64,000 nt of DNA from an uncultured Desulfuromonas sp. GTDB lineage: Bacteria; Desulfobacterota; Desulfuromonadia; Desulfuromonadales; Desulfuromonadaceae. The translations under genes and the position numbers were made by a program. The DNA lies in the NCBI RefSeq assembly GCF_963678835.1, contig NZ_OY787469.1, forward strand, positions 1,240,001 through 1,304,000, written 5' to 3'. The notes beneath the pieces were generated by a model. It was not told the DNA's origin. It did no database searches and was given only the letters and a program-made list of their open reading frames with translations. Position 1 is the stretch's first letter; every line of letters begins with the position of its first letter. Positions 1 through 64,000 of this stretch are shown here, in pieces.

Positions 1-123
1 CCACGTGGAAAAGCCCTCTTTCCAGGCAAAGCCGTTGGGATTGTGGCGTGCCTTCTGTTGGGCTTCCGCCTCGTCAAAAGGACCGTGTTGTTCACCGTTA
101 TAACTTAAATACCAGTGGGCCAT
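1..123 (-). CDS. GYF_2 (DUF4339)-type domain protein, C-terminus outside window
   Basis: The reverse strand reads ATG at 123 and stays open to the window edge for 41 codons. It begins MAHWYLSYNGEQHGPF and continues with DEAEAQQKARHNPNG and a W-K-E-G-F-S-T-W stretch. This W-Y...G-x-Q-x-G-P-F pattern is the signature of the GYF_2 domain, a small fold usually at the N-terminus of bacterial membrane or scaffold proteins. A strong Shine-Dalgarno (AGGAGG) lies 6 bases before the ATG. The rest of the protein is outside the window, so its role is unknown. Confidence 0.7.
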   Translation of the reverse strand, partial: MAHWYLSYNGEQHGPFDEAEAQQKARHNPNGFAWKEGFSTW

Positions 124-194
124 GGTTGCCTCCTGTCGCATCAAAATAAGGGATTGTCGGGAATATTTTGTTGGTGCTCAGTGATTTGATAAAG

Positions 195-220
195 AAAACG
201 CCCCGGAGTCGGGGCGTTTT
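195..220. terminator. Rho-independent terminator between two minus-strand genes
   Basis: The sequence AAAACGCCCC-GGAGTC-GGGGCGTTTT forms a perfect GC-rich hairpin with A and T tracts on either side. It lies just after the stop of the TPR protein gene (minus strand) and can work in both directions. Confidence 0.8.
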
Positions 221-234
221 CGTGCTGGGCATGT

Positions 235-888
235 TTAATGTTTTTCCATCTCTTTTTGCCCTGCTTCGATGTAGGGCTTCGGGTTGATCTCCAACATCGT
301 CAGGGACCGTTCGGCGTTGCCGTTTTTCGGATTGCGCAGCAGCGACTGGGCAAAAGCGGCCACCGCTTCATCGGTTTTACCGGCATATTTCAGGGCAACG
401 CCCAAGTTGGCGTAACTTTCTGAAATGGCCTTGGAGTAACGTTCGTAATCATTGGGATTGTGTTTATACCAGCGTTCGTAAAAGTCGATGGCCTCTTGTA
501 ACGCTTGCGTTGCGGTTTGCAGCTCTTGTGGATCAATGTTGGCCATGTCGATCTGAGTGCGTTCCGTGTCCAGCTCTTTGCCATACAGCGCCCAGCTGAG
601 GTGGATAACACCGATATCGTTCATGACAAAACCGTAGTTGATGTAAATATCTTCGCCTTTGTTCGCACCGACATTGGCGTGCTCCATCTCACGGCGAGCT
701 GCCTCATAGTATTCAAGGGCTTCTTTGGGTTTTTTCTCCTTGAGCAGGTTCTGGGCGCTGATCGCGGTCAGGTGAGCATTTTCGTATTTCGGGTCGACTT
801 TCTGATGCTCGGGTCCGTATTCGCAGTTGCGCAATTGCAAAATGAGAGAAATTATAATGACAAGAACAAAAATTGGTTTTAAATTCAT
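235..888 (-). CDS. Exported TPR-repeat protein
   Basis: The 217-aa product starts with a hydrophobic export segment (residues 1-20, MNLKPIFVLVIIISLILQL) followed by Cys22, which could be lipidated although the lipobox is poor. Residues 35-75 and about 120-200 contain helical TPR-like repeats; the clearest is the stretch with A-N-L-G-V-A-L-K-Y-A-G-K-x-x-E-A-V-A-A-F. TPR proteins act as scaffolds for protein contacts, here probably in the periplasm or on a membrane. A good Shine-Dalgarno (AGAGGAG) precedes the ATG at 888, and a perfect terminator follows the gene. The partner and process are unknown. Confidence 0.75.
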   Translation of the reverse strand: MNLKPIFVLVIIISLILQLRNCEYGPEHQKVDPKYENAHLTAISAQNLLKEKKPKEALEYYEAARREMEHANVGANKGEDIYINYGFVMNDIGVIHLSWALYGKELDTERTQIDMANIDPQELQTATQALQEAIDFYERWYKHNPNDYERYSKAISESYANLGVALKYAGKTDEAVAAFAQSLLRNPKNGNAERSLTMLEINPKPYIEAGQKEMEKH

Positions 889-1053
889 GGTCGTACGGCT
901 CCTCTGAGTTATAATAGTGCCAAGTATAGTTGTTCAGAAAGAGAAACACTAGTTTATTTTGGATTTGTTCCTGCTCTGATTTGTGGAGGGCCTGCTGTTA
1001 TTTCATAGGGTTGCCTGTGGATGGCGGTGGAGAGGTTTGGGGGCTGAACAGCC

Positions 1054-1761
1054 ATGGTGTGGCGAACATTGCTTAAAAACATCACCCCGCGCAAAAAAGA
1101 ATCTTCACTGGATTCAGTGGGAGACTATGTCGCGGTTTTGTGTGAATCCATCCGTTCCAACGCCGGGCTTAAACGCGATTTGCGTGACGCTGCGTTCTGC
1201 ATTGTTGATCTGGAAACCACCGGGCTTGATCTGACCACGGACACCATCATCAATGCGGCCGCTGTCAAAATTAAAAAAGGCCGTATCACCAAAATCTACG
1301 AAACCTACGTCAAACCGCCGACACCCATTCCACCGGAGTCGATTCAATTTCACGGAATTACCGACGAAATGCTGGTGGATAAACCGGGCATCGGCGAAGT
1401 TCTTCCCGAGTTTATGACCTTTATCGGTGACAGCATGATCACCGGCCATCACATCAATTTTGACTTGAAAATGCTCGACCGCCACCTGCGGGAAAGCTAC
1501 GATTGCAACCTTGAAGGGGCGCCGTGGCTGGATACCATGTTACTGCACAAACTGGTAATGGAAAACAACACCAGCACCCAGCTCGATGATCTGCTTAATG
1601 TGTATTGTATTGATTGCGAACAGCGCCACCGGGCGTTGGGAGACTCGATTGCCACGGCAAAAGTGTTTCTGCGCATTCTTCACGAACTGTCCAACTCGTA
1701 TCAGACACTCAATGATCTGTTCCGGGCGCAACAGGACATGTCACGGAAGGAAAATATGTAA
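1054..1761 (+). CDS. DnaQ-like 3'-5' exonuclease (DEDDh family)
   Basis: The 235-aa protein has the exonuclease motifs of the DEDDh family: Exo I FCIVDLETTG (Asp52, Glu54), Exo II GHHINFD around residue 133, and Exo III HRALGD (His192, Asp197), where the H-x4-D spacing is canonical. It resembles the proofreading epsilon subunit and PolC-type exonuclease domain but has no polymerase part. The first ~45 residues are an extra N-terminal segment. Its stop codon overlaps the start of the next gene (TAATG), so it is co-translated with the ACS-like protein. In several Proteobacteria an exonuclease of this type is found with DUF294 and acetate-uptake genes; a DUF294 gene lies 5 kb downstream here. 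The physiological substrate is not evident. Confidence 0.85.
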   Translation: MVWRTLLKNITPRKKESSLDSVGDYVAVLCESIRSNAGLKRDLRDAAFCIVDLETTGLDLTTDTIINAAAVKIKKGRITKIYETYVKPPTPIPPESIQFHGITDEMLVDKPGIGEVLPEFMTFIGDSMITGHHINFDLKMLDRHLRESYDCNLEGAPWLDTMLLHKLVMENNTSTQLDDLLNVYCIDCEQRHRALGDSIATAKVFLRILHELSNSYQTLNDLFRAQQDMSRKENM

Positions 1762-3626
1762 TGGTTCATCCCAAGCTGAATTATGAACGGAGAAAGATTT
1801 CCGCCCAACAATATGAAGAGTATAAAGGGCAGTCGGCGTCGACATTGTTCGATACGTTGGCACAACAGTATATCGAGTGGCATGAGCCGTACCGCAAGGT
1901 TCTCGACAATATGGCCCCGCCTTTTTATCGCTGGTACACCGGCGGTAAACTTAACGTGTTTCACAATATTCTCGGCAGACATCTCGAAACCGAGCGGCGC
2001 AATAAAGCGGCGTTGATCTGGCGTGGTGCCAATTTTGAGGAACGCACCTACACCTATCAGACCCTGGCCTATGAGGTGCTGGCGATGATCAATGGTCTGG
2101 TGCATCTCGGTGTGAAAAAAGGTGACCGGGTGTTGCTGTTCATGCCGGATATCCCGGAAACCGTCATCGCCATGATCGCCTGTGCCAGTATCGGTGCGAT
2201 CCACGTCGCCTACCACATGGCCTATTCGGCCGAAGCGCTGGTCCAGCGCCTCAACCATTGCCAGGCTAAATTTATCATCACCTGTGACGGCGCCCATCAG
2301 CGCACCCGTTCCCTTAAAGGCGTGGTCAACGAAGCTCTGGAACGGCTTGATTATGAAATTAATCACTGCATTGTCGTCAACCATACGCACAAGCAGGTAT
2401 TGATGCGGCCGCAGCGCGACATCTGGTATCATGACCTGATCACCGATCCGGAGTTCTCCCGTGGGGCCACCGTTGATCTGGTGCGCCATGCCGACGAGCC
2501 GCTGTTCATGATTTACACCTCCACCAAGTCCAAGAAGCCGCGTGCCGCCGTGCACAGTCTCGCCGGTTATCTGGTGTGGGCGCAGTTCACCACCGAGTTG
2601 CTGTTCGATCTCGATGATATGGATATTTTCTGGAATACCGCCGATCTGGTGTGGGTCAATGGTCATACCTACAGTGTCTATGGTCCGCTGGCTCTGGGGA
2701 CGACAATGTTCCTTTACGAGGGGACCATCTCCTACGAAAACACCCAGTTCTTTTTCGATTATCTCGACAAGTTCCACGTCACCGTGCTCTACACGACGCC
2801 AACCATTTTGCGCAGTGTCATGCGTGCTAAAAGCACCAAACGCTATCTCAACCGTTCCAGCAATTCACTGCGTCTGATCGGCTGTGGTGGCGAGAAAATC
2901 AGCGAAGACCTTTACGACTGGACCCAGTTTGAACTGACCAACAACCGCAATCTGCCCATCACCCAGATCTGGGGACAGACCGAAACCGGTGGCTGCCTGA
3001 TTGCCGGGGTGCCGGGCGTGCATGGCTTTGAAGACGATACCATGATGGCACCGCTGCCCGGCGTTGAAGCCCGCCTTGTCGATGCCCAAGGGCATGTGCT
3101 CGACCAGCCGGGTGAGCCGGGACGACTGGTGCTGGCAACACCGTTGCCGTCCATGCTGCAGGACCTTTACAAAGATGAAGTTGGCTACCAGCAAACGTTC
3201 TGGAAAAAATATCCCGAACGCACCTATTTCAGTACCGGGGATGGGGCGATTTATGACGACAAGGGCAATCTCAACCTGACTGGTCGCCTCGATGATATTC
3301 TCAGTACCGGGGCCGGGCGACGCAGCCTCGACGAAATTGAGGAAACCGTGCTGACCATGAAGCGGGTGCGCGAGTGTGCGGCCATCGTCATCGATCATCC
3401 CTCGCAAGGCTATATCCTTGTTACCTATTGCGTGCTCAAGGATTTCCGCGACGAAAGTTATCGCGAAAAAACTCTGCGCGAGGTCCGCGAGCACATTATT
3501 GAAGAGATCGGTGAGTTGAATTTGCCGGATAAAATTCGTTTTACCAAGTATCTGCCCAAGACCCCGGATAATCGGGTCAACCGCGATCTGCTCAAAGAGA
3601 TCGCCTTGCAGATGGAAGGCATTTGA
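1761..3626 (+). CDS. Acetyl-CoA synthetase-like protein with degenerate active site
   Basis: The 621-aa protein has the whole length and order of an acetyl/propionyl-CoA synthetase (ANL superfamily): an N-terminal ACAS_N segment with WYTGGKLNVFHN, the core motif WGQTETGG (about residue 405), the hinge TGRLDDIL, and a C-terminal domain. Two critical motifs are altered. The phosphate-binding loop, normally YTSGTTGKPKG, reads YTSTKSKKPRA (residues 252-262) and has lost all its glycines. The catalytic lysine position in the usual K-T-x-S-G-K motif is Arg605 in KTPDNRVNR. Known family chemistry would therefore be impaired, and the protein may bind ligands or regulate rather than form acyl-AMP. It overlaps the exonuclease stop by one base. 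Alternative: a ligase with a divergent substrate. Confidence 0.8.
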   Translation: MVHPKLNYERRKISAQQYEEYKGQSASTLFDTLAQQYIEWHEPYRKVLDNMAPPFYRWYTGGKLNVFHNILGRHLETERRNKAALIWRGANFEERTYTYQTLAYEVLAMINGLVHLGVKKGDRVLLFMPDIPETVIAMIACASIGAIHVAYHMAYSAEALVQRLNHCQAKFIITCDGAHQRTRSLKGVVNEALERLDYEINHCIVVNHTHKQVLMRPQRDIWYHDLITDPEFSRGATVDLVRHADEPLFMIYTSTKSKKPRAAVHSLAGYLVWAQFTTELLFDLDDMDIFWNTADLVWVNGHTYSVYGPLALGTTMFLYEGTISYENTQFFFDYLDKFHVTVLYTTPTILRSVMRAKSTKRYLNRSSNSLRLIGCGGEKISEDLYDWTQFELTNNRNLPITQIWGQTETGGCLIAGVPGVHGFEDDTMMAPLPGVEARLVDAQGHVLDQPGEPGRLVLATPLPSMLQDLYKDEVGYQQTFWKKYPERTYFSTGDGAIYDDKGNLNLTGRLDDILSTGAGRRSLDEIEETVLTMKRVRECAAIVIDHPSQGYILVTYCVLKDFRDESYREKTLREVREHIIEEIGELNLPDKIRFTKYLPKTPDNRVNRDLLKEIALQMEGI

Positions 3627-3658
3627 TGTCCTTGTAACCTCGCACCCATGGGAGAACA

Positions 3659-5101
3659 ATGGCGTTCTTTTTTCCCGATGAAGCGCAGCAACCTTATTAC
3701 CGTCAGCTTTATGGACGGCTGTCCGCCGTCGAGCGTGGCATGGTGCTGCGTGAGTTTATCGGGGTTACATATCGGCGACGTTTTCACTTTTTTCGCCGAA
3801 ACCGCTATGCCCATCCGCAACAAGCCTTCAAGCGCAACCTCAACGAAGCGGCTCGTCGTCAGCACCGTCGTTTTTGTATCTCGCGGCGGATCTGGCACAA
3901 AAAACAGATGGTCCGCGCTTACCTGCCGTTGATTTTTCGTCACTACATTCTCGGTTTTCTCGTCCAGCGTCTGCGCAAACAGTATGGCGACCAACTGGCA
4001 GCAGAGCCGGAGTGTTATCCCGATGCTCCACTGGTGTTGGCCGCCCTCGAATGGTTGGTGGAGCATGAGTCTCTGGTTGATGCCCTGGTGGCAGAACAGG
4101 TCGATCAGGTGGTGGAGGAGGGCAGTCGCCATCTTTATCTCTATTGCCTGCGTGCCTATGTGGTCGTGCGCTCCTGGGTCAAGGACGAGCAGCTTGGCGA
4201 AGCTGTTGAACGAACGTTGGCCTGTTGCTGCGGCGGCAGTGTCGCTCTGGGCGCTGAGCTCGAATTCAGCAACCTCGGCCACCGCGCCTCATTTGAGCAC
4301 TCCTTTGGCCGTCATCATCAGGATCAACAGTTCCACAACTTTATCCACTTCCATCAGTTTTTTCTTGAAGATGTCACCTGGCGGCTTGGCGGTTATCTTG
4401 ATCATCATGTCCGACTGCGGCGCTATTTGCCGGTGCCGTGGATCGGTGGTTTTTTTGAATACAACCTGGTGCGCATGGATTACCCGCGCAACTTTTCCAT
4501 GCCGCTGACTCGTGATGCCGGCTTCCTCGCCTGCTATATCCAGCAGGTGATGGCGTTCAATCATCGGGTTGCACCGCACAGCCTCCACCTCAATGTTGAG
4601 TGCGCTTCAGCTGAGGACTTGCACGTGCCCGAGTTCGGCGATTATCTGTGCCTGCTGCTGCTCGGTGGCGATCTGGTGGTGACGGAAAGCGGCCAGGTGC
4701 AGGAGCGGCGCTTTGCCCGCAATGAGCTGATCAAAATGATCCAGCAGCGTGATCATTTGTCGTTGTTTGATGACCAGCACCATCGGGTCAGTGAATTTGC
4801 TTTTTTGCGCCTGAAGCGTGATCGCTCACACGAGGATTGGCTGATGTTGATTCTGGTTCTGGCCGGATTTAACCGCGTCAGTGATCTAAAGCGTTACTGC
4901 CTTGAAGCACAAGGCGAGTTGCTGCATTGGGCGCATCAACCGCTGCCGGTAGAGGTGGAGCAGATTGAATCTTTTCTTGGCAAGGTGGAGGCTGGTTTGC
5001 GGGCCGATGAGGCGCTTTCAGATGGCTTGGTGACACGGCAGATGGAGCGAGTGCGTGGGTGTTTGGAGCGGAAGAATCAGTGGTTACGGGACAAGTGTTG
5101 A
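3659..5101 (+). CDS. Unrecognised 480-aa protein, possibly glutamate-cysteine-ligase/amidoligase-like
   Basis: I do not recognise this family with confidence. The gene follows the ACS-like gene by 32 bases and has GGGAG ahead of ATG 3659, so it probably belongs to the same operon. The N-terminal ~100 residues are very basic (many Arg and His, e.g. VTYRRRFHFFRRNRYAH). The middle contains LGAELEF (about residue 200), which recalls the G-x-E-x-E-F strand of carboxylate-amine ligases and amidoligases, and later HSLHLNVE (about residue 305), which could be the metal-binding strand of that fold. No signal peptide or membrane segment is seen. The ligase-like reading is inference only. Confidence 0.7.
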   Translation: MAFFFPDEAQQPYYRQLYGRLSAVERGMVLREFIGVTYRRRFHFFRRNRYAHPQQAFKRNLNEAARRQHRRFCISRRIWHKKQMVRAYLPLIFRHYILGFLVQRLRKQYGDQLAAEPECYPDAPLVLAALEWLVEHESLVDALVAEQVDQVVEEGSRHLYLYCLRAYVVVRSWVKDEQLGEAVERTLACCCGGSVALGAELEFSNLGHRASFEHSFGRHHQDQQFHNFIHFHQFFLEDVTWRLGGYLDHHVRLRRYLPVPWIGGFFEYNLVRMDYPRNFSMPLTRDAGFLACYIQQVMAFNHRVAPHSLHLNVECASAEDLHVPEFGDYLCLLLLGGDLVVTESGQVQERRFARNELIKMIQQRDHLSLFDDQHHRVSEFAFLRLKRDRSHEDWLMLILVLAGFNRVSDLKRYCLEAQGELLHWAHQPLPVEVEQIESFLGKVEAGLRADEALSDGLVTRQMERVRGCLERKNQWLRDKC

Positions 5102-5177
5102 GGGTGCGTAGTTCGTAGTGCTGGTCGGCTTGCTCGACTGAACGGGAGGGCAGGGTGCTCAATAACACTCTTCAGCA

Positions 5178-5204
5178 GGGTGGGCACCGTCCCACCCGTT
5201 TTAT
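5178..5204 (+). terminator. Probable terminator after the exonuclease-ACS-like-480-aa unit
   Basis: GGGTGGG pairs with CCCACCC across a 6-base loop, followed directly by GTTTTAT. It lies 77 bases after the stop at 5101. An alternative pairing (GGCACCG with CGGTGCC, 5183-5211) overlaps it. Confidence 0.5.
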
Positions 5205-5213
5205 CGGTGCCAT

Positions 5214-5444
5214 GGAAGAAATAAAACAAGACGGAAATCGCATTTTCGGCTTGCGTTATTGGGAAACACAGGATGTGTTTAACCACTATTCTCATTGATG
5301 CGGCAAGCCGAATCCGTAACGCAGACGGGAAATAGATTCATTGTCGGTTAATTTAGGTTCAGGAGAAGTTAAGCTGGTTTGAGCGGCAAGTCAAAAGGAT
5401 GTCGGCTGCCGGGACGAAACCCGGCGACCTTGACCTTGCTTAAA
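5214..5444. repeat. Dispersed intergenic repeats (two kinds)
   Basis: The gap 5102-5455 has no convincing gene. From 5214 it contains a stretch with AAGACGGAAAtcgcaTTTTCGGCTTGCGT that recurs at 34440-34485 and, inverted, at 27758-27800. From about 5382 it contains GGCAAGTCAAAAGGA...GACGAAACCCGGCGACCTTGAC, which recurs with few changes at 6765-6825. These look like parts of repeat families spread through the intergenic regions of this genome. Confidence 0.6.
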
Positions 5445-5455
5445 AAAGTAGAGAT

Positions 5456-5635
5456 TTACTCTTCCACAACTTCCCGGGTAAACAAAACAAACGCCATCCC
5501 CGGCCGCTTGCTCCCCTCATACATGGCAAACTGAATCCGCTCAAATTCCCATCCCTGGCTGACCCATTCATTGATGGTGCGTTCCAGGGTTTCATCGGTT
5601 ACAATAGAGGTCTCTGCAACCTTGTATTCAACCAT
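5456..5635 (-). CDS. DUF4177-like small protein
   Basis: A 59-aa protein beginning MVEYKVAETSIVTDETLE. The pattern of an N-terminal strand with YKV, then a helix with L-E-x-x-I-N-E-W-x-x-Q-G-W-E-F-E and a last strand with A-F-V-L-F matches the DUF4177 fold, a short domain of unknown function. The start at 5635 is preceded by AAAGGA; an upstream in-frame ATG at 5680 has no such site and would overlap the divergent gene. It is divergent from the 89-aa gene at 5673, with only 37 bases between the two start codons. Confidence 0.75.
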   Translation of the reverse strand: MVEYKVAETSIVTDETLERTINEWVSQGWEFERIQFAMYEGSKRPGMAFVLFTREVVEE

Positions 5636-5672
5636 GTGATGTCCTTTCTTGTTTCTATGATGAGGTAAAATT

Positions 5673-5942
5673 ATGGCCATTGCCGGTAGTCCGAAAAAAC
5701 TTGCCCAAGATCTTGCCGAAGGCTACATGAGTATGACACCGCCCATGTTGCGCCAATATACCGCGACAGATATGAAAACCATCCTCAATAATATTGCCAT
5801 TGTCCTGCGTGACTTGCGTCAACAGACCATTCCTGCTGAGGATGTTATGGCCATCAAGCAGCGTAATACCAAGATGTCGCGTTTGAATCAGGCGTCGGTG
5901 GTGATTCGCAGTTTTTGTAAGAAGCGGCGGATTCCTGTTTAG
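5673..5942 (+). CDS. Small protein of unknown function
   Basis: An 89-aa, basic, probably helical and cytoplasmic protein (MAIAGSPKKLAQDLAEGYMS... ending KKRRIPV). It has a GAGGT ribosome binding site before ATG 5673. I do not recognise the family. It shares a very short divergent promoter region with the DUF4177 gene, so the two may be regulated together. Confidence 0.6.
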   Translation: MAIAGSPKKLAQDLAEGYMSMTPPMLRQYTATDMKTILNNIAIVLRDLRQQTIPAEDVMAIKQRNTKMSRLNQASVVIRSFCKKRRIPV

Positions 5943-5950
5943 TACAATGT

Positions 5951-6000
5951 AGCAAAACCGGGACTGTCCCCGCACGGGGGCTGTCCCAGGCTTTTGCGGC
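5951..6000. repeat. Partial copy of the GGGACTGTCCC palindromic repeat
   Basis: AAAACCGGGACTGTCCCCGCACGGGGGCTGTCCCAGGCTTTTGCGG is a short inverted-orientation version of the ~122-bp palindrome found after the adhesin genes (for example 37497-37618). It starts 8 bases after the stop of the 89-aa gene and may act as its terminator. Confidence 0.65.
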
Positions 6001-6094
6001 GCGAACCTCCATCGTATCTTGGTCCGTAAACTCTTTGGTTACAAAGGTCTTTAACGCTTCAACTGCTTGCTTTCTTAAGCGACATCCGTTTGTG

Positions 6095-6500
6095 CAGCTT
6101 GGTGCCCACGTAACGTGGGCTTCCGCGCCCACACCTCGGGTCCCTTTTGCGTCGACAAAAGGGACGCAAAATCGACTCCCAAGGGGCTGTCATCAATCAG
6201 AATTCACGGAGTTGTTGCAGATCTTTTTCACGTCAGACTGCGTTATCCCTCGTCGCTATAGAACCACTATCGCTCCTCAGTCTGCCTTGCTGACGCAAAA
6301 AATCTCAAGCAACACCACTCGTTCACCTGATTAATAACAACCCCAGTGCGCCCTCCGGGTTCCCTCTCTCCATTCACTTACAGCGCGATGATTGTCGGCA
6401 AAAACTCGGCCTGTTTGCAACAGTCCTCAAACAGTTTGCCGACAATCATCGCGCTGACGTTCATTGCGTTCGGCGCTGCTGAACGGGAGGGCTTGGCTGC
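6095..6500. repeat. Intergenic repeat, second copy at 10424-10645
   Basis: The gap 5943-6848 has no convincing gene. Within it GTGGGCTTCCGCGCCC, CCCTTTTGCGTCGACAAAAG, TCGGCAAAAACTCGGCCTGT and GACGTTCATTGCGTTCGG recur in the same order at 10424-10645. This copy is longer because about 190 bases are inserted after AATCGACTC. An inner inverted repeat of about 20 bases (CGATGATTGTCGGCAAA with TTTGCCGACAATCATCG, about 6387-6452) could form a large hairpin. Confidence 0.65.
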
Positions 6501-6764
6501 TGTGCGAACATGTTTCCATTTGCGGGCTGTTCAATTTTAGTAGCCGTGGGGCGGGCAACGCCCGCTCCCTCTTTGCTGAGGTGCCAGCACAACTTCGTTG
6601 AGCAGAGCAATGACGGTTATCACCGTCAATGCCATAGCTGATGATGCGCACGATTCGTTGACCTCAAGGGCGACGAGCCGAATCCGTGAAGCATTCCGGA
6701 AAGCGATTCATCCTATCTAAGTCAAGAAATCGTTGTGAATCCCAGCCGGTTTTTGCTTCCTTTT

Positions 6765-6825
6765 GGGCGGCAAGCCAAAAGGAAGTCGCCTGCCGGGGCG
6801 AAACCCGGCGACCTTGACTTTAAGA
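6765..6825. repeat. Second copy of the CGAAACCCGGCGACCTTGAC repeat
   Basis: The block GGGCGGCAAGCCAAAAGGAAGTCGCC...CGAAACCCGGCGACCTTGAC matches 5382-5444 closely. It ends shortly before the 3' end of asnS. Confidence 0.65.
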
Positions 6826-6848
6826 TTTTATCCGTCAAAAAAACGTCC

Positions 6849-8222
6849 CTAAAACTCCGCATGACCCGGCGTACGCGGAAACGGAATCACATCACGGATA
6901 TTCTCCATACCGCTCAAATACATAATCAGCCGCTCAAATCCAAGACCAAACCCGGCATGCGGACAACTCCCCCAGCGGCGAATGTCGAGATACCAGTCGA
7001 GGCTTTCCGGTGCCATGTCCAGCTCTTCCATCCGGGCGGTCAGCACGTCGAGCCGTTCTTCACGTTGGCTGCCGCCGATGATTTCACCGACGCGCGGCAC
7101 CAGCAGATCCATGGCTGCCACGGTTTTGCCGTCCTCGTTGGCGCGCATGTAAAACGCCTTGATCTCCTTGGGGTAGTCGGTGACAAACAACGGGCCGTTA
7201 ACCACCTGTTCACACAGGTAACGCTCATGCTCCGATTGCAGATCCAATCCCCATTCCACCGGGAATTCAAAGTTTTGACCACTGTTTTTCAGCTGCTCAA
7301 TCGCTTCGGTATAGGTCATGGTGCTGAAAGTCGCATCGGCCAGGGCGGTCAGCTTGTCGAGCAAACCTTTTTCAATGCGATCATTGAAAAATTGCAGATC
7401 TTCTGCGCAGTGTTCCAGAGCGTATTTGACCAGATAACGTAAAAAGTCTTCCGCCAATTGACAGTCGTCGGCCAGGTTAGCAAAGGCGATCTCCGGTTCA
7501 ATCATCCAGAACTCCGACGCGTGGCGGCTGGTGTTGGAGTTCTCAGCGCGGAAGGTCGGGCCAAAGGTGTAAATGTCGCTGAACGCCGTGGCAAACAGTT
7601 CGCCCTGCAACTGGCCGCTGACGGTCAGGCCGGTGCGTGCGCCGAAGAAATCCTTCTGCCAGTCGATGCTTCCGTTGTTTTTCGGTGGGTTTGCCGGATC
7701 AAGGGTGGTCACACGAAACAGCTCTCCGGCACCTTCGCAATCGCTGGCCGTAATGATCGGCGTGTGCACGTAGAGAAAGTCGCGCTGCTGGAAAAACTGA
7801 TGCACCGCGTAAGAGAGCGCATTGCGCAGCCGAAACACCGCGCCAAAGGTATTGGAGCGCGGCCGAAGATGGGCGATACTGCGCAGGTATTCAAACGTAT
7901 GGCGTTTTTTCTGCAGCGGATAGCTCGGGTCGGCGTTGCCGATGACGTTCAGTTTGCTGACGTGTAGTTCCCAGCGTTGCCCTTTGGCTGGTGAATCAAC
8001 CAGGTTGCCGCTGGCCTTGATGCAGGCGCCGGTGCCGATGTGGGCCAGCTCGGCAAAGTTATCCACGGCGCGATCCGCCACCAGTTGCAGCGAGGCAAAG
8101 CACGAGCCGTCATTCAGCTCAATAAAACACACCTCTTTGCCGGCACGCAGGGTGCGCACCCAGCCTCGCACTTCAACGTTTTGCTGTGGTGCTTCGGCTG
8201 CGAGCAGTTTTTTTAATCGCAT
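6849..8222 (-). CDS. asnS: Asparaginyl-tRNA synthetase
   Basis: The 457-aa protein charges tRNA-Asn with asparagine. The N-terminal OB-fold anticodon-binding domain (about residues 1-110) contains VRGWVRTLR and [15 protein letters not shown]. The class II catalytic core follows, with motif 2 around [25 protein letters not shown] and motif 3 GFGLGFERL near the C-terminus. The ending [18 protein letters not shown] is typical of AsnRS rather than AspRS. The length is normal for the family. I chose ATG 8222 because GGAGA precedes it at a proper distance and MRLKKLLA is the usual start; the longer open frame to 8279 adds 19 residues without a ribosome site. Confidence 0.95.
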
Positions 8223-8402
8223 GATAATTCTCCATGGTCGAATGATATCATTATAGAACTGTGTCTCATCTTTTGACATGTTGGCTAACCGATTGATGCC
8301 AAAGATTTTTTATGGCTTTTATCCTTAAAAGAGTTTTGCCTTTTAAGATCACAATGATAAACTGTTTGAACTTTCCCAGACATCTGACCGCCGGAGGCAT
8401 TT

Positions 8403-10316
8403 ATGTCCGACCTCAGTCTATTGCGTGACCGTGAGCCGTTCAGTCATCTACCCGATGAATTGTTTGAACAGCTTCGAGCTTCCGCCAGTATAAAAAAATT
8501 CCCGCAACACTTCCATGTTTTCAACCAGAACGATCCGTTTAACGGCAATTTGTACGTGATTAAAGACGGTCTGGTCGAGATTACCGTGCTGACCCCCGGT
8601 GGCGAAGAGATCGTTGTTGATTACCGCCACCCCGGTAGCACCTTCGGTTGTACGCCGTTGTTTACCGGCGATCCGTACACCGGTGGTGCGCGCACCGTTA
8701 AAAGCACGGAGTGCTTCCTGCTGCCACAGCCGCTGGTGGTGGATGTGGCCGACAAGGTTCCCCGCTTTAAAGCGTATTTCAACCACATGGTCGTTGATCG
8801 TGTGCGTCATCTCTACGCCGACATTGTTGCCGAGCATAGCCAGAAGGCGCTGACACAGATGGAATCCTATCCATTTAAAAAGCGTCTGTCCGAGATCATG
8901 AGTGTGCCGGTGTTGCACTGTCGTGCTGAAGCCTCGGCGCGTGAGATTGCCGAACTCATGAGCCAACATCAGGTGCGCTCCGTGGTGGTGACAGACGATG
9001 GTGGCAGTATGGTCGGCATGGTCACCTGCCGCGACGTGATCGGCAAAGTTCTGGCGATTAAAGGAGCCGATGCCGAGACCATCACGGCCCGTGAATTGAT
9101 GGCCGAAGATCCCGTCTCTATGTCGCCGCAGACCTACATGTACGAAGCAATGGCCTACATGTCCGGCCATAAGCTCAAGCACCTGCCGATTGTTGACGGT
9201 GGCGAACTGGTCGGCATGGTGTCGATGAGTGATCTACTGCGGTATCGCAGCCAAAAAGCCATGATCATGATCGGCAGTGTCGAAGAAACCGACACCATCG
9301 ATGGTCTAGCCGCCATCCATCGCAGTCTGGTGCGGGTGGCGTCGTCGTTGTTGTCCGAGACGCGCAGCGCGCCCGAAGTGATGGAGATTCTGTCCTATAT
9401 TCATCATGCCCTGATCAAGCGCACCTTTGAGTTGTGCTGGCAACAGATGATCGATGAAGGCCATACGCCGCCCAATGTCCGTTACTGCTTTTTGATTATG
9501 GGCAGTGGTGGTCGTCGTGAAATGTTGCTTGGCCCGGATCAGGATAACGGCTTTATCTTTGAGAATTTTCCCGACTGGCAGCAGAAAGAGGTCGATGATT
9601 TCTTCATCCCGCTGGCCGATAAGCTGGTGCATGCCTTGGATGACGTGGGCTATCCACTGTGTGAAGGCGATGTTATGGCCAGCAACGAGGCCTGGCGCGG
9701 TCGTCTTATCGACTGGCGCGCGCGCATCGACGACTGGGCCGCCAACCCCGAGCCGCACAAGGTGCGCTACTCGTCAATCTTCTTCGACTTTACGCCGTTG
9801 GTTGGTGATGCCGGGCTGGCGCATTCGCTGCAGAGTATCGTTTTTCGGTCGGTGCGCGAATATCCCGGCTTCCTCTACCATGTCATGCAGTTGAACCTGA
9901 CCCACAAGGTGCCCACCGGCCTGTGGGGGCGTTTTACTGTCGAAAAGAGTGGCGACAACAAAGGCAAGCTGTCTCTGAAAAAGGGCGGTCTGGTGTATAT
10001 CGTCGATTGCTTGCGCATGTTTGCGTTAGAGCATGAAGTTCGTGCGCTGACCACCTTGGACCGGTTGCGTCACTTGACCGAAGAACACGTGTTTGCCGAG
10101 GAGACGGCCGAACATATCCGGGTGGCGTTTGAGGCGTTGTCGTTCCTGCGTTTGCGTAATGAGATCAGCTTGTTGCAAAACGGTGAACCGGCCAGTAATT
10201 ATATTGATCCCAATGCTTTGAGCAAAACGGAGCAGGACTTGTTGCGGAGTTCGTTTGATGCGGTGAGTAAGTTGCAGAGTGCGACGCGGAGTCATTTTGG
10301 TAAGGGGTTGTCTTAG
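8403..10316 (+). CDS. cNMP-binding/CBS/DUF294 nucleotidyltransferase-like signalling protein
   Basis: The 637-aa cytoplasmic protein has an N-terminal cyclic-nucleotide-binding barrel (residues ~15-135, GNLYVIKDGLVEITV...GG), a pair of CBS domains (~160-285, with VRSVVVTDDGGSMVGMVTCRD and LPIVDGGELVGMVSMSDLL), then the DUF294 nucleotidyltransferase-like domain (~300-465, motif GSGGRREMLLGPDQDN, which keeps the G-S...D-x-D pattern) and its C-terminal substrate-binding partner (~480-625). CBS pairs usually sense adenine nucleotides. Genes of this family are often linked to acetate uptake/ACS and a DnaQ-like exonuclease, relatives of which lie at 1-3.6 kb. GGAGG precedes ATG 8403. The modified target is unknown. 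Confidence 0.9.
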   Translation: MSDLSLLRDREPFSHLPDELFEQLRASASIKKFPQHFHVFNQNDPFNGNLYVIKDGLVEITVLTPGGEEIVVDYRHPGSTFGCTPLFTGDPYTGGARTVKSTECFLLPQPLVVDVADKVPRFKAYFNHMVVDRVRHLYADIVAEHSQKALTQMESYPFKKRLSEIMSVPVLHCRAEASAREIAELMSQHQVRSVVVTDDGGSMVGMVTCRDVIGKVLAIKGADAETITARELMAEDPVSMSPQTYMYEAMAYMSGHKLKHLPIVDGGELVGMVSMSDLLRYRSQKAMIMIGSVEETDTIDGLAAIHRSLVRVASSLLSETRSAPEVMEILSYIHHALIKRTFELCWQQMIDEGHTPPNVRYCFLIMGSGGRREMLLGPDQDNGFIFENFPDWQQKEVDDFFIPLADKLVHALDDVGYPLCEGDVMASNEAWRGRLIDWRARIDDWAANPEPHKVRYSSIFFDFTPLVGDAGLAHSLQSIVFRSVREYPGFLYHVMQLNLTHKVPTGLWGRFTVEKSGDNKGKLSLKKGGLVYIVDCLRMFALEHEVRALTTLDRLRHLTEEHVFAEETAEHIRVAFEALSFLRLRNEISLLQNGEPASNYIDPNALSKTEQDLLRSSFDAVSKLQSATRSHFGKGLS

Positions 10317-10423
10317 TCAGCCTCAGGCCTGTCGGACGTGAAGTCCGAAGTTTTATCCCTTCTCTGTGGTTCGGTGTCTGGAACGAATTGCAGAATTCTG
10401 CACCATCCTTGTGCCGACATGGT

Positions 10424-10645
10424 ACCCACGTGACGCGGGCTTCCGCGCCCGCACGTCGGCTCCCTTTTGCGTCGACAAAAGGGAGGCAAAATCGACTCTC
10501 GTCATTGCACCCTTCGGGTTCCCTCCCTCCATTTTCTTACACCGCGATGTCGGCAAAACTCGCTGGCGCTCAAACAGGTTGCCGACAACCATCGCGCTGA
10601 CGTTCATTGCGTTCGGTGCTGCTGAACGGGAGGGCATGGCTGCTA
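10424..10645. repeat. Intergenic repeat, second copy of the 6095-6500 family
   Basis: GACGCGGGCTTCCGCGCCC, CCCTTTTGCGTCGACAAAAG and GACGTTCATTGCGTTCGG occur in the same order as in 6095-6500, with the intervening part shorter. The gap 10317-10896 holds this repeat and the inverted-repeat element next to it, and no convincing gene. Confidence 0.65.
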
Positions 10646-10728
10646 AACGCGAAGAGTGGTATTATTTACAAGTTATACGTTTGTGTCCTAGATTGTGTTG
10701 AAACGCCTGCTGTTTGTTGAAAGGTTCC

Positions 10729-10894
10729 AGGAGCCTGTTGGGCTTTCTGGGTCGTTATGAGAGATCAGCTGATCGAGCCCAGATGTTCGATCATTTGAGA
10801 GCGAATAGCCGTAGCTATTTGTCGAAGAAGGATCGGAGATATGGGCCGAACAGATGGTTTCGTAATAGAGTCCAAGAAAGACCAGCAGGTTCCT
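10729..10894. repeat. MITE-like inverted-repeat element, ~166 bp
   Basis: The left end AGGAGCCTGTTGGGCTTTCT and the reverse complement of the right end (AGGAACCTGCTGGTCTTTCT) match at 16 of 20 positions, and the similarity goes on with gaps for about 60 bases on each side. No protein of known type is encoded. The element ends 2 bases before the start codon of the next gene, so it supplies that gene's entire upstream region. Confidence 0.55.
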
Positions 10895-10896
10895 AA

Positions 10897-11586
10897 ATGC
10901 TCTCATCGCTAAAGAAACCCTGGCGAAAAGCCAACGAGCTTCGCGCCCGCGATGTGGCCGACTGCGACACGTTCTTCTTTTACGGTAGCCTGATGGAGCG
11001 GTTCAGTAACTTTAACCGCTATATCAAAAAGCGCGTCAGTACCATCCGTATCGGCTACTGCCGTGGTTATCTCTACAATTTGCCCCTTGGCTTTCCCGGC
11101 CTTATCGTGCCGGAAGATCCCTGTTCCACCCTGGTGGGCGGCGAGCTGATGACCTTTGACGATCCGCTCAAGGTGATCAAAGTGCTCGACCGGCTCGAAG
11201 ATTATCTCCCCACCCGCGAACATCGCAGCATCTACCTGCGCCGCAAGATGTCTCTGATCTGCGAAGACCCGGCCCAACCCGGCCAGCTCAGCAAAGTCGA
11301 TGCCTGGGTGTACACCTATCCCGAATCCCACCTGAGTAACCAGCACCACCGCGAGGTGCGAATCCAATGCGGTCAATGGAAAGCCTTCAACGGCCCGGCC
11401 CGCCCCGAATCCGAACTCGATCAGATGTATCAACGCCTCAGCTATTGCGATGTGAATCAGCAGGTGATGGTTGATCCGTTGCTGCGTGAGGAAGCGTTGT
11501 TGCAGGAGGTGTTGACCCACCATCCGTGTCATGAGTTTTGTGAAAATCGTGCGCAGTGTGGGTGGAGTGAGCGGGAGTGGCCTTGA
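10897..11586 (+). CDS. Gamma-glutamylcyclotransferase-like (AIG2/GGCT fold) protein
   Basis: The 229-aa protein contains the GGCT-like substrate-loop signature FFFYGSLM (about residues 27-34), then GYCRGYLYNLPLGFPGLIV and a VLDRLEDY segment, as in AIG2-like proteins. That family breaks gamma-glutamyl-amines or gamma-glutamyl dipeptides to give 5-oxoproline. After residue ~150 it has an unusual extension ending with HHPCHEFCENRAQCGW, three Cys that might bind metal. Start ATG 10897 has only a weak ribosome site (CAGGT), and the sequence before it belongs to the inverted-repeat element at 10729-10894. The exact reaction is inferred from the fold. Confidence 0.75.
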   Translation: MLSSLKKPWRKANELRARDVADCDTFFFYGSLMERFSNFNRYIKKRVSTIRIGYCRGYLYNLPLGFPGLIVPEDPCSTLVGGELMTFDDPLKVIKVLDRLEDYLPTREHRSIYLRRKMSLICEDPAQPGQLSKVDAWVYTYPESHLSNQHHREVRIQCGQWKAFNGPARPESELDQMYQRLSYCDVNQQVMVDPLLREEALLQEVLTHHPCHEFCENRAQCGWSEREWP

Positions 11587-11680
11587 TGTTTGCAGTGGAG
11601 GCAAGGAAAAATCTTAACTATGAACTTATTCGAGCTGCCGAGATAAAATTCTGGTTTTTTAAGGGAAGTTTAAGCTTGAA

Positions 11681-11852
11681 TTGCTGCCAAACGAAATGGA
11701 GATGAAATTGCTAGAAATAAATTTCTCTAAACTCATAGAAAGAATAATAAAAGTTCAAAATCTACATAAAGTATCTTCTGAGAAGGAGTCTTTTGCTTCA
11801 CGTAACTGGGAGTTCATTTTTTCTGAATTTGATGGTTGGTTAGCTTTATATT
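11681..11852 (+). pseudogene. 5' part of a gene interrupted by an IS4-family element
   Basis: The frame is open from 11663 and most likely starts at TTG 11681 (GGGAAG upstream) or ATG 11696/11702. It reads about 57 residues (FSKLIERIIKVQNLHKVSS... SEFDGWLALY) up to the IS border. Joining base 11852 to base 13420, i.e. removing the IS and one copy of the 9-bp duplication, gives an uninterrupted reading frame into the large 13461-15002 frame. The base composition is AT-rich compared with the neighbours. With the IS in place the N-part ends at a stop 11 bases inside the element. Confidence 0.7.
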
Positions 11853-13410
11853 CTGAAGTTTAGAGTTTCGTGATCTTTGAAAATTTGTCGAAGTTGAAAA
11901 AAAGGCGTTGACACCACGGCCACTGTGTGTGGCCGCGCCTTCAAAGCCGATTGTCATATTGGAAAGCTTTGAAGGCGCGGCCTCTAGAAGAAAGTTCCCC
12001 CTTTCTTCCGGAGGCCGCTATGGATACCAAGGGATACGGCAATATCCCCCAGTCCCTGTACGACGCTATCACATTTCTGGCCCAGGCGCTGCCCAAACGT
12101 TCGGTTCCGACTTTTCTGGAACTGCTGTTCGGCGCGATGCTGACCCAGAATGGTTTTGTCACCGAAGCCTGGTTGGCGATCAGACCTAAGCGTCATTGGA
12201 CCAGTTATTTCAAATGGTTGCAGAAGGGCCGCTGGTCCTGGGTTGCGCTTGGATTACAAACGGCTCGACTCGCTTTGCAACGAACAGAATGTTCGCGCTG
12301 CTATGTCGCCATAGACGATACGGTGGTTTTGCGCTGTTCGCGCAAGGCTCCCGAATCACGCATCCACCATCAGCATGGTTGCAAGGTCAACCGACCCGTT
12401 TATGTCCGGGGACAGAACTGGGTGACCATGGCTCTGGTGTTGCCACAGGGGTGGCGTTCTCTGGCCTTGCCGATTCTTTCCCGTTTATCCAGAAGCACAG
12501 GCAACAGCGGCAAACTGGTCGCGGCCAAGACTTTGCTCCGGGTGACTCGGCCTCTGTTCCATGGACGCCTTGTGACGCTGCTGGTCGATTCCTGGTACAT
12601 GCGCAAGTCGCTGCTGCTTCCGGCCCAGACTCTGGGTTACCAGGTCATCGGCCAGGTGCGCAAGGACACAGCGCTCTATCGACCGCCGCCATGCCACAAC
12701 GGCAAACGCGGGCGGCCCCGTAAATATGGCGATAAGCTGACAGCTGAGCGTGTCGCTGAATTGCCCATGATCAGCCAGAACCTTTTTCTCTACGGGCAAT
12801 GGCAGACGGTTCATTATCGCAGTTGCGTTGCCCGAGCCCGCTTCCTTGACGGACAACAGGTTCGCGCGGTCTGGTCTCAGATTGAAAACAAAGATGGAAC
12901 CTTGCGTCAGCCCCGGCTCATCTTGAGCACCGATCTAAGCTTGTCAGCCGCACGCATCCTGCTGGCGTATAACCGCAGGTGGTCCATCGAGGACCTGTTC
13001 AATCAGCTTAAGAACCATTGGGGCTGGAAGCAGACCTGGCAGCAAACACGTCAGGTGCTGCATCGCTGGACACAGATTCTTTCAACCGGCTATGCGCTGC
13101 CACAGTTGTTGGCTCAACAGAACAGTGAACAGGTGAAAGACCTCGCCTCTCTCTGCCCTTGGAGAGACAAACAGCCGATCACGGCCGGGCGTGTGCGCCA
13201 AGGGTTGCAAAGGATTTTTGGTCATGTCGATATCCGCAGCCACTGGAACCCGAAGTCGGGAAAATTCAGCCCTCAAAACCGGGGCAAAAAACCGGATCGG
13301 CCACCTGATCCACACAAAACAGCTTAACTTCGACAATTTTCAGTTATTAATGAACGCTTCCCAGCGCCGAATCAGGCTGGCTTGGGGAGGGGTGTAATTC
13401 TAAACTTCAG
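11853..13410 (+). mobile_element. IS4-family insertion sequence, complete, 1558 bp
   Basis: The ends are the inverted repeat CTGAAGTTTAGAGTT (left, 11853-11867) and AATTCTAAACTTCAG (right, 13396-13410), matching at 14 of 15 positions and starting with CTG as in IS10 and IS50. A second inverted pair (TTGTCGAAGTT) lies 30-80 bases inside. The element is flanked by an exact 9-bp direct repeat, CTTTATATT (11844-11852 and 13411-13419), as expected for IS4-family target duplication. It carries one transposase gene. The perfect duplication and the intact transposase point to a recent insertion. Confidence 0.85.
12020..13327 (+). CDS. IS4-family transposase
   Basis: The 435-aa DDE transposase cuts and joins the IS ends. 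The first catalytic Asp is in YVAIDDTVVL, the second in LLVDSWYM, and the Glu in YNRRWSIEDLFNQLK, which fits the IS4 signature Y-(2)-R-(3)-E-(6)-K exactly. A basic loop (HNGKRGRPRKYG) lies between the second Asp and the Glu. I chose ATG 12020, preceded by GGAGG, rather than the upstream ATG at 11927. The C-terminus is proline- and lysine-rich. No frameshift or early stop is seen. Confidence 0.9.
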   Translation: MDTKGYGNIPQSLYDAITFLAQALPKRSVPTFLELLFGAMLTQNGFVTEAWLAIRPKRHWTSYFKWLQKGRWSWVALGLQTARLALQRTECSRCYVAIDDTVVLRCSRKAPESRIHHQHGCKVNRPVYVRGQNWVTMALVLPQGWRSLALPILSRLSRSTGNSGKLVAAKTLLRVTRPLFHGRLVTLLVDSWYMRKSLLLPAQTLGYQVIGQVRKDTALYRPPPCHNGKRGRPRKYGDKLTAERVAELPMISQNLFLYGQWQTVHYRSCVARARFLDGQQVRAVWSQIENKDGTLRQPRLILSTDLSLSAARILLAYNRRWSIEDLFNQLKNHWGWKQTWQQTRQVLHRWTQILSTGYALPQLLAQQNSEQVKDLASLCPWRDKQPITAGRVRQGLQRIFGHVDIRSHWNPKSGKFSPQNRGKKPDRPPDPHKTA

Positions 13411-13419
13411 CTTTATATT

Positions 13420-15002
13420 GTTCTACACGGAAAATACTTGGTGGATATTGGGTTTATCCGATGCTTCTCCCTAGAAAAAAAGTAGATGATTTAAAGAAGA
13501 AACTGCCAGATTTTAGTATCGATGGGCTGTCGGCAGCGTATAGTCATGTAACGTGTGGCGTCAATCACTGGCTAGAGCCATCTTGGGGGGATTTTAAGGA
13601 TTTTGAAATTTCAGAAATACCCTTGTTTTTTAATCGTCAATATTATGGACGGCCAAAAGGGAGGGAAAGCTATTATGAATTTAATCAAATTGTTACGCAT
13701 TCTCTAGATTTGCACTGGGACGAAAATCATAATTCTTATTGTAAAATAGATGAGCAAGGAGACAAAGTTGAAATCATAAAGATAATAAAGCACGATGATG
13801 TCAATTTAATATTAATCAGAAAGAAATCTCTCGAGAAACTGCTGTACCTAGGGGACTGGGTATTAGTCCGCTACATTTCATTTAATCGTTTCAGTACCGA
13901 ATGGCCTAACTACCAATCATTTACAACAGAGACTTATGAGTCGGATGAATATGAAGCAAAATTTGAAATTAGGAATTGCAATAACGAGTACATAGAATTC
14001 CGGGGAGCTGAAATTTTTTACCCTCAGACCCCCAAAGAGCATCTTCTTTCTTCGAGAATTAGAGACGATGAAGAAGGTTTTGAGAAAAAATATGCCGATT
14101 TTATTGTGCAAGATTGGAAAAATGACAAAATTTTAAAAAATTACTCTATCAATCCAAAAAATTTTGCTAACTATTTCATTGAAAGTAATCTGCCTTTTGA
14201 AACCAGTCCAATTTTTTTTAAAGCAGAGGTTTTAGACAAATATAAAAATAATCCGGATAAATATGAATTGGAAGAATGTTTCATTTCATGCAGAGGCGGA
14301 TGGTGTTTGCAATCATATGATATAAACCAATACAATCAAGTCCATACATATGCCGTTTATCTTTCTCGTTTGCCATATAAAGAACAACTTCATTGGCTAC
14401 AGTATAACGAGGAACCAAAAGGCACTATTTCAAAGCGAGCTTTTCAAACAGATTTTGAAGGTAAATTTCCAAATGAAATTTCACTGCTTCAACAATTAAA
14501 ATATTCACTTGAAAAGCTTGGTAATGCAAAAATAGGAAATGATCAATCATGTATTTGGGCGCCAAAAGGTGGGAGCTGGGAAGCTGCTACCAAAGGACTA
14601 CATTATGTTAATTCTGAAAATCCAAATCAATGGCATGATTTTATTATTGCTTTAGCTAATACCACGAATGAGGGCCTCCTGAAGGGGCCATTAAGAAAAA
14701 TTGCAGCTGCATTTGGCTATGAAAATAACGATCTTGGTACTCTGGGACTTTTGAAATTTATTTTAAAAGCATCAAATAACGAGGATAAAATCCAAAAAAT
14801 TCATGGGGTGTTAAACGACCTGCAATTAAAAAGAGGGAAAGGGAAGGCCCATGGAACTTGGGAAACTCCAGAGGGTTCACTTATAGAAGATTGCACCAAG
14901 AGGCTACAAGATGTCATATGCTCAATAATTGAACTTGGAAAAGTGCTTGAGACATTAACCTTTCCTTCCGATAAAGACAGAAACCTTAGCGAAGGAGAGT
15001 AG
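13420..15002 (+). pseudogene. 3' part of the gene interrupted by the IS4 element (unknown function)
   Basis: From 13420 the frame reads CSTRKILGGYWVYP and then MLLPRKKVDDLKKKLPDFS, so the coding sequence begins upstream of the apparent ATG at 13461 and joins the 11681 fragment. The remaining ~527 residues show no signal peptide or membrane helix and no motif I know; they include WSPRGG-like turns (CIWAPKGGSWEAAT) and a C-terminal helical part with GKGKAHGTWETPEG. The gene is AT-rich, as expected for an acquired accessory gene. A shorter product could still be made from ATG 13461, though no good ribosome site is visible there. Function unknown. Confidence 0.65.
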
Positions 15003-15036
15003 GGGACGAAAAAATCAAAGGGTGGAGGGAATTCCG

Positions 15037-15231
15037 GGGATAGTATAGAATGGCACTAGTTTAAGAGAATTCCCAACAAAGTTAAGGACTTCTGTGCATC
15101 GAACAGTCCGAGAGGTTTTCCGGCACAAACTGTTATAATTTCAGACTATTGGGGCTGTTCTCATTTGCACCTATGGGCAGTTCTGTTTTTACGCAAATCT
15201 TGCTTAAACTAGTGCCGTTCGGGACAGTATA
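15037..15231. repeat. MITE/REP-like element, copy 1 (~195 bp)
   Basis: It begins GGGGATAGTATAGAATGGCA and ends with the inverted form TTAAACTAGTGCCGTTCGGGACAGTATA. The inner sequence (GTTAAGGACTTCTG, ATCGAACAGTCCGAGAGG, TGTTATAATTTCAG, GGGGCTGTTCTCATTTGCAC) is nearly identical to 17428-17619. There is no coding capacity, so a transposase must act in trans. The gap 15003-16282 contains this and the following repeats and no intact gene. Confidence 0.8.
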
Positions 15232-15532
15232 CTTATCTTTGACAGCCGATCTTCACTTTTTATCCTTTCCTTATAACCAGAATTGCATATATTTTTTGGA
15301 AATGGAGGTGGTGTTTTTGACCAAACTTTTGACTTAGCCCCAACCAAATATGCTCGCTCAACGCTAAATTTGGCTTGGGGCCGCCCGGTGCTCATGACAC
15401 CGGAAGATGTATAAAAGTTGAGACTTACCACTGGAGAGGTAAAGCATAAATGCTAACAGTTACTCCTGTCTTGAGAGCCTCACCGGGCATTGTTATTTGC
15501 TAGACATCCCCAATATTCCCGGTGGAATTCCC

Positions 15533-15635
15533 GGGGACAGTATAGAATGGCACTAGTTTAAGTGAGAACCAAAGGGGTCAAGTCTGCCTTTGGCTTATGT
15601 CCGCCTTTGCAGCTTTTGTCTGTGGCAAATAATTG
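15533..15635. repeat. Cluster of three repeat motifs (REP-A end, GGGGTCAAGTCTGC, TGTCCGC)
   Basis: Three unrelated repeat motifs lie side by side: GGGGACAGTATAGAATGGCA (15533-15562), AAAGGGGTCAAGTCTGC (about 15570, the same motif that borders the RAYT genes at 61.3 kb) and TGTCCGCCTTTG...TTTTGTCTGTGGC (15598-15635). The last also occurs at 15714, 19526, 22933 and 24271. A further GGGGTCAAAT copy is at about 15690. Confidence 0.7.
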
Positions 15636-15710
15636 TAGGGAATGGTCGCAGTTTTTTCAAAACCACGCCTTACACAAGTAAGTAAAAAAAGGGGTCAAAT
15701 CTTCGGTTGA

Positions 15711-15950
15711 CTTATGTCCGCCTTTGTCCGCTTTTGTCTGTGGCTAATAATCGAAGGGCGACAGGTGGCTATATTTTTTTTAAACCACGCCTTACACAAC
15801 AACTCTATTCCCTCAACAATCTCCTCTTCTTTCAACCCGCTAAATCCCAACTGAATCAAGCTGTCCGTAGTCTTTTCCGGCAGCAACCAATATTGCCGGG
15901 TCGGATAAACTTTGACCCGAGATCGAGATGCCGCAGCTTTTTTGTCCGTA
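15711..15950 (-). pseudogene. Duplicated 3' end of the MocR-type regulator gene
   Basis: On the minus strand this reads VKVYPTRQYWLLPEKTTDSL and LGFSGLKEEEIVEGIELLCKAW, almost the same as the last ~45 residues of the intact MocR regulator (19586-21016). The similarity continues past the stop into the 3' flank (AACCACGCCTTACACAAC, TTTTGTCTGTGGCTAATAAT). There is no upstream part of the gene. It is a fragment copied together with the downstream repeat. Confidence 0.8.
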
Positions 15951-16173
15951 ATTCCGGGGACATCCATGATAAGTAAAGTCAAGGGGAAAACGGAGATTTC
16001 CCTTTAGCTTCGGATATCCTCCAAGCCTGGTTTGTTGCAGCCTCACGAATTCGTTTCGATCTTTTTGATCTTGTTCTTGTGGTCCGCCTGTCAGGCGACC
16101 AGACATCCATGTGCCGTCTCAGGGAAACGATGCTCCCGTCTCGGAAGATTGAGTTTGGGCCAACCCGCCAGCC

Positions 16174-17443
16174 TTGAAACAGTATATAATGGCGCACAGC
16201 CAAGCTTGCGCAGTCCCCGGAAAGGCAAGGCCTGGCGGGAGATCGTGTGAATTCATGGTAATCTATCTATTCGCCTTCCCTTTCATGCAACCTTGGCACT
16301 GACCTCCTGTTTAAATGGAGTGCCACGTCTCTCAACCGCCAGCATATATTCAACGAGTTTACGTGCTACAGCCAGGGTCGCCCGGTTGCGATTTCCTTTT
16401 TTAAGTTCTTTATCGTGGATCAGCGCAAGCTGGGGGTTCCAATGTGGAGCCAGCTTTGCCGCTTCAATCAGCTTTGTTTGCAGGTGTTTGTTGCGTTTTT
16501 TTGAAATTGGTCCTCGTCTTTCTTTACCTGCGGATTCTTTTTGAGCGCTGCAAAGTCCACAGTAACTGATGGCCTGCCGAGCATTTTTGAAACGTTGCGG
16601 TTCACCGATCTCCAAAACCCAGGTCAGGGCCATGACCTCACCTACACCAGGAATACTCATCAAACGTTCAACACGCTCCTGAATAAGGGGCTCTTCGCGT
16701 AGCGATTTAGTCAGTTTCTTCTGAACCGCTGTAAACAGTTCCAAATTACCGCGACTCAAAACCAACAGTTCCTTGACCGAGTCAGGAACATCCTCTACCT
16801 TGCTCGAGCAACTCGGAAAAATATTTCTTTCCATGCAAGCGTCGTTTGCTGTATGGAGCACCGACCTCCATCAACAAACCGGACATTTTGTTCTTCATTT
16901 GCGTTGCGGCGCTCACGACCAAATTTCTGTAACGCAGCATACGCCGCAATTCTCGTAACTCCGGCGGCATCATGTAACATTGCGGCAGAAGATTGACACG
17001 TAGCAAATCCGCGAGCGTTTCCGCATCGGCGCGATCGTTTTTCTTTTTGGCCGCCGTGATTGCCTTGAGCATTTGCGGATGCGCTACTTTCAACTCAAGA
17101 GCATGCGGCTTGAGAAAGTCGTAGATCCAACCGGTGAAGATCGTTGCTTCCAGCGCGCCTATCCACGGAGCTGGCAACTCCTGCAGCCATTGCCTCAATG
17201 ATTCGCGTTGCGCCTTGATCGTCCCTTCTCTTACGAGCTTCCCGCTCTCGGTTTTAATGCAGTAAGCGATGCTTTTTTTGTGGACGTCCAAACCGATGTA
17301 ATAAATACTTTCCATGGAAGCCTCCTTGTTGGGTCTGACTTGGGGCGATTTGTTCGACCCCACACGTTCATCATTATGAACTGTACGCCATTTGGAGGCT
17401 TCCGCTTTTTTCACTTATGCATTCAAACAGTATAGAATGGCAC
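16174..17443 (-). mobile_element. IS110-family element, decayed
   Basis: The transposase pseudogene is bracketed by imperfect direct repeats TTGAAACAGTATATAATGGC (16174-16193) and TTCAAACAGTATAGAATGGC (17422-17441). The right one is also the left tip of the MITE-like element at 17428, so the IS appears inserted at or next to the end of that repeat. IS110 elements lack terminal inverted repeats and often target the ends of repeats, which fits. The exact borders are uncertain. Confidence 0.6.
16283..17315 (-). pseudogene. IS110-family transposase with a +1 frameshift
   Basis: The N-terminal RuvC-like DEDD domain starts at ATG 17315 with AAGGAGG upstream: YYIGLDVHKKSIAYCI, GALEATIFTGW, then KKNDRADAETLADLL. 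The C-terminal transposase_20 domain (LMSIPGVGEVMALTWVLEIG, ISYCGLCSAQKESAGK) is in another frame. The switch lies at about 16788-16800, where the coding strand reads GAGCAAGGTAGAGGATG; removing one A gives E-Q-V-E-D-V-P-D-S-V-K-E-L-L and restores the frame. All domain motifs are present apart from this one-base change. It is likely inactive unless the frameshift is bypassed or a sequencing error. Confidence 0.85.
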
Positions 17444-17619
17444 TAGCTTAAGAGATTTCTCAACAAACTTAAGGACTTCTGTTCATCGAACAGTCCGAGA
17501 GGTTTTCCTGCATAAACTGTTATAATTTCAGGTTATTGGGGCTGTTCTCATTTGCACCTATGGACAGTTCTGTTTTTACGCAAATCTTGCTTAAACTAGT
17601 GCCATTCTATACTGTCCCC
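17428..17619. repeat. MITE/REP-like element, copy 2 (~192 bp)
   Basis: Near-identical to 15037-15231. It starts CAGTATAGAATGGCACTAGC and ends CTTAAACTAGTGCCATTCTA followed by TACTGTCCCC, with the same inner sequence. The extreme left GGGGA is missing because the IS110 element abuts it. Confidence 0.8.
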
Positions 17620-17907
17620 GTAATTCCTGAGTGACATTGAAACTGGTCGCAGAGTCGTTGATCCTCGGAGATATTTTGCCTTTTGTAACTCGTTGCAATC
17701 GGCTGAGTTAAAGTCTTGATTATTAATTGAAATTTAAGTAACTTGGGTTTTGTCGAGGCCGAGCGTGAGATCCCTTCATGGTATTTTCTATTTTTCTTCA
17801 TAATTTCGCGATAGATGGAAAATATTGGGATAGGAAACATGGGAAATGGCTTTCCTCATTTGTGGTTAAATATCTCAATAAGTGGAAAATAGTCCATCCT
17901 ATAGACT

Positions 17908-17937
17908 GTGATAGATAGAAAATTTTTTACCTATCAC
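17908..17937. promoter_or_regulatory. Inverted repeat GTGATAG...CTATCAC upstream of a membrane-protein gene
   Basis: GTGATAG (17908-17914) and CTATCAC (17931-17937) are separated by an A/T-rich 16-base spacer, 36 bases before ATG 17973. It could be an operator or an mRNA hairpin. The rest of 17620-17972 shows nothing else I can name. Confidence 0.35.
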
Positions 17938-17972
17938 ACTATTATATAATAAATACCTTCCTATATAATTTT

Positions 17973-18452
17973 ATGACTTTTCTGAAAAACATAGCGTTAA
18001 GCGTCTTGCTGTTTTTTATCTTAACCTCTCCAGCATATGCGCATAATCCTGGTGCCGTAGCTTTAGCAGGTATAATAATATTGCTTTTAGCGACATTTTT
18101 TTCAGCATTAGTTAAGTATTTTATCGTAAGAAATATAACAAAATCGATAAAGAATAATGAAATAATAAAATATTGCATAATTTCTTTTGTCGAATTTGTA
18201 CTAATCGTTATTTCTTTATCAATAATAGTGGAGTTGCAGGCGTTTGATCATATATTTGTGATTTTTTTTGTTGCAACATTACTATATTTGTTGCCAGCAT
18301 CACTTCTTAATAATCTTCTCATAAGTGAAGGCTGCAGCAATTCTAAATTGAAGAAATGGTCGAATCTGTTACTGCTCTCACTGGTCTTTCCATTAGTGTC
18401 AACCCTCTGCTCCATATTCGGCCTTTCTAGTTTAACTCTTTGGTTTTATTAA
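17973..18452 (+). CDS. Small integral membrane protein of unknown function
   Basis: The 159-aa product has an N-terminal signal-like segment (residues 1-23, ending SPAYA|H) and four further hydrophobic segments at about residues 28-50, 70-90, 96-115 and 130-155. It is AT-rich, like the other acquired genes here. No good ribosome binding site precedes ATG 17973, which weakens the case. I do not recognise the family. Confidence 0.5.
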   Translation: MTFLKNIALSVLLFFILTSPAYAHNPGAVALAGIIILLLATFFSALVKYFIVRNITKSIKNNEIIKYCIISFVEFVLIVISLSIIVELQAFDHIFVIFFVATLLYLLPASLLNNLLISEGCSNSKLKKWSNLLLLSLVFPLVSTLCSIFGLSSLTLWFY

Positions 18453-18613
18453 TTTTTTAGGTGTTGTGACGATGGAATGTATAACTAGGCGCTGCAAGGG
18501 ACTGGCGGGCAGCGCGGTTTTTCGGAATCCTGACTTACTGCTTAAATCTCAGGTAAATTAAAGCACAGTGCTGCAAATCCGGAAAGAATAGGGGATATTC
18601 TTGCTTGGAATTC

Positions 18614-18662
18614 TGGGGACAGTATAAAAGGGCTTAAACTAGCGCCATTCTATTCTGTCCCC
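18614..18662. repeat. REP-like palindrome next to a RAYT fragment
   Basis: GGGGACAGTATAAAAGG pairs with the inverted CCATTCTATTCTGTCCCC across TTAAACTAG. This is a short form of the ends of the 15037 and 17428 elements. It sits 10 bases before the RAYT fragment, the usual place of a REP with its transposase. Confidence 0.75.
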
Positions 18663-18672
18663 AGATTATCTT

Positions 18673-18927
18673 TGGAGCAGTGCGCGTGCGCACCTTTCAG
18701 GGCAAGATGATGATTTGGTCAAGGTGCAGCCATTGCTTGAAATGGTCGGTAACTGGCATAATTTCCTTTCGCCTCTATCCGAGCCTGAACGAGAGATGAT
18801 ACAAAAGCACGAAAGAACGGGAAGGCCACTCGGTAAAGCGTCTTTTGTTGAACATTTGGAGCAAGAGACTGGCCGGATGCTTCGCCCGCAAAAGCCTGGA
18901 CCGAAAAAGAAAAAAATTGAGAATTGA
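18673..18927 (+). pseudogene. C-terminal fragment of a RAYT (REP-associated tyrosine transposase)
   Basis: The frame reads WSSARAHLSGQDDDLVKVQP and, later, ERTGRPLGKASFVEHLEQET and GRMLRPQKPGPKKKK. This is the typical last ~85 residues of an IS200/Y1-like RAYT. The catalytic HUH domain and the start codon are missing. It differs in sequence from the RAYT family at 61.3 kb and is probably the former partner of the GGGGACAGTATAGAATGG repeats. The flanks 18453-18613 and 18928-19002 show no gene. Confidence 0.8.
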
Positions 18928-19002
18928 GTATACTGCCCCTTGAATGGGCGAGCCAAGCATGGTCATTTTCACCAAGCTAAAAGGAGCTTGCCCTGTTAAT
19001 TG

Positions 19003-19075
19003 CCGCTCTCTCAATGATATCCTCTTCTACCAACCCGCTAAAGCCCAACTGAATCAAATTGTTGTTGCCTTCTCT
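19003..19075 (-). pseudogene. Second short fragment of the MocR 3' end
   Basis: CTCTTCTACCAACCCGCTAA and GCCCAACTGAATCAAATTGT match codons near the end of the regulator gene (19625-19668). Only about 70 bases are left. Confidence 0.6.
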
Positions 19076-19196
19076 GCCCCTAGAACTCTCAATGGAATCT
19101 GATTAGTGATTCATGCCACAAAGCAAAGAATGTAAGTGTGATAGGCTCTGGAGTTGTTTTGCTTTTTTGCTTTCCAGATGAGAACATCAAAGACTC

Positions 19197-19481
19197 ATGA
19201 TAACTCCCGGTCGCTTATTTTCGCTTGTGTTGGGTGCTGTGTACATTGGGTATGTCTGGCTGAATCCGTCTGAACCTTATTACATAAGGGTCATGCCTGA
19301 TTGGTATGGGGTGGTTTTACTTGTGGTTTTTGCTTTGTTAATCCTTTGGTTTCCAGAAGACGCCGCGTCGTATACCGGAGGAGGGATATGCCGAACCACA
19401 AATCCGGGGTGTCTCTCTTTTTTTGTCTGGGTTCTTTTCCTTGCCCCTTTTGTTCACTGGTTGTGGCGGCATTTGTTTTAG
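19197..19481 (+). CDS. Small two- or three-TM membrane protein
   Basis: The 94-aa protein has hydrophobic segments at residues 5-20 (FSLVLGAVYIGYVWL), 37-52 (VVLLVVFALLILWF) and 73-90 (LSFFVWVLFLAPFVHWLW). Between the last two lies TGGGICRTTNPGC. It has a weak ribosome binding site. The even hydrophobic pattern suggests a real inner-membrane protein, but I do not recognise it. Confidence 0.5.
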   Translation: MITPGRLFSLVLGAVYIGYVWLNPSEPYYIRVMPDWYGVVLLVVFALLILWFPEDAASYTGGGICRTTNPGCLSFFVWVLFLAPFVHWLWRHLF

Positions 19482-19585
19482 AATGCGCTGCCAAGCGTTT
19501 TTCCAGTAATATTAAAGTCCGACCTTGTCCGCCTTAGCCTGTGGTTGATAATTGATGCACGAAAAAAATGGCTGGGAATATTTTT

Positions 19586-21016
19586 TTAAAACCACGCCTT
19601 ACACAGCAGCAATACTCCCTCAACAATCTCCTCTTCTTCCAACCCACTAAACCCCAACTGAATCAAACTGTCCGCTGCCTTTTCCGGCTGCAACCAATAT
19701 TGCCGGGTCGGATAAACCTTGACCTGATGCGCGGCGGCTTTTTGGATTAAATCCTCCTGCGGCGTTTTATCCAGAACTTCGACAAGCAAATGCAACCCGC
19801 CACCCGCGCCATAAACCTTGACGCGCTCGCCCATCATTTCACGAATCGCCCGGACTAAAACATCGTGCCTTCTCTTATTCTGTAAGCACATTTTTCGTAA
19901 ATGCTTTTCCCAATGCCCCTGGGCCATGAACAGGGTCATCACCTGCTGTTGTAACCACGGAACGCTGGGATTATAACGGGAAAATGTCGTCTGGTATTTG
20001 GCCAGAAGACGTTGTGGGAAAATGAGGTAGCTTGTCCGCAACGCCGGCGACAGGGCTTTGGAAAAGGTGCCGAGATAAATTACCCGCCCGTGCCGATCAA
20101 TGGATTGCAGTGCGGGGATGGGGCGTGTGTGGTAACGCAGCTCGCTGTCGTAATCATCTTCGAGGATGATGCCATCCACCTGTTCCGCCCAGCGTAACAA
20201 CTCCATGCGCTGATTGATCGGCATGACGCAGCCGGTGGGGAATTGATGCGATGGCGTGATGTACGCCATCTTGGCGGGGCTGTGTTGTAGATCGTCAAGA
20301 CTGATTCCCGACGCGTTGACCGGTATGGGCGCGATGGTATAACCATGATTTTGAAACACGATGCGAGTGAAGTCATAGCCCGGATCTTCCATGGCCAGAA
20401 TGCGGTTGTCGTCACTGAACAAGGTGCAGATGAGGCCGAGAGCATCCTGCAGGCCGTTGCACAACACAACTTGATCCGGCGTGCAGACGATGCCGCGTGA
20501 ATCATGCAGATAATCGATCAGTTCACGGCGCAGCGCCAACTCGCCTTGCTTGTCGCCATAGGCGCAAATGTTTTCCGACTCAAAAGAGGTCAGAGCTTCG
20601 GCGGTTAAGCGTCGCCAGATCTGGCGGGGAAATGATTCCGGCGGCAGGTTGCCGTATTGAAAATCAAATGTGTAGCTCGTGCTTTTTTCTTGTGATTGGC
20701 TCGGCTGAGCCTGTTGTTCCTGTCGTCCTGAGTTGGCAATTCGGGCCATGGTTTTGTACGGACGATCCAGCACGGTCTCCTGAATATCCTGCACGATAAA
20801 ACCGCATCCTTGTTTACTGACGGCATAGCCTTCAATGCATAGCTGCCCATAGGCGTTTTCAACCGTATTGCGGCTGATGCACAGTTCTTTCGCCAACACG
20901 CGCATGGCGGGCAAACGTTTTCCTTGGCTCCATTCTCCGGCAATAATCTTCTGTTTCAGTTGCTCGTAAAGCTGTTGATAGAGCGGTTCTTTGTGGTTTA
21001 GGTTGAGATAGATCAT
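19586..21016 (-). CDS. MocR/PdxR-family regulator (GntR HTH fused to aminotransferase-like domain)
   Basis: The 476-aa protein has an N-terminal GntR winged helix (residues 1-70, EPLYQQLYEQLKQKIIAGEW, then ISRNTVENAYGQL) and a PLP-dependent fold-type I aminotransferase-like domain (about 115-476, with ALEDPGYD, a D-D-Y-D-S-E-L-R segment, and YLGTFSKALSPALR, whose Lys is the PLP site). Such proteins bind PLP and control vitamin B6, GABA or related genes. ATG 21016 is preceded by GGAG; the longer open frame to 21253 would cross the divergent gene's leader. It is divergent to a split-barrel flavoprotein gene with a palindrome between them, so that gene is its likely target. Fragments of its 3' end are duplicated at 15711-15950 and 19003-19075. 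Confidence 0.9.
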   Translation of the reverse strand: MIYLNLNHKEPLYQQLYEQLKQKIIAGEWSQGKRLPAMRVLAKELCISRNTVENAYGQLCIEGYAVSKQGCGFIVQDIQETVLDRPYKTMARIANSGRQEQQAQPSQSQEKSTSYTFDFQYGNLPPESFPRQIWRRLTAEALTSFESENICAYGDKQGELALRRELIDYLHDSRGIVCTPDQVVLCNGLQDALGLICTLFSDDNRILAMEDPGYDFTRIVFQNHGYTIAPIPVNASGISLDDLQHSPAKMAYITPSHQFPTGCVMPINQRMELLRWAEQVDGIILEDDYDSELRYHTRPIPALQSIDRHGRVIYLGTFSKALSPALRTSYLIFPQRLLAKYQTTFSRYNPSVPWLQQQVMTLFMAQGHWEKHLRKMCLQNKRRHDVLVRAIREMMGERVKVYGAGGGLHLLVEVLDKTPQEDLIQKAAAHQVKVYPTRQYWLQPEKAADSLIQLGFSGLEEEEIVEGVLLLCKAWF

Positions 21017-21060
21017 GACGACTCCATGGAAATTGTCCCTATAAAATATCTCAAAACTGG

Positions 21061-21074
21061 CACTTTTTAAAGTG
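21061..21074. promoter_or_regulatory. Palindrome CACTTTTTAAAGTG, candidate MocR operator
   Basis: A perfect 14-bp palindrome midway between the divergent MocR-type gene (start 21016) and the split-barrel gene (start 21156). The position suits an autoregulatory and target operator; binding is inferred. Confidence 0.5.
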
Positions 21075-21155
21075 ACAATTGTGCAATAGGATTCACAGGA
21101 AATCGTAGTGATATTTATTCCCGAACTTTGCTTAAACCCAAAAGGAGGAGTGGAC

Positions 21156-21629
21156 ATGCGTAGAAAAGATTTGAAAATTTCATCCACAGAAGAAATCGAA
21201 GCGATTATCAAGCAATCCAACGTCTGTCGTCTGGGGCTGTGTGACGGTGACACACCCTATGTGGTGCCGTTGAATTTTGGCTATGAGGATGGGAAGTTTT
21301 ATTTTCATTCAGCGGCTGCGGGCCGTAAGGTCGATCTGCTCAAGGCCAATCCCAAGGTCTGCCTGGAATTCGACATGGACCTCGGTATGATCACCGATGA
21401 AAAAGCCTGCAACTGGGGCATTCGCTACAAAAGCGTGATCGTCACCGGTCGTGCAACCGTGTTGAACACGCTTGAGGAGAAGGTGCAGGCGCTGAATATT
21501 ATTATGAAAAACTATACGGAGGATGCCTATACTTTTCCCGAAAAAGTCGTAGGAAGCACCTTTGTTTTTGTTGTCGATGCTCAGGAGATTTCAGGCAAGC
21601 AAACCGATGAATCGACGATTGTCGATTGA
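21156..21629 (+). CDS. Pyridoxamine 5'-phosphate oxidase-like FMN-binding split-barrel protein (NimA-like)
   Basis: The 157-aa protein starts MRRKDLKISSTEEIEAIIKQ and shows the split-barrel pattern VCRLGLCDGDTPYVVPLNFG, then FYFHSAAAGRKVDLLKANP, as in NimA-type and PNPOx-like flavoproteins. These bind FMN and act as reductases or oxidases on small molecules. AAAGGAGGAG gives a very strong ribosome site for ATG 21156, so the longer frame from 21108 is unlikely. It is controlled, by position, by the divergent MocR regulator, a common arrangement for this pair. The substrate is not evident. Confidence 0.85.
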   Translation: MRRKDLKISSTEEIEAIIKQSNVCRLGLCDGDTPYVVPLNFGYEDGKFYFHSAAAGRKVDLLKANPKVCLEFDMDLGMITDEKACNWGIRYKSVIVTGRATVLNTLEEKVQALNIIMKNYTEDAYTFPEKVVGSTFVFVVDAQEISGKQTDESTIVD

Positions 21630-21776
21630 TAAATGAAAATGTTTCCCCGTTTTCTCCTTTCTCTATCTTTTGATGTCTAATATAGTCGTCAACGAGTTGC
21701 ATTGACGCCATTGACGGGCGCAACGTTTTGCCCGTCTTTGTTTGTCGTTCCTGACGGTAGAAAGGAAACATGGAAC

Positions 21777-22391
21777 ATGTTTAGCTCTGAGTTTTTGCTG
21801 ACGTCACTTGTCGTGGTTTTAATACCGGGGACTGGTGTTATTTACACCATTTCAACGGGGCTTTTTCATAGCCGGCGTGCGAGCATCGCCGCGGCATGTG
21901 GCTGTACAGCAGGGATCGTTCCTCATTTAACGGCGAGTATCTTGGGACTGTCAGCGATCCTTCATATGAGTGCTGTCGCGTTTCAGGCGGTAAAGTATGC
22001 CGGGGTTCTCTATCTGCTGTATCTTTCATGGTCGATGTGGCGGGAGACGGGTTTGCTACAGGTCAATGCCCCGGAATCGGCCAGGAGTTTGCGGCATGTG
22101 GCCATCAAAGGATTTCTGATTAATATTCTGAATCCCAAACTGTCGATATTTTTTCTGGCGTTCCTGCCGCTGTTTGTTTCACCGGATAGCGCATCCCCTG
22201 CGCTGCAGATGTTAATCCTCAGTGGTCTTTTTATGCTCATGACGTTGGTTGTTTTCATCCTGTACGGACTCCTGGCGACGTCCGTGCGCAGATATATCGT
22301 CAATTCCTCAAAGATTACGAGTTTTCTGCAGAAATCATTCGCGGCTATTTTTGCCGCCCTTGGTTTAAAGCTGGCTTTGACCGAGCGATAG
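21777..22391 (+). CDS. LysE/RhtB-family amino-acid exporter
   Basis: The 204-aa membrane protein has about six hydrophobic segments. The family signature is near the start: LVVVLIPGTGVIYTISTGL (the P-G-P-x-x-x-Y type motif, here P-G-T-G-V-I-Y) with SRRASIAAACGCTAGI, and later ILNPKLSIFFLAFLPLFV. The family exports amino acids or homoserine lactones across the inner membrane. ATG 21777 is preceded by AAAGGAA; the upstream in-frame ATG at 21702 has no good site. It lies 147 bases after the flavoprotein gene and may share its transcript. Confidence 0.88.
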   Translation: MFSSEFLLTSLVVVLIPGTGVIYTISTGLFHSRRASIAAACGCTAGIVPHLTASILGLSAILHMSAVAFQAVKYAGVLYLLYLSWSMWRETGLLQVNAPESARSLRHVAIKGFLINILNPKLSIFFLAFLPLFVSPDSASPALQMLILSGLFMLMTLVVFILYGLLATSVRRYIVNSSKITSFLQKSFAAIFAALGLKLALTER

Positions 22392-22438
22392 CAGGTGATT
22401 GAAAAATGCTTGCGAGGTGAAAACTAAGGAGAAAAGCC

Positions 22439-22903
22439 ATGGTCATTCGTTCCGCACAACTTTCCGACACGCAAAAAATCGCGGCAACGCACAAAGCCTC
22501 GATTGAAGGGCTTTGTGCGAATTCTTATGATGCGCAATCGATTGCCGGTTGGGTGGCAATCCTGTCACCTGCGATCTATGAAAGTGCCATAGAGGATAAG
22601 GTCATGATTGTGGCGGAAGAACAGGGTGACATCCTTGGTCTGGGTATTCTCGATATCGAACAAGCAATCATCGGAGCGGTTTATATCCATCCGAAAGCCA
22701 AAGGTACAGGATGTGGTTGGAAGCTCTTGTCGGAATTGGAAGCAATTGCCTTGAAAAACAAGGTCACTGAGCTGACCCTCTTCTCGACAATCAACGCGTT
22801 GGGTTTTTACCAACGCCATGGATATGTCAGCATAGAAAAAGCCTTCCATAAACTACCCAACGACGTAAAGCTGGAGTGCGTCAAAATGCACAAGGTGCTC
22901 TAG
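22439..22903 (+). CDS. GNAT-family N-acetyltransferase
   Basis: The 154-aa protein has the GNAT acetyl-CoA loop AVYIHPKAKGTGCGWKLLSE (about residues 80-100, a K-x-x-G-x-G core) and the later ALGFYQRHGYV strand and loop. It transfers an acetyl group from acetyl-CoA to an amine that cannot be told from sequence. AAGGAG lies ahead of ATG 22439. It follows the LysE gene by 47 bases, so the two are likely an operon. Confidence 0.88.
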   Translation: MVIRSAQLSDTQKIAATHKASIEGLCANSYDAQSIAGWVAILSPAIYESAIEDKVMIVAEEQGDILGLGILDIEQAIIGAVYIHPKAKGTGCGWKLLSELEAIALKNKVTELTLFSTINALGFYQRHGYVSIEKAFHKLPNDVKLECVKMHKVL

Positions 22904-22932
22904 GAGCATGGTTTGAATTGAACCATTTGTAA

Positions 22933-22969
22933 TGTCCGCTCTTGTCCGCTTTTGTCTGTGGCTAAAAAA
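22933..22969. repeat. TGTCCGCTCTTGTCCGCTTTTGTCTGTGGC-type short repeat
   Basis: It begins TGTCCGCTCTTGTCCGCTTT and continues with TGTCTGTGGCTAA. Other copies lie at 15598, 15714, 19526 and 24271, always in a gap close to a gene end. A weaker version is at about 26399. Confidence 0.7.
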
Positions 22970-23045
22970 TTGGAGGCCGCAGAATATACCTTTGTAAGGT
23001 GTTTTTTATAAAGCAAAGGCGTGCAAGTCTACTGTTTGATTAAAT

Positions 23046-24143
23046 TCAAAACTGAAGTTGATAACTCGTGCTGCGCCCGCCAGCAGGATCTTTGGCCAAG
23101 ATATGACGGGAAAGCAGGTCGTTGATATCACGCAAGGCGGTATCCTGAGAGCATTTTTCAAGCTTGGCCCATTTTGACGAGGTCAGCTTGTCGGTAAAGC
23201 CATCCAGGAGTCGGTTGAGGATATCCCGTTGCCGGGCATTGAACGGCTCATGCGCATGAGACTCCCAGAAGCGGGCTTTGATCAAAATCGCTTCGAGGGT
23301 TTGTTCGGCGGCTTCAATGGCCCGCTTCAGACAGCCTAAAAACCATTCAACCCATAACGAAATATCGAGATCGCCTTTTTGACAGCGTTCGAGGATGTCG
23401 TAGTACTCTTTACGTTCCTGTTGGATACGGGCCGACATGCTGTAAAAACGCAACGGACTTTGCTCTGAACGCGCCAGTAGCATATCGGCTATCGCACGCG
23501 CCAGGCGACCATTGCCATCGTCAAAAGGATGGATGGTGACGAACCAGAAATGAGCAATGGCCGCCGCAATGACCGGGTCTGTCGGGCTGGGAACATTAAA
23601 CCAAGCGAGGTAGTGCTTCATTTCGCCATCAAGTCGTTCAAAGCTCGGGGCTTCGTAATGGACCGTCTCTTTGCCGAACGCGCCGGAAACAATCTGCATT
23701 GCTCCACTGGACGCATCACGCCACTGGCCAACCTGGATGCGTTGCAGGCCGCTTCGTCCTGTGGGGAATAGGGCTGCATGCCAGCTGTAAAGTCGTTCTT
23801 GATCTAATGGTCGCTGATAGTTTCTGGTGGCATCAAGCATGACTTCCACGATGCCTTCCGCGTTGCGATCAATCGTTACGGATTCTCCGCGATCAATCCC
23901 CATTCTGCGGGCGATGGACGAACGGACCTGCTCGCGGTTAAAGGTTTCACCCTCAATTTCACTGGTTTTTAAAACGTCTTCCGTCAGAATTTGCAGCCCG
24001 GCTTCCTCGCGCAAGGCAAATCCCAATGCGTCCATGCGGCCGAGCAGCCGTCCTTGAAGATGGCGGACTTCGGCGAGGAGAAAAGCCAGCTTTTCCCGAT
24101 CCCAATAAAAATCAGGCCAGTGCTGTTGTTGATGGATATACAT
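23046..24143 (-). CDS. Fic-family protein AMP transferase (class II, self-inhibited)
   Basis: The 365-aa protein has the DUF4172-type N-terminus (HWPDFYWDREKLAFLLAEVR), the inhibitory helix motif TSEIEG (T-x3-E-G), and the Fic active site HPFDDGNGRLAR with catalytic His205. The C-terminal ~100 residues form a winged-helix-like segment (QRDILNRLLDGF, TALRDINDLLSRHILAK). Fic enzymes usually attach AMP to Tyr, Thr or Ser of a target, and the inhibitory Glu keeps class II members off until needed. ATG 24143 is preceded by GGAGG. A 41-bp palindrome lies just upstream. The target is unknown; self-contained Fic proteins of this type often regulate their own gene. Confidence 0.92.
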   Translation of the reverse strand: MYIHQQQHWPDFYWDREKLAFLLAEVRHLQGRLLGRMDALGFALREEAGLQILTEDVLKTSEIEGETFNREQVRSSIARRMGIDRGESVTIDRNAEGIVEVMLDATRNYQRPLDQERLYSWHAALFPTGRSGLQRIQVGQWRDASSGAMQIVSGAFGKETVHYEAPSFERLDGEMKHYLAWFNVPSPTDPVIAAAIAHFWFVTIHPFDDGNGRLARAIADMLLARSEQSPLRFYSMSARIQQERKEYYDILERCQKGDLDISLWVEWFLGCLKRAIEAAEQTLEAILIKARFWESHAHEPFNARQRDILNRLLDGFTDKLTSSKWAKLEKCSQDTALRDINDLLSRHILAKDPAGGRSTSYQLQF

Positions 24144-24192
24144 ATAACCTCCGCATGATATAAGGAGATTGTGCCCCGTATTCTCCGCATTG

Positions 24193-24233
24193 ACAAGCAT
24201 AATCTCTGCATATCGTGCAGTGATTATGCTTGT
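24193..24233. promoter_or_regulatory. 41-bp palindrome upstream of the Fic gene
   Basis: ACAAGCATAATC (24193-24204) pairs with GATTATGCTTGT (24222-24233); inside it CTGCA pairs with TGCAG around TATCG. It ends 50 bases before the Fic start and overlaps a possible -35 (TTGTCA on the minus strand). It is well placed as an operator, perhaps for the winged-helix end of the Fic protein itself. Confidence 0.6.
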
Positions 24234-24270
24234 TGTCGTTAACAAAAGGTCACGATTTTGATGGGTTGCC

Positions 24271-24300
24271 CTTGTCCGCTCTTGTCTGTGGCAAATAATT
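24271..24300. repeat. TGTCCGC...TGTCTGTGGC short repeat
   Basis: CTTGTCCGCTCTTGTCTGTG followed by GCAAATAATT; the same family as 22933-22969. Confidence 0.65.
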
Positions 24301-24348
24301 TCTTTAACCCGCGCTGATTCTTGAAAATGAGGTCATGGCTGTTACGCT

Positions 24349-24710
24349 ATGGCAACTCGAAACGAAGTCTATAAATGTGCAACATGCGGCAATGCTTTCG
24401 CTATTTTGACGGGTGGGCAGGGTGAGCTTGTTTGCTGTGGCGCTCCTATGGAACGGATGGTGCCCATGAGAAGCATGTTCCCATGATTGTGGGTATCCTT
24501 GACGACATTGAGGTTTCCGTGGGGGGCGTTGCACATCCCATGCAGCCTGAGCATTATATTGAGTGGATTGAGCTGCTGACGGATCGTGTCAGTTATCGAG
24601 AATTCCTGAAATCCGGAGACACACCCGATGTCAACTTTTCAGTAGACACCGAGGACGTTACTGCGCGTGTTTATTGCAACCTGCATGGGCTATGGAAAAG
24701 TAAGCCCTAA
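24349..24710 (+). pseudogene. dfx: Desulfoferrodoxin (superoxide reductase) with a frameshift
   Basis: The first frame (24349-24486) reads [20 protein letters not shown] and then [13 protein letters not shown], the Center I rubredoxin-like domain with Cys10, Cys13, Cys29 and Cys30. The second frame carries Center [24 protein letters not shown] and YCNLHGLWK, i.e. all the His and Cys ligands of the catalytic iron that reduces superoxide. The two frames differ by one base at about 24450-24465, in the linker. All metal ligands are kept, so this is a recent mutation, a programmed event or a sequencing error. The upstream repeat ends 48 bases earlier. Anaerobes use this enzyme to reduce superoxide without releasing O2. 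Confidence 0.85.
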
Positions 24711-24759
24711 GGATAATAACTGCCGTAACAGGTCGCTTTGCCTCTCTGAAGTCTTTACA

Positions 24760-24796
24760 ACGGGGGAACCGAGAAAATCGGTTCCCCCGTTTTTTT
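24760..24796 (+). terminator. Rho-independent terminator after dfx
   Basis: ACGGGGGAACCGA (24760-24772) pairs perfectly with TCGGTTCCCCCGT (24778-24790) around GAAAA, then six more T. Confidence 0.92.
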
Positions 24797-24827
24797 ATCA
24801 GAGCACTGAGCCATTTGTTTTTGCCTA

Positions 24828-24860
24828 TTTTAAAAATGAATGATATGTTCATTTTTAAAA
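24828..24860. promoter_or_regulatory. Perfect inverted repeat, TetR-type operator
   Basis: TTTTAAAAATGAA and TTCATTTTTAAAA (13-bp arms) surround TGATATG, 22 bases before the TetR-family start. Symmetry, length and position are those of an autoregulatory operator. Confidence 0.75.
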
Positions 24861-24882
24861 GTTAAGCAGAGGGAGGCATGTC

Positions 24883-25515
24883 ATGGTTCAGGTTTTAAAA
24901 GATCATGTGAAGCAACAGATTTCCAAAGTGGCAGAGCAATTATTTGCCCGCGTCGGCTATCAGAAAGCCACCATGGGCATGATTGCCGAGGAAGCCGGGG
25001 TGGCCACTGGAACGATTTATAAATACTACACAAACAAGCAGGCGCTGTTTGAGTCGATCATCACCGAGGCGTTTGTCGCGGAGTTTAAACAACTGACGCA
25101 CAAGCGGGTGGCTTCGTTGATTGATCCTTCACAGACGAAAGAGTCCGTGTCCATCGACAGCGGGGCGGCAGGCCAGTTGTTGCGCTTTTGGATCGACAAT
25201 CGTCTGAAAGTGATCATCCTTCTAGCGCGTGCCGAAGGATCGCGTTACGCATCCTTTGAGCACGACTACATTCAGGCCATGACCCAACAGGCGCTGATCC
25301 ATCTTCCCCTGACGCACCCCAACTTTAACGACAGCAAAATTTTTCGTTTTGTCTTCAATGCGCGACTGGTGGACACCGTGAAAGGAATTGTGTCCATCTT
25401 GGAGACCTTCGATCAGGAGCAGGACATCCGAGATGCCTTTGCTTTGGGGTGGACCTATCATTTTGCCGGAATCAATGCTGTGATTACCCACTGCAGCCAG
25501 GGAGGAGAGCAATGA
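24883..25515 (+). CDS. TetR/AcrR-family transcriptional regulator
   Basis: The 210-aa protein has the TetR N-terminal helix-turn-helix (residues 10-60: AEQLFARVGYQKATMGMIAE then EAGVATGTIYKYYTNKQALF). The C-terminal ligand domain is unassigned. AGGGAGG precedes the start at 24883. The perfect operator just upstream suggests it represses itself. The last base positions overlap the next start (ATGA at 25512-25515), so the next gene is co-translated. Confidence 0.92.
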   Translation: MVQVLKDHVKQQISKVAEQLFARVGYQKATMGMIAEEAGVATGTIYKYYTNKQALFESIITEAFVAEFKQLTHKRVASLIDPSQTKESVSIDSGAAGQLLRFWIDNRLKVIILLARAEGSRYASFEHDYIQAMTQQALIHLPLTHPNFNDSKIFRFVFNARLVDTVKGIVSILETFDQEQDIRDAFALGWTYHFAGINAVITHCSQGGEQ

Positions 25516-25871
25516 GTCTGTTCAGCGTCATCTGCGAAGCAAAGATACAGGACTGGTTTAAAAAGAAACAGGCCGGGGAGGCCAAGCCCGTTGAAAATCA
25601 AGTGACCATAGATCAGATCAAATCCTCAGAAACCTATCTGCTGGAGGATATTCTGCGGCTCATCGAACAAGCACATTTGTCAGATTGCAACACACGAGAA
25701 ATTATGTTGCAAAAAGCGAAAGAAATGGAGATTCAATTGTTGATGAGCCTTGAAAATGAAGGCTATACACTTATGGCACAAATGACAGCAGAAACAATTC
25801 GCCAGCATAAGGCCGAAAACGCCGGTAAAGATGAACACGGATTGTCGCGTTGTGATAACGAAAAAGAATAG
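25512..25871 (+). CDS. Small cytoplasmic protein co-translated with TetR
   Basis: The 119-aa product begins MSLFSVICEAKIQDWFKKKQ. The first residues are like the start of DUF1992 (DnaJ C28-type) proteins, M-x-x-F-x-x-I-x-E-x-K-I, but the rest is different, so the family is uncertain. The middle is helical (TYLLEDILRLIEQAHL) and ends charged. GGAGGAG precedes ATG 25512, which overlaps the TetR stop. It may be part of the same regulatory unit; function unknown. Confidence 0.65.
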   Translation: MSLFSVICEAKIQDWFKKKQAGEAKPVENQVTIDQIKSSETYLLEDILRLIEQAHLSDCNTREIMLQKAKEMEIQLLMSLENEGYTLMAQMTAETIRQHKAENAGKDEHGLSRCDNEKE

Positions 25872-25906
25872 GCCTCGTTTATTCAGGAGAATGTGCTCAA
25901 TGCACC

Positions 25907-26377
25907 GTGTCGATTGAAAATCTGACAATTCCGCGGCGATCGCAATCATTTTCACTGAAACCCGTTTCGGCTGAGTTCGATACTGTTATACGTGGTGCGA
26001 AGTTGTCCTATTCGGCTGACGGAGATGACATCAGCATCGGTAATCTGTTTAAAAAAACAGGGAATATCGTGCTGGATATCGTCCTGAACCAGAAAGATGC
26101 GGAAAAACTTTCCATCAAAAAAATATTTTTTTATGACGTTACCATTCGACTGAAAAATAAAGGGGAGAATGTTTTCTTTGTCGAAGCAAAGAGAATGGTC
26201 CTGAATCAAAAAAATGGCCATTGCCGGATCAGCGAATGTTCGATCCTGCTGCCTGAAACAAAAACACCGGCACACTATCCCCTGATTATCTGGGATGACG
26301 GGCACAAGGCCTTTTTTCTCCCTTCGGGCAAAGCTGTTGGCCCGCTGAACCAAGCAGCCGAACAGGGCAGATCTTGA
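25907..26377 (+). CDS. Uncharacterised 156-aa protein
   Basis: It starts at GTG 25907 (SIENLTIPRRSQSFSLKPVS) and has alternating strands; two ATG codons at 25891 and 25900 are in another frame and stop at once, while AGGAGA at 25885 is 16 bases away from the GTG, so the start is uncertain. No signal peptide. It follows the previous gene by 35 bases and is probably in the TetR operon. I do not recognise it. Confidence 0.55.
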   Translation: MSIENLTIPRRSQSFSLKPVSAEFDTVIRGAKLSYSADGDDISIGNLFKKTGNIVLDIVLNQKDAEKLSIKKIFFYDVTIRLKNKGENVFFVEAKRMVLNQKNGHCRISECSILLPETKTPAHYPLIIWDDGHKAFFLPSGKAVGPLNQAAEQGRS

Positions 26378-26463
26378 GTGCAATCCTTAAAAAGGCTGCC
26401 CTGTCCGTTGTTGCCTGTCGTCAATTGTGACACATGGGCACGCGGTCAGATTCTTCAGTTGAT

Positions 26464-27114
26464 TCAGGTTATGTTACGTCGCTCTCGAATCGCCAAAAAC
26501 GCATCCAGCCGATAGTTGCCTTGCAAAAGCCGTAAATCGCGTTGATACACCTGATTCTGTTTTTTTGTCAGATAGAGGTTATGGTCTTTTATCTTGTGAT
26601 TGATCATAGCGAACTCAGTGCCGATGAGTTCCGCGTTGCTGCGCTCGGCAACCATCCATTCCATTCCGCTCAGACCCTCTTTGGGCATGGGCAGATCGCA
26701 GTAAAAATCCCCCACACTGTTAACACCCCAATAGATAAGCCCAAGCGCCAGATAAAAGTCGAGTGATTGTGAAATACAGGTGATGTTGAACCGAGTCGCT
26801 TTTTGGGCGATGGCGAGATTAAAAACCAGCTCAAGGAGGATTTGGGCATAGCCTTGCCTGCGCTGGGCGAAAGGGGTGAAAATATTATGGATGGTCAGGT
26901 AGTTGGTTGTTCTGTTGATGATAAAAAAGATATAGCACAGGTGAATATTCTGTTGATCAGCCAGAGCAAAACAGCCTTGGCTGTGCCAGCCCAGCTTTTT
27001 ATCCCACCAGTTAAGAGACATGTTGGCAAAACGAATGGTTTTGTCTTCCTTGAGTTGCAAGATAGAGCGTTGATATTCAACACGGTTTAACGGGATCAGT
27101 TCGTATTGATTCAT
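26464..27114 (-). CDS. GNAT-like acetyltransferase
   Basis: The 216-aa protein has the GNAT core: beta strands NYLTIHNIFTP, the acetyl-CoA loop FAQRRQGYAQILLELVFNLA (R-R-Q-G-Y-A) and the later SQSLDFYLALGLIYWG, which is like the F-Y-x-x-x-G-F strand. AAGGAG sits before ATG 27114; the frame also opens at 27138 without a site. The C-terminal ~60 residues (KKQNQVYQRDLRLLQGN) are an extension. The substrate is unknown. Confidence 0.75.
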   Translation of the reverse strand: MNQYELIPLNRVEYQRSILQLKEDKTIRFANMSLNWWDKKLGWHSQGCFALADQQNIHLCYIFFIINRTTNYLTIHNIFTPFAQRRQGYAQILLELVFNLAIAQKATRFNITCISQSLDFYLALGLIYWGVNSVGDFYCDLPMPKEGLSGMEWMVAERSNAELIGTEFAMINHKIKDHNLYLTKKQNQVYQRDLRLLQGNYRLDAFLAIRERRNIT

Positions 27115-27281
27115 GTTTTTTGTCTCCTTAGTATGCATACTATCAGAGCAAAAAAGTTCAAATGGCGAACTTGATCAGTCAAATATTATGTCAGGTGTTG
27201 ATATTTTGTTGTTCTGCCTCGCGATAAATGGTGTTTTTTTAAGAGAGACTGGAATGGCGCAAGTTTAAGCACTTTGGTAGC

Positions 27282-27367
27282 AAACTCGGGGCTGTCCCAG
27301 ATGTTTGCGGGCTACGGAACGCTGGCGGTTTGCACTGCAAAAGCCTGGGACAGCCCCCTGCGGGGAC
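27282..27367. repeat. Partial copy of the ~122-bp palindrome
   Basis: AAACTCGGGGCTGTCCCAG, TTTGCGGGCTACGGAACGCT and CTGGGACAGCCCC match the adhesin-region repeat, with the outer part of the left arm missing. Confidence 0.75.
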
Positions 27368-27413
27368 ACAGTTTGATGACAAAGTCCATCCAGGGACTTT
27401 GTCATGGCCGTTT

Positions 27414-27876
27414 CGCAAAAACGCGGTTTTGCTTCACTTACAAAAACAAGGAGTTAAACCTCTCCTTGTTTTTGTCTCGCCCGTCCTTGGGCTCGGGGAG
27501 CCTGTTTGTCAACAGCCTGAGCCCCCTGCGGGGACAGTTCCTTTTTTGCTGCTTTTTCCCTTCAAACTGGTACTTGAGCACACTCAATTTTGTTATCGAA
27601 AAGAGCATCTATAGGAGCGAATCTATTCGCGAATTGTTCTGGTCATTGATCCTTTTCATGATGGGAATTCGCGGCTGAAGCCGCTCCTACAATGCACAAT
27701 TTCAATGATGCTGACGTCCTGGCAGGCTGTTGAAAAAGTCCCGTCCGGGGATTTTTCAACGATGCAAGCCGAAAAAGCGATTTCCGTCTTGCTCACAAAA
27801 TCAAGAAGTTGAAAACCTGTCCTTGATTTTTGTCGCCCGTCCATGGGCTCCACAGTCTGTTTTTTACCAGCCTGCT
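27414..27876. repeat. Two copies of a hairpin-rich intergenic repeat
   Basis: The first (27414-27530) reads AACAAGGAG...CCTCTCCTTGTTTTTGTC then GCCCGTCCTTGGGCT. The second (27718-27876) has AATCAAGAAGTTGAAAACCT and CCTTGATTTTTGTCGCCCGT. An inverted copy is at 34356-34490. Each contains a hairpin of AATCAAG with CTTGATTT. The gap 27115-28223 holds these, the palindrome copy and no convincing gene. Confidence 0.6.
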
Positions 27877-28161
27877 AGCGCCATTCACGTGAGAGTGAGA
27901 AAGAAGCATATCACAGAAAAACGATGAGGGCTTTCTGTCGCGATTTTTAGAGGAAAACTTCTGCGTTTGAAATGAAATAACCGTAAGAAGCTGAAGGGTA
28001 TCAAGTCGAGTCCAAAAAAGTCGGATCTGCGCTTACGCGATCAGCTCCTGAAAATTACAGCGTGGTGCTTATTCCGCCTGTCTGCATGATGAAAAACCGG
28101 AAAATCATTAAAAACGCGTTTGAATCCCACCGGCAAAACGGATAACATGTATCTGCACTCC

Positions 28162-28190
28162 TTGACTTGCGGTTGCGTGATGAATAAGGA
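28162..28190 (+). promoter_or_regulatory. Possible sigma-70 promoter of the sensor kinase
   Basis: TTGACT (28162-28167), a 17-base spacer and TAAGGA (28185-28190), 33 bases before the start codon. The -10 is weak. The gene does not carry the ACAGT promoter of the adhesins. Confidence 0.3.
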
Positions 28191-28223
28191 CCCTGTTAAC
28201 CTTTTGGAATCATTAGGAATCCA

Positions 28224-31200
28224 ATGCCGCTAAAACTCTTCAGCCCTAAATCGTTAGTGCCGTGGATTGCTGTGAGCATCCTGCTTGTTGTGGTTTTTTG
28301 CGGCTGTTCCGCAGCACAGACGATTTTTCCTCAGGCACAGCAAGGGCGCTTTGACCTGCGTGGTTGGAGCTTTGGCGACCAAGGGGCGGTTCCTCTCAAT
28401 GGCCAGTGGGCCTTTTATTGGGATCAACTTCTTTCCCCGACTCATTTTAGCCAGAACCAAGCGGAATCTCAGAGCGACTATGTCACTGTGCCGAAGCTGT
28501 GGTCCGGTCACGTGACGCCGGAAGGTCAAACCTTGGATCACTCCGGCATGGCGACCTTGCGCCTGACCGTGCACGTTGATGCCAATCAACCGCTGTTGGC
28601 ATTAAAAATCACCGCTATGACCGCCGCCTACCGCTTATGGCTCAATGATCGTCTGTTGGTCGAGCAGGGTATTGTCGGCACCAGCAGCCAGTCCGAGTGT
28701 CCTGCATTCGGGCGTAAAACCGTCAGCTTTCAGCCTCCGGCTGAGAGGTTTGTCCTGACCTTGCAGCTCTCCAATCACAACCTGATCGGCGGGGTTGTTT
28801 CCCATCCACGGTTGGTGCTGGGCGACGCAGCACAACTTAGTACTGCTGCGGGAGCAGAGCGCCGCCACTCAGCTATTCTGCTGTGCGTGTCTCTATTTAT
28901 GGTGGTGTACCATCTGGCGCTGTTTCTGTTTTATCGCCGCGACCGCTCCACCCTCTATTTCGCGCTGTTCTGTCTGCTGTGGCTGATCAACGGCACGATC
29001 ACCTACGTCAGTTCCTGGATGCTGTCGTTCACTGAAATTCACAATATGGTGTGGAGCGTCTATCGCTGCGACCTGATCAGCTACTATCTGACGATTCCCC
29101 TGATGGTGCTGTTTTTTCGCTCCATGTTCCGCGATGAAATGCCTGCGCTCATGCCGAAGCTGGCGCTGCTTCCGGCCCTTGGTTTCAGCGGCTATGTGCT
29201 GCTGCCCGAATTTGTCGGACTGCATCCGTTGCAGGGCAGTGGCCCGCAACTCTACCATCTGTTCTCCATCCTGTTTATCCTCTGGTCTGCCTATGGACTG
29301 ATCAAGGCCTGGCAACACCAACGCAGTGGTGCCGGGCTGATTCTGGCTGGTTTTATTTTGATGACCATGGTGGGCGTCAACGACATGCTGTTCGATATCA
29401 AAGTGGTCAACACCGGTTTTTTTATGCCATTCGGCATGCTGTTGTTCATCGTCTTTCAGGCGCTGGCCCTGGCACAGCGTTTTTCCAATGCGTTTGCCAC
29501 CACTGAGCGGCTGTCCATGGAATTGCAGGAGAAAAATATCGCCCTGTCGCGCATGGATCAACTCAAGGATGAGTTTCTCGCCAACACCTCGCATGAACTG
29601 CGCACGCCGCTGGCCGGGATTATCGGTATTGCCGAATCACTGCTGGCCGGCAGTGGCGGGCAACTTTCCGAACTGGCGCGCCACAACCTGCACATGGTGG
29701 TCACCAGTGGTCGCCGCCTGACCTCGCTCATCAACGACATTCTTGATTTTACCCGGCTGCGCAACCGCGATTTGCCCCTGAACCTCAAAGCCGTCGATGC
29801 CAAAGCCATTGCCGATGTGGTGATCTCCCTGCTCACTCCACTGGCTGAGGCCAAGCAGCTGACTTTGGTGAATCAGATCGATGATACGCTGCCCTGTGTC
29901 CGTGCCGATGAAGATCGCCTCCAGCAGATTTTTTACAACCTGCTCGGCAACGCCATCAAATTTACCGATCAGGGAGAGATTGTCGTTACAGGTCAGCAGG
30001 TCAATGACGGGTTGGAACTCAGCGTGCGCGATCAGGGGATCGGTATCGACGCTGAGGGCCTTAAAACTATCTTCGAACCCTTTGAACAGGTCGATTCCGG
30101 GGCCGAACGCATCAGCCAGGGGGCCGGACTCGGGCTGGCCATCACCCGTAATCTGGTGCAGTTGCACGGCGGCGATCTCGGCGTCGAATCCCAGCTCGGC
30201 CAGGGCAGCACGTTCCACTTTCGCCTGCCAGTGACGGAGTCGTTCACGCAAACCATGGCGGCTGCCGTGGACACGCTTCAATCGTCGCCTGCGCCCATGC
30301 CCGCCAGCGTGCTGTTGCCCGAAAAAACAGCGGAACAAGAATCGCAACAGGCCGGTGAAGGGGAGGATGGTTCTGATTTCAGCATCCTGGTCGTCGATGA
30401 CGAACCGGTCAACCTGCAAGTGCTGGTCAATCAGCTCCACGTTGCCCGCTACCGGGTGCGCATTGCCAACAGCGGTAGGGAGGCCCTCGCTCTGGTCGAC
30501 GAGGAAACCCCGGATCTGATTCTACTCGATATCATGATGCCGCACATGACTGGCTACGAGGTGTGTCAGCGCCTGCGCCGCACCTACAACGCCGCGCAAC
30601 TGCCGGTGATCATGCTCACCGCGCGCAGCCGGGTTTCCGATGTCGTGCAAGGCTTTCAGGCCGGAGCCAACGACTATGTGTCCAAACCGTTTTCCCGCGA
30701 TATCCTGCTGGCGCGGGTGCGCACCCAGCTGCAACTCGGCCGTGCCTATCAGACTCTGGCCGAAAATATGCGCCTGAAAAAAGAGCTGGAACAACGTCAG
30801 CAGACCGAACTCGAACTGCGCCAGACCCAGCGCCGCCTTGCCCAATTGCTCGACAGCGTCGATGACATGGTCATCACCGTCAACGAAAGTCGCGAAATCT
30901 CCTTTTACAACCACAGCGCCGCCCAACTGCTCGGTGTTGATGACGACACCTTGCTCGGCCATGGTCTCGAAGAACTGTTTGATGCCGCCTGGGTTGAGAA
31001 ACTGGAAGCCCTGTCGGTCCGCCAGCAGAAGGGGGAGAACGGCGAGGGCGCGACCTGCTCGCTGGCCGGGCTTGAGGTGACCAAAGCCGATGGCGGGACC
31101 CTACAGGTTGATGTGATTGCCACCCTGCTCATCCTGGAAGATGAAGCGTTGCAGACCCTGATCCTGCGCGTGCCGCAGACCGTTACGCCGTCACCGGCAC

Positions 31201-31688
31201 CCGTGACCGTTAACGTCATTGCCGCCGTGAACCGCCATCAGCAACGCCTGCGCGGTCTGGAAAATGCCCTTAACGGTCTGCTGCCCCGCTTGCAATCCGA
31301 TGCCCCGGAAGTGGTCAACGAGATCCGCACCCTTGATCAGGCCCTGGCCGATGTGGAAAAAAATCTCCACACCAGCGCCGAAAATGAACGCCGCCGCCTG
31401 GCCGTACAGGTGATGCAACTCAGTATCGACTACTGGTACGAAGCCACCGACCTGGGCAAGGTCGATCTGGCGCGTGAATCCGGCATCTGGAAACTCTACA
31501 CCGACCGCAACGGCTACACCCGCGCCCAGACCTTTGACAAATACCTCAGCGAAGAGACCTTCCCCCGTCGCCCGCGCTGGAAATCCATCAGCAACACCGC
31601 CGTCTATGTGCTCGCTGCCTGCACGACGCCTTGCCCTCTGCGTGATCGTCTGGAACGCGCCCTCGCCGCCCTGCGCCTGCAAGAATAG
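28224..31688 (+). CDS. Hybrid sensor histidine kinase with a novel C-terminal domain
   Basis: Domains of the 1154-aa inner-membrane protein in order: export segment (1-30); periplasmic jelly-roll (about 45-200); 7TM-DISM region (215-420); HisKA with phospho-acceptor His457 (ANTSHELRTPLAG); HATPase with N-box LQQIFYNLLGNAIKF, DQGIGI and GAGLGLAI; receiver domain with Asp769 (LILLDIMMPHMTG) and the Lys of YVSKPF; PAS (about 865-990); and a last ~100 residues (VQVMQLSIDYWYEATDLGKV... LSEETFPRRPRW) that I do not know. That domain is also encoded alone at 48058 and 59074, after adhesin genes. The kinase should sense an external signal and pass phosphate to its own REC. It lies 190 bases upstream of the first adhesin, so it is the likely controller of the array. 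Confidence 0.93.
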   Translation: MPLKLFSPKSLVPWIAVSILLVVVFCGCSAAQTIFPQAQQGRFDLRGWSFGDQGAVPLNGQWAFYWDQLLSPTHFSQNQAESQSDYVTVPKLWSGHVTPEGQTLDHSGMATLRLTVHVDANQPLLALKITAMTAAYRLWLNDRLLVEQGIVGTSSQSECPAFGRKTVSFQPPAERFVLTLQLSNHNLIGGVVSHPRLVLGDAAQLSTAAGAERRHSAILLCVSLFMVVYHLALFLFYRRDRSTLYFALFCLLWLINGTITYVSSWMLSFTEIHNMVWSVYRCDLISYYLTIPLMVLFFRSMFRDEMPALMPKLALLPALGFSGYVLLPEFVGLHPLQGSGPQLYHLFSILFILWSAYGLIKAWQHQRSGAGLILAGFILMTMVGVNDMLFDIKVVNTGFFMPFGMLLFIVFQALALAQRFSNAFATTERLSMELQEKNIALSRMDQLKDEFLANTSHELRTPLAGIIGIAESLLAGSGGQLSELARHNLHMVVTSGRRLTSLINDILDFTRLRNRDLPLNLKAVDAKAIADVVISLLTPLAEAKQLTLVNQIDDTLPCVRADEDRLQQIFYNLLGNAIKFTDQGEIVVTGQQVNDGLELSVRDQGIGIDAEGLKTIFEPFEQVDSGAERISQGAGLGLAITRNLVQLHGGDLGVESQLGQGSTFHFRLPVTESFTQTMAAAVDTLQSSPAPMPASVLLPEKTAEQESQQAGEGEDGSDFSILVVDDEPVNLQVLVNQLHVARYRVRIANSGREALALVDEETPDLILLDIMMPHMTGYEVCQRLRRTYNAAQLPVIMLTARSRVSDVVQGFQAGANDYVSKPFSRDILLARVRTQLQLGRAYQTLAENMRLKKELEQRQQTELELRQTQRRLAQLLDSVDDMVITVNESREISFYNHSAAQLLGVDDDTLLGHGLEELFDAAWVEKLEALSVRQQKGENGEGATCSLAGLEVTKADGGTLQVDVIATLLILEDEALQTLILRVPQTVTPSPAPVTVNVIAAVNRHQQRLRGLENALNGLLPRLQSDAPEVVNEIRTLDQALADVEKNLHTSAENERRRLAVQVMQLSIDYWYEATDLGKVDLARESGIWKLYTDRNGYTRAQTFDKYLSEETFPRRPRWKSISNTAVYVLAACTTPCPLRDRLERALAALRLQE

Positions 31689-31790
31689 TCGCTTCTTTCG
31701 GCACTGCTTTACAATGCTTGTCATTTGACGAATTGCCATTCTTTTATTGCTGTAAAATCACGATTTATCAATTAGTTACAGACTATTTTC

Positions 31791-31842
31791 ACAGTTTTTA
31801 ACAGTAGCTTTTTGCCCTTTTTTGCCGCCGCTCTGCTAGCGT
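31791..31842 (+). promoter_or_regulatory. Adhesin-regulon promoter, copy for adhesin 1
   Basis: ACAGT-TTTTA-ACAGT is a direct repeat with 10-base period, as for activators that bind one face of DNA. It is followed by TTTTTGCCC (-35 region) and TGCTAGCGT (extended -10 type, TG-N-TA), 28 bases after the second ACAGT. A GCCGCC...GGCGGC hairpin covers the start region. Confidence 0.7.
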
Positions 31843-31877
31843 GGCGGCGTATTGTTTACCCAAAAAGGAGAAGAGTT

Positions 31878-33863
31878 ATGACGCGTTGTGTGAAGCTGTG
31901 GGGTTGGTTGGTGATGGTGGTTTTGTTGGCGGCGCTGCCGGTACCTCAAGAGGCTTTGGCCCTTATGGTGGGGAGTCACGACGGAACCACGGTTAAGACG
32001 ACGGGTGCTCATGATCATAGCGATGCTAGCAACACCTCCATCGGCAAGGGATCTAATGCCGGCGTTGATCGCACGGGTAATTATTCCGCTACGGCGGTGG
32101 GCTATTACGCCAATGCCCCCGGAGCCCTCAGTACGGCCCTCGGCCGTGAGAGTAACGCCACCGCTGATTCCAGTACGGCCATTGGCACTACTAGTACGGC
32201 CACCGGCTTTGGCAGTACGGCACTCGGCCGTGACAGTAATGCTAGCGGTGAATACAGTACGGCCACCGGCGCTGGCAGTGATGCCACTGCCTATGGCAGT
32301 ACGGCCTCCGGCGTTTTCAGTGCGGCCACAGGCACCAATAGTACCGCCCTCGGTGCTAATGCGGATGCCACACAACAAGGGAGCACGGCTACCGGCTATA
32401 ATGCCAAAGCGACAGGGCAATACAGCACCGCCATCGGAGCGCAAGCCGCGGCCAGTCAGGAAGGCGCCACGGCCCTGGGTAACGGTTCCACGGCTTCCGC
32501 CACACAGAGTACGGCTTTGGGGAAAGACGCCACAGCCTCGGCGAGCAACTCCGTCGCCCTGGGATATGGCTCTAAGGCCACTGAAGCCAATACCGTTTCC
32601 GTCGGTTCCGAAGGCAACGAACGGCGCATCACCAACGTGGCCGCTGGCGTCAATGACACCGACGCGGTCAACATGAGCCAGCTCAATGCGGTGCAAAGCC
32701 AGGTGACGACCAACGCTACCAGCATCAGCACCAATGCCGATAATATCAGCCAGAACACCAGCGACATTGCCCAGAACAGCGCCGATATTGCGACCAACGC
32801 CAGCGGCATTGCCCAGAACAGCAACGATATTGCTGACAACGCCAGTGCCATCAGTAACAACAGTGCCGCGATTGCTGTGAATACCGAGAGCATTTCGGCC
32901 AACACCACCAGTATTAGCCAGAACAGCAGCGCCATAGCGACGAACACGAGCGATATCGCCAGTAACAGCAGCGCCATTTCTGATAATACGACCGCCATTG
33001 CTTCGCTGAATACCACCATGTCGAGTCTGTCATCCACGGGCAGTGACAGCGCCAGCGCCAGCGGCGCCGACAGCCTGGCGTTGGGTTCCGGGGCTACAGC
33101 CTATGACTACGACACCGCCATCGGTGCCAATGCCACAGTCACCGCCGACAGCTCCACCGCCGTCGGGTCCAACACCCTGATCGCATCGGAACAGGCCGTG
33201 GCCGTGGGTGCCGATGCAATGGTGAGCAGTGAGGCCACCGGTGGGGTGGCCATTGGTCAGAATGCGGTCGTGGAACAAGGCGCAAGCAACGCCGTTGCCC
33301 TGGGCACAGACTCAGTGGCCGATGAAGCCAATACCGTGTCCGTCGGCAGCAGCGTCAACCAGCGGCGCGTTACCAACGTGGCCGACGGCGAAAACAACGG
33401 CGATGCGGTCAATGTCGGTCAGCTCAATACGGTGAAAAGCGATGTGAGCAGCAACAGCGCGGCGATTGCCGACAACACGACAACGATAACCCGCAACAGT
33501 AGTGATATTGCCGCCAACACACAGAGCATTGCCCAAAACAGCAGCTCAATCACGCAAAATGTCAGTGACATTTCTGAAAATCGCAGCGCCATCGCTGAGA
33601 ATAGTCACGATATTCATCGCTTAAGCAAAGATGTCGATATTAACCGCGCCGGTATTGCGGCGGTGGCGGCCATGGCTGCCATCCCCGGTCCGGTGCCGGG
33701 CAAGCGCAATTCCTTCGGCATCGGTTACGGCACCTTTAAAGGGGAAGATGCCCTGGCTCTGGGGTTTAAAGCGGATTTGACGCAAAACCTGAGAATGACC
33801 ACGGCAGTGTCCCACTCACGTCATGATATGGCTGCCAATGTCGGTCTTGGCTGGAGCTGGTAG
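31878..33863 (+). CDS. Trimeric autotransporter adhesin 1 (YadA type, anchor A)
   Basis: The 661-aa surface protein has a signal peptide (MTRCVKLWGWLVMVVLLAAL, cut near QEALA), then a head of about 14-residue YadA beta-roll repeats (AIGxxSxATG), a neck with RRITNVAAGVNDTDAVNMSQL, a long coiled-coil stalk (repeats of the form N-x-x-x-I-x-x-N: SDIAQNSADIATNASGI), a second head, a second neck (QRRVTNVADGENNGDAVNV), another stalk and a C-terminal anchor (GIGYGTFKGEDALALGFKAD ... NVGLGWSW). The trimer anchor forms an outer-membrane beta-barrel and the rest sticks out for adhesion. GGAG precedes ATG 31878. The stalk with ~15 heptad-like units is unique in this array. Anchor A is shared with adhesin 5. 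Confidence 0.9.
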   Translation: MTRCVKLWGWLVMVVLLAALPVPQEALALMVGSHDGTTVKTTGAHDHSDASNTSIGKGSNAGVDRTGNYSATAVGYYANAPGALSTALGRESNATADSSTAIGTTSTATGFGSTALGRDSNASGEYSTATGAGSDATAYGSTASGVFSAATGTNSTALGANADATQQGSTATGYNAKATGQYSTAIGAQAAASQEGATALGNGSTASATQSTALGKDATASASNSVALGYGSKATEANTVSVGSEGNERRITNVAAGVNDTDAVNMSQLNAVQSQVTTNATSISTNADNISQNTSDIAQNSADIATNASGIAQNSNDIADNASAISNNSAAIAVNTESISANTTSISQNSSAIATNTSDIASNSSAISDNTTAIASLNTTMSSLSSTGSDSASASGADSLALGSGATAYDYDTAIGANATVTADSSTAVGSNTLIASEQAVAVGADAMVSSEATGGVAIGQNAVVEQGASNAVALGTDSVADEANTVSVGSSVNQRRVTNVADGENNGDAVNVGQLNTVKSDVSSNSAAIADNTTTITRNSSDIAANTQSIAQNSSSITQNVSDISENRSAIAENSHDIHRLSKDVDINRAGIAAVAAMAAIPGPVPGKRNSFGIGYGTFKGEDALALGFKADLTQNLRMTTAVSHSRHDMAANVGLGWSW

Positions 33864-33893
33864 GTCGGGCATTGAATGACCTCATTGCGTAGC

Positions 33894-34015
33894 AAACTCG
33901 GGACCGTCCCAAGCCCTACCTGGGGCTGTCCCAGATGTTTGCGGGCTATGGAACGCTGGTGGTTTGCACCGCAAAAGCCTGGGACAGCCCCCCATGGGGG
34001 GACGGTCCCGAGTTT
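33894..34015. repeat. ~122-bp palindrome, copy after adhesin 1
   Basis: Outer arms AAACTCGGGACCGTCCC and GGGACGGTCCCGAGTTT, inner arms GGGGCTGTCCCAG/CTGGGACAGCCCC and TTTGCGG/CCGCAAAA. This copy is the most symmetric. It starts 30 bases after the stop and may act as terminator. Confidence 0.85.
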
Positions 34016-34209
34016 GCGGTTTTTCTGTCTCTTCCCTCTTAGACGTGCGCCATACGAAGACGTCTCTTGATTCTCGCAGTCGTTTTTTCTCCCGCCGCAC
34101 GGTGAACATGCATTTATATCGTGTCAGCAGGCGGTTTTGATCCTGAAAATCCTGCTTTCTTCCTTTCTTCCTGAAGTGTCATTTTATCAATAGGTTACAA
34201 ACTTTTTTA

Positions 34210-34261
34210 CCAGTTTTTAACAGTAGTATTTCGCCACTTGTCCAGTCATGACTGCTAGCGT
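34210..34261 (+). promoter_or_regulatory. Adhesin-regulon promoter, copy for the MACPF-like gene
   Basis: CCAGTTTTTAACAGT followed after 28 bases by TGCTAGCGT, the same layout and spacing as for the adhesins although the sequence between differs. It is 280 bases from the MACPF-like start, so a long leader or an extra promoter is possible. Confidence 0.6.
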
Positions 34262-34355
34262 TGCTCCGTTAACGAAGAGGTGGCGTAAGCACCGGTGTCG
34301 CTCCTTGTTGCGCGATGATTTTTAGCGCGGGGATGCCGACTGTTGTTCATCTCTA

Positions 34356-34490
34356 CGCCTTGACAGGCTGATGAAAAACGGTCTGGCAGCCCAAGAACGG
34401 GCGGCCCCAATTAAAAACTGATCCTCAACGGCTTGATTTTGTAAGCAAGACGGAAACACTGTTTTCGGCTTGCGTCGTTGAGATGCCCTA
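34356..34490. repeat. Inverted copy of the 27.4-27.9 kb hairpin repeat
   Basis: GCAAGACGGAAACACTGTTT and TTCGGCTTGCGTCGTTGAGA are the reverse complement of 27758-27800. The gap 33864-34540 holds the palindrome, the promoter and this repeat. Confidence 0.6.
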
Positions 34491-34540
34491 AGATAGGATG
34501 TCTTCGACATCTTGCCAACTTTTGCCGCGTAGGAGGCGCT

Positions 34541-37396
34541 ATGAACAGACCTTTTAAAACCGGACCCGAGAGTCATGACAGCACTGCCGAGATCGATGTC
34601 TATCCGACCTTAAGCGGAAAATTAGGTTTTGATCAGCGCGATGTCGACCGTTTGACGGCGGCAAGCAATCACCATCAGGTGACCGTTGATACCATCCCGA
34701 CCTTTGTTTTGGGGACTGTCATCAACATGATTGATTCGACGTACAACAATACACCGATTTTCAATCTTGGTAATCTGGATAAAGACGGGTTGCTCGATCT
34801 TAATCCACAGAGCGCCAGCCAGGATGATATCAGCATTAAAATGGTTAGCAACAAGGCGGCCTATACCTTTTCGTACAAGGCTGCGGCCAAGTCAGAAACG
34901 TCAGCCAATCTTTTAGGTTTTGTCGGTGCGGGGTTGGCGGCGCAATTCGACCAGTCGCTCTCTCGGGCCAATTCGGACGGCAACGTCTATGTCTCCATGT
35001 CACGGGGAAAGCACGATTCCTATTTTGAAATTAATGCGGCTGATTTGGCCTCGGGGTATGATTTTACGCCCTACCTGATCGGAACAGAACTCAGTGACGA
35101 CGAGGTCGCGGCCTATGTCGACTATAGCGAAGTGAATGTCGAAGAAGGCAAAGGCACGTATATCGACACGCTGATTTTTAACGGTAACCAGGGCAAAGGG
35201 CAGATCGATTGGGCAGTGCGTAATGTGTATGGCAATGTCCAGCTGTTGACGCGGATGGAAGCGATCTTCGGCATGATGAGAGCACAATATGATGCCTTTG
35301 TCGGCGATGAAGCGGTTCAGAATATTCTTTACAGCAACATGTTGACGATGAAAAAGAGGATCGGCGATGCCATTCAGGATTTTTATACCCATGTCGGCAC
35401 CCATTTTGTCAGCAAACTGGAGTTTGCCAATTATGCCTATGGGTATGGCACGCTTGATTTTAGTGATGCCGCCACAAATCAGGAAGCCAGGTTCGGTGCC
35501 GCTGTTTCACTGAGCGGAGGGGTACCGGCAAAATTTTCTGCTGCCAGTGAGTCCTCGGTCTCTTTCGCCCAGGCGAACGGCTGGGCCGAGGCCATGAAAA
35601 ATCTCACAATCGAAGCGTCTTCACGCCCCTCGGGGATGGATCTTGGCAGCTTTGCGTCTGAGATTAAAGCCATGCTCAACGATGAAGGGACGGCATTATC
35701 CGTGCCGAGTTTATATTTACCAACCTCGCCGACCGTGACCGTAAAAGCCGTTCCCGACCTCAAAAAAAAGAAGAGCAGTGCCCCTCCGGACTGTGTCTTT
35801 GCCAACTATGGTGAATGGCAGGCCTACCAGAAGGCCCTGAAAGACAAGAAGAATCTCGATGCAACGGTCAAGCGGTGCAAAAAAAAGGTTGACGAAAAAG
35901 GGACGGACTCACTGGAGGTTGAGACCGGTGATGAGAACGGGAATGCCATTGAGGCGCCGAGCAATTTGTATGAAGCCTATGCCGAAGAGATGGCGCTGTT
36001 AAAGAGCCGCGCCGAATCTCCTGTCGAGGATGGTGCCGCCAACGACTCTACGGGATTAAGAATCGAGGATATGTTTGTCAGCGGTTTTAAAACCACCTCG
36101 TACGACACGGTGATTCCCGCGTTACGCACCAGCAAGATTGTGCTGCCGGATACCGGAGATGAGGTCTGCATCTACCCTAACGCCACCTTGTTGCTCATGG
36201 TGATGGATTCGTTCCGTCAAGTCGCCGATTATACAAATTTTATCAGTAAATTCACCGTCAGTAATGTTTCAGCCGCGTTCAACGACCAGATCCATGACTT
36301 TTATGACCAGTTCTCCGCGAAAGGCTATGCCATGGTCACGGATCACATCGCCCAGGGAACAGATATCGACCCTCAACTGCTGAACGATTTTGCTGTGGCC
36401 ATGTATGGTCATAGCGACGGCTCAAAACTGATGGAGAGCCTGCTGTATCAAACCTTTGGATCGAACATCGATAAAGCCTCCTATGTCAAATATCTGCTGC
36501 AGCCCGAGGTCAAGCCGCTGTGGGCCGATGCTCCGGGCGGCTATGCTCCTTTTCTGTTTGATGACAGCGAAAATCTCTGCTTTGCGAAACTGGACCACCT
36601 GAAGACCGTCGATATCATTGATGCCAAAACCGGCATGCCGGGTTCTGATTTTAAAACGCAACTGCACTTCGACACCGGCACCAAGGTGACAAAGCTCCCC
36701 GAGGACCTTTCGCTTCTGTATCAAGGCCGCACCGAGACGCCGTTGTTTCCGATTTTTCGCTATGAACAAAAGAATAATCCCAGGTTTTTGTTTTTACAGA
36801 CCTCGGGCAATTTTCAACTCATTTACGGCCAAAACGGTTTGATCCATCCGTTCAGAATTCCGCGTACGCGAACCACGGATCGTACCCTGGACCTTGCGAC
36901 CGGCACACTTGCCGCGGATGCACTCAACATTACGGAAAAGCTTATAAAGCCACTGATTGATGAGATAGAAGGTTTTGATCTTGAAAAGGATCTCAATACA
37001 CGTTACGCCCTCTATTTTCCGGATACGACCCAGACCGAAGAACTTCGCAAAAACTACCGTGTTCTACACATTGCACTGCCTAATAAACCTCAACCTGAAA
37101 AAAAAGTTGTGGTTTCACCGGACCCTCGTGCCTATGCCGCCTATGTCTTTATGGACTCCTGGAGCGCGTTAAACGGTCATCTGATCGACGATGGTGTCGG
37201 CGGCTACCTGGTCACGGTTAAAGGTGGCAGACAAAAACGGGTCAACGGTGGCCTTCATGTGCTGTTGCCGATTGATTATTCCAAAATCACCGGCGACTAC
37301 GGCTCTTTGTTGTTGGGTAATTCCTACGGTCAGACCATCGATTACATCAACAGCCCGACCTATGATGCCGGGGTGATTACATCCATGCATCGCTAA
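34541..37396 (+). CDS. MACPF-like (membrane attack/perforin fold) protein
   Basis: The 951-aa protein has no signal peptide. About residues 265-305 it has QDFYTHVGTHFVSKLEFANY and AYGYGTLDF, which resembles the MACPF signature (x-Y/F-G-T-H-F/Y then a G-rich strand). Upstream a region with helical segments (YTFSYKAAAKSETSANLLGF) could be a transmembrane hairpin cluster. Later parts, including a Lys-rich linker (KKKKSSAPPDCVFANYGEWQAY), are not recognised. MACPF proteins form oligomeric pores in membranes, and some bacterial ones have other roles. AGGAGG precedes ATG 34541. It carries the adhesin-type promoter 280 bases upstream and sits between adhesins 1 and 2, so it is probably deployed together with them. 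Confidence 0.55.
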   Translation: MNRPFKTGPESHDSTAEIDVYPTLSGKLGFDQRDVDRLTAASNHHQVTVDTIPTFVLGTVINMIDSTYNNTPIFNLGNLDKDGLLDLNPQSASQDDISIKMVSNKAAYTFSYKAAAKSETSANLLGFVGAGLAAQFDQSLSRANSDGNVYVSMSRGKHDSYFEINAADLASGYDFTPYLIGTELSDDEVAAYVDYSEVNVEEGKGTYIDTLIFNGNQGKGQIDWAVRNVYGNVQLLTRMEAIFGMMRAQYDAFVGDEAVQNILYSNMLTMKKRIGDAIQDFYTHVGTHFVSKLEFANYAYGYGTLDFSDAATNQEARFGAAVSLSGGVPAKFSAASESSVSFAQANGWAEAMKNLTIEASSRPSGMDLGSFASEIKAMLNDEGTALSVPSLYLPTSPTVTVKAVPDLKKKKSSAPPDCVFANYGEWQAYQKALKDKKNLDATVKRCKKKVDEKGTDSLEVETGDENGNAIEAPSNLYEAYAEEMALLKSRAESPVEDGAANDSTGLRIEDMFVSGFKTTSYDTVIPALRTSKIVLPDTGDEVCIYPNATLLLMVMDSFRQVADYTNFISKFTVSNVSAAFNDQIHDFYDQFSAKGYAMVTDHIAQGTDIDPQLLNDFAVAMYGHSDGSKLMESLLYQTFGSNIDKASYVKYLLQPEVKPLWADAPGGYAPFLFDDSENLCFAKLDHLKTVDIIDAKTGMPGSDFKTQLHFDTGTKVTKLPEDLSLLYQGRTETPLFPIFRYEQKNNPRFLFLQTSGNFQLIYGQNGLIHPFRIPRTRTTDRTLDLATGTLAADALNITEKLIKPLIDEIEGFDLEKDLNTRYALYFPDTTQTEELRKNYRVLHIALPNKPQPEKKVVVSPDPRAYAAYVFMDSWSALNGHLIDDGVGGYLVTVKGGRQKRVNGGLHVLLPIDYSKITGDYGSLLLGNSYGQTIDYINSPTYDAGVITSMHR

Positions 37397-37496
37397 GGGA
37401 CGAACGGGGGCACAACCCCGCGACTTTAATCCGTATTCAGGGGACACGTATCAAAGTACATGTCTCGAATGTCGCTAGTATAAGCACTTTCGTAGC

Positions 37497-37618
37497 AAAC
37501 TCGGGACTGTCCCAAGCCCTACCTGGGGCTGTCCCAGATGTTTGCGGGCTATGGAACGCTGGTGGTTTGCACCGCAAAAGCCTGGGACAGCCCCCGTGCG
37601 GGGACAGTCCCGTTTTTG
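37497..37618. repeat. ~122-bp palindrome, copy after the MACPF-like gene
   Basis: AAACTCGGGACTGTCCCAAG...CGTGCGGGGACAGTCCCG followed by TTTTTGCTG. It is followed by CTTAAACTAGTGCCATTCAT, an end of the 15037-type element. Confidence 0.85.
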
Positions 37619-37880
37619 CTGCCCTTTCCCCTTAAACTAGTGCCATTCATATATGTCCCCTGAATACTCAAAGCCGGGTACCGCGCCCGTGCGGGGACAA
37701 CTCCGGTTTTCTGCCGGGGTTTCTTTTGCTCTTCATCGAGGCCTTTATCCGCATTGATCGCGAAGTGATCGTGAAGCGAAGGTCTTAATTTAGCCTCACG
37801 ATAAAGGCCACGATAAAATCTGATAACACCTAAAACCCGTGAACCACGTCGTAAACTCGGGACCGTTCCAAGCCCTATCT

Positions 37881-37948
37881 GCGCTGGAAATCCATCGGCA
37901 ATACTGCCTGCTGTAAACGCCCTCGCCGCCCTGCGCCTGCAAGAATAG
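37881..37948 (+). pseudogene. Remnant of the kinase gene 3' end (upstream of adhesin 2)
   Basis: GCGCTGGAAATCCATCGGCA and CTCGCCGCCCTGCGCCTGCA then AGAATAG match kinase codons 1120-1154 (PRWKSISN ... ALAALRLQE stop) with about 55 inner bases deleted. The similarity continues past the stop to the adhesin start, so the duplicated block covers the kinase end plus promoter. Confidence 0.85.
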
Positions 37949-38049
37949 TCGCTTCTTTCGGCATTGCTTTACAATGCTTTTCATTTGAGGTTTGCCATTC
38001 TTTCATTGCTGTAAAGTCACGATTTATCAATTAGTTACAAACTAGTTTC

Positions 38050-38101
38050 ACAGTTTTTAACAGTAGCTTTTTGCCCTTTTTTGCCGCCGCTCTGCTAGCG
38101 T
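38050..38101 (+). promoter_or_regulatory. Adhesin-regulon promoter, copy for adhesin 2
   Basis: ACAGTTTTTAACAGT, TTTTTGCCC and TGCTAGCGT at the same spacing as for adhesin 1; the block 37990-38137 is almost identical to 31740-31878. Confidence 0.75.
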
Positions 38102-38136
38102 GGCGGCGTATTGTTTACCCAAAAAGGAGAAGAGTA

Positions 38137-40923
38137 ATGACGCGTTGTGTGAAGCTGTGGAGTTGGTTGGTGATGGTGGTTTTGTTGGCGGTGCTGCTCA
38201 GCCCACAGAAGGCTTTGGCCGTTATGGTGGGGAGTCGCACCGGGGAAATAGTCTCGACGGTTGGTGCTGATGATCATGATGATACCACCAACACCTCCAT
38301 CGGCAAGAGATCTGATGCCGGCGTTGATGGTGAAAGTGACATGTACGCTACGGCGGTGGGCTATGACGCCAACGCCAACGGAACCAAGAGTACAGCCACT
38401 GGCAGCAACAGCGATGCGACGGCAGACTATGCCACGGCCACCGGCTACAATAGCGATGCCGAAGCCGAGTTTGCCACGGCCAATGGTTACAATACCAATG
38501 CCACCGGCACCAATAGTACCGCCATCGGAGCTAATGCTGATGCCACGCGAAAAGGGAGCACGGCTACCGGCTATGACGCCAACGCCACCGGAACCAAGAG
38601 TACCGCCACTGGCGGCAACAGCGATGCGACGGCAGACTATGCCACGGCCACCGGCTACAATAGCGATGCCGAAGCCGAGTATGCCACGGCCAATGGTTAC
38701 AATACCAATGCCACCGCCGCTTATAGTACCGCCCTCGGTGCTTATACGGGTGCCACACAAAAAGGGAGCACGGCTACCGGTTATAATGCCAAAGCTACAG
38801 GGGTATACAGTACCGCCATCGGCACACAATCCACGGCCAGTCAGGACGGCGCCGTTGCCCTGGGTAGAGTTTCCACGGCTTCGGCCACACGGAGTACGGC
38901 GGTCGGCACAAAATCCACGGCCAGTCAGGAAGGCGCCACGGCCCTGGGTAACGCTTCCACGGCTTCCGCCACACAGAGTACGGCCTTGGGGCAAAACGCC
39001 ACAGCCACGGCCACCAACTCCGTCGCCCTCGGTGCTGAGGCTGATGCCACGCAACGAGGGAGCACGGCCAGCGGCTATAATGCGAATGCCACAGGGATTT
39101 ACAGTACCGCGGTCGGAGCGCAAGCCGCGGCCAGTCAAGAATCAGCCACGTCCCTGGGTAACGGTTCCACGGCTTCCGGCAGATTGAGTACGGCTTTGGG
39201 GAAAGACGCCATAGCCTCGGCAGACTACTCTACGGCCCTGGGTCATGATTCCACGGCTTCCTACAAATGGAGTACGGCTTTAGGGCAAAGCGCCACAGCC
39301 TCGGGAGAATCCTCTACGGCCCTGGGTAAAGGTTCCACGGCTTCCGGCTTAGCGAGTACGGCTTTGGGGAAAGACGCCACAGCCTCGGCACAATCCTCTA
39401 CGGCCCTGGGTAAAGGTTCCACGGCTTCCGGCTTATTGAGTACGGCTTTGGGGAAAGACGCCACAGCCTCGGCATACGCCTCTACGGCCCTGAGTTATGG
39501 TGCCACGGCTTCCGACGATTTCAGCATGGCTTTGGGGAAAGACGCCACAGCCTCGGCGAAAAACTCCGTCGCCCTGGGATATCGCTCTGTCGCCAAAGAG
39601 GAAGATACCGTGTCCGTCGGCAGAAAATACAGTGAGCGGCGCATCACCAACGTCGCCACGGCACTCAACGGCACCGACGCCGTCAACCTCGATCAAGTAG
39701 AAAGCCTGATCACGACCAGCGGTGAGAAATGGCTTAACAGCACCGAAACCGGCTCGGCCAGCGTTGCCGGCAGCAATGCTACGGCCATCGGCTCCGGCAG
39801 CTTTGCCACCGCCGACGGTTCCGTGGCCCTCGGCCAAGGCTCCATTGCCGATGAAGAAAATACCCTGTCCGTCGGTTCCGACGGCAGCGAGCGGCGCATC
39901 ACCAACGTCGCCGCCGGCGTCAACGACACCGACGCGGTGAACATGAGCCAACTCAATGCGGTGCAAAGCCAGGTCAGTGACAACGCCTCCAAGATCGCCA
40001 CCCATACAACCAAAATTGCCAGCAACAGCGCTGCCATCGCCGCTATTAAAGCCCAGTCCGCCATCCTCTCCTCCAGCGAAAGCGCCAGCGCCAGTAGCAG
40101 CGGCAGCAACAGCCTGGCCATCGGCTCCGGCGCCTCCGCCCATGACGACGACACCGCTATCGGTGCCAATGCCACAGTCACCGCCGACAGCTCCACCGCC
40201 GTCGGGTCCAACACCCTGATCGCATCGGAACAGGCCGTGGCCGTGGGTGCCGATGCAATGGTGAGCAGTGAGGCCACCGGTGGGGTGGCCATTGGTCAGA
40301 ATGCGGTCGTGGAACAAGGCGCAAGCAACGCCGTTGCCCTGGGCACAGACTCAGTGGCCGATGAAGCCAATACCGTGTCCGTCGGCAGCAGCGTCAACCA
40401 GCGGCGCGTTACCAACGTGGCCGACGGTGAAAACAACGGCGATGCGGTCAATGTCAGTCAACTCAATACCGTGAAAAGCGATGTGAGCAGCAACAGCGCG
40501 TCGATTGAAGACAACAGCGCGTCGATTGAAGACAACAGCGCGGCGATTGAAGACAACAGCGCGTCGATTGAAGACAACAGCACGGCGATTGAAGACAACA
40601 GCAGCGCCATCACCGAAGTGCGACAGACTTTAAATGACACACGGGATGCCGTGGCACACCTTGACCGGCGCGTAGATCAACTGGAGAACGAAATGGATGA
40701 AGTTGCGGCTCTGGCCTCGGCGTTTTCGGCTCTGGTGCCCAATGCGCGTAGCGCCAGCAATACCCAGCTTTCACTGGGGCTGGGCAATTACGGCAACGCC
40801 AATGCCGTGGCGCTGGGGGTGTTTCACTATGTCAATGACAACGTGTTGGTGAACGTCGGGGCTTCCACCGCCTTCGGCAACAGCAAAACCGCCGCCCGTG
40901 CCGGGATTACCATTGGGTTTTAA
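38137..40923 (+). CDS. Trimeric autotransporter adhesin 2 (YadA type, anchor C)
   Basis: The 928-aa protein has the shared signal peptide (MTRCVKLWSWLVMVVLLAVL), a very long head with about 30 YadA repeats (STALGKGSTASGLASTALGK), a neck with EERRITNVA-type sequence, a stalk module and then a second head (ESASASSSGSNSLAIGSGAS). Near the C-terminus five perfect or near-perfect heptads of SASIEDN precede the anchor with HLDRRVDQLENEMDEVAALA and SLGLGNYGNANAVALGVFHY. Anchor C is also used by adhesins 3 and 6. GGAGAAGAG gives the ribosome site. The 21-base repeat units encoding SASIEDN (40498-40602) are good candidates for slip-strand length changes that stay in frame. Confidence 0.92.
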   Translation: MTRCVKLWSWLVMVVLLAVLLSPQKALAVMVGSRTGEIVSTVGADDHDDTTNTSIGKRSDAGVDGESDMYATAVGYDANANGTKSTATGSNSDATADYATATGYNSDAEAEFATANGYNTNATGTNSTAIGANADATRKGSTATGYDANATGTKSTATGGNSDATADYATATGYNSDAEAEYATANGYNTNATAAYSTALGAYTGATQKGSTATGYNAKATGVYSTAIGTQSTASQDGAVALGRVSTASATRSTAVGTKSTASQEGATALGNASTASATQSTALGQNATATATNSVALGAEADATQRGSTASGYNANATGIYSTAVGAQAAASQESATSLGNGSTASGRLSTALGKDAIASADYSTALGHDSTASYKWSTALGQSATASGESSTALGKGSTASGLASTALGKDATASAQSSTALGKGSTASGLLSTALGKDATASAYASTALSYGATASDDFSMALGKDATASAKNSVALGYRSVAKEEDTVSVGRKYSERRITNVATALNGTDAVNLDQVESLITTSGEKWLNSTETGSASVAGSNATAIGSGSFATADGSVALGQGSIADEENTLSVGSDGSERRITNVAAGVNDTDAVNMSQLNAVQSQVSDNASKIATHTTKIASNSAAIAAIKAQSAILSSSESASASSSGSNSLAIGSGASAHDDDTAIGANATVTADSSTAVGSNTLIASEQAVAVGADAMVSSEATGGVAIGQNAVVEQGASNAVALGTDSVADEANTVSVGSSVNQRRVTNVADGENNGDAVNVSQLNTVKSDVSSNSASIEDNSASIEDNSAAIEDNSASIEDNSTAIEDNSSAITEVRQTLNDTRDAVAHLDRRVDQLENEMDEVAALASAFSALVPNARSASNTQLSLGLGNYGNANAVALGVFHYVNDNVLVNVGASTAFGNSKTAARAGITIGF
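40498..40602 (+). repeat. Five tandem 21-bp units (heptad repeat) in the adhesin 2 stalk
   Basis: GCGTCGATTGAAGACAACAG + C is repeated five times with only small changes at two positions, each unit encoding the heptad SASIEDN or TAIEDN. A unit length of 21 keeps frame and heptad register when copies are lost or gained. Adhesin 3 has only one such unit (about 44049). Confidence 0.85.
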
Positions 40924-40935
40924 CCCCTTGCGATA

Positions 40936-41181
40936 AAATTGGGGAAATCGGTCAGCAAGGCGCGAGCGGCGTACGCGGCATTCGTGCTTGATGGTCTGGA
41001 TGAAGAGCGCCGACCCGAAGTTTATGGTTCTGATGTTGATTCGCGGCTTTTCGGCGATGACAACTTCATGGATAAATGTTTGTCCGGCGCAGGGGGGATG
41101 GCGCTTCACTTGACGGCGCAACAGCTTATTGAAACGGTAAGCCGCGCCTACCATCTCGATGCGGACCTTTACTTTCGTAGT
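40936..41181 (+). pseudogene. RAYT fragment after adhesin 2
   Basis: The frame reads GKSVSKARAAYAAFVLDGLD, then a D-S-R-L-F-G-D-D-N-F-M-D stretch and IETVSRAYHLDADLYFRSK. This is the C-terminal half of a RAYT-type transposase (F-V-x-x-G-L ... R-x-x-x-x-x-x-x-x-x-L-G-D-D-x-F). The start and catalytic HUH domain are missing, and the end runs into the palindrome. Other copies: 44410, 48474 and 55690. Confidence 0.8.
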
Positions 41182-41302
41182 AAACTCGGGACTGTCCCAA
41201 GCCCTACCTGGGGCTGTCCCAGATGTTTACGGGCTATGGAACGGTGGCGGTTTGCACCGCAAAAGCCTGGGACAGCCCCCGTGCGGGGACAGTCCCGTTT
41301 TT
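41182..41302. repeat. ~122-bp palindrome, copy after adhesin 2
   Basis: Same sequence as 37497-37618, directly fused to the RAYT fragment. Confidence 0.85.
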
Positions 41303-41566
41303 GCTGCCCTTTCCCCTTAAACTAGTGCCATTCATATATGTCCCCTGAATACTCAAAGCCGGGTACCGCGCCCGTGCGGGGACAACTCCGGTTTTGCTGC
41401 CGGGGTTTCTTTTGCTCTTCATCGAGGCCTTTATCCGCATTGATCGCGAAGTGATCGTGAAGCGAAGGTCTTAATTTAGCCTCACGATAAAGGCCTCAAT
41501 AAAATCTGATAACACCTAAAATCCGTGAACCACGTCGTAAACTCGGGACCGTTCCAAGCCCTATCT

Positions 41567-41634
41567 GCGCTGGAAATCCATCGGCAATACTGCCTGCTGT
41601 AAACGCCCTCGCCGCCCTGCGCCTGCAAGAATAG
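41567..41634 (+). pseudogene. Remnant of the kinase gene 3' end (upstream of adhesin 3)
   Basis: Near-identical to 37881-37948, including the same internal deletion. Confidence 0.85.
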
Positions 41635-41735
41635 TCGCTTCTTTCGGCACTGCTTTACAATGCTTTTCATTTGAGGTTTGCCATTCTTTCATTGCTGTAA
41701 AGTTACGATTTATCAATTAGTTACAAACTAGTTTC

Positions 41736-41787
41736 ACAGTTTTTAACAGTAGCTTTTTGCCCTTTTTTACCGCCGCTCTGCTAGCGT
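41736..41787 (+). promoter_or_regulatory. Adhesin-regulon promoter, copy for adhesin 3
   Basis: ACAGTTTTTAACAGT...TGCTAGCGT, spacing as in the other copies. Confidence 0.75.
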
Positions 41788-41822
41788 GGCGGCGTATTTT
41801 TTACCCAAAAAGGAGAAGAGTA

Positions 41823-44393
41823 ATGACGCGTTGTGTGAAGCTGTGGAGTTGGTTGGTGATGGTGGTTTTATTGGCGGCGCTGCCGGTACCTCAAGAGGCT
41901 TTGGCCGTTATGGTGGGGAGTCGCGACGGAACCACGGTTGTGACGACGGGTGCTGATGATCATGACGATGCCACCAACACCTCCATCGGCAAGGCATCTG
42001 ATGCCGGCGTTGATGGCGGCAGTGACATGTACGCTACGGCGGTGGGCTATGACGCCAACGCCACCGGAACCAAGAGTACCGCCACTGGCGGCAACAGCGA
42101 TGCAACGGCAGACTATGCCACGGCCACCGGCTACAATAGCGATGCCGAAGCCGAGTATGCCACGGCCAATGGTTACAATACCAATGCCACCGGCACCAAT
42201 AGTACCGCCATCGGAGCTAATGCTGATGCCACAGGGAAATACAGTACCGCGGTCGGGGCGAGTTCAAGTGCCAGTGGAGAATCAGCCACGGCCCTGGGTA
42301 ACGCTTCCACGGCTTCCGGCTCTTACAGCACGGCTTTGGGGCAAAACGCCACAGCCTCGGCATACTCCTCTACGGCCCTGGGTTATGGTTCCACGGCTTC
42401 CGACAGATGGAGTACGGCTTTGGGGCAAAACGCCACAGCCTCGGAAGACTACTCTACGGCTCTGGGTCATGATTCCACGGCTTCCGGCTTAAAGAGTACG
42501 GCTTTGGGGCAAAACGCCACAGCCTCGGAAGACTCCTCTACGGCCCTGGGTCAAGGTTCCACGGCTTCCGGCAGATTGAGTACGGCTTTGGGGAAAGACG
42601 CCACAGCCTCGGCAACCTCCTCTACGGCCCTGGGTAAAGGTTCCACGGCTTCCGGCAGGTACAGTACGGCGGTGGGCTATGACGCCAAAGCCTTGGTGAG
42701 CCACTCCGTCGCCCTGGGTTATGGTTCCAGGGCTTCCGGCTATTACAGCACGGCTTTGGGGAAAGAAGCCACAGCCTCGGCGAACTACTCCGTCGCCCTG
42801 GGATATTACTCTGTCGCCGATGAGGCCGACACCGTGTCCGTCGGCACCAAATACATTCAGCGGCGCATCACCAACGTGGCTGCTGGCGTCAAAGGCACCG
42901 ATGCCGTCAACCTCGGCCAGGTCACCAGCCTCATTTCCGCTGAAGAAGTGTTGTGGATCGACAGTGCCGCGAGCGGCACCGCTAGGGCCACCGGCAGCAA
43001 TGCCACGGCCATCGGTTCCGGCAGCACGGCCACGGCCACCAACTCCGTCGCCCTGGGATATCGCTCTGTCGCCAAAGAGGAAGATACCGTGTCCGTCGGC
43101 AGCAAATACAGTCAGCGGCGCATCACCAATGTCGCCACCGCCGTCAACGGCACCGATGCCGTCAACCTTGATCAAGTAGAAAGCCTGATCTCGACCAGCG
43201 GTGAAAAGTGGCTCAGCAGCAGCGAAGGCAATGCCGCCAGCGTTGCCGGCAGCAATGCTACGGCCATCGGCTCCGGCAGTGCCGCCACTGCCGACGGTTC
43301 CGTGGCCCTCGGCCAAGGCTCCATTGCCGATGAAGAAAATACCCTGTCCGTCGGTTCCGACGGCAGCGAGCGGCGCATCACCAACGTCGCCGCCGGCGTC
43401 AACGACACCGACGCGGTGAACATGAGCCAACTCAATGCGGTGCAAAGCCAGGTCAGTGACAACGCCTCCAAGATCGCCACCCATACAACCAAAATTGCCA
43501 GCAACAGCGCTGCCATCGCCGCTATTAAAGCCCAGTCCGCCATCCTCTCCTCCAGCGAAAGCGCCAGCGCCAGTAGCAGCGGCAGCAACAGCCTGGCCAT
43601 CGGCTCCGGCGCCTCCGCCCATGACGACGACACCGCTATCGGTGCCAATGCCACAGTCACCGCCGACAGCTCCACCGCCGTCGGGTCCAACACCCTGATC
43701 GCATCGGAACAGGCCGTGGCCGTGGGTGCTGATGCAACCGTAAGCAGTGAGGCCACCGGCGGTGTTGCCATTGGTCAGAACGCGGTCGTGGAACAAGGCG
43801 CAAGCAACGCCGTTGCCCTGGGCACAGACTCAGTGGCCGATGAAGCCAATACCGTGTCCGTCGGCAGCAGCGTCAACCAGCGGCGCGTTACCAACGTGGC
43901 CGATGGTGAAAACGACGGCGATGCGGTCAATGTCAGTCAGCTCAATACGGTGAAAAGCGATGTGAGCAGCAACAGCGCGGCGATTGAGAGTGAAGCCGAG
44001 ACCCGCGCCGCTTCTGATGAGGCGCAACAGGCGGATATTGCTTCGAACAGCACGGCGATTGAAGACAACAGCAGCGCCATCACCGAAGTGCGACAGACTT
44101 TAAATGATACACGGGATGCCGTGGCACACCTTGACCGGCGCGTTGATCAACTGGAGAACGAAATGGATGAAGTTGCGGCCCTGGCCTCGGCATTTTCGGC
44201 ACTGGTACCCAATGCGCGTAGCGCCAGCAATACCCAGCTTTCACTGGGGCTGGGCAATTACGGCAACGCCAATGCCGTGGCGCTGGGGGTGTTTCACTAT
44301 GTCAATGACAACGTGTTGGTGAACGTCGGGGCTTCCACCGCCTTCGGCAACAGCAAAACCGCCGCCCGTGCCGGGATTACCATTGGGTTTTAA
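41823..44393 (+). CDS. Trimeric autotransporter adhesin 3 (YadA type, anchor C)
   Basis: The 856-aa protein has the shared signal peptide, a head of about 20 YadA repeats (STALGQNATASEDYSTALGH), three neck-like joints (RRITNVAAGVKGTDAVNLGQ, RRITNVATAVNGTDAVNLDQ, RRITNVAAGVNDTDAVNMSQ), a short stalk with IESEAETRAASDEAQQADIA, and anchor C. It contains an additional head piece EVLWIDSAASGTARATGSNA found in no other adhesin here. The second half is almost the same as adhesin 2, which suggests exchange between paralogues. GGAG precedes ATG 41823. Confidence 0.92.
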   Translation: MTRCVKLWSWLVMVVLLAALPVPQEALAVMVGSRDGTTVVTTGADDHDDATNTSIGKASDAGVDGGSDMYATAVGYDANATGTKSTATGGNSDATADYATATGYNSDAEAEYATANGYNTNATGTNSTAIGANADATGKYSTAVGASSSASGESATALGNASTASGSYSTALGQNATASAYSSTALGYGSTASDRWSTALGQNATASEDYSTALGHDSTASGLKSTALGQNATASEDSSTALGQGSTASGRLSTALGKDATASATSSTALGKGSTASGRYSTAVGYDAKALVSHSVALGYGSRASGYYSTALGKEATASANYSVALGYYSVADEADTVSVGTKYIQRRITNVAAGVKGTDAVNLGQVTSLISAEEVLWIDSAASGTARATGSNATAIGSGSTATATNSVALGYRSVAKEEDTVSVGSKYSQRRITNVATAVNGTDAVNLDQVESLISTSGEKWLSSSEGNAASVAGSNATAIGSGSAATADGSVALGQGSIADEENTLSVGSDGSERRITNVAAGVNDTDAVNMSQLNAVQSQVSDNASKIATHTTKIASNSAAIAAIKAQSAILSSSESASASSSGSNSLAIGSGASAHDDDTAIGANATVTADSSTAVGSNTLIASEQAVAVGADATVSSEATGGVAIGQNAVVEQGASNAVALGTDSVADEANTVSVGSSVNQRRVTNVADGENDGDAVNVSQLNTVKSDVSSNSAAIESEAETRAASDEAQQADIASNSTAIEDNSSAITEVRQTLNDTRDAVAHLDRRVDQLENEMDEVAALASAFSALVPNARSASNTQLSLGLGNYGNANAVALGVFHYVNDNVLVNVGASTAFGNSKTAARAGITIGF

Positions 44394-44409
44394 CCCCTTG
44401 CGATAAAAT

Positions 44410-44642
44410 TGGGAAAATCGGTCAGCAAGGCGTGAGCGGCATTCGTGCTTGATGGTCTGGATGAAGAGCGCCGACCCGAATTTTATGGTTCTGGTGTTGA
44501 TTCGCGGCTTTTCGGCGATGACAACTTCATGGATAAATGTTTGTCCGGCGCAGGGGGGATGGCGCTTCACTTGACGGCGCAACAGCTTATTGAAACGGTA
44601 AGCCGCGCCTACCATCTCGATGCGGACCTTTACTTTCGTAGT
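44410..44642 (+). pseudogene. RAYT fragment after adhesin 3
   Basis: Similar to 40936-41181 but with a 9-base deletion and a TGA in KAS-AAF region (GCGTGAGCGGCATTC). Confidence 0.75.
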
Positions 44643-44763
44643 AAACTCGGGACTGTCCCAAGCCCTACCTGGGGCTGTCCCAGATGTTTGCGGGCTATGG
44701 AACGGTGGCGGTTTGCACCGCAAAAGCCTGGGACAGCCCCCGTGCGGGGACAGTCCCGTTTTT
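44643..44763. repeat. ~122-bp palindrome, copy after adhesin 3
   Basis: Same layout as 41182-41302, again fused to the RAYT fragment, followed by CTTAAACTAGTGCCATTCCA. Confidence 0.85.
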
Positions 44764-44914
44764 GCTGCTCGTTTCCTTAAACTAGTGCCATTCCAGACTG
44801 TCCCGAGCTTACTCATAGCTTTAGACTTCGTTTATCCGTATTCCCCTGAATACTCCCTTGAACCAGCGCCATACGAAGACACTTCGATAATTTTTACAGC
44901 CGTATTTCTTCCAT

Positions 44915-44953
44915 CCGCCCGGTGAACACTCATTTTTTTATGTCACCGGGCGG
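44915..44953. terminator. Hairpin CCGCCCGGTGA...TCACCGGGCGG upstream of adhesin 4
   Basis: Perfect 11-bp arms with a T-rich loop. The same hairpin is at 49060-49098 (one mismatch). It marks the second kind of upstream sequence in the array (adhesins 4 and 5), with no kinase remnant. Confidence 0.5.
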
Positions 44954-45071
44954 TGTTCTTTGACCCTTCTTGACGCAATATCCTCTTGAATGCCTGGCGG
45001 GTAGGGGCTTTGGAATACGACTTTTCTCTTCTTGAAAATCGTTTTATTTCAGTTGGTTGTAGACTTTTTTC

Positions 45072-45123
45072 ACAGTTTTTAACAGTAGCTTTTTGCCCTT
45101 TTTTACCGCCGCTCTGCTAGCGT
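45072..45123 (+). promoter_or_regulatory. Adhesin-regulon promoter, copy for adhesin 4
   Basis: ACAGTTTTTAACAGT...TGCTAGCGT at the standard spacing, although the sequence before it (GTTGTAGACTTTTTTC) differs from adhesins 2, 3, 6 and 7. Confidence 0.75.
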
Positions 45124-45158
45124 GGCGGCGTATTTTTTACCCAAAAAGGAGAAGAGTA

Positions 45159-48041
45159 ATGACGCGTTGTGTGAAGCTGTGGAGTTGGTTGGTGATGGTG
45201 TTTCTGTTGGCGCTGCCGGTACCTCAAGAGGCTTTGGCCGTTATGGTGGGGAGTCGCGTCGGGGAAGTAGTCTCGACGGTTGGTGCTGATGATCATGATG
45301 ATGAGACCAACACCTCCATCGGCAAGAGATCTGATGCCGGCGTTGATGGTGAAAGTGACATGTACGCTACGGCGGTGGGCTATGACGCCAACGCCAAAGG
45401 AACCAAGAGTACAGCCACTGGCGGCAATAGTGATGCGACGGCAGACTATGCCACGGCCACCGGCTACAATAGCGATGCCGAAGCCGAGTATGCCACGGCC
45501 AATGGTTACAATACCAATGCCACCGGCACCAATAGTACCGCCATCGGAGCTAATGCTGATGCCACGCGAAAAGGGAGCACGGCTACCGGCTATGACGCTA
45601 ACGCCACCGGCGATTACAGTACAGCCACTGGCGCTGGCAGCGATGCGACAGCAGACTATGCCACGGCCACCGGCTACAATAGCGATGCCGAAGCCGAGTT
45701 TGCCACGGCCAATGGTTACAATACCAATGCCACCGGCACCAATAGTACCGCCATCGGAGCTAATGCTGATGCCACGCAACAAGGGAGCACGGCTACCGGC
45801 TATGACGCTAACGCCACCGGCGATTACAGTACAGCCACTGGCGCTTTAAGCGATGCGACGGCAGAGTATGCCACGGCCAATGGTTACAATACCAATGCCA
45901 CCGGCACCAATAGTACCGCCATCGGAGCTAATGCTGATGCCACGCGAAAAGGGAGCACGGCTACCGGCATGAATGCGAAGGCCACAGGGAAATACAGTAC
46001 CGCGGTCGGGGCGAGCTCAAGCGCCAGTCAAGAATCAGCCACGGCCCTGGGTAATGGTTCCACGGCTTCCGGCTATTCTAGTACGGCTTTGGGGAAAAAC
46101 GCCATAGCCTCGGCAAACTACTCTACGGCCCTGGGACGTGATTCCACGGCTTCCGGCTCATGGAGTACGGCTTTGGGGCAAAACGCCATAGCCTCGGCAA
46201 ACTACTCTACGGCCCTGGGACATGATTCCACGGCTTCCGCCACACAGAGTACGGCTTTGGGGAAAGACGCCACAGCCTCGGCGAGCTCCTCTACGGCTAC
46301 AGGGTATGACGCCAACGCCACCGGTGAATCGGCGACAGCTGTTGGAGCGGTTAGTGTTGCGTCAGGTTTTAATGCAGCGGCCTATGGCGGCCATAGTGAC
46401 GCCACCGCCGCTTATAGTACCGCCTTCGGTGCTTATACGGATGCCACACAAAAAGGGAGCACGGCTACCGGTTATAATGCCAAAGCTACAGGGGTATACA
46501 GTACCGCCATCGGCACACAATCCACGGCCAGTCAGGACGGCGCCGTTGCCCTGGGTAGAGTTTCCACGGCTTCGGCCACATGGAGTACGGCGGTCGGCAC
46601 AAAATCCACGGCCAGTCAGGAAGGTGCCACGGCCCTGGGTAGAGGTTCCACGGCTTCCGGCTTTTGTAGTACGGCTTTGGGGAAAGACGCCACAGCCTCG
46701 GCGAGCCACTCCGTCGCCCTGGGATATGGCTCTAAGGCCACTGAAGCCAATACCGTGTCCGTCGGCACATCCACCAGCCAGCGCCGCATCACCAACGTCG
46801 CCACGGCACTCAACGGCACCGACGCCGTTAACCTCGATCAAGTAGAAAGCCTGATCGTCACCGGCGGAGAGCAGTGGCTCAACAGCACTGAAACCGGCTC
46901 CGCCACCGTTTCCGGCAGCAATGCCACGGCCATCGGCTCCGGCAGTGCCGCTACCGCCGACGGTTCCGTGGCCCTCGGCCAAGGCTCCATTGCCGATGAA
47001 GAAAATACCCTGTCCGTCGGTTCCGACGGCAGCGAGCGGCGCATCACCAATGTCGCCGCCGGCGTCAACGACACCGATGCGGTGAACATGAGCCAACTCA
47101 ATGCGGTACAAAGCCAGGTCCGTGGCAACGCCTCCAAGATCGCCACCCATACAACCAAAATTGCCACCAACAGCGCCGCCATCGCCGCTATCAAAGCTCA
47201 GTCCGCCATCCTCTCCTCCAGCGAAAGCGACAGCGCCAGTAGCAGCGGCAGCAACAGCCTGGCCATCGGCTCCGGTGCCTCCGCCCATGACGACGATACC
47301 GCCATCGGTGCCAATGCCACGGTCACCGCCGACAGCTCCACCGCCGTTGGTTCCAACACTCTGATCGAATCGGAACAAGCCGTGGCCGTGGGTGCTGATG
47401 CAACCGTAAGCAGTGAGGCCACCGGCGGTGTTGCCATTGGTCAGAACGCGGTCGTGGAACAAGGCGCAAGCAACGCCGTTGCCCTGGGCACAGACTCAGT
47501 GGCCGATGAAGCCAATACCGTGTCCGTCGGCAGCAGCGTCAACCAGCGGCGCGTTACCAACGTGGCCGACGGCGAAAACAACGGCGATGCGGTCAATGTC
47601 AGTCAGCTCAATACGGTGAAAAGCGATGTGAGCAGCAACAGCGCGTCGATTGAGAGTGAAGCCGAGACCCGCGCCGCTTCTGATGAGGCGCAACAAAAGG
47701 GTATTTCCGCCAACAGAAGCTCAATCACGCAAAATGTCAGTGATATTTCTGAAAATCGCAGCGCCATCGCCGCAAATCGTCACGATATTCATCGATTAAG
47801 TAAAGACGTTGAGGATAACCGGGCCGGTATTGCCGCGGCTGCAGCGCTGGTGGAGATCACGCCGTCGGCACCGGGTAAGACGACGATTAATCTGGGGCTG
47901 GCTTCGTTCAAGGATCAGGTGGCGGTGGGCATGACCAGCATGCATCGCTTTGAACGATTCGATAATGTGATGATCAATGCCGGGGTTTCGGTGGCGAACG
48001 ACAATGTGCTGGTGCGCGCGGGAGGTAGTTTTGAGTTTTAA
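45159..48041 (+). CDS. Trimeric autotransporter adhesin 4 (YadA type, anchor B)
   Basis: The 960-aa protein has the shared signal peptide, a head with about 35 YadA repeats that are themselves built from repeated blocks (NSDAEAEYATANGYNTNATG occurs with variations three times), one unique block ATAVGAVSVASGFNAAAYGG, two neck regions, a stalk with ESEAETRAASDEAQQKGISA and SSITQNVSDISENRSAIAAN, and anchor B (NLGLASFKDQVAVGMTSMHR ... VLVRAGGSFEF). Anchor B is shared with adhesin 7 only, and both are followed at once by a small gene encoding the kinase's C-terminal domain. GGAG precedes ATG 45159. Confidence 0.92.
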   Translation: MTRCVKLWSWLVMVFLLALPVPQEALAVMVGSRVGEVVSTVGADDHDDETNTSIGKRSDAGVDGESDMYATAVGYDANAKGTKSTATGGNSDATADYATATGYNSDAEAEYATANGYNTNATGTNSTAIGANADATRKGSTATGYDANATGDYSTATGAGSDATADYATATGYNSDAEAEFATANGYNTNATGTNSTAIGANADATQQGSTATGYDANATGDYSTATGALSDATAEYATANGYNTNATGTNSTAIGANADATRKGSTATGMNAKATGKYSTAVGASSSASQESATALGNGSTASGYSSTALGKNAIASANYSTALGRDSTASGSWSTALGQNAIASANYSTALGHDSTASATQSTALGKDATASASSSTATGYDANATGESATAVGAVSVASGFNAAAYGGHSDATAAYSTAFGAYTDATQKGSTATGYNAKATGVYSTAIGTQSTASQDGAVALGRVSTASATWSTAVGTKSTASQEGATALGRGSTASGFCSTALGKDATASASHSVALGYGSKATEANTVSVGTSTSQRRITNVATALNGTDAVNLDQVESLIVTGGEQWLNSTETGSATVSGSNATAIGSGSAATADGSVALGQGSIADEENTLSVGSDGSERRITNVAAGVNDTDAVNMSQLNAVQSQVRGNASKIATHTTKIATNSAAIAAIKAQSAILSSSESDSASSSGSNSLAIGSGASAHDDDTAIGANATVTADSSTAVGSNTLIESEQAVAVGADATVSSEATGGVAIGQNAVVEQGASNAVALGTDSVADEANTVSVGSSVNQRRVTNVADGENNGDAVNVSQLNTVKSDVSSNSASIESEAETRAASDEAQQKGISANRSSITQNVSDISENRSAIAANRHDIHRLSKDVEDNRAGIAAAAALVEITPSAPGKTTINLGLASFKDQVAVGMTSMHRFERFDNVMINAGVSVANDNVLVRAGGSFEF

Positions 48042-48057
48042 GCGCCATGGGGGAGCC

Positions 48058-48396
48058 ATGGCTAATGACTCGTCTGCGACAGCCGAGGATGAGCGCTGTC
48101 GCCTCGGTGTGTTGGTGATGCAACTGAGCTTGGTCTGTTGGCGCGAAGCGACGAATGGAGATCGCAGAACCCTGGCGTTCAAGTCGCGGCTGTGGAACGT
48201 GTATGAAGACGCAGGCGGCTATGTGCGGACACAAACGCTGGATCGCTATTTGTGTGAGAGCTCTTTTCCCAGCCGCCCGCGCTGGAATCGGATTTACGCG
48301 ACGGCGCGCTATGTGTTGTCCACCTGCGCCCTGCCGTCGGCATTGCGTGATGAGCTGCAGCAGGCCATGAATCGCCTTGGCCGTGACGTCAGCTGA
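48058..48396 (+). CDS. Stand-alone homologue of the kinase C-terminal domain (after adhesin 4)
   Basis: The 112-aa protein contains GVLVMQLSLVCWREATNGDR, then LWNVYEDAGGYVRTQTLDRY and SFPSRPRWNRIYATARYVL. This matches the last ~100 residues of the histidine kinase (28224-31688) in order: V-M-Q-L-S, W-x-E-A-T, L-W-x-x-Y-x-D, R-x-Q-T-x-D-x-Y-L, F-P-x-R-P-R-W. GGGGGAG sits before ATG 48058, 16 bases after the adhesin stop, so the two are co-transcribed. No other domain is present. It could bind the kinase's partner, act as a decoy, or bind DNA or RNA; the family is not known to me. Confidence 0.8.
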   Translation: MANDSSATAEDERCRLGVLVMQLSLVCWREATNGDRRTLAFKSRLWNVYEDAGGYVRTQTLDRYLCESSFPSRPRWNRIYATARYVLSTCALPSALRDELQQAMNRLGRDVS

Positions 48397-48473
48397 TTGA
48401 GCCGCCGAAAGGTGGCCATGGAACTTTTTCATTCTTATCTTGAGTTGAGTAGAATCTATAGGGTCAGGCTTCC

Positions 48474-48746
48474 ATGGTGACCACGGACTGGATGCTTTCA
48501 CAGTTGGGAAAATCGGTCAGCAAGGCGCGAGCGGCGTACGCGGCATTCGTGCTTGATGGTCTGGATGAAGAGCGCCGACCCGAATTTTATGGTTCTGGTG
48601 TTGATTCGCGGCTTCTCGGCGATGACAACTTCATGGATAAATGTTTGTCCGGCGCAGGGGGGATGGCGCTTCACTTGACGGCGCAACAGCTTATTGAAAC
48701 GGTAAGCTGCGCCTACCATCTCGATGCAGACCTTTACTTTCGTAGT
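48474..48746 (+). pseudogene. RAYT fragment after adhesin 4 (longest copy)
   Basis: TTDWMLSQLGKSVSKARAAY then FVLDGLDEERRPEFYG, LLGDDNFMDKCL and ETVSCAYHLDADLYFRSK. It starts a few codons further upstream than the other copies, still without an N-terminal catalytic domain. Confidence 0.8.
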
Positions 48747-48864
48747 AAACTCGGGACTGTCCCAAGCCCTACCTGGGGCTGTCCCAGATGTTTACGGGCT
48801 ATGGAACGGTGGCGGTTTGCACCGCAAAAGCCTGGGACAGCCCCCGTGCGGGGACAGCGTTTTT
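48747..48864. repeat. ~122-bp palindrome, copy after adhesin 4
   Basis: As above; the outer right arm has lost TCCC (GGGGACAGCGTTTTT). Confidence 0.85.
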
Positions 48865-49059
48865 GCTGCTCGTTTCCTTAAACTAGTGCCATTCCAGACT
48901 GTCCCGAGCTTACTCATAGCTTTAGACTTCGTTTATCCGTATTCCGGGGACACGTATCAAGTACATGTCCCCGGAATACTCCCTTGAACCCGGAATACTC
49001 TCATGAACCAGCGCCATACGAAGACACTTCGATAATTTTTACAGCCGTATTTCCTCCAT

Positions 49060-49098
49060 CCGCCCGGTGAACACTTATTTTTTTGTGTCACCGGGTGG
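49060..49098. terminator. Hairpin CCGCCCGGTGA...TCACCGGGTGG upstream of adhesin 5
   Basis: Copy of 44915-44953 with one mismatch in the stem. Confidence 0.45.
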
Positions 49099-49216
49099 TG
49101 TTCTTTGACCCTTCTTGACGCAATATCCTCTTGAATACCTGGCGGGTAGGGGCTTTGGAATACGACTTTTCTCTTCTTGAAAATCGTTGTATTTCAGTTG
49201 GTTGTAGACTGTTTTC

Positions 49217-49268
49217 ACAGTTTTTAACAGTAGCTTTTTGCCCTTTTTTACCGCCGCTCTGCTAGCGT
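49217..49268 (+). promoter_or_regulatory. Adhesin-regulon promoter, copy for adhesin 5
   Basis: ACAGTTTTTAACAGT...TGCTAGCGT at the standard spacing; the start-site hairpin is weakened by a GGCG to GTCG change. Confidence 0.75.
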
Positions 49269-49303
49269 GGCGTCGTATTTTTTACCCAAAAAGGAGAAGA
49301 GTA

Positions 49304-52021
49304 ATGACGCGTTGTGTGAAGCTGTGGAGTTGGTTGGTGATGGTGGTTTTATTGGCGGCGCTGCCGGTACCTCAAGAGGCTTTGGCCGTTATGGTGGGGA
49401 GTCGCGACGGAACCACGGTTAAGACGACGGGTGCTCATGATCATAGCGATACCACCAACACCTCCATCGGCAAGGCATCTGATGCCGGCGTTGGTGGTGA
49501 GAGTGGCATCCTCGCTACGGCGGTGGGCTATGCCGCCAGGGCCACCAACAGCAAGAGTACCGCCATCGGAGCTAATGCTGATGCCACGCGAAAAGGGAGC
49601 ACGGCTACCGGCTATAACGCGGATGCGACAGGGCTATACAGTACCGCCATCGGAGCGCAAGCCGCGGCCAGTCAGGAAGACGCCACGGCCCTAGGTAATG
49701 GTTCCACGGCTTCCGGCTTACAGAGTACGGCTTTGGGGAAAGACGCCATAGCCTCGGAAAAATCCTCTACGGCCCTGGGTCATGGTTCCACGGCTTCCGG
49801 CAAATGGAGTACGGCTTTGGGGCAAACCGCCACAGCCTCGGGAGAATCCTCTACGGCCCTGGGTAAAAGTTCCACGGCTTCCGGCAATTACAGTACGGCC
49901 CTGGGTTCTCGTTCCACGGCTTCCGGCTCTTACAGCACGGCTTTGGGGCGATACGCCACAGCCTCGGCAATCTCCTCTACGGCCCTGGGTTATGGTTCCA
50001 CGGCCAGTCAGGAAGGCGCCACGGCCCTGGGTAGAGATTCCATGGCTTCCGGCTTATCGAGTACGGCTTTGGGGAAAGGCGCCACAGCCTCGGCATACAT
50101 CTCTACGGCCCTGGGTTATGGTTCCACGGCTTCCGGCAAATGGAGCACGGCTTTGGGGGACAGCGCCACAGCCTCGGCAATCTCCTCTACGGCTACAGGG
50201 TTTGAAAGTAACGCCAGAGGCACCAATAGTACCGCCCTCGGCACACAAGCCACGGCCAGTCAGGAAGGCGCCACGGCCCTGGGTAGAAGTTCCATGGCTT
50301 CCGCCACACAGAGTACGGCTTTGGGGAAAGACGCCACAGCCTCGGCGAGCAACTCCGTCGCCCTGGGATATGGCTCTGTCGCCAAAGAGGCAGATACCGT
50401 GTCCGTCGGCACATCCACCAGCCAGCGCCGCATCACCAATGTGGCCACGGCACTCAACGGCACCGACGCCGTTAACCTCGATCAAGTAGAAAGCCTGATC
50501 ACGACCAGCGGTGAAAAGTGGCTCAGCAGCAGCGAAGGCAATGCCGCCACCGTTTCCGGCAGCAATGCCACGGCCATCGGCTCCGGCAGTGCCGCCACCG
50601 CCGACGGTTCCGTGGCCCTTGGCCAGGGCTCCATTGCCGATGAAGCCAATACCGTCTCCCTGGGCAGCGGCAGCATGGCTACGGCCACCAACGCCATCGC
50701 CCTCGGTTTCGGCTCCGTCGCCGATGAAATCAATACCGTGTCCGTCGGCACATCCACCAGTCAGCGCCGCATCACCAACGTCGCCACGGCACTCAACGGC
50801 ACCGACGCCGTCAACCTTGATCAAGTAGAAAGCCTGATCACGACCAGCGGTGAGAAATGGCTCAACAGCACCGAAACCGGCTCGGCCAGCGTTGCCGGCA
50901 GCAATGCCACGGCCATCGGCTCCGGCAGCTTTGCCACCGCCGACGGTTCCGTGGCCCTCGGCCAAGGCTCCATTGCCGATGAAGAAAACACCCTGTCCGT
51001 CGGTTCCGACGGCAGCGAGCGGCGCATCACCAACGTCGCCGCCGGCGTCAACGACACCGACGCGGTGAACATGAGCCAACTCAATGCGGTGCAAAACCAG
51101 GTCAGCACCAACGCCTCAAATATCGCCGCCAATACCTCTAAAATTGCCACCAATAGGGCAAAAATAGCCGCCAACTCGGAAGAGATTGCCGCCATCAAAG
51201 CCCAGTCGGCGATGATTTCCTCCAGCGAAAGCGACAGCGCCAGTAGCAGCGGCAGCAACAGCCTGGCCATCGGCTCCGGTGCCTCCGCCCATGACGACGA
51301 TACCGCCATCGGTGCCAATGCCACAGTCACCGCCGACAGCTCCACCGCCGTCGGGTCCAACACCCTGATCGCATCGGAACAGGCCGTGGCCGTGGGTGCC
51401 GATGCAACCGTAAGCAGTGAGGCCACCGGCGGTGTTGCCCTCGGTCAGAATGCGGTCGTGGAACAAGGCGCAAGCAACGCCGTCGCCCTCGGCCAGGGTT
51501 CCATTGCCGATGAAGCCAATACCGTGTCCGTCGGCAGCAGCGTCAACCAGCGGCGCGTTACCAACGTGGCCGACGGTGAAAACAACGGCGATGCGGTCAA
51601 TGTCGGTCAGCTCAATACCGTGAAAAGCGATGTGAGTAGCAACAGCGCGGCGATTGAGAGTGAAGCCGAGACCCGCGCCGCTTCTGATGAGGCGCAACAG
51701 GCGGATATTGCTTCGAACAGCAGCGCCATTGCCTCGAACAGCAGCGCCATTGCTGAGAATAGTCACGATATACGACGCTTAAGCAAAGATGTCGATATTA
51801 ACCGCGCCGGTATTGCGGCGGTGGCGGCCATGGCTGCCATCCCCGGTCCGGTGCCGGGCAAGCGCAATTCCTTCGGCATCGGTTACGGCACCTTTAAAGG
51901 GGAAGATGCCCTGGCTCTGGGGTTTAAAGCGGATTTGACGCAAAACCTGAGAATGACCACGGCAGTGTCCCACTCACGTCATGATATGGCTGCCAATGTC
52001 GGTCTTGGCTGGAGCTGGTAG
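49304..52021 (+). CDS. Trimeric autotransporter adhesin 5 (YadA type, anchor A)
   Basis: The 905-aa protein has the shared signal peptide, a head of about 25 repeats of the type STALGKSSTASGNYSTALGS, three joints with SQRRITNVATALNGTDAVNL, a special piece NTVSLGSGSMATATNAIALG also found in adhesins 6 and 7, a stalk with QNQVSTNASNIAANTSKIAT, and anchor A (VAAMAAIPGPVPGKRNSFGI). Anchor A and the sequence after the stop (GGTCGGGCATTGAATGACCT) are the same as for adhesin 1, so a recombined block seems to have carried the anchor plus its 3' flank. GGAG precedes ATG 49304. Confidence 0.92.
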   Translation: MTRCVKLWSWLVMVVLLAALPVPQEALAVMVGSRDGTTVKTTGAHDHSDTTNTSIGKASDAGVGGESGILATAVGYAARATNSKSTAIGANADATRKGSTATGYNADATGLYSTAIGAQAAASQEDATALGNGSTASGLQSTALGKDAIASEKSSTALGHGSTASGKWSTALGQTATASGESSTALGKSSTASGNYSTALGSRSTASGSYSTALGRYATASAISSTALGYGSTASQEGATALGRDSMASGLSSTALGKGATASAYISTALGYGSTASGKWSTALGDSATASAISSTATGFESNARGTNSTALGTQATASQEGATALGRSSMASATQSTALGKDATASASNSVALGYGSVAKEADTVSVGTSTSQRRITNVATALNGTDAVNLDQVESLITTSGEKWLSSSEGNAATVSGSNATAIGSGSAATADGSVALGQGSIADEANTVSLGSGSMATATNAIALGFGSVADEINTVSVGTSTSQRRITNVATALNGTDAVNLDQVESLITTSGEKWLNSTETGSASVAGSNATAIGSGSFATADGSVALGQGSIADEENTLSVGSDGSERRITNVAAGVNDTDAVNMSQLNAVQNQVSTNASNIAANTSKIATNRAKIAANSEEIAAIKAQSAMISSSESDSASSSGSNSLAIGSGASAHDDDTAIGANATVTADSSTAVGSNTLIASEQAVAVGADATVSSEATGGVALGQNAVVEQGASNAVALGQGSIADEANTVSVGSSVNQRRVTNVADGENNGDAVNVGQLNTVKSDVSSNSAAIESEAETRAASDEAQQADIASNSSAIASNSSAIAENSHDIRRLSKDVDINRAGIAAVAAMAAIPGPVPGKRNSFGIGYGTFKGEDALALGFKADLTQNLRMTTAVSHSRHDMAANVGLGWSW

Positions 52022-52051
52022 GTCGGGCATTGAATGACCTCATTGCGTAGC

Positions 52052-52172
52052 AAACTCGGGACTGTCCCAAGCCCTACCTGGGGCTGTCCCAGATGTTTGC
52101 GGGCTATGGAACGGTGGCGGTTTGCACCGCAAAAGCCTGGGACAGCCCCCGTGCGGGGACAGTCCCGTTTTT
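52052..52172. repeat. ~122-bp palindrome, copy after adhesin 5
   Basis: As for 37497-37618. Confidence 0.85.
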
Positions 52173-52436
52173 GCTGCCCTTTCCCCTTAAACTAGTGCCA
52201 TTCATATATGTCCCCTGAATACTCAAAGCCGGGTACCGCGCCCGTGCGGGGACAACTCCGGTTTTGCTGCCGGGGTTTCTTTTGCTCTTCATCGAGGCCT
52301 TTATCCGCATTGATCGCGAAGTGATCGTGAAGCGAAGGTCTTAATTTAGCCTCACGATAAAGGCCTCGATAAAATCTGATAACACCTAAAATTCGTGAAC
52401 CACGTCGTAAACTCGGGACCGTTCCAAGCCCTATCT

Positions 52437-52504
52437 TCGCTGGAAATCCATCGGCAATACTGCCTGCTGTAAACGCCCTCGCCGCCCTGCGCCTGCAAGA
52501 ATAG
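52437..52504 (+). pseudogene. Remnant of the kinase gene 3' end (upstream of adhesin 6)
   Basis: Near-identical to 37881-37948 (first bases TTCGCTGG). Confidence 0.85.
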
Positions 52505-52605
52505 TCGCTTCTTTCGGCATTGCTTTACAATGCTTTTCATTTGAGGTTTGCCATTCTTTCATTGCTGTAAAGTCACGATTTATCAATTAGTTACAAACTA
52601 GTTTC

Positions 52606-52657
52606 ACAGTTTTTAACAGTAGCTTTTTGCCCTTTTTTACCGCCGCTCTGCTAGCGT
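52606..52657 (+). promoter_or_regulatory. Adhesin-regulon promoter, copy for adhesin 6
   Basis: ACAGTTTTTAACAGT...TGCTAGCGT at the standard spacing. Confidence 0.75.
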
Positions 52658-52692
52658 GGCGGCGTATTTTTTACCCAAAAAGGAGAAGAGCA

Positions 52693-55668
52693 ATGACGCG
52701 TTGTGTGAAGCTGTGGAGTTGGTTGGTGATGGTGGTTTTATTGGCGGCGCTGCCGGTACCTCAAGAGGCTTTGGCCGTTATGGTGGGGAGTCGCACCGGA
52801 ACCACGGTTGTGACGACGGGTGCTGATGATCATGACGATGCCACCAACACCTCCATCGGCAAGGAATCTGGTGCCGGCGTTTTTGGCGGTGAGAGTAACA
52901 TGTACGCTACGGCGGTGGGCTATGACGCCAACGCCAGCGGAACCAAGAGTACAGCCACTGGCGGCAACAGCGATGCGAGGGGAGACTATGCCACGGCCAA
53001 TGGTTACAATAGCAACGCCACCGGCTTCAATAGTACCGCCATCGGAGCTAATGCGAATGCCACATGGGATTCGTGGAGTGCGACGGCGGTCGGCTATGGA
53101 ACCACCGCCACCGGATCCGCGAGTACAGCCACTGGCGCTGGCAGTTATGCGACGGCAAACCATGCCACGGCCACCGGCGCTTTTAGTGGAGCCAATGGCG
53201 GGTATAGTACGGCCAATGGTTACGAAAGCAAGGCCAGCGGAACCAAGAGTACAGCCACTGGCACCATCAGCAATGCGACGGCAGACTATGCCACGGCCAA
53301 TGGTTACAATGCCAAGGCCACCGGCGTATCCAGCACGGCGGTCGGCGCGCAGTCCGTAGCCAGTCAAGAATCAGCCACGGCCCTGGGTCATGGTTCCACG
53401 GCTTCCGGCTCTTACAGCACGGCGGTCGGCGCGCAGTCCGTAGCCAGTCAAGAATCAGCCACGGCCCTGGGTCATGGTTCCACGGCTTCCGGCAAAAGGA
53501 GCACGGCTTTGGGGAAAAACGCCAAAGCCTCGGCGTACTCCTCTACGGCCCTGGGTCATGGTTCCACGGCTTCCGGCTCTTACAGCACGGCTTTGGGGCA
53601 AAACGCCAAAGCCTCGGCGGGCTCTACGGCCCTGGGTCATGGTTCCACGGCTTCCGGCTTTTCCAGCACGGCTTTGGGGAAAGACGCCAAAGCCTCGGCA
53701 TTAGCCTCTATGGCCCTGGGTTATCGTTCCACGGCTTCCGGCTCTTACAGCACGGCTTTGGGGGACAGCGCCACAGCCTCGGCATACTACTCTACGGCCC
53801 TGGGTTATAGTACCACGGCTTCCGGCTCTTACAGCACGGCTTTGGGGCAACGCGCCACAGCCTCGGCGAGCAACTCCGTCGCCCTGGGATATCACTCTGC
53901 CGCCGATGAAGCCAATACCGTCTCCCTGGGCAGCGGCAGCATGGCTACGGCCACCAACGCCATCGCCCTCGGTTTCGGCTCCGTCGCCGATGAAATCAAT
54001 ACCGTGTCCGTCGGCACTTCCACCAGCCAGCGCCGCATCACCAACGTCGCCACGGCACTTAACGGCACCGACGCCGTTAACCTCGATCAAGTAGAAAGCC
54101 TGATCTCGACCAGCGGTGAAAAGTGGCTCAGCAGCAGCGAAGGCAATGCCGCCACCGTTTCCGGCAGCAATGCCACCGCCATCGGCTCCGGCAGTGCCGC
54201 CACTGCCGACGGTTCCGTGGCCCTTGGCCAGGGCTCCATTGCCGATGAAGAAAATACCGTCTCCCTGGGCAGCGGCAGCATGGCTACGGCCACCAACGCC
54301 ATCGCCCTCGGTTTCGGCTCCGTCGCCGATGAAATCAATACCGTGTCCGTCGGCAGCAAATACAGTCAGCGCCGCATCACCAATGTCGCCACCGCCGTCA
54401 ACGGCACCGATGCCGTCAACCTCGATCAAGTAGAAAGCCTGATCGTTACCGGCGGAGAGCAGTGGCTCAACAGCACCGAAACCGGCTCGGCCAGCGTTGC
54501 CGGCAGCAATGCCACGGCCATCGGCTCCGGCAGCTTTGCCACCGCCGACGGTTCCGTGGCCCTCGGCCAAGGCTCCATTGCCGATGAAGAAAATACCCTG
54601 TCCGTCGGTTCCGACGGCAGCGAGCGGCGCATCACCAACGTCGCCGACGGCGTCAATGACACCGATGCCGTCAACATGAGCCAACTCAATGCGGTGCAAA
54701 ACCAGGTCAGTGACAACGCCTCAAACATCGCCGCCAATACCAGCGCCATTAACCGCAACGCCTCCAAGATCGCCACCCATACAACCAAAATTGCCACCAA
54801 CAGCGCCGACATCGCTATCATTAAAGCCCAGTCCGCCATCCTCTCCTCCAGCGAAAGCGACAGCGCCAGTAGCAGCGGCAGCAACAGCCTGGCCCTCGGC
54901 TCCGGTGCCTCCGCCCATGACGACGATACCGCCATCGGCACCAATGCCACAGTCACCGCCGACAGCTCCACCGCCGTCGGGTCCAACACCCTGATCGAAT
55001 CGGAACAGGCCGTGGCCGTGGGTGCCGACGCCACGGTGAGCAGTGAGGCCACCGGTGGGGTGGCCATTGGTCAGAATGCGGTCGTGGAACAAGGCGCAAG
55101 CAACGCCGTTGCCCTGGGCACAGACTCAGTGGCCGATGAAGCCAATACCGTGTCCGTCGGCAGCAGCGTCAACCAGCGGCGCGTTACCAACGTGGCCGAC
55201 GGCGAAAACGACGTCGATGCGGTCAATGTCAGTCAGCTCAATACCGTGAAAAGCGATGTGAGCAGCAACAGCGCGGCGATTGAGAGTGAAGCCGAGACCC
55301 GCGCCGCTTCTGATGAGGCGCAACAAGAGGGGATTTCCGCCAACAGCAGCGCCATCACCGAAGTGCGACAGACTTTAAATGACACACGGGATGCCGTGGC
55401 ACACCTTGACCGGCGCGTTGATCAACTGGAGAACGAAATGGATGAAGTTGCGGCTCTGGCCTCGGCGTTTTCGGCTCTGGTACCCAATGCGCGTAGCGCC
55501 AGCAATACCCAGCTTTCACTGGGGCTGGGCAATTACGGCAACGCCAATGCCGTGGCGCTGGGGGTGTTTCATTATGTCAATGACAACGTGTTGGTGAACG
55601 TCGGGGCTTCCACCGCCTTCGGCAACAGAAAAACCGCCGCCCGTGCCGGGATTACCATTGGGTTTTAA
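52693..55668 (+). CDS. Trimeric autotransporter adhesin 6 (YadA type, anchor C), longest of the array
   Basis: The 991-aa protein has the shared signal peptide, a head with repeats of mixed kinds (TATGAFSGANGGYSTANGYE, STALGHGSTASGSYSTALGQ), two copies of the SLGSGSMATATNAIALGFGS block, three necks (QRRITNVA), a stalk with SDNASNIAANTSAINRNASK and anchor C. The segment AVGAQSVASQESATALGHGS is present twice in direct tandem, a sign of recent internal duplication. GGAG precedes ATG 52693; the codon before it is CA instead of TA. The repeat composition overlaps with adhesin 7 in its second half. Confidence 0.92.
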   Translation: MTRCVKLWSWLVMVVLLAALPVPQEALAVMVGSRTGTTVVTTGADDHDDATNTSIGKESGAGVFGGESNMYATAVGYDANASGTKSTATGGNSDARGDYATANGYNSNATGFNSTAIGANANATWDSWSATAVGYGTTATGSASTATGAGSYATANHATATGAFSGANGGYSTANGYESKASGTKSTATGTISNATADYATANGYNAKATGVSSTAVGAQSVASQESATALGHGSTASGSYSTAVGAQSVASQESATALGHGSTASGKRSTALGKNAKASAYSSTALGHGSTASGSYSTALGQNAKASAGSTALGHGSTASGFSSTALGKDAKASALASMALGYRSTASGSYSTALGDSATASAYYSTALGYSTTASGSYSTALGQRATASASNSVALGYHSAADEANTVSLGSGSMATATNAIALGFGSVADEINTVSVGTSTSQRRITNVATALNGTDAVNLDQVESLISTSGEKWLSSSEGNAATVSGSNATAIGSGSAATADGSVALGQGSIADEENTVSLGSGSMATATNAIALGFGSVADEINTVSVGSKYSQRRITNVATAVNGTDAVNLDQVESLIVTGGEQWLNSTETGSASVAGSNATAIGSGSFATADGSVALGQGSIADEENTLSVGSDGSERRITNVADGVNDTDAVNMSQLNAVQNQVSDNASNIAANTSAINRNASKIATHTTKIATNSADIAIIKAQSAILSSSESDSASSSGSNSLALGSGASAHDDDTAIGTNATVTADSSTAVGSNTLIESEQAVAVGADATVSSEATGGVAIGQNAVVEQGASNAVALGTDSVADEANTVSVGSSVNQRRVTNVADGENDVDAVNVSQLNTVKSDVSSNSAAIESEAETRAASDEAQQEGISANSSAITEVRQTLNDTRDAVAHLDRRVDQLENEMDEVAALASAFSALVPNARSASNTQLSLGLGNYGNANAVALGVFHYVNDNVLVNVGASTAFGNRKTAARAGITIGF

Positions 55669-55689
55669 CCCTTGCGATAAAATTGGGAA

Positions 55690-55916
55690 AATCGGTCAGC
55701 AAGGCGTGAGCGGCATTCGTGCTTGATGGTCTGGATGAAGAGCGCCGACCCGAATTTTATGGTTCTGGTGTTGATTCGCGGCTTCTCGGCGATGACAACT
55801 TCATGGATAAATGTTTGTCCGGCGCAGGGGGGATGGCGCTTCACTTGACGGCGCAACAGCTTATTGAAACGGTAAGCCGCGCCTACCATCTCGATGCGGA
55901 CCTTTACTTTCGTAGT
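55690..55916 (+). pseudogene. RAYT fragment after adhesin 6
   Basis: Same as 44410-44642, with GCGTGAGCGGCATTC. Confidence 0.75.
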
Positions 55917-55942
55917 AAACTCGGGACTGTCCCAAGCCCTAC
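55917..55942. repeat. Truncated palindrome copy after adhesin 6
   Basis: AAACTCGGGACTGTCCCAAG and CCCTAC remain; the rest was deleted and joined directly to GGGGTTTCTTTTGCTC, which lies about 100 bases further on in the other copies. Confidence 0.8.
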
Positions 55943-56106
55943 GGGGTTTCTTTTGCTCTTCATCGAGGCCTTTATCCGCATTGATCGCGAAGTGATCGTG
56001 AAGCGAAGGTCTTAATTTAGCCTCACGATAAAGGCCACGATAAAATCTGATAACACCTAAAATCCGTGAACCACGTCGTAAACTCGGGACCGTTCCAAGC
56101 CCTATC

Positions 56107-56175
56107 TGCGCTGGAAATCCATCGGCAATACTGCCTGCTGTAAACGCCCTCGCCGCCCTGCGCCTGCAAGAATAG
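56107..56175 (+). pseudogene. Remnant of the kinase gene 3' end (upstream of adhesin 7)
   Basis: Near-identical to 37881-37948. Confidence 0.85.
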
Positions 56176-56276
56176 TCGCTTCTTTCGGCATTGCTTTACA
56201 ATGCTTTTCATTTGAGGGTTGCCATTCTTTCATTGCTATAAAGTCACGATTTATCAATTAGTTACAAACTAGTTTC

Positions 56277-56328
56277 ACAGTTTTTAACAGTAGCTTTTTG
56301 CCCTTTTTTACCGCCGCTCTGCTAGCGT
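56277..56328 (+). promoter_or_regulatory. Adhesin-regulon promoter, copy for adhesin 7
   Basis: ACAGTTTTTAACAGT...TGCTAGCGT at the standard spacing, GTCG variant of the hairpin as for adhesin 5. Confidence 0.75.
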
Positions 56329-56363
56329 GGCGTCGTATTGTTTACCCAAAAAGGAGAAGAGTA

Positions 56364-59057
56364 ATGACGCGTTGTGTGAAGCTGTGGGGTTGTTTGGTGA
56401 TGGTGTTTCTGTTGGCGGTGCTGCTCAGCCCGCAAGAGTGTTTCGCCCTGGCTGCCGGGGATAAAGGGACTTTTAATGCCGTTGTAAGCGATGGTGCGGA
56501 TGATCATGGATGGCGCAATAACACGGCCATTGGTTATGGCGCGGATGCGGGGAATGATGCTAGTGATGTCGCACTAAACTCTACAGCCGTGGGCCTCAAG
56601 AGTACGGCCACCGGCGATCGCAGTACGGCCACTGGCGCTATAAGCGATGCGACAGCATATGGTTCGACGGCGAGTGGTTTTGACGCCAACGCCACCGGAA
56701 CCAAGAGTACCGCCACTGGCGGCAACAGCGATGCGACGGCAGACTATGCCACGGCCACCGGCTACAATAGCAATGCCGAAGCCGAGTATGCCACGGCCAA
56801 TGGTTACAATACCAATGCCACCGCCGCTTATAGTACCGCCCTCGGTGCTGAAGCTGATGCCACACAAAAAGGGAGCACGGCTACCGGTTATAATGCCAAA
56901 GCTACAGGGGTATACAGTACCGCCATCGGCACACAATCCACGGCCAGTCAGGACGGCGCCGTTGCCCTGGGTAGAGTTTCCACGGCTTCGGCCACACGGA
57001 GTACGGCGGTCGGCACAAAATCCACGGCCAGTCAGGAAGGCGCCACGGCCCTGGGTAACGCTTCCACGGCTTCCGCCACACAGAGTACGGCCTTGGGGCA
57101 AAACGCCACAGCCACGGCCACCAACTCCGTCGCCCTCGGTGCTGAGGCTGATGCCACGCAACGAGGGAGCACGGCCAGCGGCTATAATGCGGATGCGACA
57201 GGGAAATACAGCACCGCCATCGGAGCGCAAGCCGCGGCCAGTCTAGAATCAGCCACGTCCCTGGGTAACGGTTCCACGGCTTCCGCCACACAGAGTACGG
57301 CTTTGGGGAAAGACGCCACAGCCTCGGCGAGCAACTCCGTCGCCCTGGGATATGGCTCTGTCGCCGATGAGGAAGATACCGTGTCCGTCGGCACCACCAC
57401 CAGTCAGCGGCGCATCACCAACGTCGCCACGGCACTCAACGGCACCGATGCCGTCAACCTCGATCAAGTAGAAAGCCTGATCACGACCAGCGGTGAAAAG
57501 TGGATCAGCAGCAGCGAAGGCAATGCCGCCACCGTTTCCGGCAGCAATGCCACGGCCATCGGCTCCGGCAGTGCCGCCACTGCCGACGGTTCCGTGGCCC
57601 TTGGCCAGGGCTCCATTGCCGATGAAGAAAATACCGTCTCCCTGGGCACCGGCAGCATGGCTACGGCCACCAACGCCATCGCCCTCGGTTTCGGCTCCGT
57701 CGCCGATGAAATCAATACCGTGTCCGTCGGCACATCCACCAGTCAGCGCCGCATCACCAACGTCGCCACCGCCGTCAACGGCACCGATGCCGTCAACCTT
57801 GATCAAGTAGAAAGCCTGATCGTTACCGGCGGAGAGCAGTGGCTCAACAGCACCGAAACCGGCTCGGCCAGCGTTGCCGGCAGCAATGCTACGGCCATCG
57901 GCTCCGGCAGCTTTGCCACCGCCGACGGGTCCGTGGCCCTCGGCCAAGGCTCCATTGCCGATGAAGAAAATACCCTGTCCGTCGGTTCCGACGGCAGCGA
58001 GCGGCGCATCACCAACGTCGCCGACGGCGTCAATGACACCGATTCCGTCAACATGAGCCAACTCAATGCGGTACAAAGCCAGGTCCGTGACAACGCCTCA
58101 AACATCGCCGCCAATACCAGCGCCATTAACCGCAACGCCTCCAAGATCGCCACCCATACAACCAAAATTGCCACCAACAGCGCCGACATCGCTATCATTA
58201 AAGCCCAGTCCGCCATCCTCTCCTCCAGCGAAAGCGACAGCGCCAGTAGCAGCGGCAGCAACAGCCTGGCCCTCGGCTCCGGCGCCTCCGCCCATGACGA
58301 CGATACCGCCATCGGTGCCAATGCCACAGTCACCGCCGACAGCTCCACCGCCGTCGGGTCCAACACCCTGATCGAATCGGAACAAGCCGTGGCCGTGGGT
58401 GCCGATGCAACCGTAAGCAGTGAGGCCACCGGTGGGGTGGCCATTGGTCAGAATGCGGTCGTGGAACAAGGCGCAAGCAACGCCGTTGCCCTGGGCACAG
58501 ACTCAGTGGCCGATGAAGCCAATACCGTGTCCGTCGGCAGCAGCGTCAACCAGCGGCGCGTTACCAACGTGGCCGACGGCGAAAACAACGGCGATGCGGT
58601 CAATGTCAGTCAGCTCAATACGGTGAAAAGCGATGTGAGCAGCAACAGCGCGTCGATTGCCGACAACACGACAACGATAACCCGCAACAGTAGTGATATT
58701 GCCGCCAACACACAGAGCATTGCCCAAAACAGCAGCTCAATCACGCAAAATGTCAGTGACATTTCTGAAAATCGCAGCGCCATCGCCGCAAATCGTCATG
58801 ATATTCATCGATTAAGTAAAGACGTTGAGGATAACCGGGCCGGTATTGCCGCGGCTGCAGCGCTGGTGGAGATTACGCCGTCGGCACCGGGTAAGACGAC
58901 GATTAATCTGGGTTTGGCGTCGTTTAAGGATCAGGTGGCGGTGGGCATGACCAGCATGCATCGCTTTGAACGATTCGATAATGTGATGATCAATGCCGGG
59001 GTTTCCATGGCCAACGATAATGTGCTGGTGCGCGCGGGAGGTAGTTTTGAATTCTAA
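56364..59057 (+). CDS. Trimeric autotransporter adhesin 7 (YadA type, anchor B)
   Basis: The 897-aa protein has a variant signal peptide and start (MTRCVKLWGCLVMVFLLAVL, then SPQECFALAAGDKGTFNAVV) that differs after cleavage from the six others. The head has about 22 repeats, some shared word for word with adhesin 2 (STAVGTKSTASQEGATALGN). Three necks, a stalk with SIADNTTTITRNSSDIAANT as in adhesin 1, then anchor B as in adhesin 4. It is a mosaic of adhesins 1, 2, 4 and 6. GGAG precedes ATG 56364. A small gene for the kinase-tail homologue follows at once. Confidence 0.92.
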   Translation: MTRCVKLWGCLVMVFLLAVLLSPQECFALAAGDKGTFNAVVSDGADDHGWRNNTAIGYGADAGNDASDVALNSTAVGLKSTATGDRSTATGAISDATAYGSTASGFDANATGTKSTATGGNSDATADYATATGYNSNAEAEYATANGYNTNATAAYSTALGAEADATQKGSTATGYNAKATGVYSTAIGTQSTASQDGAVALGRVSTASATRSTAVGTKSTASQEGATALGNASTASATQSTALGQNATATATNSVALGAEADATQRGSTASGYNADATGKYSTAIGAQAAASLESATSLGNGSTASATQSTALGKDATASASNSVALGYGSVADEEDTVSVGTTTSQRRITNVATALNGTDAVNLDQVESLITTSGEKWISSSEGNAATVSGSNATAIGSGSAATADGSVALGQGSIADEENTVSLGTGSMATATNAIALGFGSVADEINTVSVGTSTSQRRITNVATAVNGTDAVNLDQVESLIVTGGEQWLNSTETGSASVAGSNATAIGSGSFATADGSVALGQGSIADEENTLSVGSDGSERRITNVADGVNDTDSVNMSQLNAVQSQVRDNASNIAANTSAINRNASKIATHTTKIATNSADIAIIKAQSAILSSSESDSASSSGSNSLALGSGASAHDDDTAIGANATVTADSSTAVGSNTLIESEQAVAVGADATVSSEATGGVAIGQNAVVEQGASNAVALGTDSVADEANTVSVGSSVNQRRVTNVADGENNGDAVNVSQLNTVKSDVSSNSASIADNTTTITRNSSDIAANTQSIAQNSSSITQNVSDISENRSAIAANRHDIHRLSKDVEDNRAGIAAAAALVEITPSAPGKTTINLGLASFKDQVAVGMTSMHRFERFDNVMINAGVSMANDNVLVRAGGSFEF

Positions 59058-59073
59058 TCGGAGCAGAGCAGAT

Positions 59074-59421
59074 ATGGCAGAGCGGCTTTTTAATCCGGTC
59101 TCTTCTGACCGTTGTCATTTGGGGGTGCAGGTGATGCAACTGAGTTTGGCCTGCTGGCAGGAAGCGACCTGCCGTGATCGCAAGGATCTGGCCCGACAGT
59201 CCGGTTTATGGAACCTTTACACGGATATAAACGGCCATGAGCGGACCCAAACGCTGGATAGATATCTCAGCGAAGAAACGTTTCCGCGCCGCCCACGCTG
59301 GAACCGGATTTATGCCACCGCTCGCTATGTTTTATCCGCCAGTAAGGAGTCGTCTTTGTTGTGTGACCAACTCAAACAGACGCTGGAATCTTTGGATAGG
59401 TTTGATGAAAAATTGTTCTGA
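59074..59421 (+). CDS. Stand-alone homologue of the kinase C-terminal domain (after adhesin 7)
   Basis: The 115-aa protein contains GVQVMQLSLACWQEATCRDR, LARQSGLWNLYTDINGHERT and LSEETFPRRPRWNRIYATAR. LSEETFPRRPRW is identical to the kinase tail, so this copy is closer to the kinase than the one at 48058. GGAG lies 10 bases before ATG 59074, and the adhesin 7 stop is 16 bases upstream, the same spacing as in the other pair. No other domain is seen. Function unknown; role in the kinase/adhesin system inferred from context. Confidence 0.8.
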   Translation: MAERLFNPVSSDRCHLGVQVMQLSLACWQEATCRDRKDLARQSGLWNLYTDINGHERTQTLDRYLSEETFPRRPRWNRIYATARYVLSASKESSLLCDQLKQTLESLDRFDEKLF

Positions 59422-59458
59422 TAAAGGTATTTGTGTCAAATGGTTAGAGATCTTTTTC

Positions 59459-59511
59459 ACAGTTTTTAACAGTCTTTCTGTTTGCGCTCAAATATGGTTT
59501 GCCGTTAGTTT
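59459..59511 (+). promoter_or_regulatory. Adhesin-regulon-like promoter before selO
   Basis: TTTCACAGTTTTTAACAGT is identical to the adhesin copies (19 bases), followed after a similar gap by TGCCGTTAGTTTT. The region between has diverged. It lies 58 bases before the SelO start. Confidence 0.6.
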
Positions 59512-59568
59512 TCACGCTCGACAGTGTCATACTGAAAAGAGTGGTGGGGGAGAGAAAGGGACACCTTG

Positions 59569-61023
59569 ATGAATTTCATCAATTCGTATTTACAGCTCAA
59601 AGAGATCTTTTATGAAAAAATCCGTCCGACCACGGTTACGGATCCGCAGCTGTTGTTGTGGAATTGTGCTGTGGCCCAGCAGTTGATGATCGACGAGGAG
59701 CTGGTGGATGATCCAACGGCATTGGCGGCGATTTTTTCTGGCAATGAGCTGTTGCCGGGCTCGGAACCCGTGGCGATTGCCTATGCCGGGCATCAATTCG
59801 GCCATTTTGTTCCCCGGCTTGGCGATGGCCGGGCTCATTTGCTCGGCGAGGTCGTTGGAAAAGCGGGCCGGCGCTGGGATGTCCAGTTGAAAGGTTCCGG
59901 GCCGACCCCCTTTTCCCGTAATGGTGATGGTCGTTGTGCCGTTGGTCCGGCGGTGCGTGAGTTTATCATGAGTGAAGCCATGCACGCGCTGGGCGTACCA
60001 ACCACCCGCTGTCTGGCCGTGGTGACCACCGGTGAAACCGTTTATCGCGATACGCCGTTGCCGGGGGCGGTGGTGACGCGGGTGGCGTCAAGTCATCTCC
60101 GGATCGGCACGTTTGAGTACTTTGCGGCTCGCGGCAACCCTGAAGCGCTCAAAGCGTTGTGTCTCTATGTGATAGAGCGTCATTATCCCGAACTGGAAGG
60201 CGGCGAACCGGTTCTTTATCTGGCGCTGCTTGATCAGGTGATTGAACGGCAGATCAAGCTGGTGGTGGAATGGATGCGGGTAGGCTTTATTCACGGCGTG
60301 ATGAATACGGACAATATCGCACTGTCCGGCGAAACCATTGACTATGGCCCGTGTGCCATGATGGGTGCCTATGATCCGCGCACGGTGTACAGCTCGATTG
60401 ATGCCATGGGGCGCTATGCGTTTGGCAATCAACCTAAGATTCTCCAGTGGAATATGTCGCGCTTTGCCGAATGTCTGTTGCCGTTGCTGGATGATGACCC
60501 CACCAAACCGGTGAAGCTGGTCGAGGTGATCATTGACGAATTGCCCAAACGCTTTGAGCAACATTATCTGGAGATGATGGCGGGGAAACTCGGTTTGAGT
60601 GCGTATCAGGCGGGAGATAAACAACTGATTGAGGAGCTGCTGAATCATCTCAAGGAGCATTCTCTTGATTATACGCTGACATTTGACCGGCTGACCAAAT
60701 CGCAGTCGTGCGAAGTGGTGGCGGGGCAGGTAAGTCAAGAGCTCGGAGTATGGTGTGATCGCTGGCGCAACCGGCTGGACGAGCAGGGCGATGATCCACA
60801 AACGGTGCAACAGCGGATGCGTCAGCACAATCCGGTGGTGATTCCGAGAAACCATCATGTCGAGGCGGTGATCCGCGAGTGTGAACAGACCGGCAAGACA
60901 ACGCTGGTGGAGGCATTTCTCCAGGTGATACGTTCGCCTTATGAAGAACAGGAACATACCGCCGAGTTTCAGGACCCACCGGCAGATGGGGATCTCCACT
61001 ATCAAACCTTTTGCGGGACGTGA
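59569..61023 (+). CDS. selO: Protein adenylyltransferase SelO (YdiU family)
   Basis: The 484-aa pseudokinase-fold enzyme transfers AMP from ATP to Ser, Thr or Tyr of proteins. Family motifs: [59 protein letters not shown] and DYGPCAMM. The C-terminus YQTFCGT carries the Cys that replaces the Sec of eukaryotic SelO. The protein links redox stress with AMPylation in E. coli and eukaryotes. I prefer ATG 59569 over TTG 59566; AAAGGG lies upstream. The promoter carries the same ACAGT direct repeat as the adhesins, so it may be in the same regulon, which would be new for SelO. Confidence 0.93.
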
Positions 61024-61257
61024 TCAGAGCTTATGGCTACAGATAAGGGCAGACAAAGGCTTAGACCTTTTGCCATCCCAAAGTCAAAAACAAAGAATTC
61101 GCCTCACGATAAAGGCCGCGATAAGTTCGGATAAAGGCTTAAATCAAGTCTTCTGTTTTTAGAGTTTCATCGTGGATCTTATCCGATGTTATCGGGAGGG
61201 CATCGCGAAGCTAAAACAAAAAGAGGTTGTCTTTGATGTGTCCGCTTGTGTGAAGAA
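61024..61257. other. Gap with degenerate repeat sequence
   Basis: CCTCACGATAAAGGCCGCGATAA and related words also occur in the gaps before the adhesins (for example 37794-37815). No gene is recognised. Confidence 0.5.
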
Positions 61258-61319
61258 AAGGGAAGAAAAGGGGTCAAGTCTGCTGTTGACTTATATTTAA
61301 TGCGAGGTAAGCTGTTTCC

Positions 61320-62303
61320 ATGTCGAGACCATTACGCATAGAATATCCGGGTGCCTGGTATCACGTGATGAATCGTGGGCGGCGGCGAGAAGACATTTAT
61401 CAGGACGACGAGGATTTCCTCCTGTTCCTGAAAGTATTGCAAGATACTTCAAAGATGTGGAACTTGAAGGTGTCTGCCTATTGCCTGATGTCGAACCATT
61501 ATCATCTATTAGTGCAGACACCGGATGGTAATCTCTCCCGTTGTATGCGCCATCTTAACGGTGTTTATACCCAGCGCTATAATCGCAGGCACAACACAGA
61601 CGGCCAATTGTTCCGTGGTCGCTACAAAGCAGTGTTGGTCGAAGAGGACAGCCATTTGGTGGAAATCTTGCGTTATATCCACCGCAATCCTGTCGAAGCC
61701 GGTATTGTTTTAGAGTTGGATGCGTACACATGGTGTAGTCATTGCGGTTATCTTGCTGACGAGAAAGGCTGGCAGTGGTTGCACCGCACCCCATTATTGA
61801 AGATGTTTGCATCAACAAAGAAAAAAGCTTTTAGCGATTATCTCTCTTTTGTGAGAAAGCAAGATTCTGAAGAGGTGCAGCAATTTTTTTCACGAAAAAA
61901 TCTTCCGTCGATTTTTGGCTCTGAGGGTTTTATCGAGAAGATAAGAAACAAGTACGAGTTCTTCCTTCAGGATAAAGAAATTGCAGGGCGAGATGTTTTA
62001 TCTGTCGATTCTGTTGCGGTGATCAACGCCGTATGTAAGGTATGTCAGGTCACTGAACTGGCGTTAAAGACGACAAGGCGGGGCACAACCAACCTTGCAA
62101 GGGATTTGGCTGTTTATACTCTCAGGGCACACAGTCAAAAAACGCTTGCTGAAGTTGGCAACGTGATCGGGTGCGAGAATTATAGTACCGTCAGCTCTGC
62201 CATTGAGCGCATGAAAAAAGAACGTAGAAAAGGGGTCAAGTCTGCTGTTGACTTATATTTAATGCGAGGTAAGCTGTTTCCATGTCGAGACCATTACGCA
62301 TAG
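61320..62303 (+). CDS. RAYT-type Y1 transposase, copy 1 (altered C-terminus)
   Basis: The 327-aa protein has the Y1/IS200-like core: YPGAWYHVMNRGRRREDIYQ, the HUH motif in SNHYHLLVQTP, GVYTQRYNRRHNTDGQLFRG with the probable catalytic Tyr, and RYIHRNPVEAGIV. The C-terminal part has a DnaA-C-like helix-turn-helix (LAVYTLRAHSQKTLAEVGNV ... STVSSAIERMKK). After MKK it reads ERRKGVKSAVDLYLMRGKLF, translated from the repeat and the leader of copy 2, so its natural end was replaced during tandem duplication. It overlaps the start of copy 2 by 22 bases. RAYTs nick single-stranded REP sequences. Confidence 0.88.
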   Translation: MSRPLRIEYPGAWYHVMNRGRRREDIYQDDEDFLLFLKVLQDTSKMWNLKVSAYCLMSNHYHLLVQTPDGNLSRCMRHLNGVYTQRYNRRHNTDGQLFRGRYKAVLVEEDSHLVEILRYIHRNPVEAGIVLELDAYTWCSHCGYLADEKGWQWLHRTPLLKMFASTKKKAFSDYLSFVRKQDSEEVQQFFSRKNLPSIFGSEGFIEKIRNKYEFFLQDKEIAGRDVLSVDSVAVINAVCKVCQVTELALKTTRRGTTNLARDLAVYTLRAHSQKTLAEVGNVIGCENYSTVSSAIERMKKERRKGVKSAVDLYLMRGKLFPCRDHYA

Positions 62304-63262
62304 AATATCCGGGTGCCTGGTATCATGTGATGAATCGTGGGCGGCGGCGAGAAGACATTTATCAGGACGATGAGGATTTCCACCTGTTCTTGAAAGTATT
62401 GCAAGATACCGCAAAGATGTGGAACTTGAAAGTGTCTGCCTATTGCCTGATGTCGAATCATTATCATCTGTTGGTTCAGACACCGGATGGCAACCTTTCT
62501 CGTTGTATGCGCCATCTTAACGGTGTTTACACCCAGCGCTATAATCGCAGACACAGCACTGACGGCCAATTGTTCCGTGGCCGCTACAAAGCAGTGTTGG
62601 TCGAAGAGGATAGCCATTTGTTGCAACTCTTACGTTATATCCATCGCAACCCTCTTGAGGCGTGTATCGTTTCAGAGTTGGATGCGTACAACTGGTGCAG
62701 TCATCGCGGTTATCTTGCTGACGAGAAACACTGGCAGTGGTTGCACTGCACCCCATTGTTGAAGATGTTTTCATCGACAAGAAAAAAAGCTTTTGAAGAT
62801 TATCTCTCTTTTGTGAGACAGCAAGACTCTGAAGAGGTGCAGCAATTTTTTTCACGCAAAAATCTTCCATCGATCTTTGGCTCTGAGGGGTTTATCGAGA
62901 AGATAAGAAACAAGTACGAGTTCTTCCTTCAGGACAAAGAGATTGCAGGGCGAGATGTTTTATCTGTCGATTCTGTTGCGGTGATCAACGCCGTATGTAA
63001 GGTATGTCAGGTCACTGAACTGGCGTTAAAGACGACAAGGCGGGGCACAACCAACCTTGCAAGGGATTTGGCTGTTTATACTCTCAGGGCACACAGTCAA
63101 AAAACGCTTGCTGAAGTTGGCAACGTGATCGGGTGCGAGAATTATAGTACCGTCAGCTCTGCCATTGAGCGCATGAAAAAAGCGTTGGAGAGTGACTCGG
63201 GGGCGAGAAAATTGTATCAGAAGATTTGTTTAGAACTTAAGGTTGGTCAAAGGCAGACTTGA
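62282..63262 (+). CDS. RAYT-type Y1 transposase, copy 2 (intact C-terminus)
   Basis: The 326-aa protein has the same domains as copy 1 with a natural C-terminus (MKKALESDSGARKLYQKICL). The first ~180 residues differ from copy 1 at many positions (for example HLLQLLRYIHRNPLEACIV), whereas from DSEEVQQFF on the two are identical, so gene conversion has evened out the 3' half. Leader and start are the same as in copy 1. It is the likelier functional copy. Confidence 0.9.
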   Translation: MSRPLRIEYPGAWYHVMNRGRRREDIYQDDEDFHLFLKVLQDTAKMWNLKVSAYCLMSNHYHLLVQTPDGNLSRCMRHLNGVYTQRYNRRHSTDGQLFRGRYKAVLVEEDSHLLQLLRYIHRNPLEACIVSELDAYNWCSHRGYLADEKHWQWLHCTPLLKMFSSTRKKAFEDYLSFVRQQDSEEVQQFFSRKNLPSIFGSEGFIEKIRNKYEFFLQDKEIAGRDVLSVDSVAVINAVCKVCQVTELALKTTRRGTTNLARDLAVYTLRAHSQKTLAEVGNVIGCENYSTVSSAIERMKKALESDSGARKLYQKICLELKVGQRQT

Positions 63263-63311
63263 CCCCTTTTTCTTAAAAGCTCAGTTTATCAATAGGTTAC
63301 AAATTATTTTC

Positions 63312-63362
63312 ACAGTTTTTAACAGTGTTTTTTGTCCTTTTTTGCCGTCGTGCTGTTAGCAT
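63312..63362 (+). promoter_or_regulatory. Adhesin-regulon promoter before a decayed adhesin start
   Basis: ACAGTTTTTAACAGT, TTTTTTGTCC and TGTTAGCAT in the same layout (27 bases instead of 28). Confidence 0.7.
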
Positions 63363-63396
63363 GAGGCGCGATGTTTGCAAAAAAGGAGGAAAAGTG

Positions 63397-63527
63397 ATGA
63401 CCCGTTGTGTCGGGCCTCACGGTTGGTTGTGATCGTGTTTTTGTTCGTGACAACCTGTTTTACAAAGGATGTAAACGCGGCGGTAGACACGACGTCAACA
63501 GAAATGACTGATAAGAGTTCGTTGTAA
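63397..63527 (+). pseudogene. Decayed eighth adhesin: signal-peptide remnant
   Basis: GGAGG then ATG ACC CGT TGT GTC reads MTRCVGPHGWL and stops. Shifting the frame by one base continues RLVVIVFLFVTTCFTKDVNA, which is the same hydrophobic segment and cleavage region as MTRCVKLWGWLVMVVLL in the adhesins. It ends at TAA 63525-63527 with no head repeats. Both a frameshift and a truncation are present. Confidence 0.65.
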
Positions 63528-63585
63528 AACGGTAATTTATTTTTATGATGACAAATAGACGGCACAACATCAAAGGGAGCTCAAG

Positions 63586-64000
63586 ATGAACACATGGCGA
63601 AATAAAATATTTACTCTTGCAGTGACTCTTCTCGTCAGCGGCGCGGCAATCCCGGCCCATGCGGACCAGGTTATCAATGATAATCTTATTGTTGATGGGA
63701 GTGTTTGCATCGGCAACGACTGCGATAATGGGGCGGCGTTCGGTGACACCACTCTTCTCTTTAGAGAAAACAACCTTCGCATCCTGTTTGAAGATACGTC
63801 TCTGCCTGATGGTATAGATTCGGGTCGTTATCCTGCAACAGACTGGCAAATCACCATTAATGATAGCGAGGCTGGAGGAAGCAACTATTTTGGTGTGGAT
63901 AATGTGACCAACTATCGATCCGCCTTACGTATCTACGAAGGCCTTGATGCCGCAGTGGTCATTGGTGAAGGTGCCACGTCAAGCGGCGACAATACCCTCT
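63586..64000 (+). CDS. Secreted tail-fibre/S74-like protein, C-terminus outside window
   Basis: The 138 visible residues start with a signal peptide (MNTWRNKIFTLAVTLLVSGA, ending AHA|DQ). Next comes VINDNLIVDGSVCIGNDC, then LLFRENNLRILFEDTS and WQITINDSEAGGSNYFGVDN, a pattern common in exported proteins that end with an S74 endosialidase-chaperone domain. Such an end would be outside the window. GGGAG precedes ATG 63586. It comes right after the decayed adhesin, so the array of surface proteins continues. Confidence 0.65.
   Translation, partial: MNTWRNKIFTLAVTLLVSGAAIPAHADQVINDNLIVDGSVCIGNDCDNGAAFGDTTLLFRENNLRILFEDTSLPDGIDSGRYPATDWQITINDSEAGGSNYFGVDNVTNYRSALRIYEGLDAAVVIGEGATSSGDNTL

Follow-up and report, generated by a model that had tools for sequence, protein, structure and literature searches.

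Gene organization of the locus

The window, that is, the whole stretch of 64,000 nucleotides analyzed from an uncultured Desulfuromonas sp., contains a hybrid histidine kinase gene, YadA-type trimeric autotransporter adhesin genes, two small genes and selO, all of which are located on the plus strand. The kinase gene (28224..31688) encodes 1154 amino acids. According to Pfam, its product comprises a 7TMR-DISM region (residues 217-419), HisKA, HATPase_c, a receiver (721-833), and a PAS domain (871-974), which are followed at the C terminus by a ChiS-family DNA-binding domain (31344..31685) recognized by comparison of the tail with PDB entry 7kpo (7kpo_A, E 4.6e-17, query residues 11-103 aligned). 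The single chain has the membrane sensor, HisKA, HATPase, receiver, PAS, and predicted DNA-binding tail of a ChiS-like transmembrane hybrid regulator, and no AraC domain was found in it using Pfam.

Next to the kinase lies adhesin 1 (31878..33863), whose open reading frame (ORF) begins 123 bases past the kinase stop. Six further YadA-type adhesins follow at 38137..40923, 41823..44393, 45159..48041, 49304..52021, 52693..55668, and 56364..59057, each, like adhesin 1, beginning with ATG, while the ORF of adhesin 8 starts at 63586 and runs off the window. The Pfam cut-offs for YadA head, stalk, and anchor were all passed by seven of the eight ORFs scanned between the kinase and selO; in adhesin 8 the stalk and anchor passed and the head scored 23.2 bits against a cut-off of 25. 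The ORF at 34478-37396 inside the array had no YadA match and matched nothing in Pfam, NCBIfam, or the PDB sequences. Between the box and the ORF of adhesin 8, a broken-off adhesin-like start was seen by eye.

The selO gene, encoding protein adenylyltransferase SelO, was located at 59566..61023 (ORF from the first start codon; Pfam PF02696, E 2.6e-117). The array continues past the end originally given (59421), with selO and adhesin 8. It contains many copied pieces, including four 154-base copies of the kinase 3' end with the box described below, and past small gene 1 the degraded beginning of another selO copy (48418..48480), in which 34 of 38 bases are identical to the selO start of the congeneric genome G007 before an early stop.

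Stand-alone copies of the kinase tail domain

Small gene 1 (48058..48396, 112 aa) and small gene 2 (59074..59421, 115 aa) each encode the ChiS-family domain alone, as indicated by their similarity to the kinase tail and to each other and, for small gene 2, by the predicted fold. The 115-aa protein is 52% identical to the kinase tail and 57% identical to the 112-aa protein, and no Pfam or NCBIfam match was found for the small proteins. The whole genome (4.525 Mb, two contigs) contains three copies of the domain, namely the kinase tail and the two small genes, with a fourth row reaching only E 1.27.

Both small genes begin 16 bases past an adhesin stop (48041 and 59057) on the same strand, and both of these adhesins end in RAGGSFEF. 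Only two of the eight adhesins of the locus are followed in this way. Purine-rich short stretches were seen by eye upstream of both small-gene ATGs. The sequence-only reading of this DNA was thus correct as to the ORFs of the kinase and both small genes, the recurrence of the tail, its spacing behind adhesins with the same anchor, and the proximity of the kinase to adhesin 1; of the ribosome sites it assigned to each small gene, that of small gene 2 is weak.

The same reading held that the domain matched nothing known, which was rejected on the basis of the 7kpo match and the fold. The structure model that it had proposed as a check was made for small protein 2, and the predicted fold, judged by the top 7kpo match only, is the helix-sheet-helix fold of the ChiS family. 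By sequence similarity and predicted structure, the tail is an already known ChiS-family DNA-binding domain. In the available text of PMC8092284, the domain is C-terminal in all proteins found, commonly with sensory domains, 7TMR-DISM among them. The kinase tail has the same C-terminal position. All five small proteins of the genus consist of the domain alone; since the domain itself is unchanged in kind, they can be considered a variant of the family.

A candidate box upstream of the adhesins and selO

The box CACAGTTTTTAACAGT consists of two ACAGT steps 10 bases apart, with 5 of 6 positions matching in the self-repeat at that distance. The window contains nine exact copies and one with two mismatches, whereas 0.41 would be expected when up to three mismatches are allowed, and none of 100 shuffled controls reached ten boxes. 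Exact boxes are located upstream of all eight adhesins and selO: at 31790..31805 for adhesin 1, at 38049..38064, 41735..41750, 45071..45086 (the adhesin bearing small gene 1), 49216..49231, 52605..52620, and 56276..56291 (the adhesin bearing small gene 2) for the following six, at 59458..59473 between small gene 2 and selO, and at 63311..63326 for adhesin 8. The copy with two mismatches (34209..34224) lies about 270 bases upstream of the non-YadA ORF. All ten are on the plus strand. The selO box shares the core and 47-62% of 45 upstream bases with the adhesin boxes, but only 22-25% of 60 downstream bases.

The 15-base core occurs in nine exact copies in the genome, all at this locus. Within one mismatch, 11 of 13 matches are in or just beyond the locus, leaving two off-locus matches versus four for a reversed control; at up to two mismatches, there is no excess (20 in the genome versus 22 for the reversed pattern). 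Further regulon members were therefore rejected, since the exact core is found nowhere else and mismatched off-locus cores do not exceed the control. The kinase was likewise rejected as a target of its own box, because the best match upstream of it had seven mismatches in each of the three genomes checked (G000, which carries the window, and its congeners G007 and G008), equal to background. A weaker second box 23 bases upstream, although the best offset, was not supported, as 1866 of 5000 column permutations reached it.

Scans of two box regions recognized no sigma-70-like promoter on the coding strand, so the effect of the kinase may be activation or repression. A ChiS binding-site sequence for comparison was sought in papers, and none was found.

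Distribution within the genus

Among 58 relatives, including ten genomes of the genus, the 115-aa protein found matches in five, namely four genus members (G000, G001, G007, and G008) and one other member of the order (G057). Kinase and small gene occur together in four of the ten genus genomes (G000, G001, G007, G008), and among the 58 genomes exact cores were restricted to the same four, with nine, one, one, and two copies, respectively. The exact core was present in 4/4 genomes with the small gene versus 0/54 without it (p = 2.4e-6 if the genomes are independent) and, within the genus, in 4/4 versus 0/6 (p =.005); since the four genomes are close relatives sharing the locus by descent, this co-occurrence is not independent and is weak proof of binding. 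In G057, the domain is present in a protein with a split reading frame, with no core within one mismatch.

In G007, the gene order is kinase, adhesin, small gene, selO, and two other YadA anchors of this genome have no core within one mismatch nearby. In G001, kinase and small gene are on two contigs, both ending in adhesin sequence. In G008, an adhesin remnant of about 20 codons separates kinase and small gene, and the search of this genome yielded no YadA anchor, so that both genes have been kept despite the loss of the adhesin. A piece of a YadA anchor is present in G006, which has neither kinase nor small gene. Within the genus, kinase, small gene, and the common promoter box go together.

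All four genomes with kinase and small gene carry selO. A fifth selO occurs in G002, where the neighboring genes are kept and the kinase-adhesin-small gene block is absent, as judged by eye, so selO was rejected as a fixed partner. Its position may be chance, and the box alone ties it to the locus; no selO box beyond background was found in G001, G007, or G002.

The domain outside the genus

A three-row model (A1) matched 10 genomes among 277 from the class and 6 among 395 in a phylum sample, with G000 and G206 belonging to both sets. A collection of genome contigs yielded one locus, from a Desulfuromonas MAG, and a plasmid collection yielded five records (Rhizobium 3, Pararhizobium 1, Aeromonas 1). 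A phage or viral origin was rejected, as no relative was present among 26 pattern matches in viral contigs and phage records gave no match.

At the loci read outside the genus, the domain is C-terminal in longer proteins, mostly sensors: hybrid kinases, a 7TMR-DISM-PAS protein without kinase domain (G369), and proteins with PAS (G528) or receiver (G308, G479) domains; the domain ORF of G179 (L082:9280-9987) had no Pfam match whatsoever and is a candidate for a further stand-alone domain. None of the ten domain-bearing genomes outside the genus, one of which (G236) is 66% complete, had a YadA anchor at E <= 0.001. The proposal that the domain is always found near YadA-type adhesins was consequently rejected, and the domain is a general output module, an outcome that the sequence-only reading had itself named as refuting. 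The closed system of sensor, adhesins, and small proteins suggested there is supported in part: within the genus, kinase, small gene, and box occur together, and the exact boxes of the present genome are confined to this locus, while feedback by the small proteins is an inference; outside the genus the domain is not adhesin-specific.

Evolution of the small genes

In a domain tree rooted by midpoint only, all nine domains of the genus (five small proteins, four kinase tails) group together (support 97/96), with the small proteins forming one side of a branch (100/98) beside the kinase tails. Small protein 1 groups with the G007 protein (99/100) and small protein 2 with the G008 protein (92/78), so that both types are present in the genome of the window. 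Identity between small proteins and kinase tails is 44-57%; between a small protein and its own kinase, the helix-3 segment is identical at 13-17 of 20 positions and the whole domain at 46-51%.

The frames of all five small genes (two in G000, one each in G001, G007, and G008) are open, although in that of G001 no start codon could be clearly made out by eye upstream of the domain. The dN/dS value was 0.137 for small gene 2 versus the G008 copy and 0.289 for small gene 1 versus the G007 copy; across pairs it ranged from 0.099 to 0.298, with a value for nine of ten pairs and dS > 1 in several. The small genes are under purifying selection.

Proposed mechanism and alternatives

Since the common module is a DNA-binding domain, binding to the common promoter, one of the options raised in the sequence-only reading, is now the leading idea. 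An outside signal would pass through the 7TMR-DISM, kinase, receiver, and PAS parts to the kinase's own C-terminal helix-sheet-helix domain. As a ChiS-like transmembrane transcription regulator, the kinase would, from its place in the membrane, bind the candidate box upstream of each adhesin and selO and thereby switch these genes. The two transcripts of the RAGGSFEF-ending adhesins, if they extend into the small genes, would also yield the free domain. Full-length ChiS both binds and activates, while its isolated domain binds and does not activate. Lacking a membrane part and a sensor, the small proteins could occupy the boxes but not activate. As free competitors, they would limit adhesin output by negative feedback. 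We favor this reading, in which the kinase acts at the box and small proteins from box-driven transcripts compete with it, with slightly less than even confidence, based on the sequence data and the ChiS analogy. Counting against it are the charges missing from the small proteins at two ChiS positions (see below), the shared descent of the four genomes, the presence of the domain without a core in G057, the lack of an excess of cores at two mismatches, the missing selO box in G007 and G001, the lack of a recognized sigma-70-like promoter, the restriction of small genes to two of eight adhesins, and the doubtful start codon in G001.

In an alternative that we consider a minority possibility, the small proteins do not bind the box, having drifted to another site or to protein contact with the kinase. 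ChiS lost binding when any of five basic residues (R1068, R1074, K1078, R1090, R1092) was changed to Gln. The corresponding residues are R, Q, K, R, K in all four genus kinases and I/A/V, Q, K/R, R, N in all five small proteins, R1074 thus being replaced by Q in all nine domains. The charge at 1068 and 1092 is kept in 4/4 kinases and missing in 5/5 small proteins, and residue 1068 is suggested in the available text of PMC8092284 to serve sequence specificity, both of which would suit a non-binder. By contrast, R1090 and a K or R at 1078 are kept in 5/5, and helix 3 is the better conserved segment. N likewise occupies position 1092 in the sensor-borne domain of G369, whose membrane protein lacks a kinase part, and conservation of the five residues, 1068 included, varies in the ChiS family according to the same text (PMC8092284), so the small proteins may still bind. 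If they do bind, an affinity equal to that of the kinase should not be assumed.

It is also conceivable, but unlikely, that the small proteins are helpers, which reinforce binding by the kinase domain, either from an adjacent position on the box or by pairing with that domain, giving positive feedback and a bistable adhesin switch. The 10-base self-repeat of the box leaves room for two domains, two membrane regulators of V. cholerae cooperate at PtfoR according to the available text of PMC11856585, and G008 retains small gene and kinase together after adhesin loss. However, the isolated ChiS domain does not activate, and self-pairing of the domain is without support here. That the small genes are functionless duplicated kinase tails, which array copying moved along together with a particular type of adhesin 3' end, is highly improbable, since the abundance of copied pieces (including the kinase 3' ends with box and the decayed selO start) and the missing clear start codon in G001 are opposed by the low dN/dS values of both genes, the five open frames, the retention of the small gene in G008, and a divergence from the kinase tails unlike that of fresh kinase 3'-end copies.

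Relation to known systems and significance

Extended to the whole locus, the competitor reading would describe an adhesin regulon that limits itself. Its membrane kinase would double as the transcription factor, the target genes would carry free copies of the kinase's DNA-binding domain, placed behind certain adhesins, as anti-activators, selO would be reached via the box, and the circuit would outlive the adhesins in one species. We regard this full picture as possible but doubtful. If true, it would be, to our knowledge, the first case in which ChiS-family domains are used on their own and the first to connect this family with adhesion.

No mention of stand-alone ChiS-family domains was found when the main text of PMC8092284 was searched by word, and the titles and abstracts retrieved from open-licence PMC literature contained neither such domains nor a link between the family and adhesins. 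Compared with the ChiS family as presented in the available part of PMC8092284, the domain lies here beside YadA adhesins and selO instead of chitin genes, and stand-alone copies are present. The transmembrane transcription regulators, as far as described in the accessible text of PMC10269533 and PMC11856585, similarly combine a membrane sensor and a DNA-binding output in a single protein; unlike in those, soluble copies of the output domain exist here, and DNA binding is predicted only.

The closest systems in logic, going by the portions of the sources at hand, are the ANR proteins and Brt/Trp. ANR proteins such as Aar (PMC4038620) are small negative regulators of AraC-type fimbrial activators, and, as in the present case, the small protein is linked to an adhesin regulon whose activator it is expected to dampen. 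They are set apart by regulator type, as the kinase is not AraC-type, and by the fact that the small protein here duplicates the DNA-binding domain of the regulator itself. The Brt RNA/Trp system at badA of Bartonella (PMC5387305) also has multi-copy small DNA-binding proteins tied to a trimeric autotransporter adhesin, but Trp belongs to a helix-turn-helix family behind small RNAs, whereas ChiS-family domains stand behind adhesins here.

The arrangement noted from the sequence is confirmed, with a domain from an established family and a layout that varies an established type of system. ChiS provides the precedent for a histidine kinase that, bound to the membrane, serves as its own transcription factor. 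The present locus pairs a ChiS-like kinase with soluble copies of its domain. Together with a clear candidate box and the natural loss of the adhesin in G008, this makes target choice and feedback in this class of regulators directly testable, and chitin use is no longer the only setting for the ChiS-family domain.

Adhesin leader regions and open reading frames in and beyond the array

By visual inspection, the 5′ untranslated regions of the adhesin genes were found to have in common an inverted repeat of the GCCGCCG...GGCGGCG type followed by T-rich sequence, as exemplified by window positions 38065-38136, where both elements lie between the 16-base box (the candidate regulatory site) and the start codon. 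No such inverted repeat and T-rich stretch were seen by eye upstream of selO in the window. In the adhesin of the genus relative G007 (locus L013), the signal-peptide frame appeared by eye to be discontinuous with the long adhesin frame, the break falling at a run of G, which may reflect either phase variation or a sequencing error.

Within the array, a 972-aa ORF (34478-37396) lies downstream of the degenerate box, and no match to it was found in Pfam, NCBIfam, or PDB sequences. Outside the array, the ninth YadA anchor of the window's own genome is located on the second contig (C2:233609-233791), in an open frame of 101 aa. An additional ChiS-family domain is encoded in G179, a genome outside the genus, by an ORF of at most about 236 aa (L082:9280-9987), in which no sensor was recognized; the ORF immediately preceding it resembles, by eye, an ABC-transporter ATPase.

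Repeats and history of the array

Three mutually similar ORFs of the REP-associated tyrosine-transposase type were located at window 61320-62303, window 62282-63262, and L072:5210-6190 (a separate locus sequence). The one of the three that was scanned contains a Y1 transposase domain fused to a DnaA C-terminal DNA-binding domain, with an NCBIfam match slightly below the family cut-off. The intergenic regions between the adhesins (33864-56297) carry long repeat blocks containing palindromic GGGACTGTCCC-type stretches, with related copies at 27288-27374 and 5951-6031, and these blocks are perhaps REP-like elements belonging to these transposase-type ORFs.

Ahead of four of the adhesins, at window 37918, 41604, 52474, and 56145, the 3′ end of the kinase is repeated as a 154-base copy that includes the box, with identities of 93.5-94.2%. 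These copies are a trace of the route by which the array was copied.
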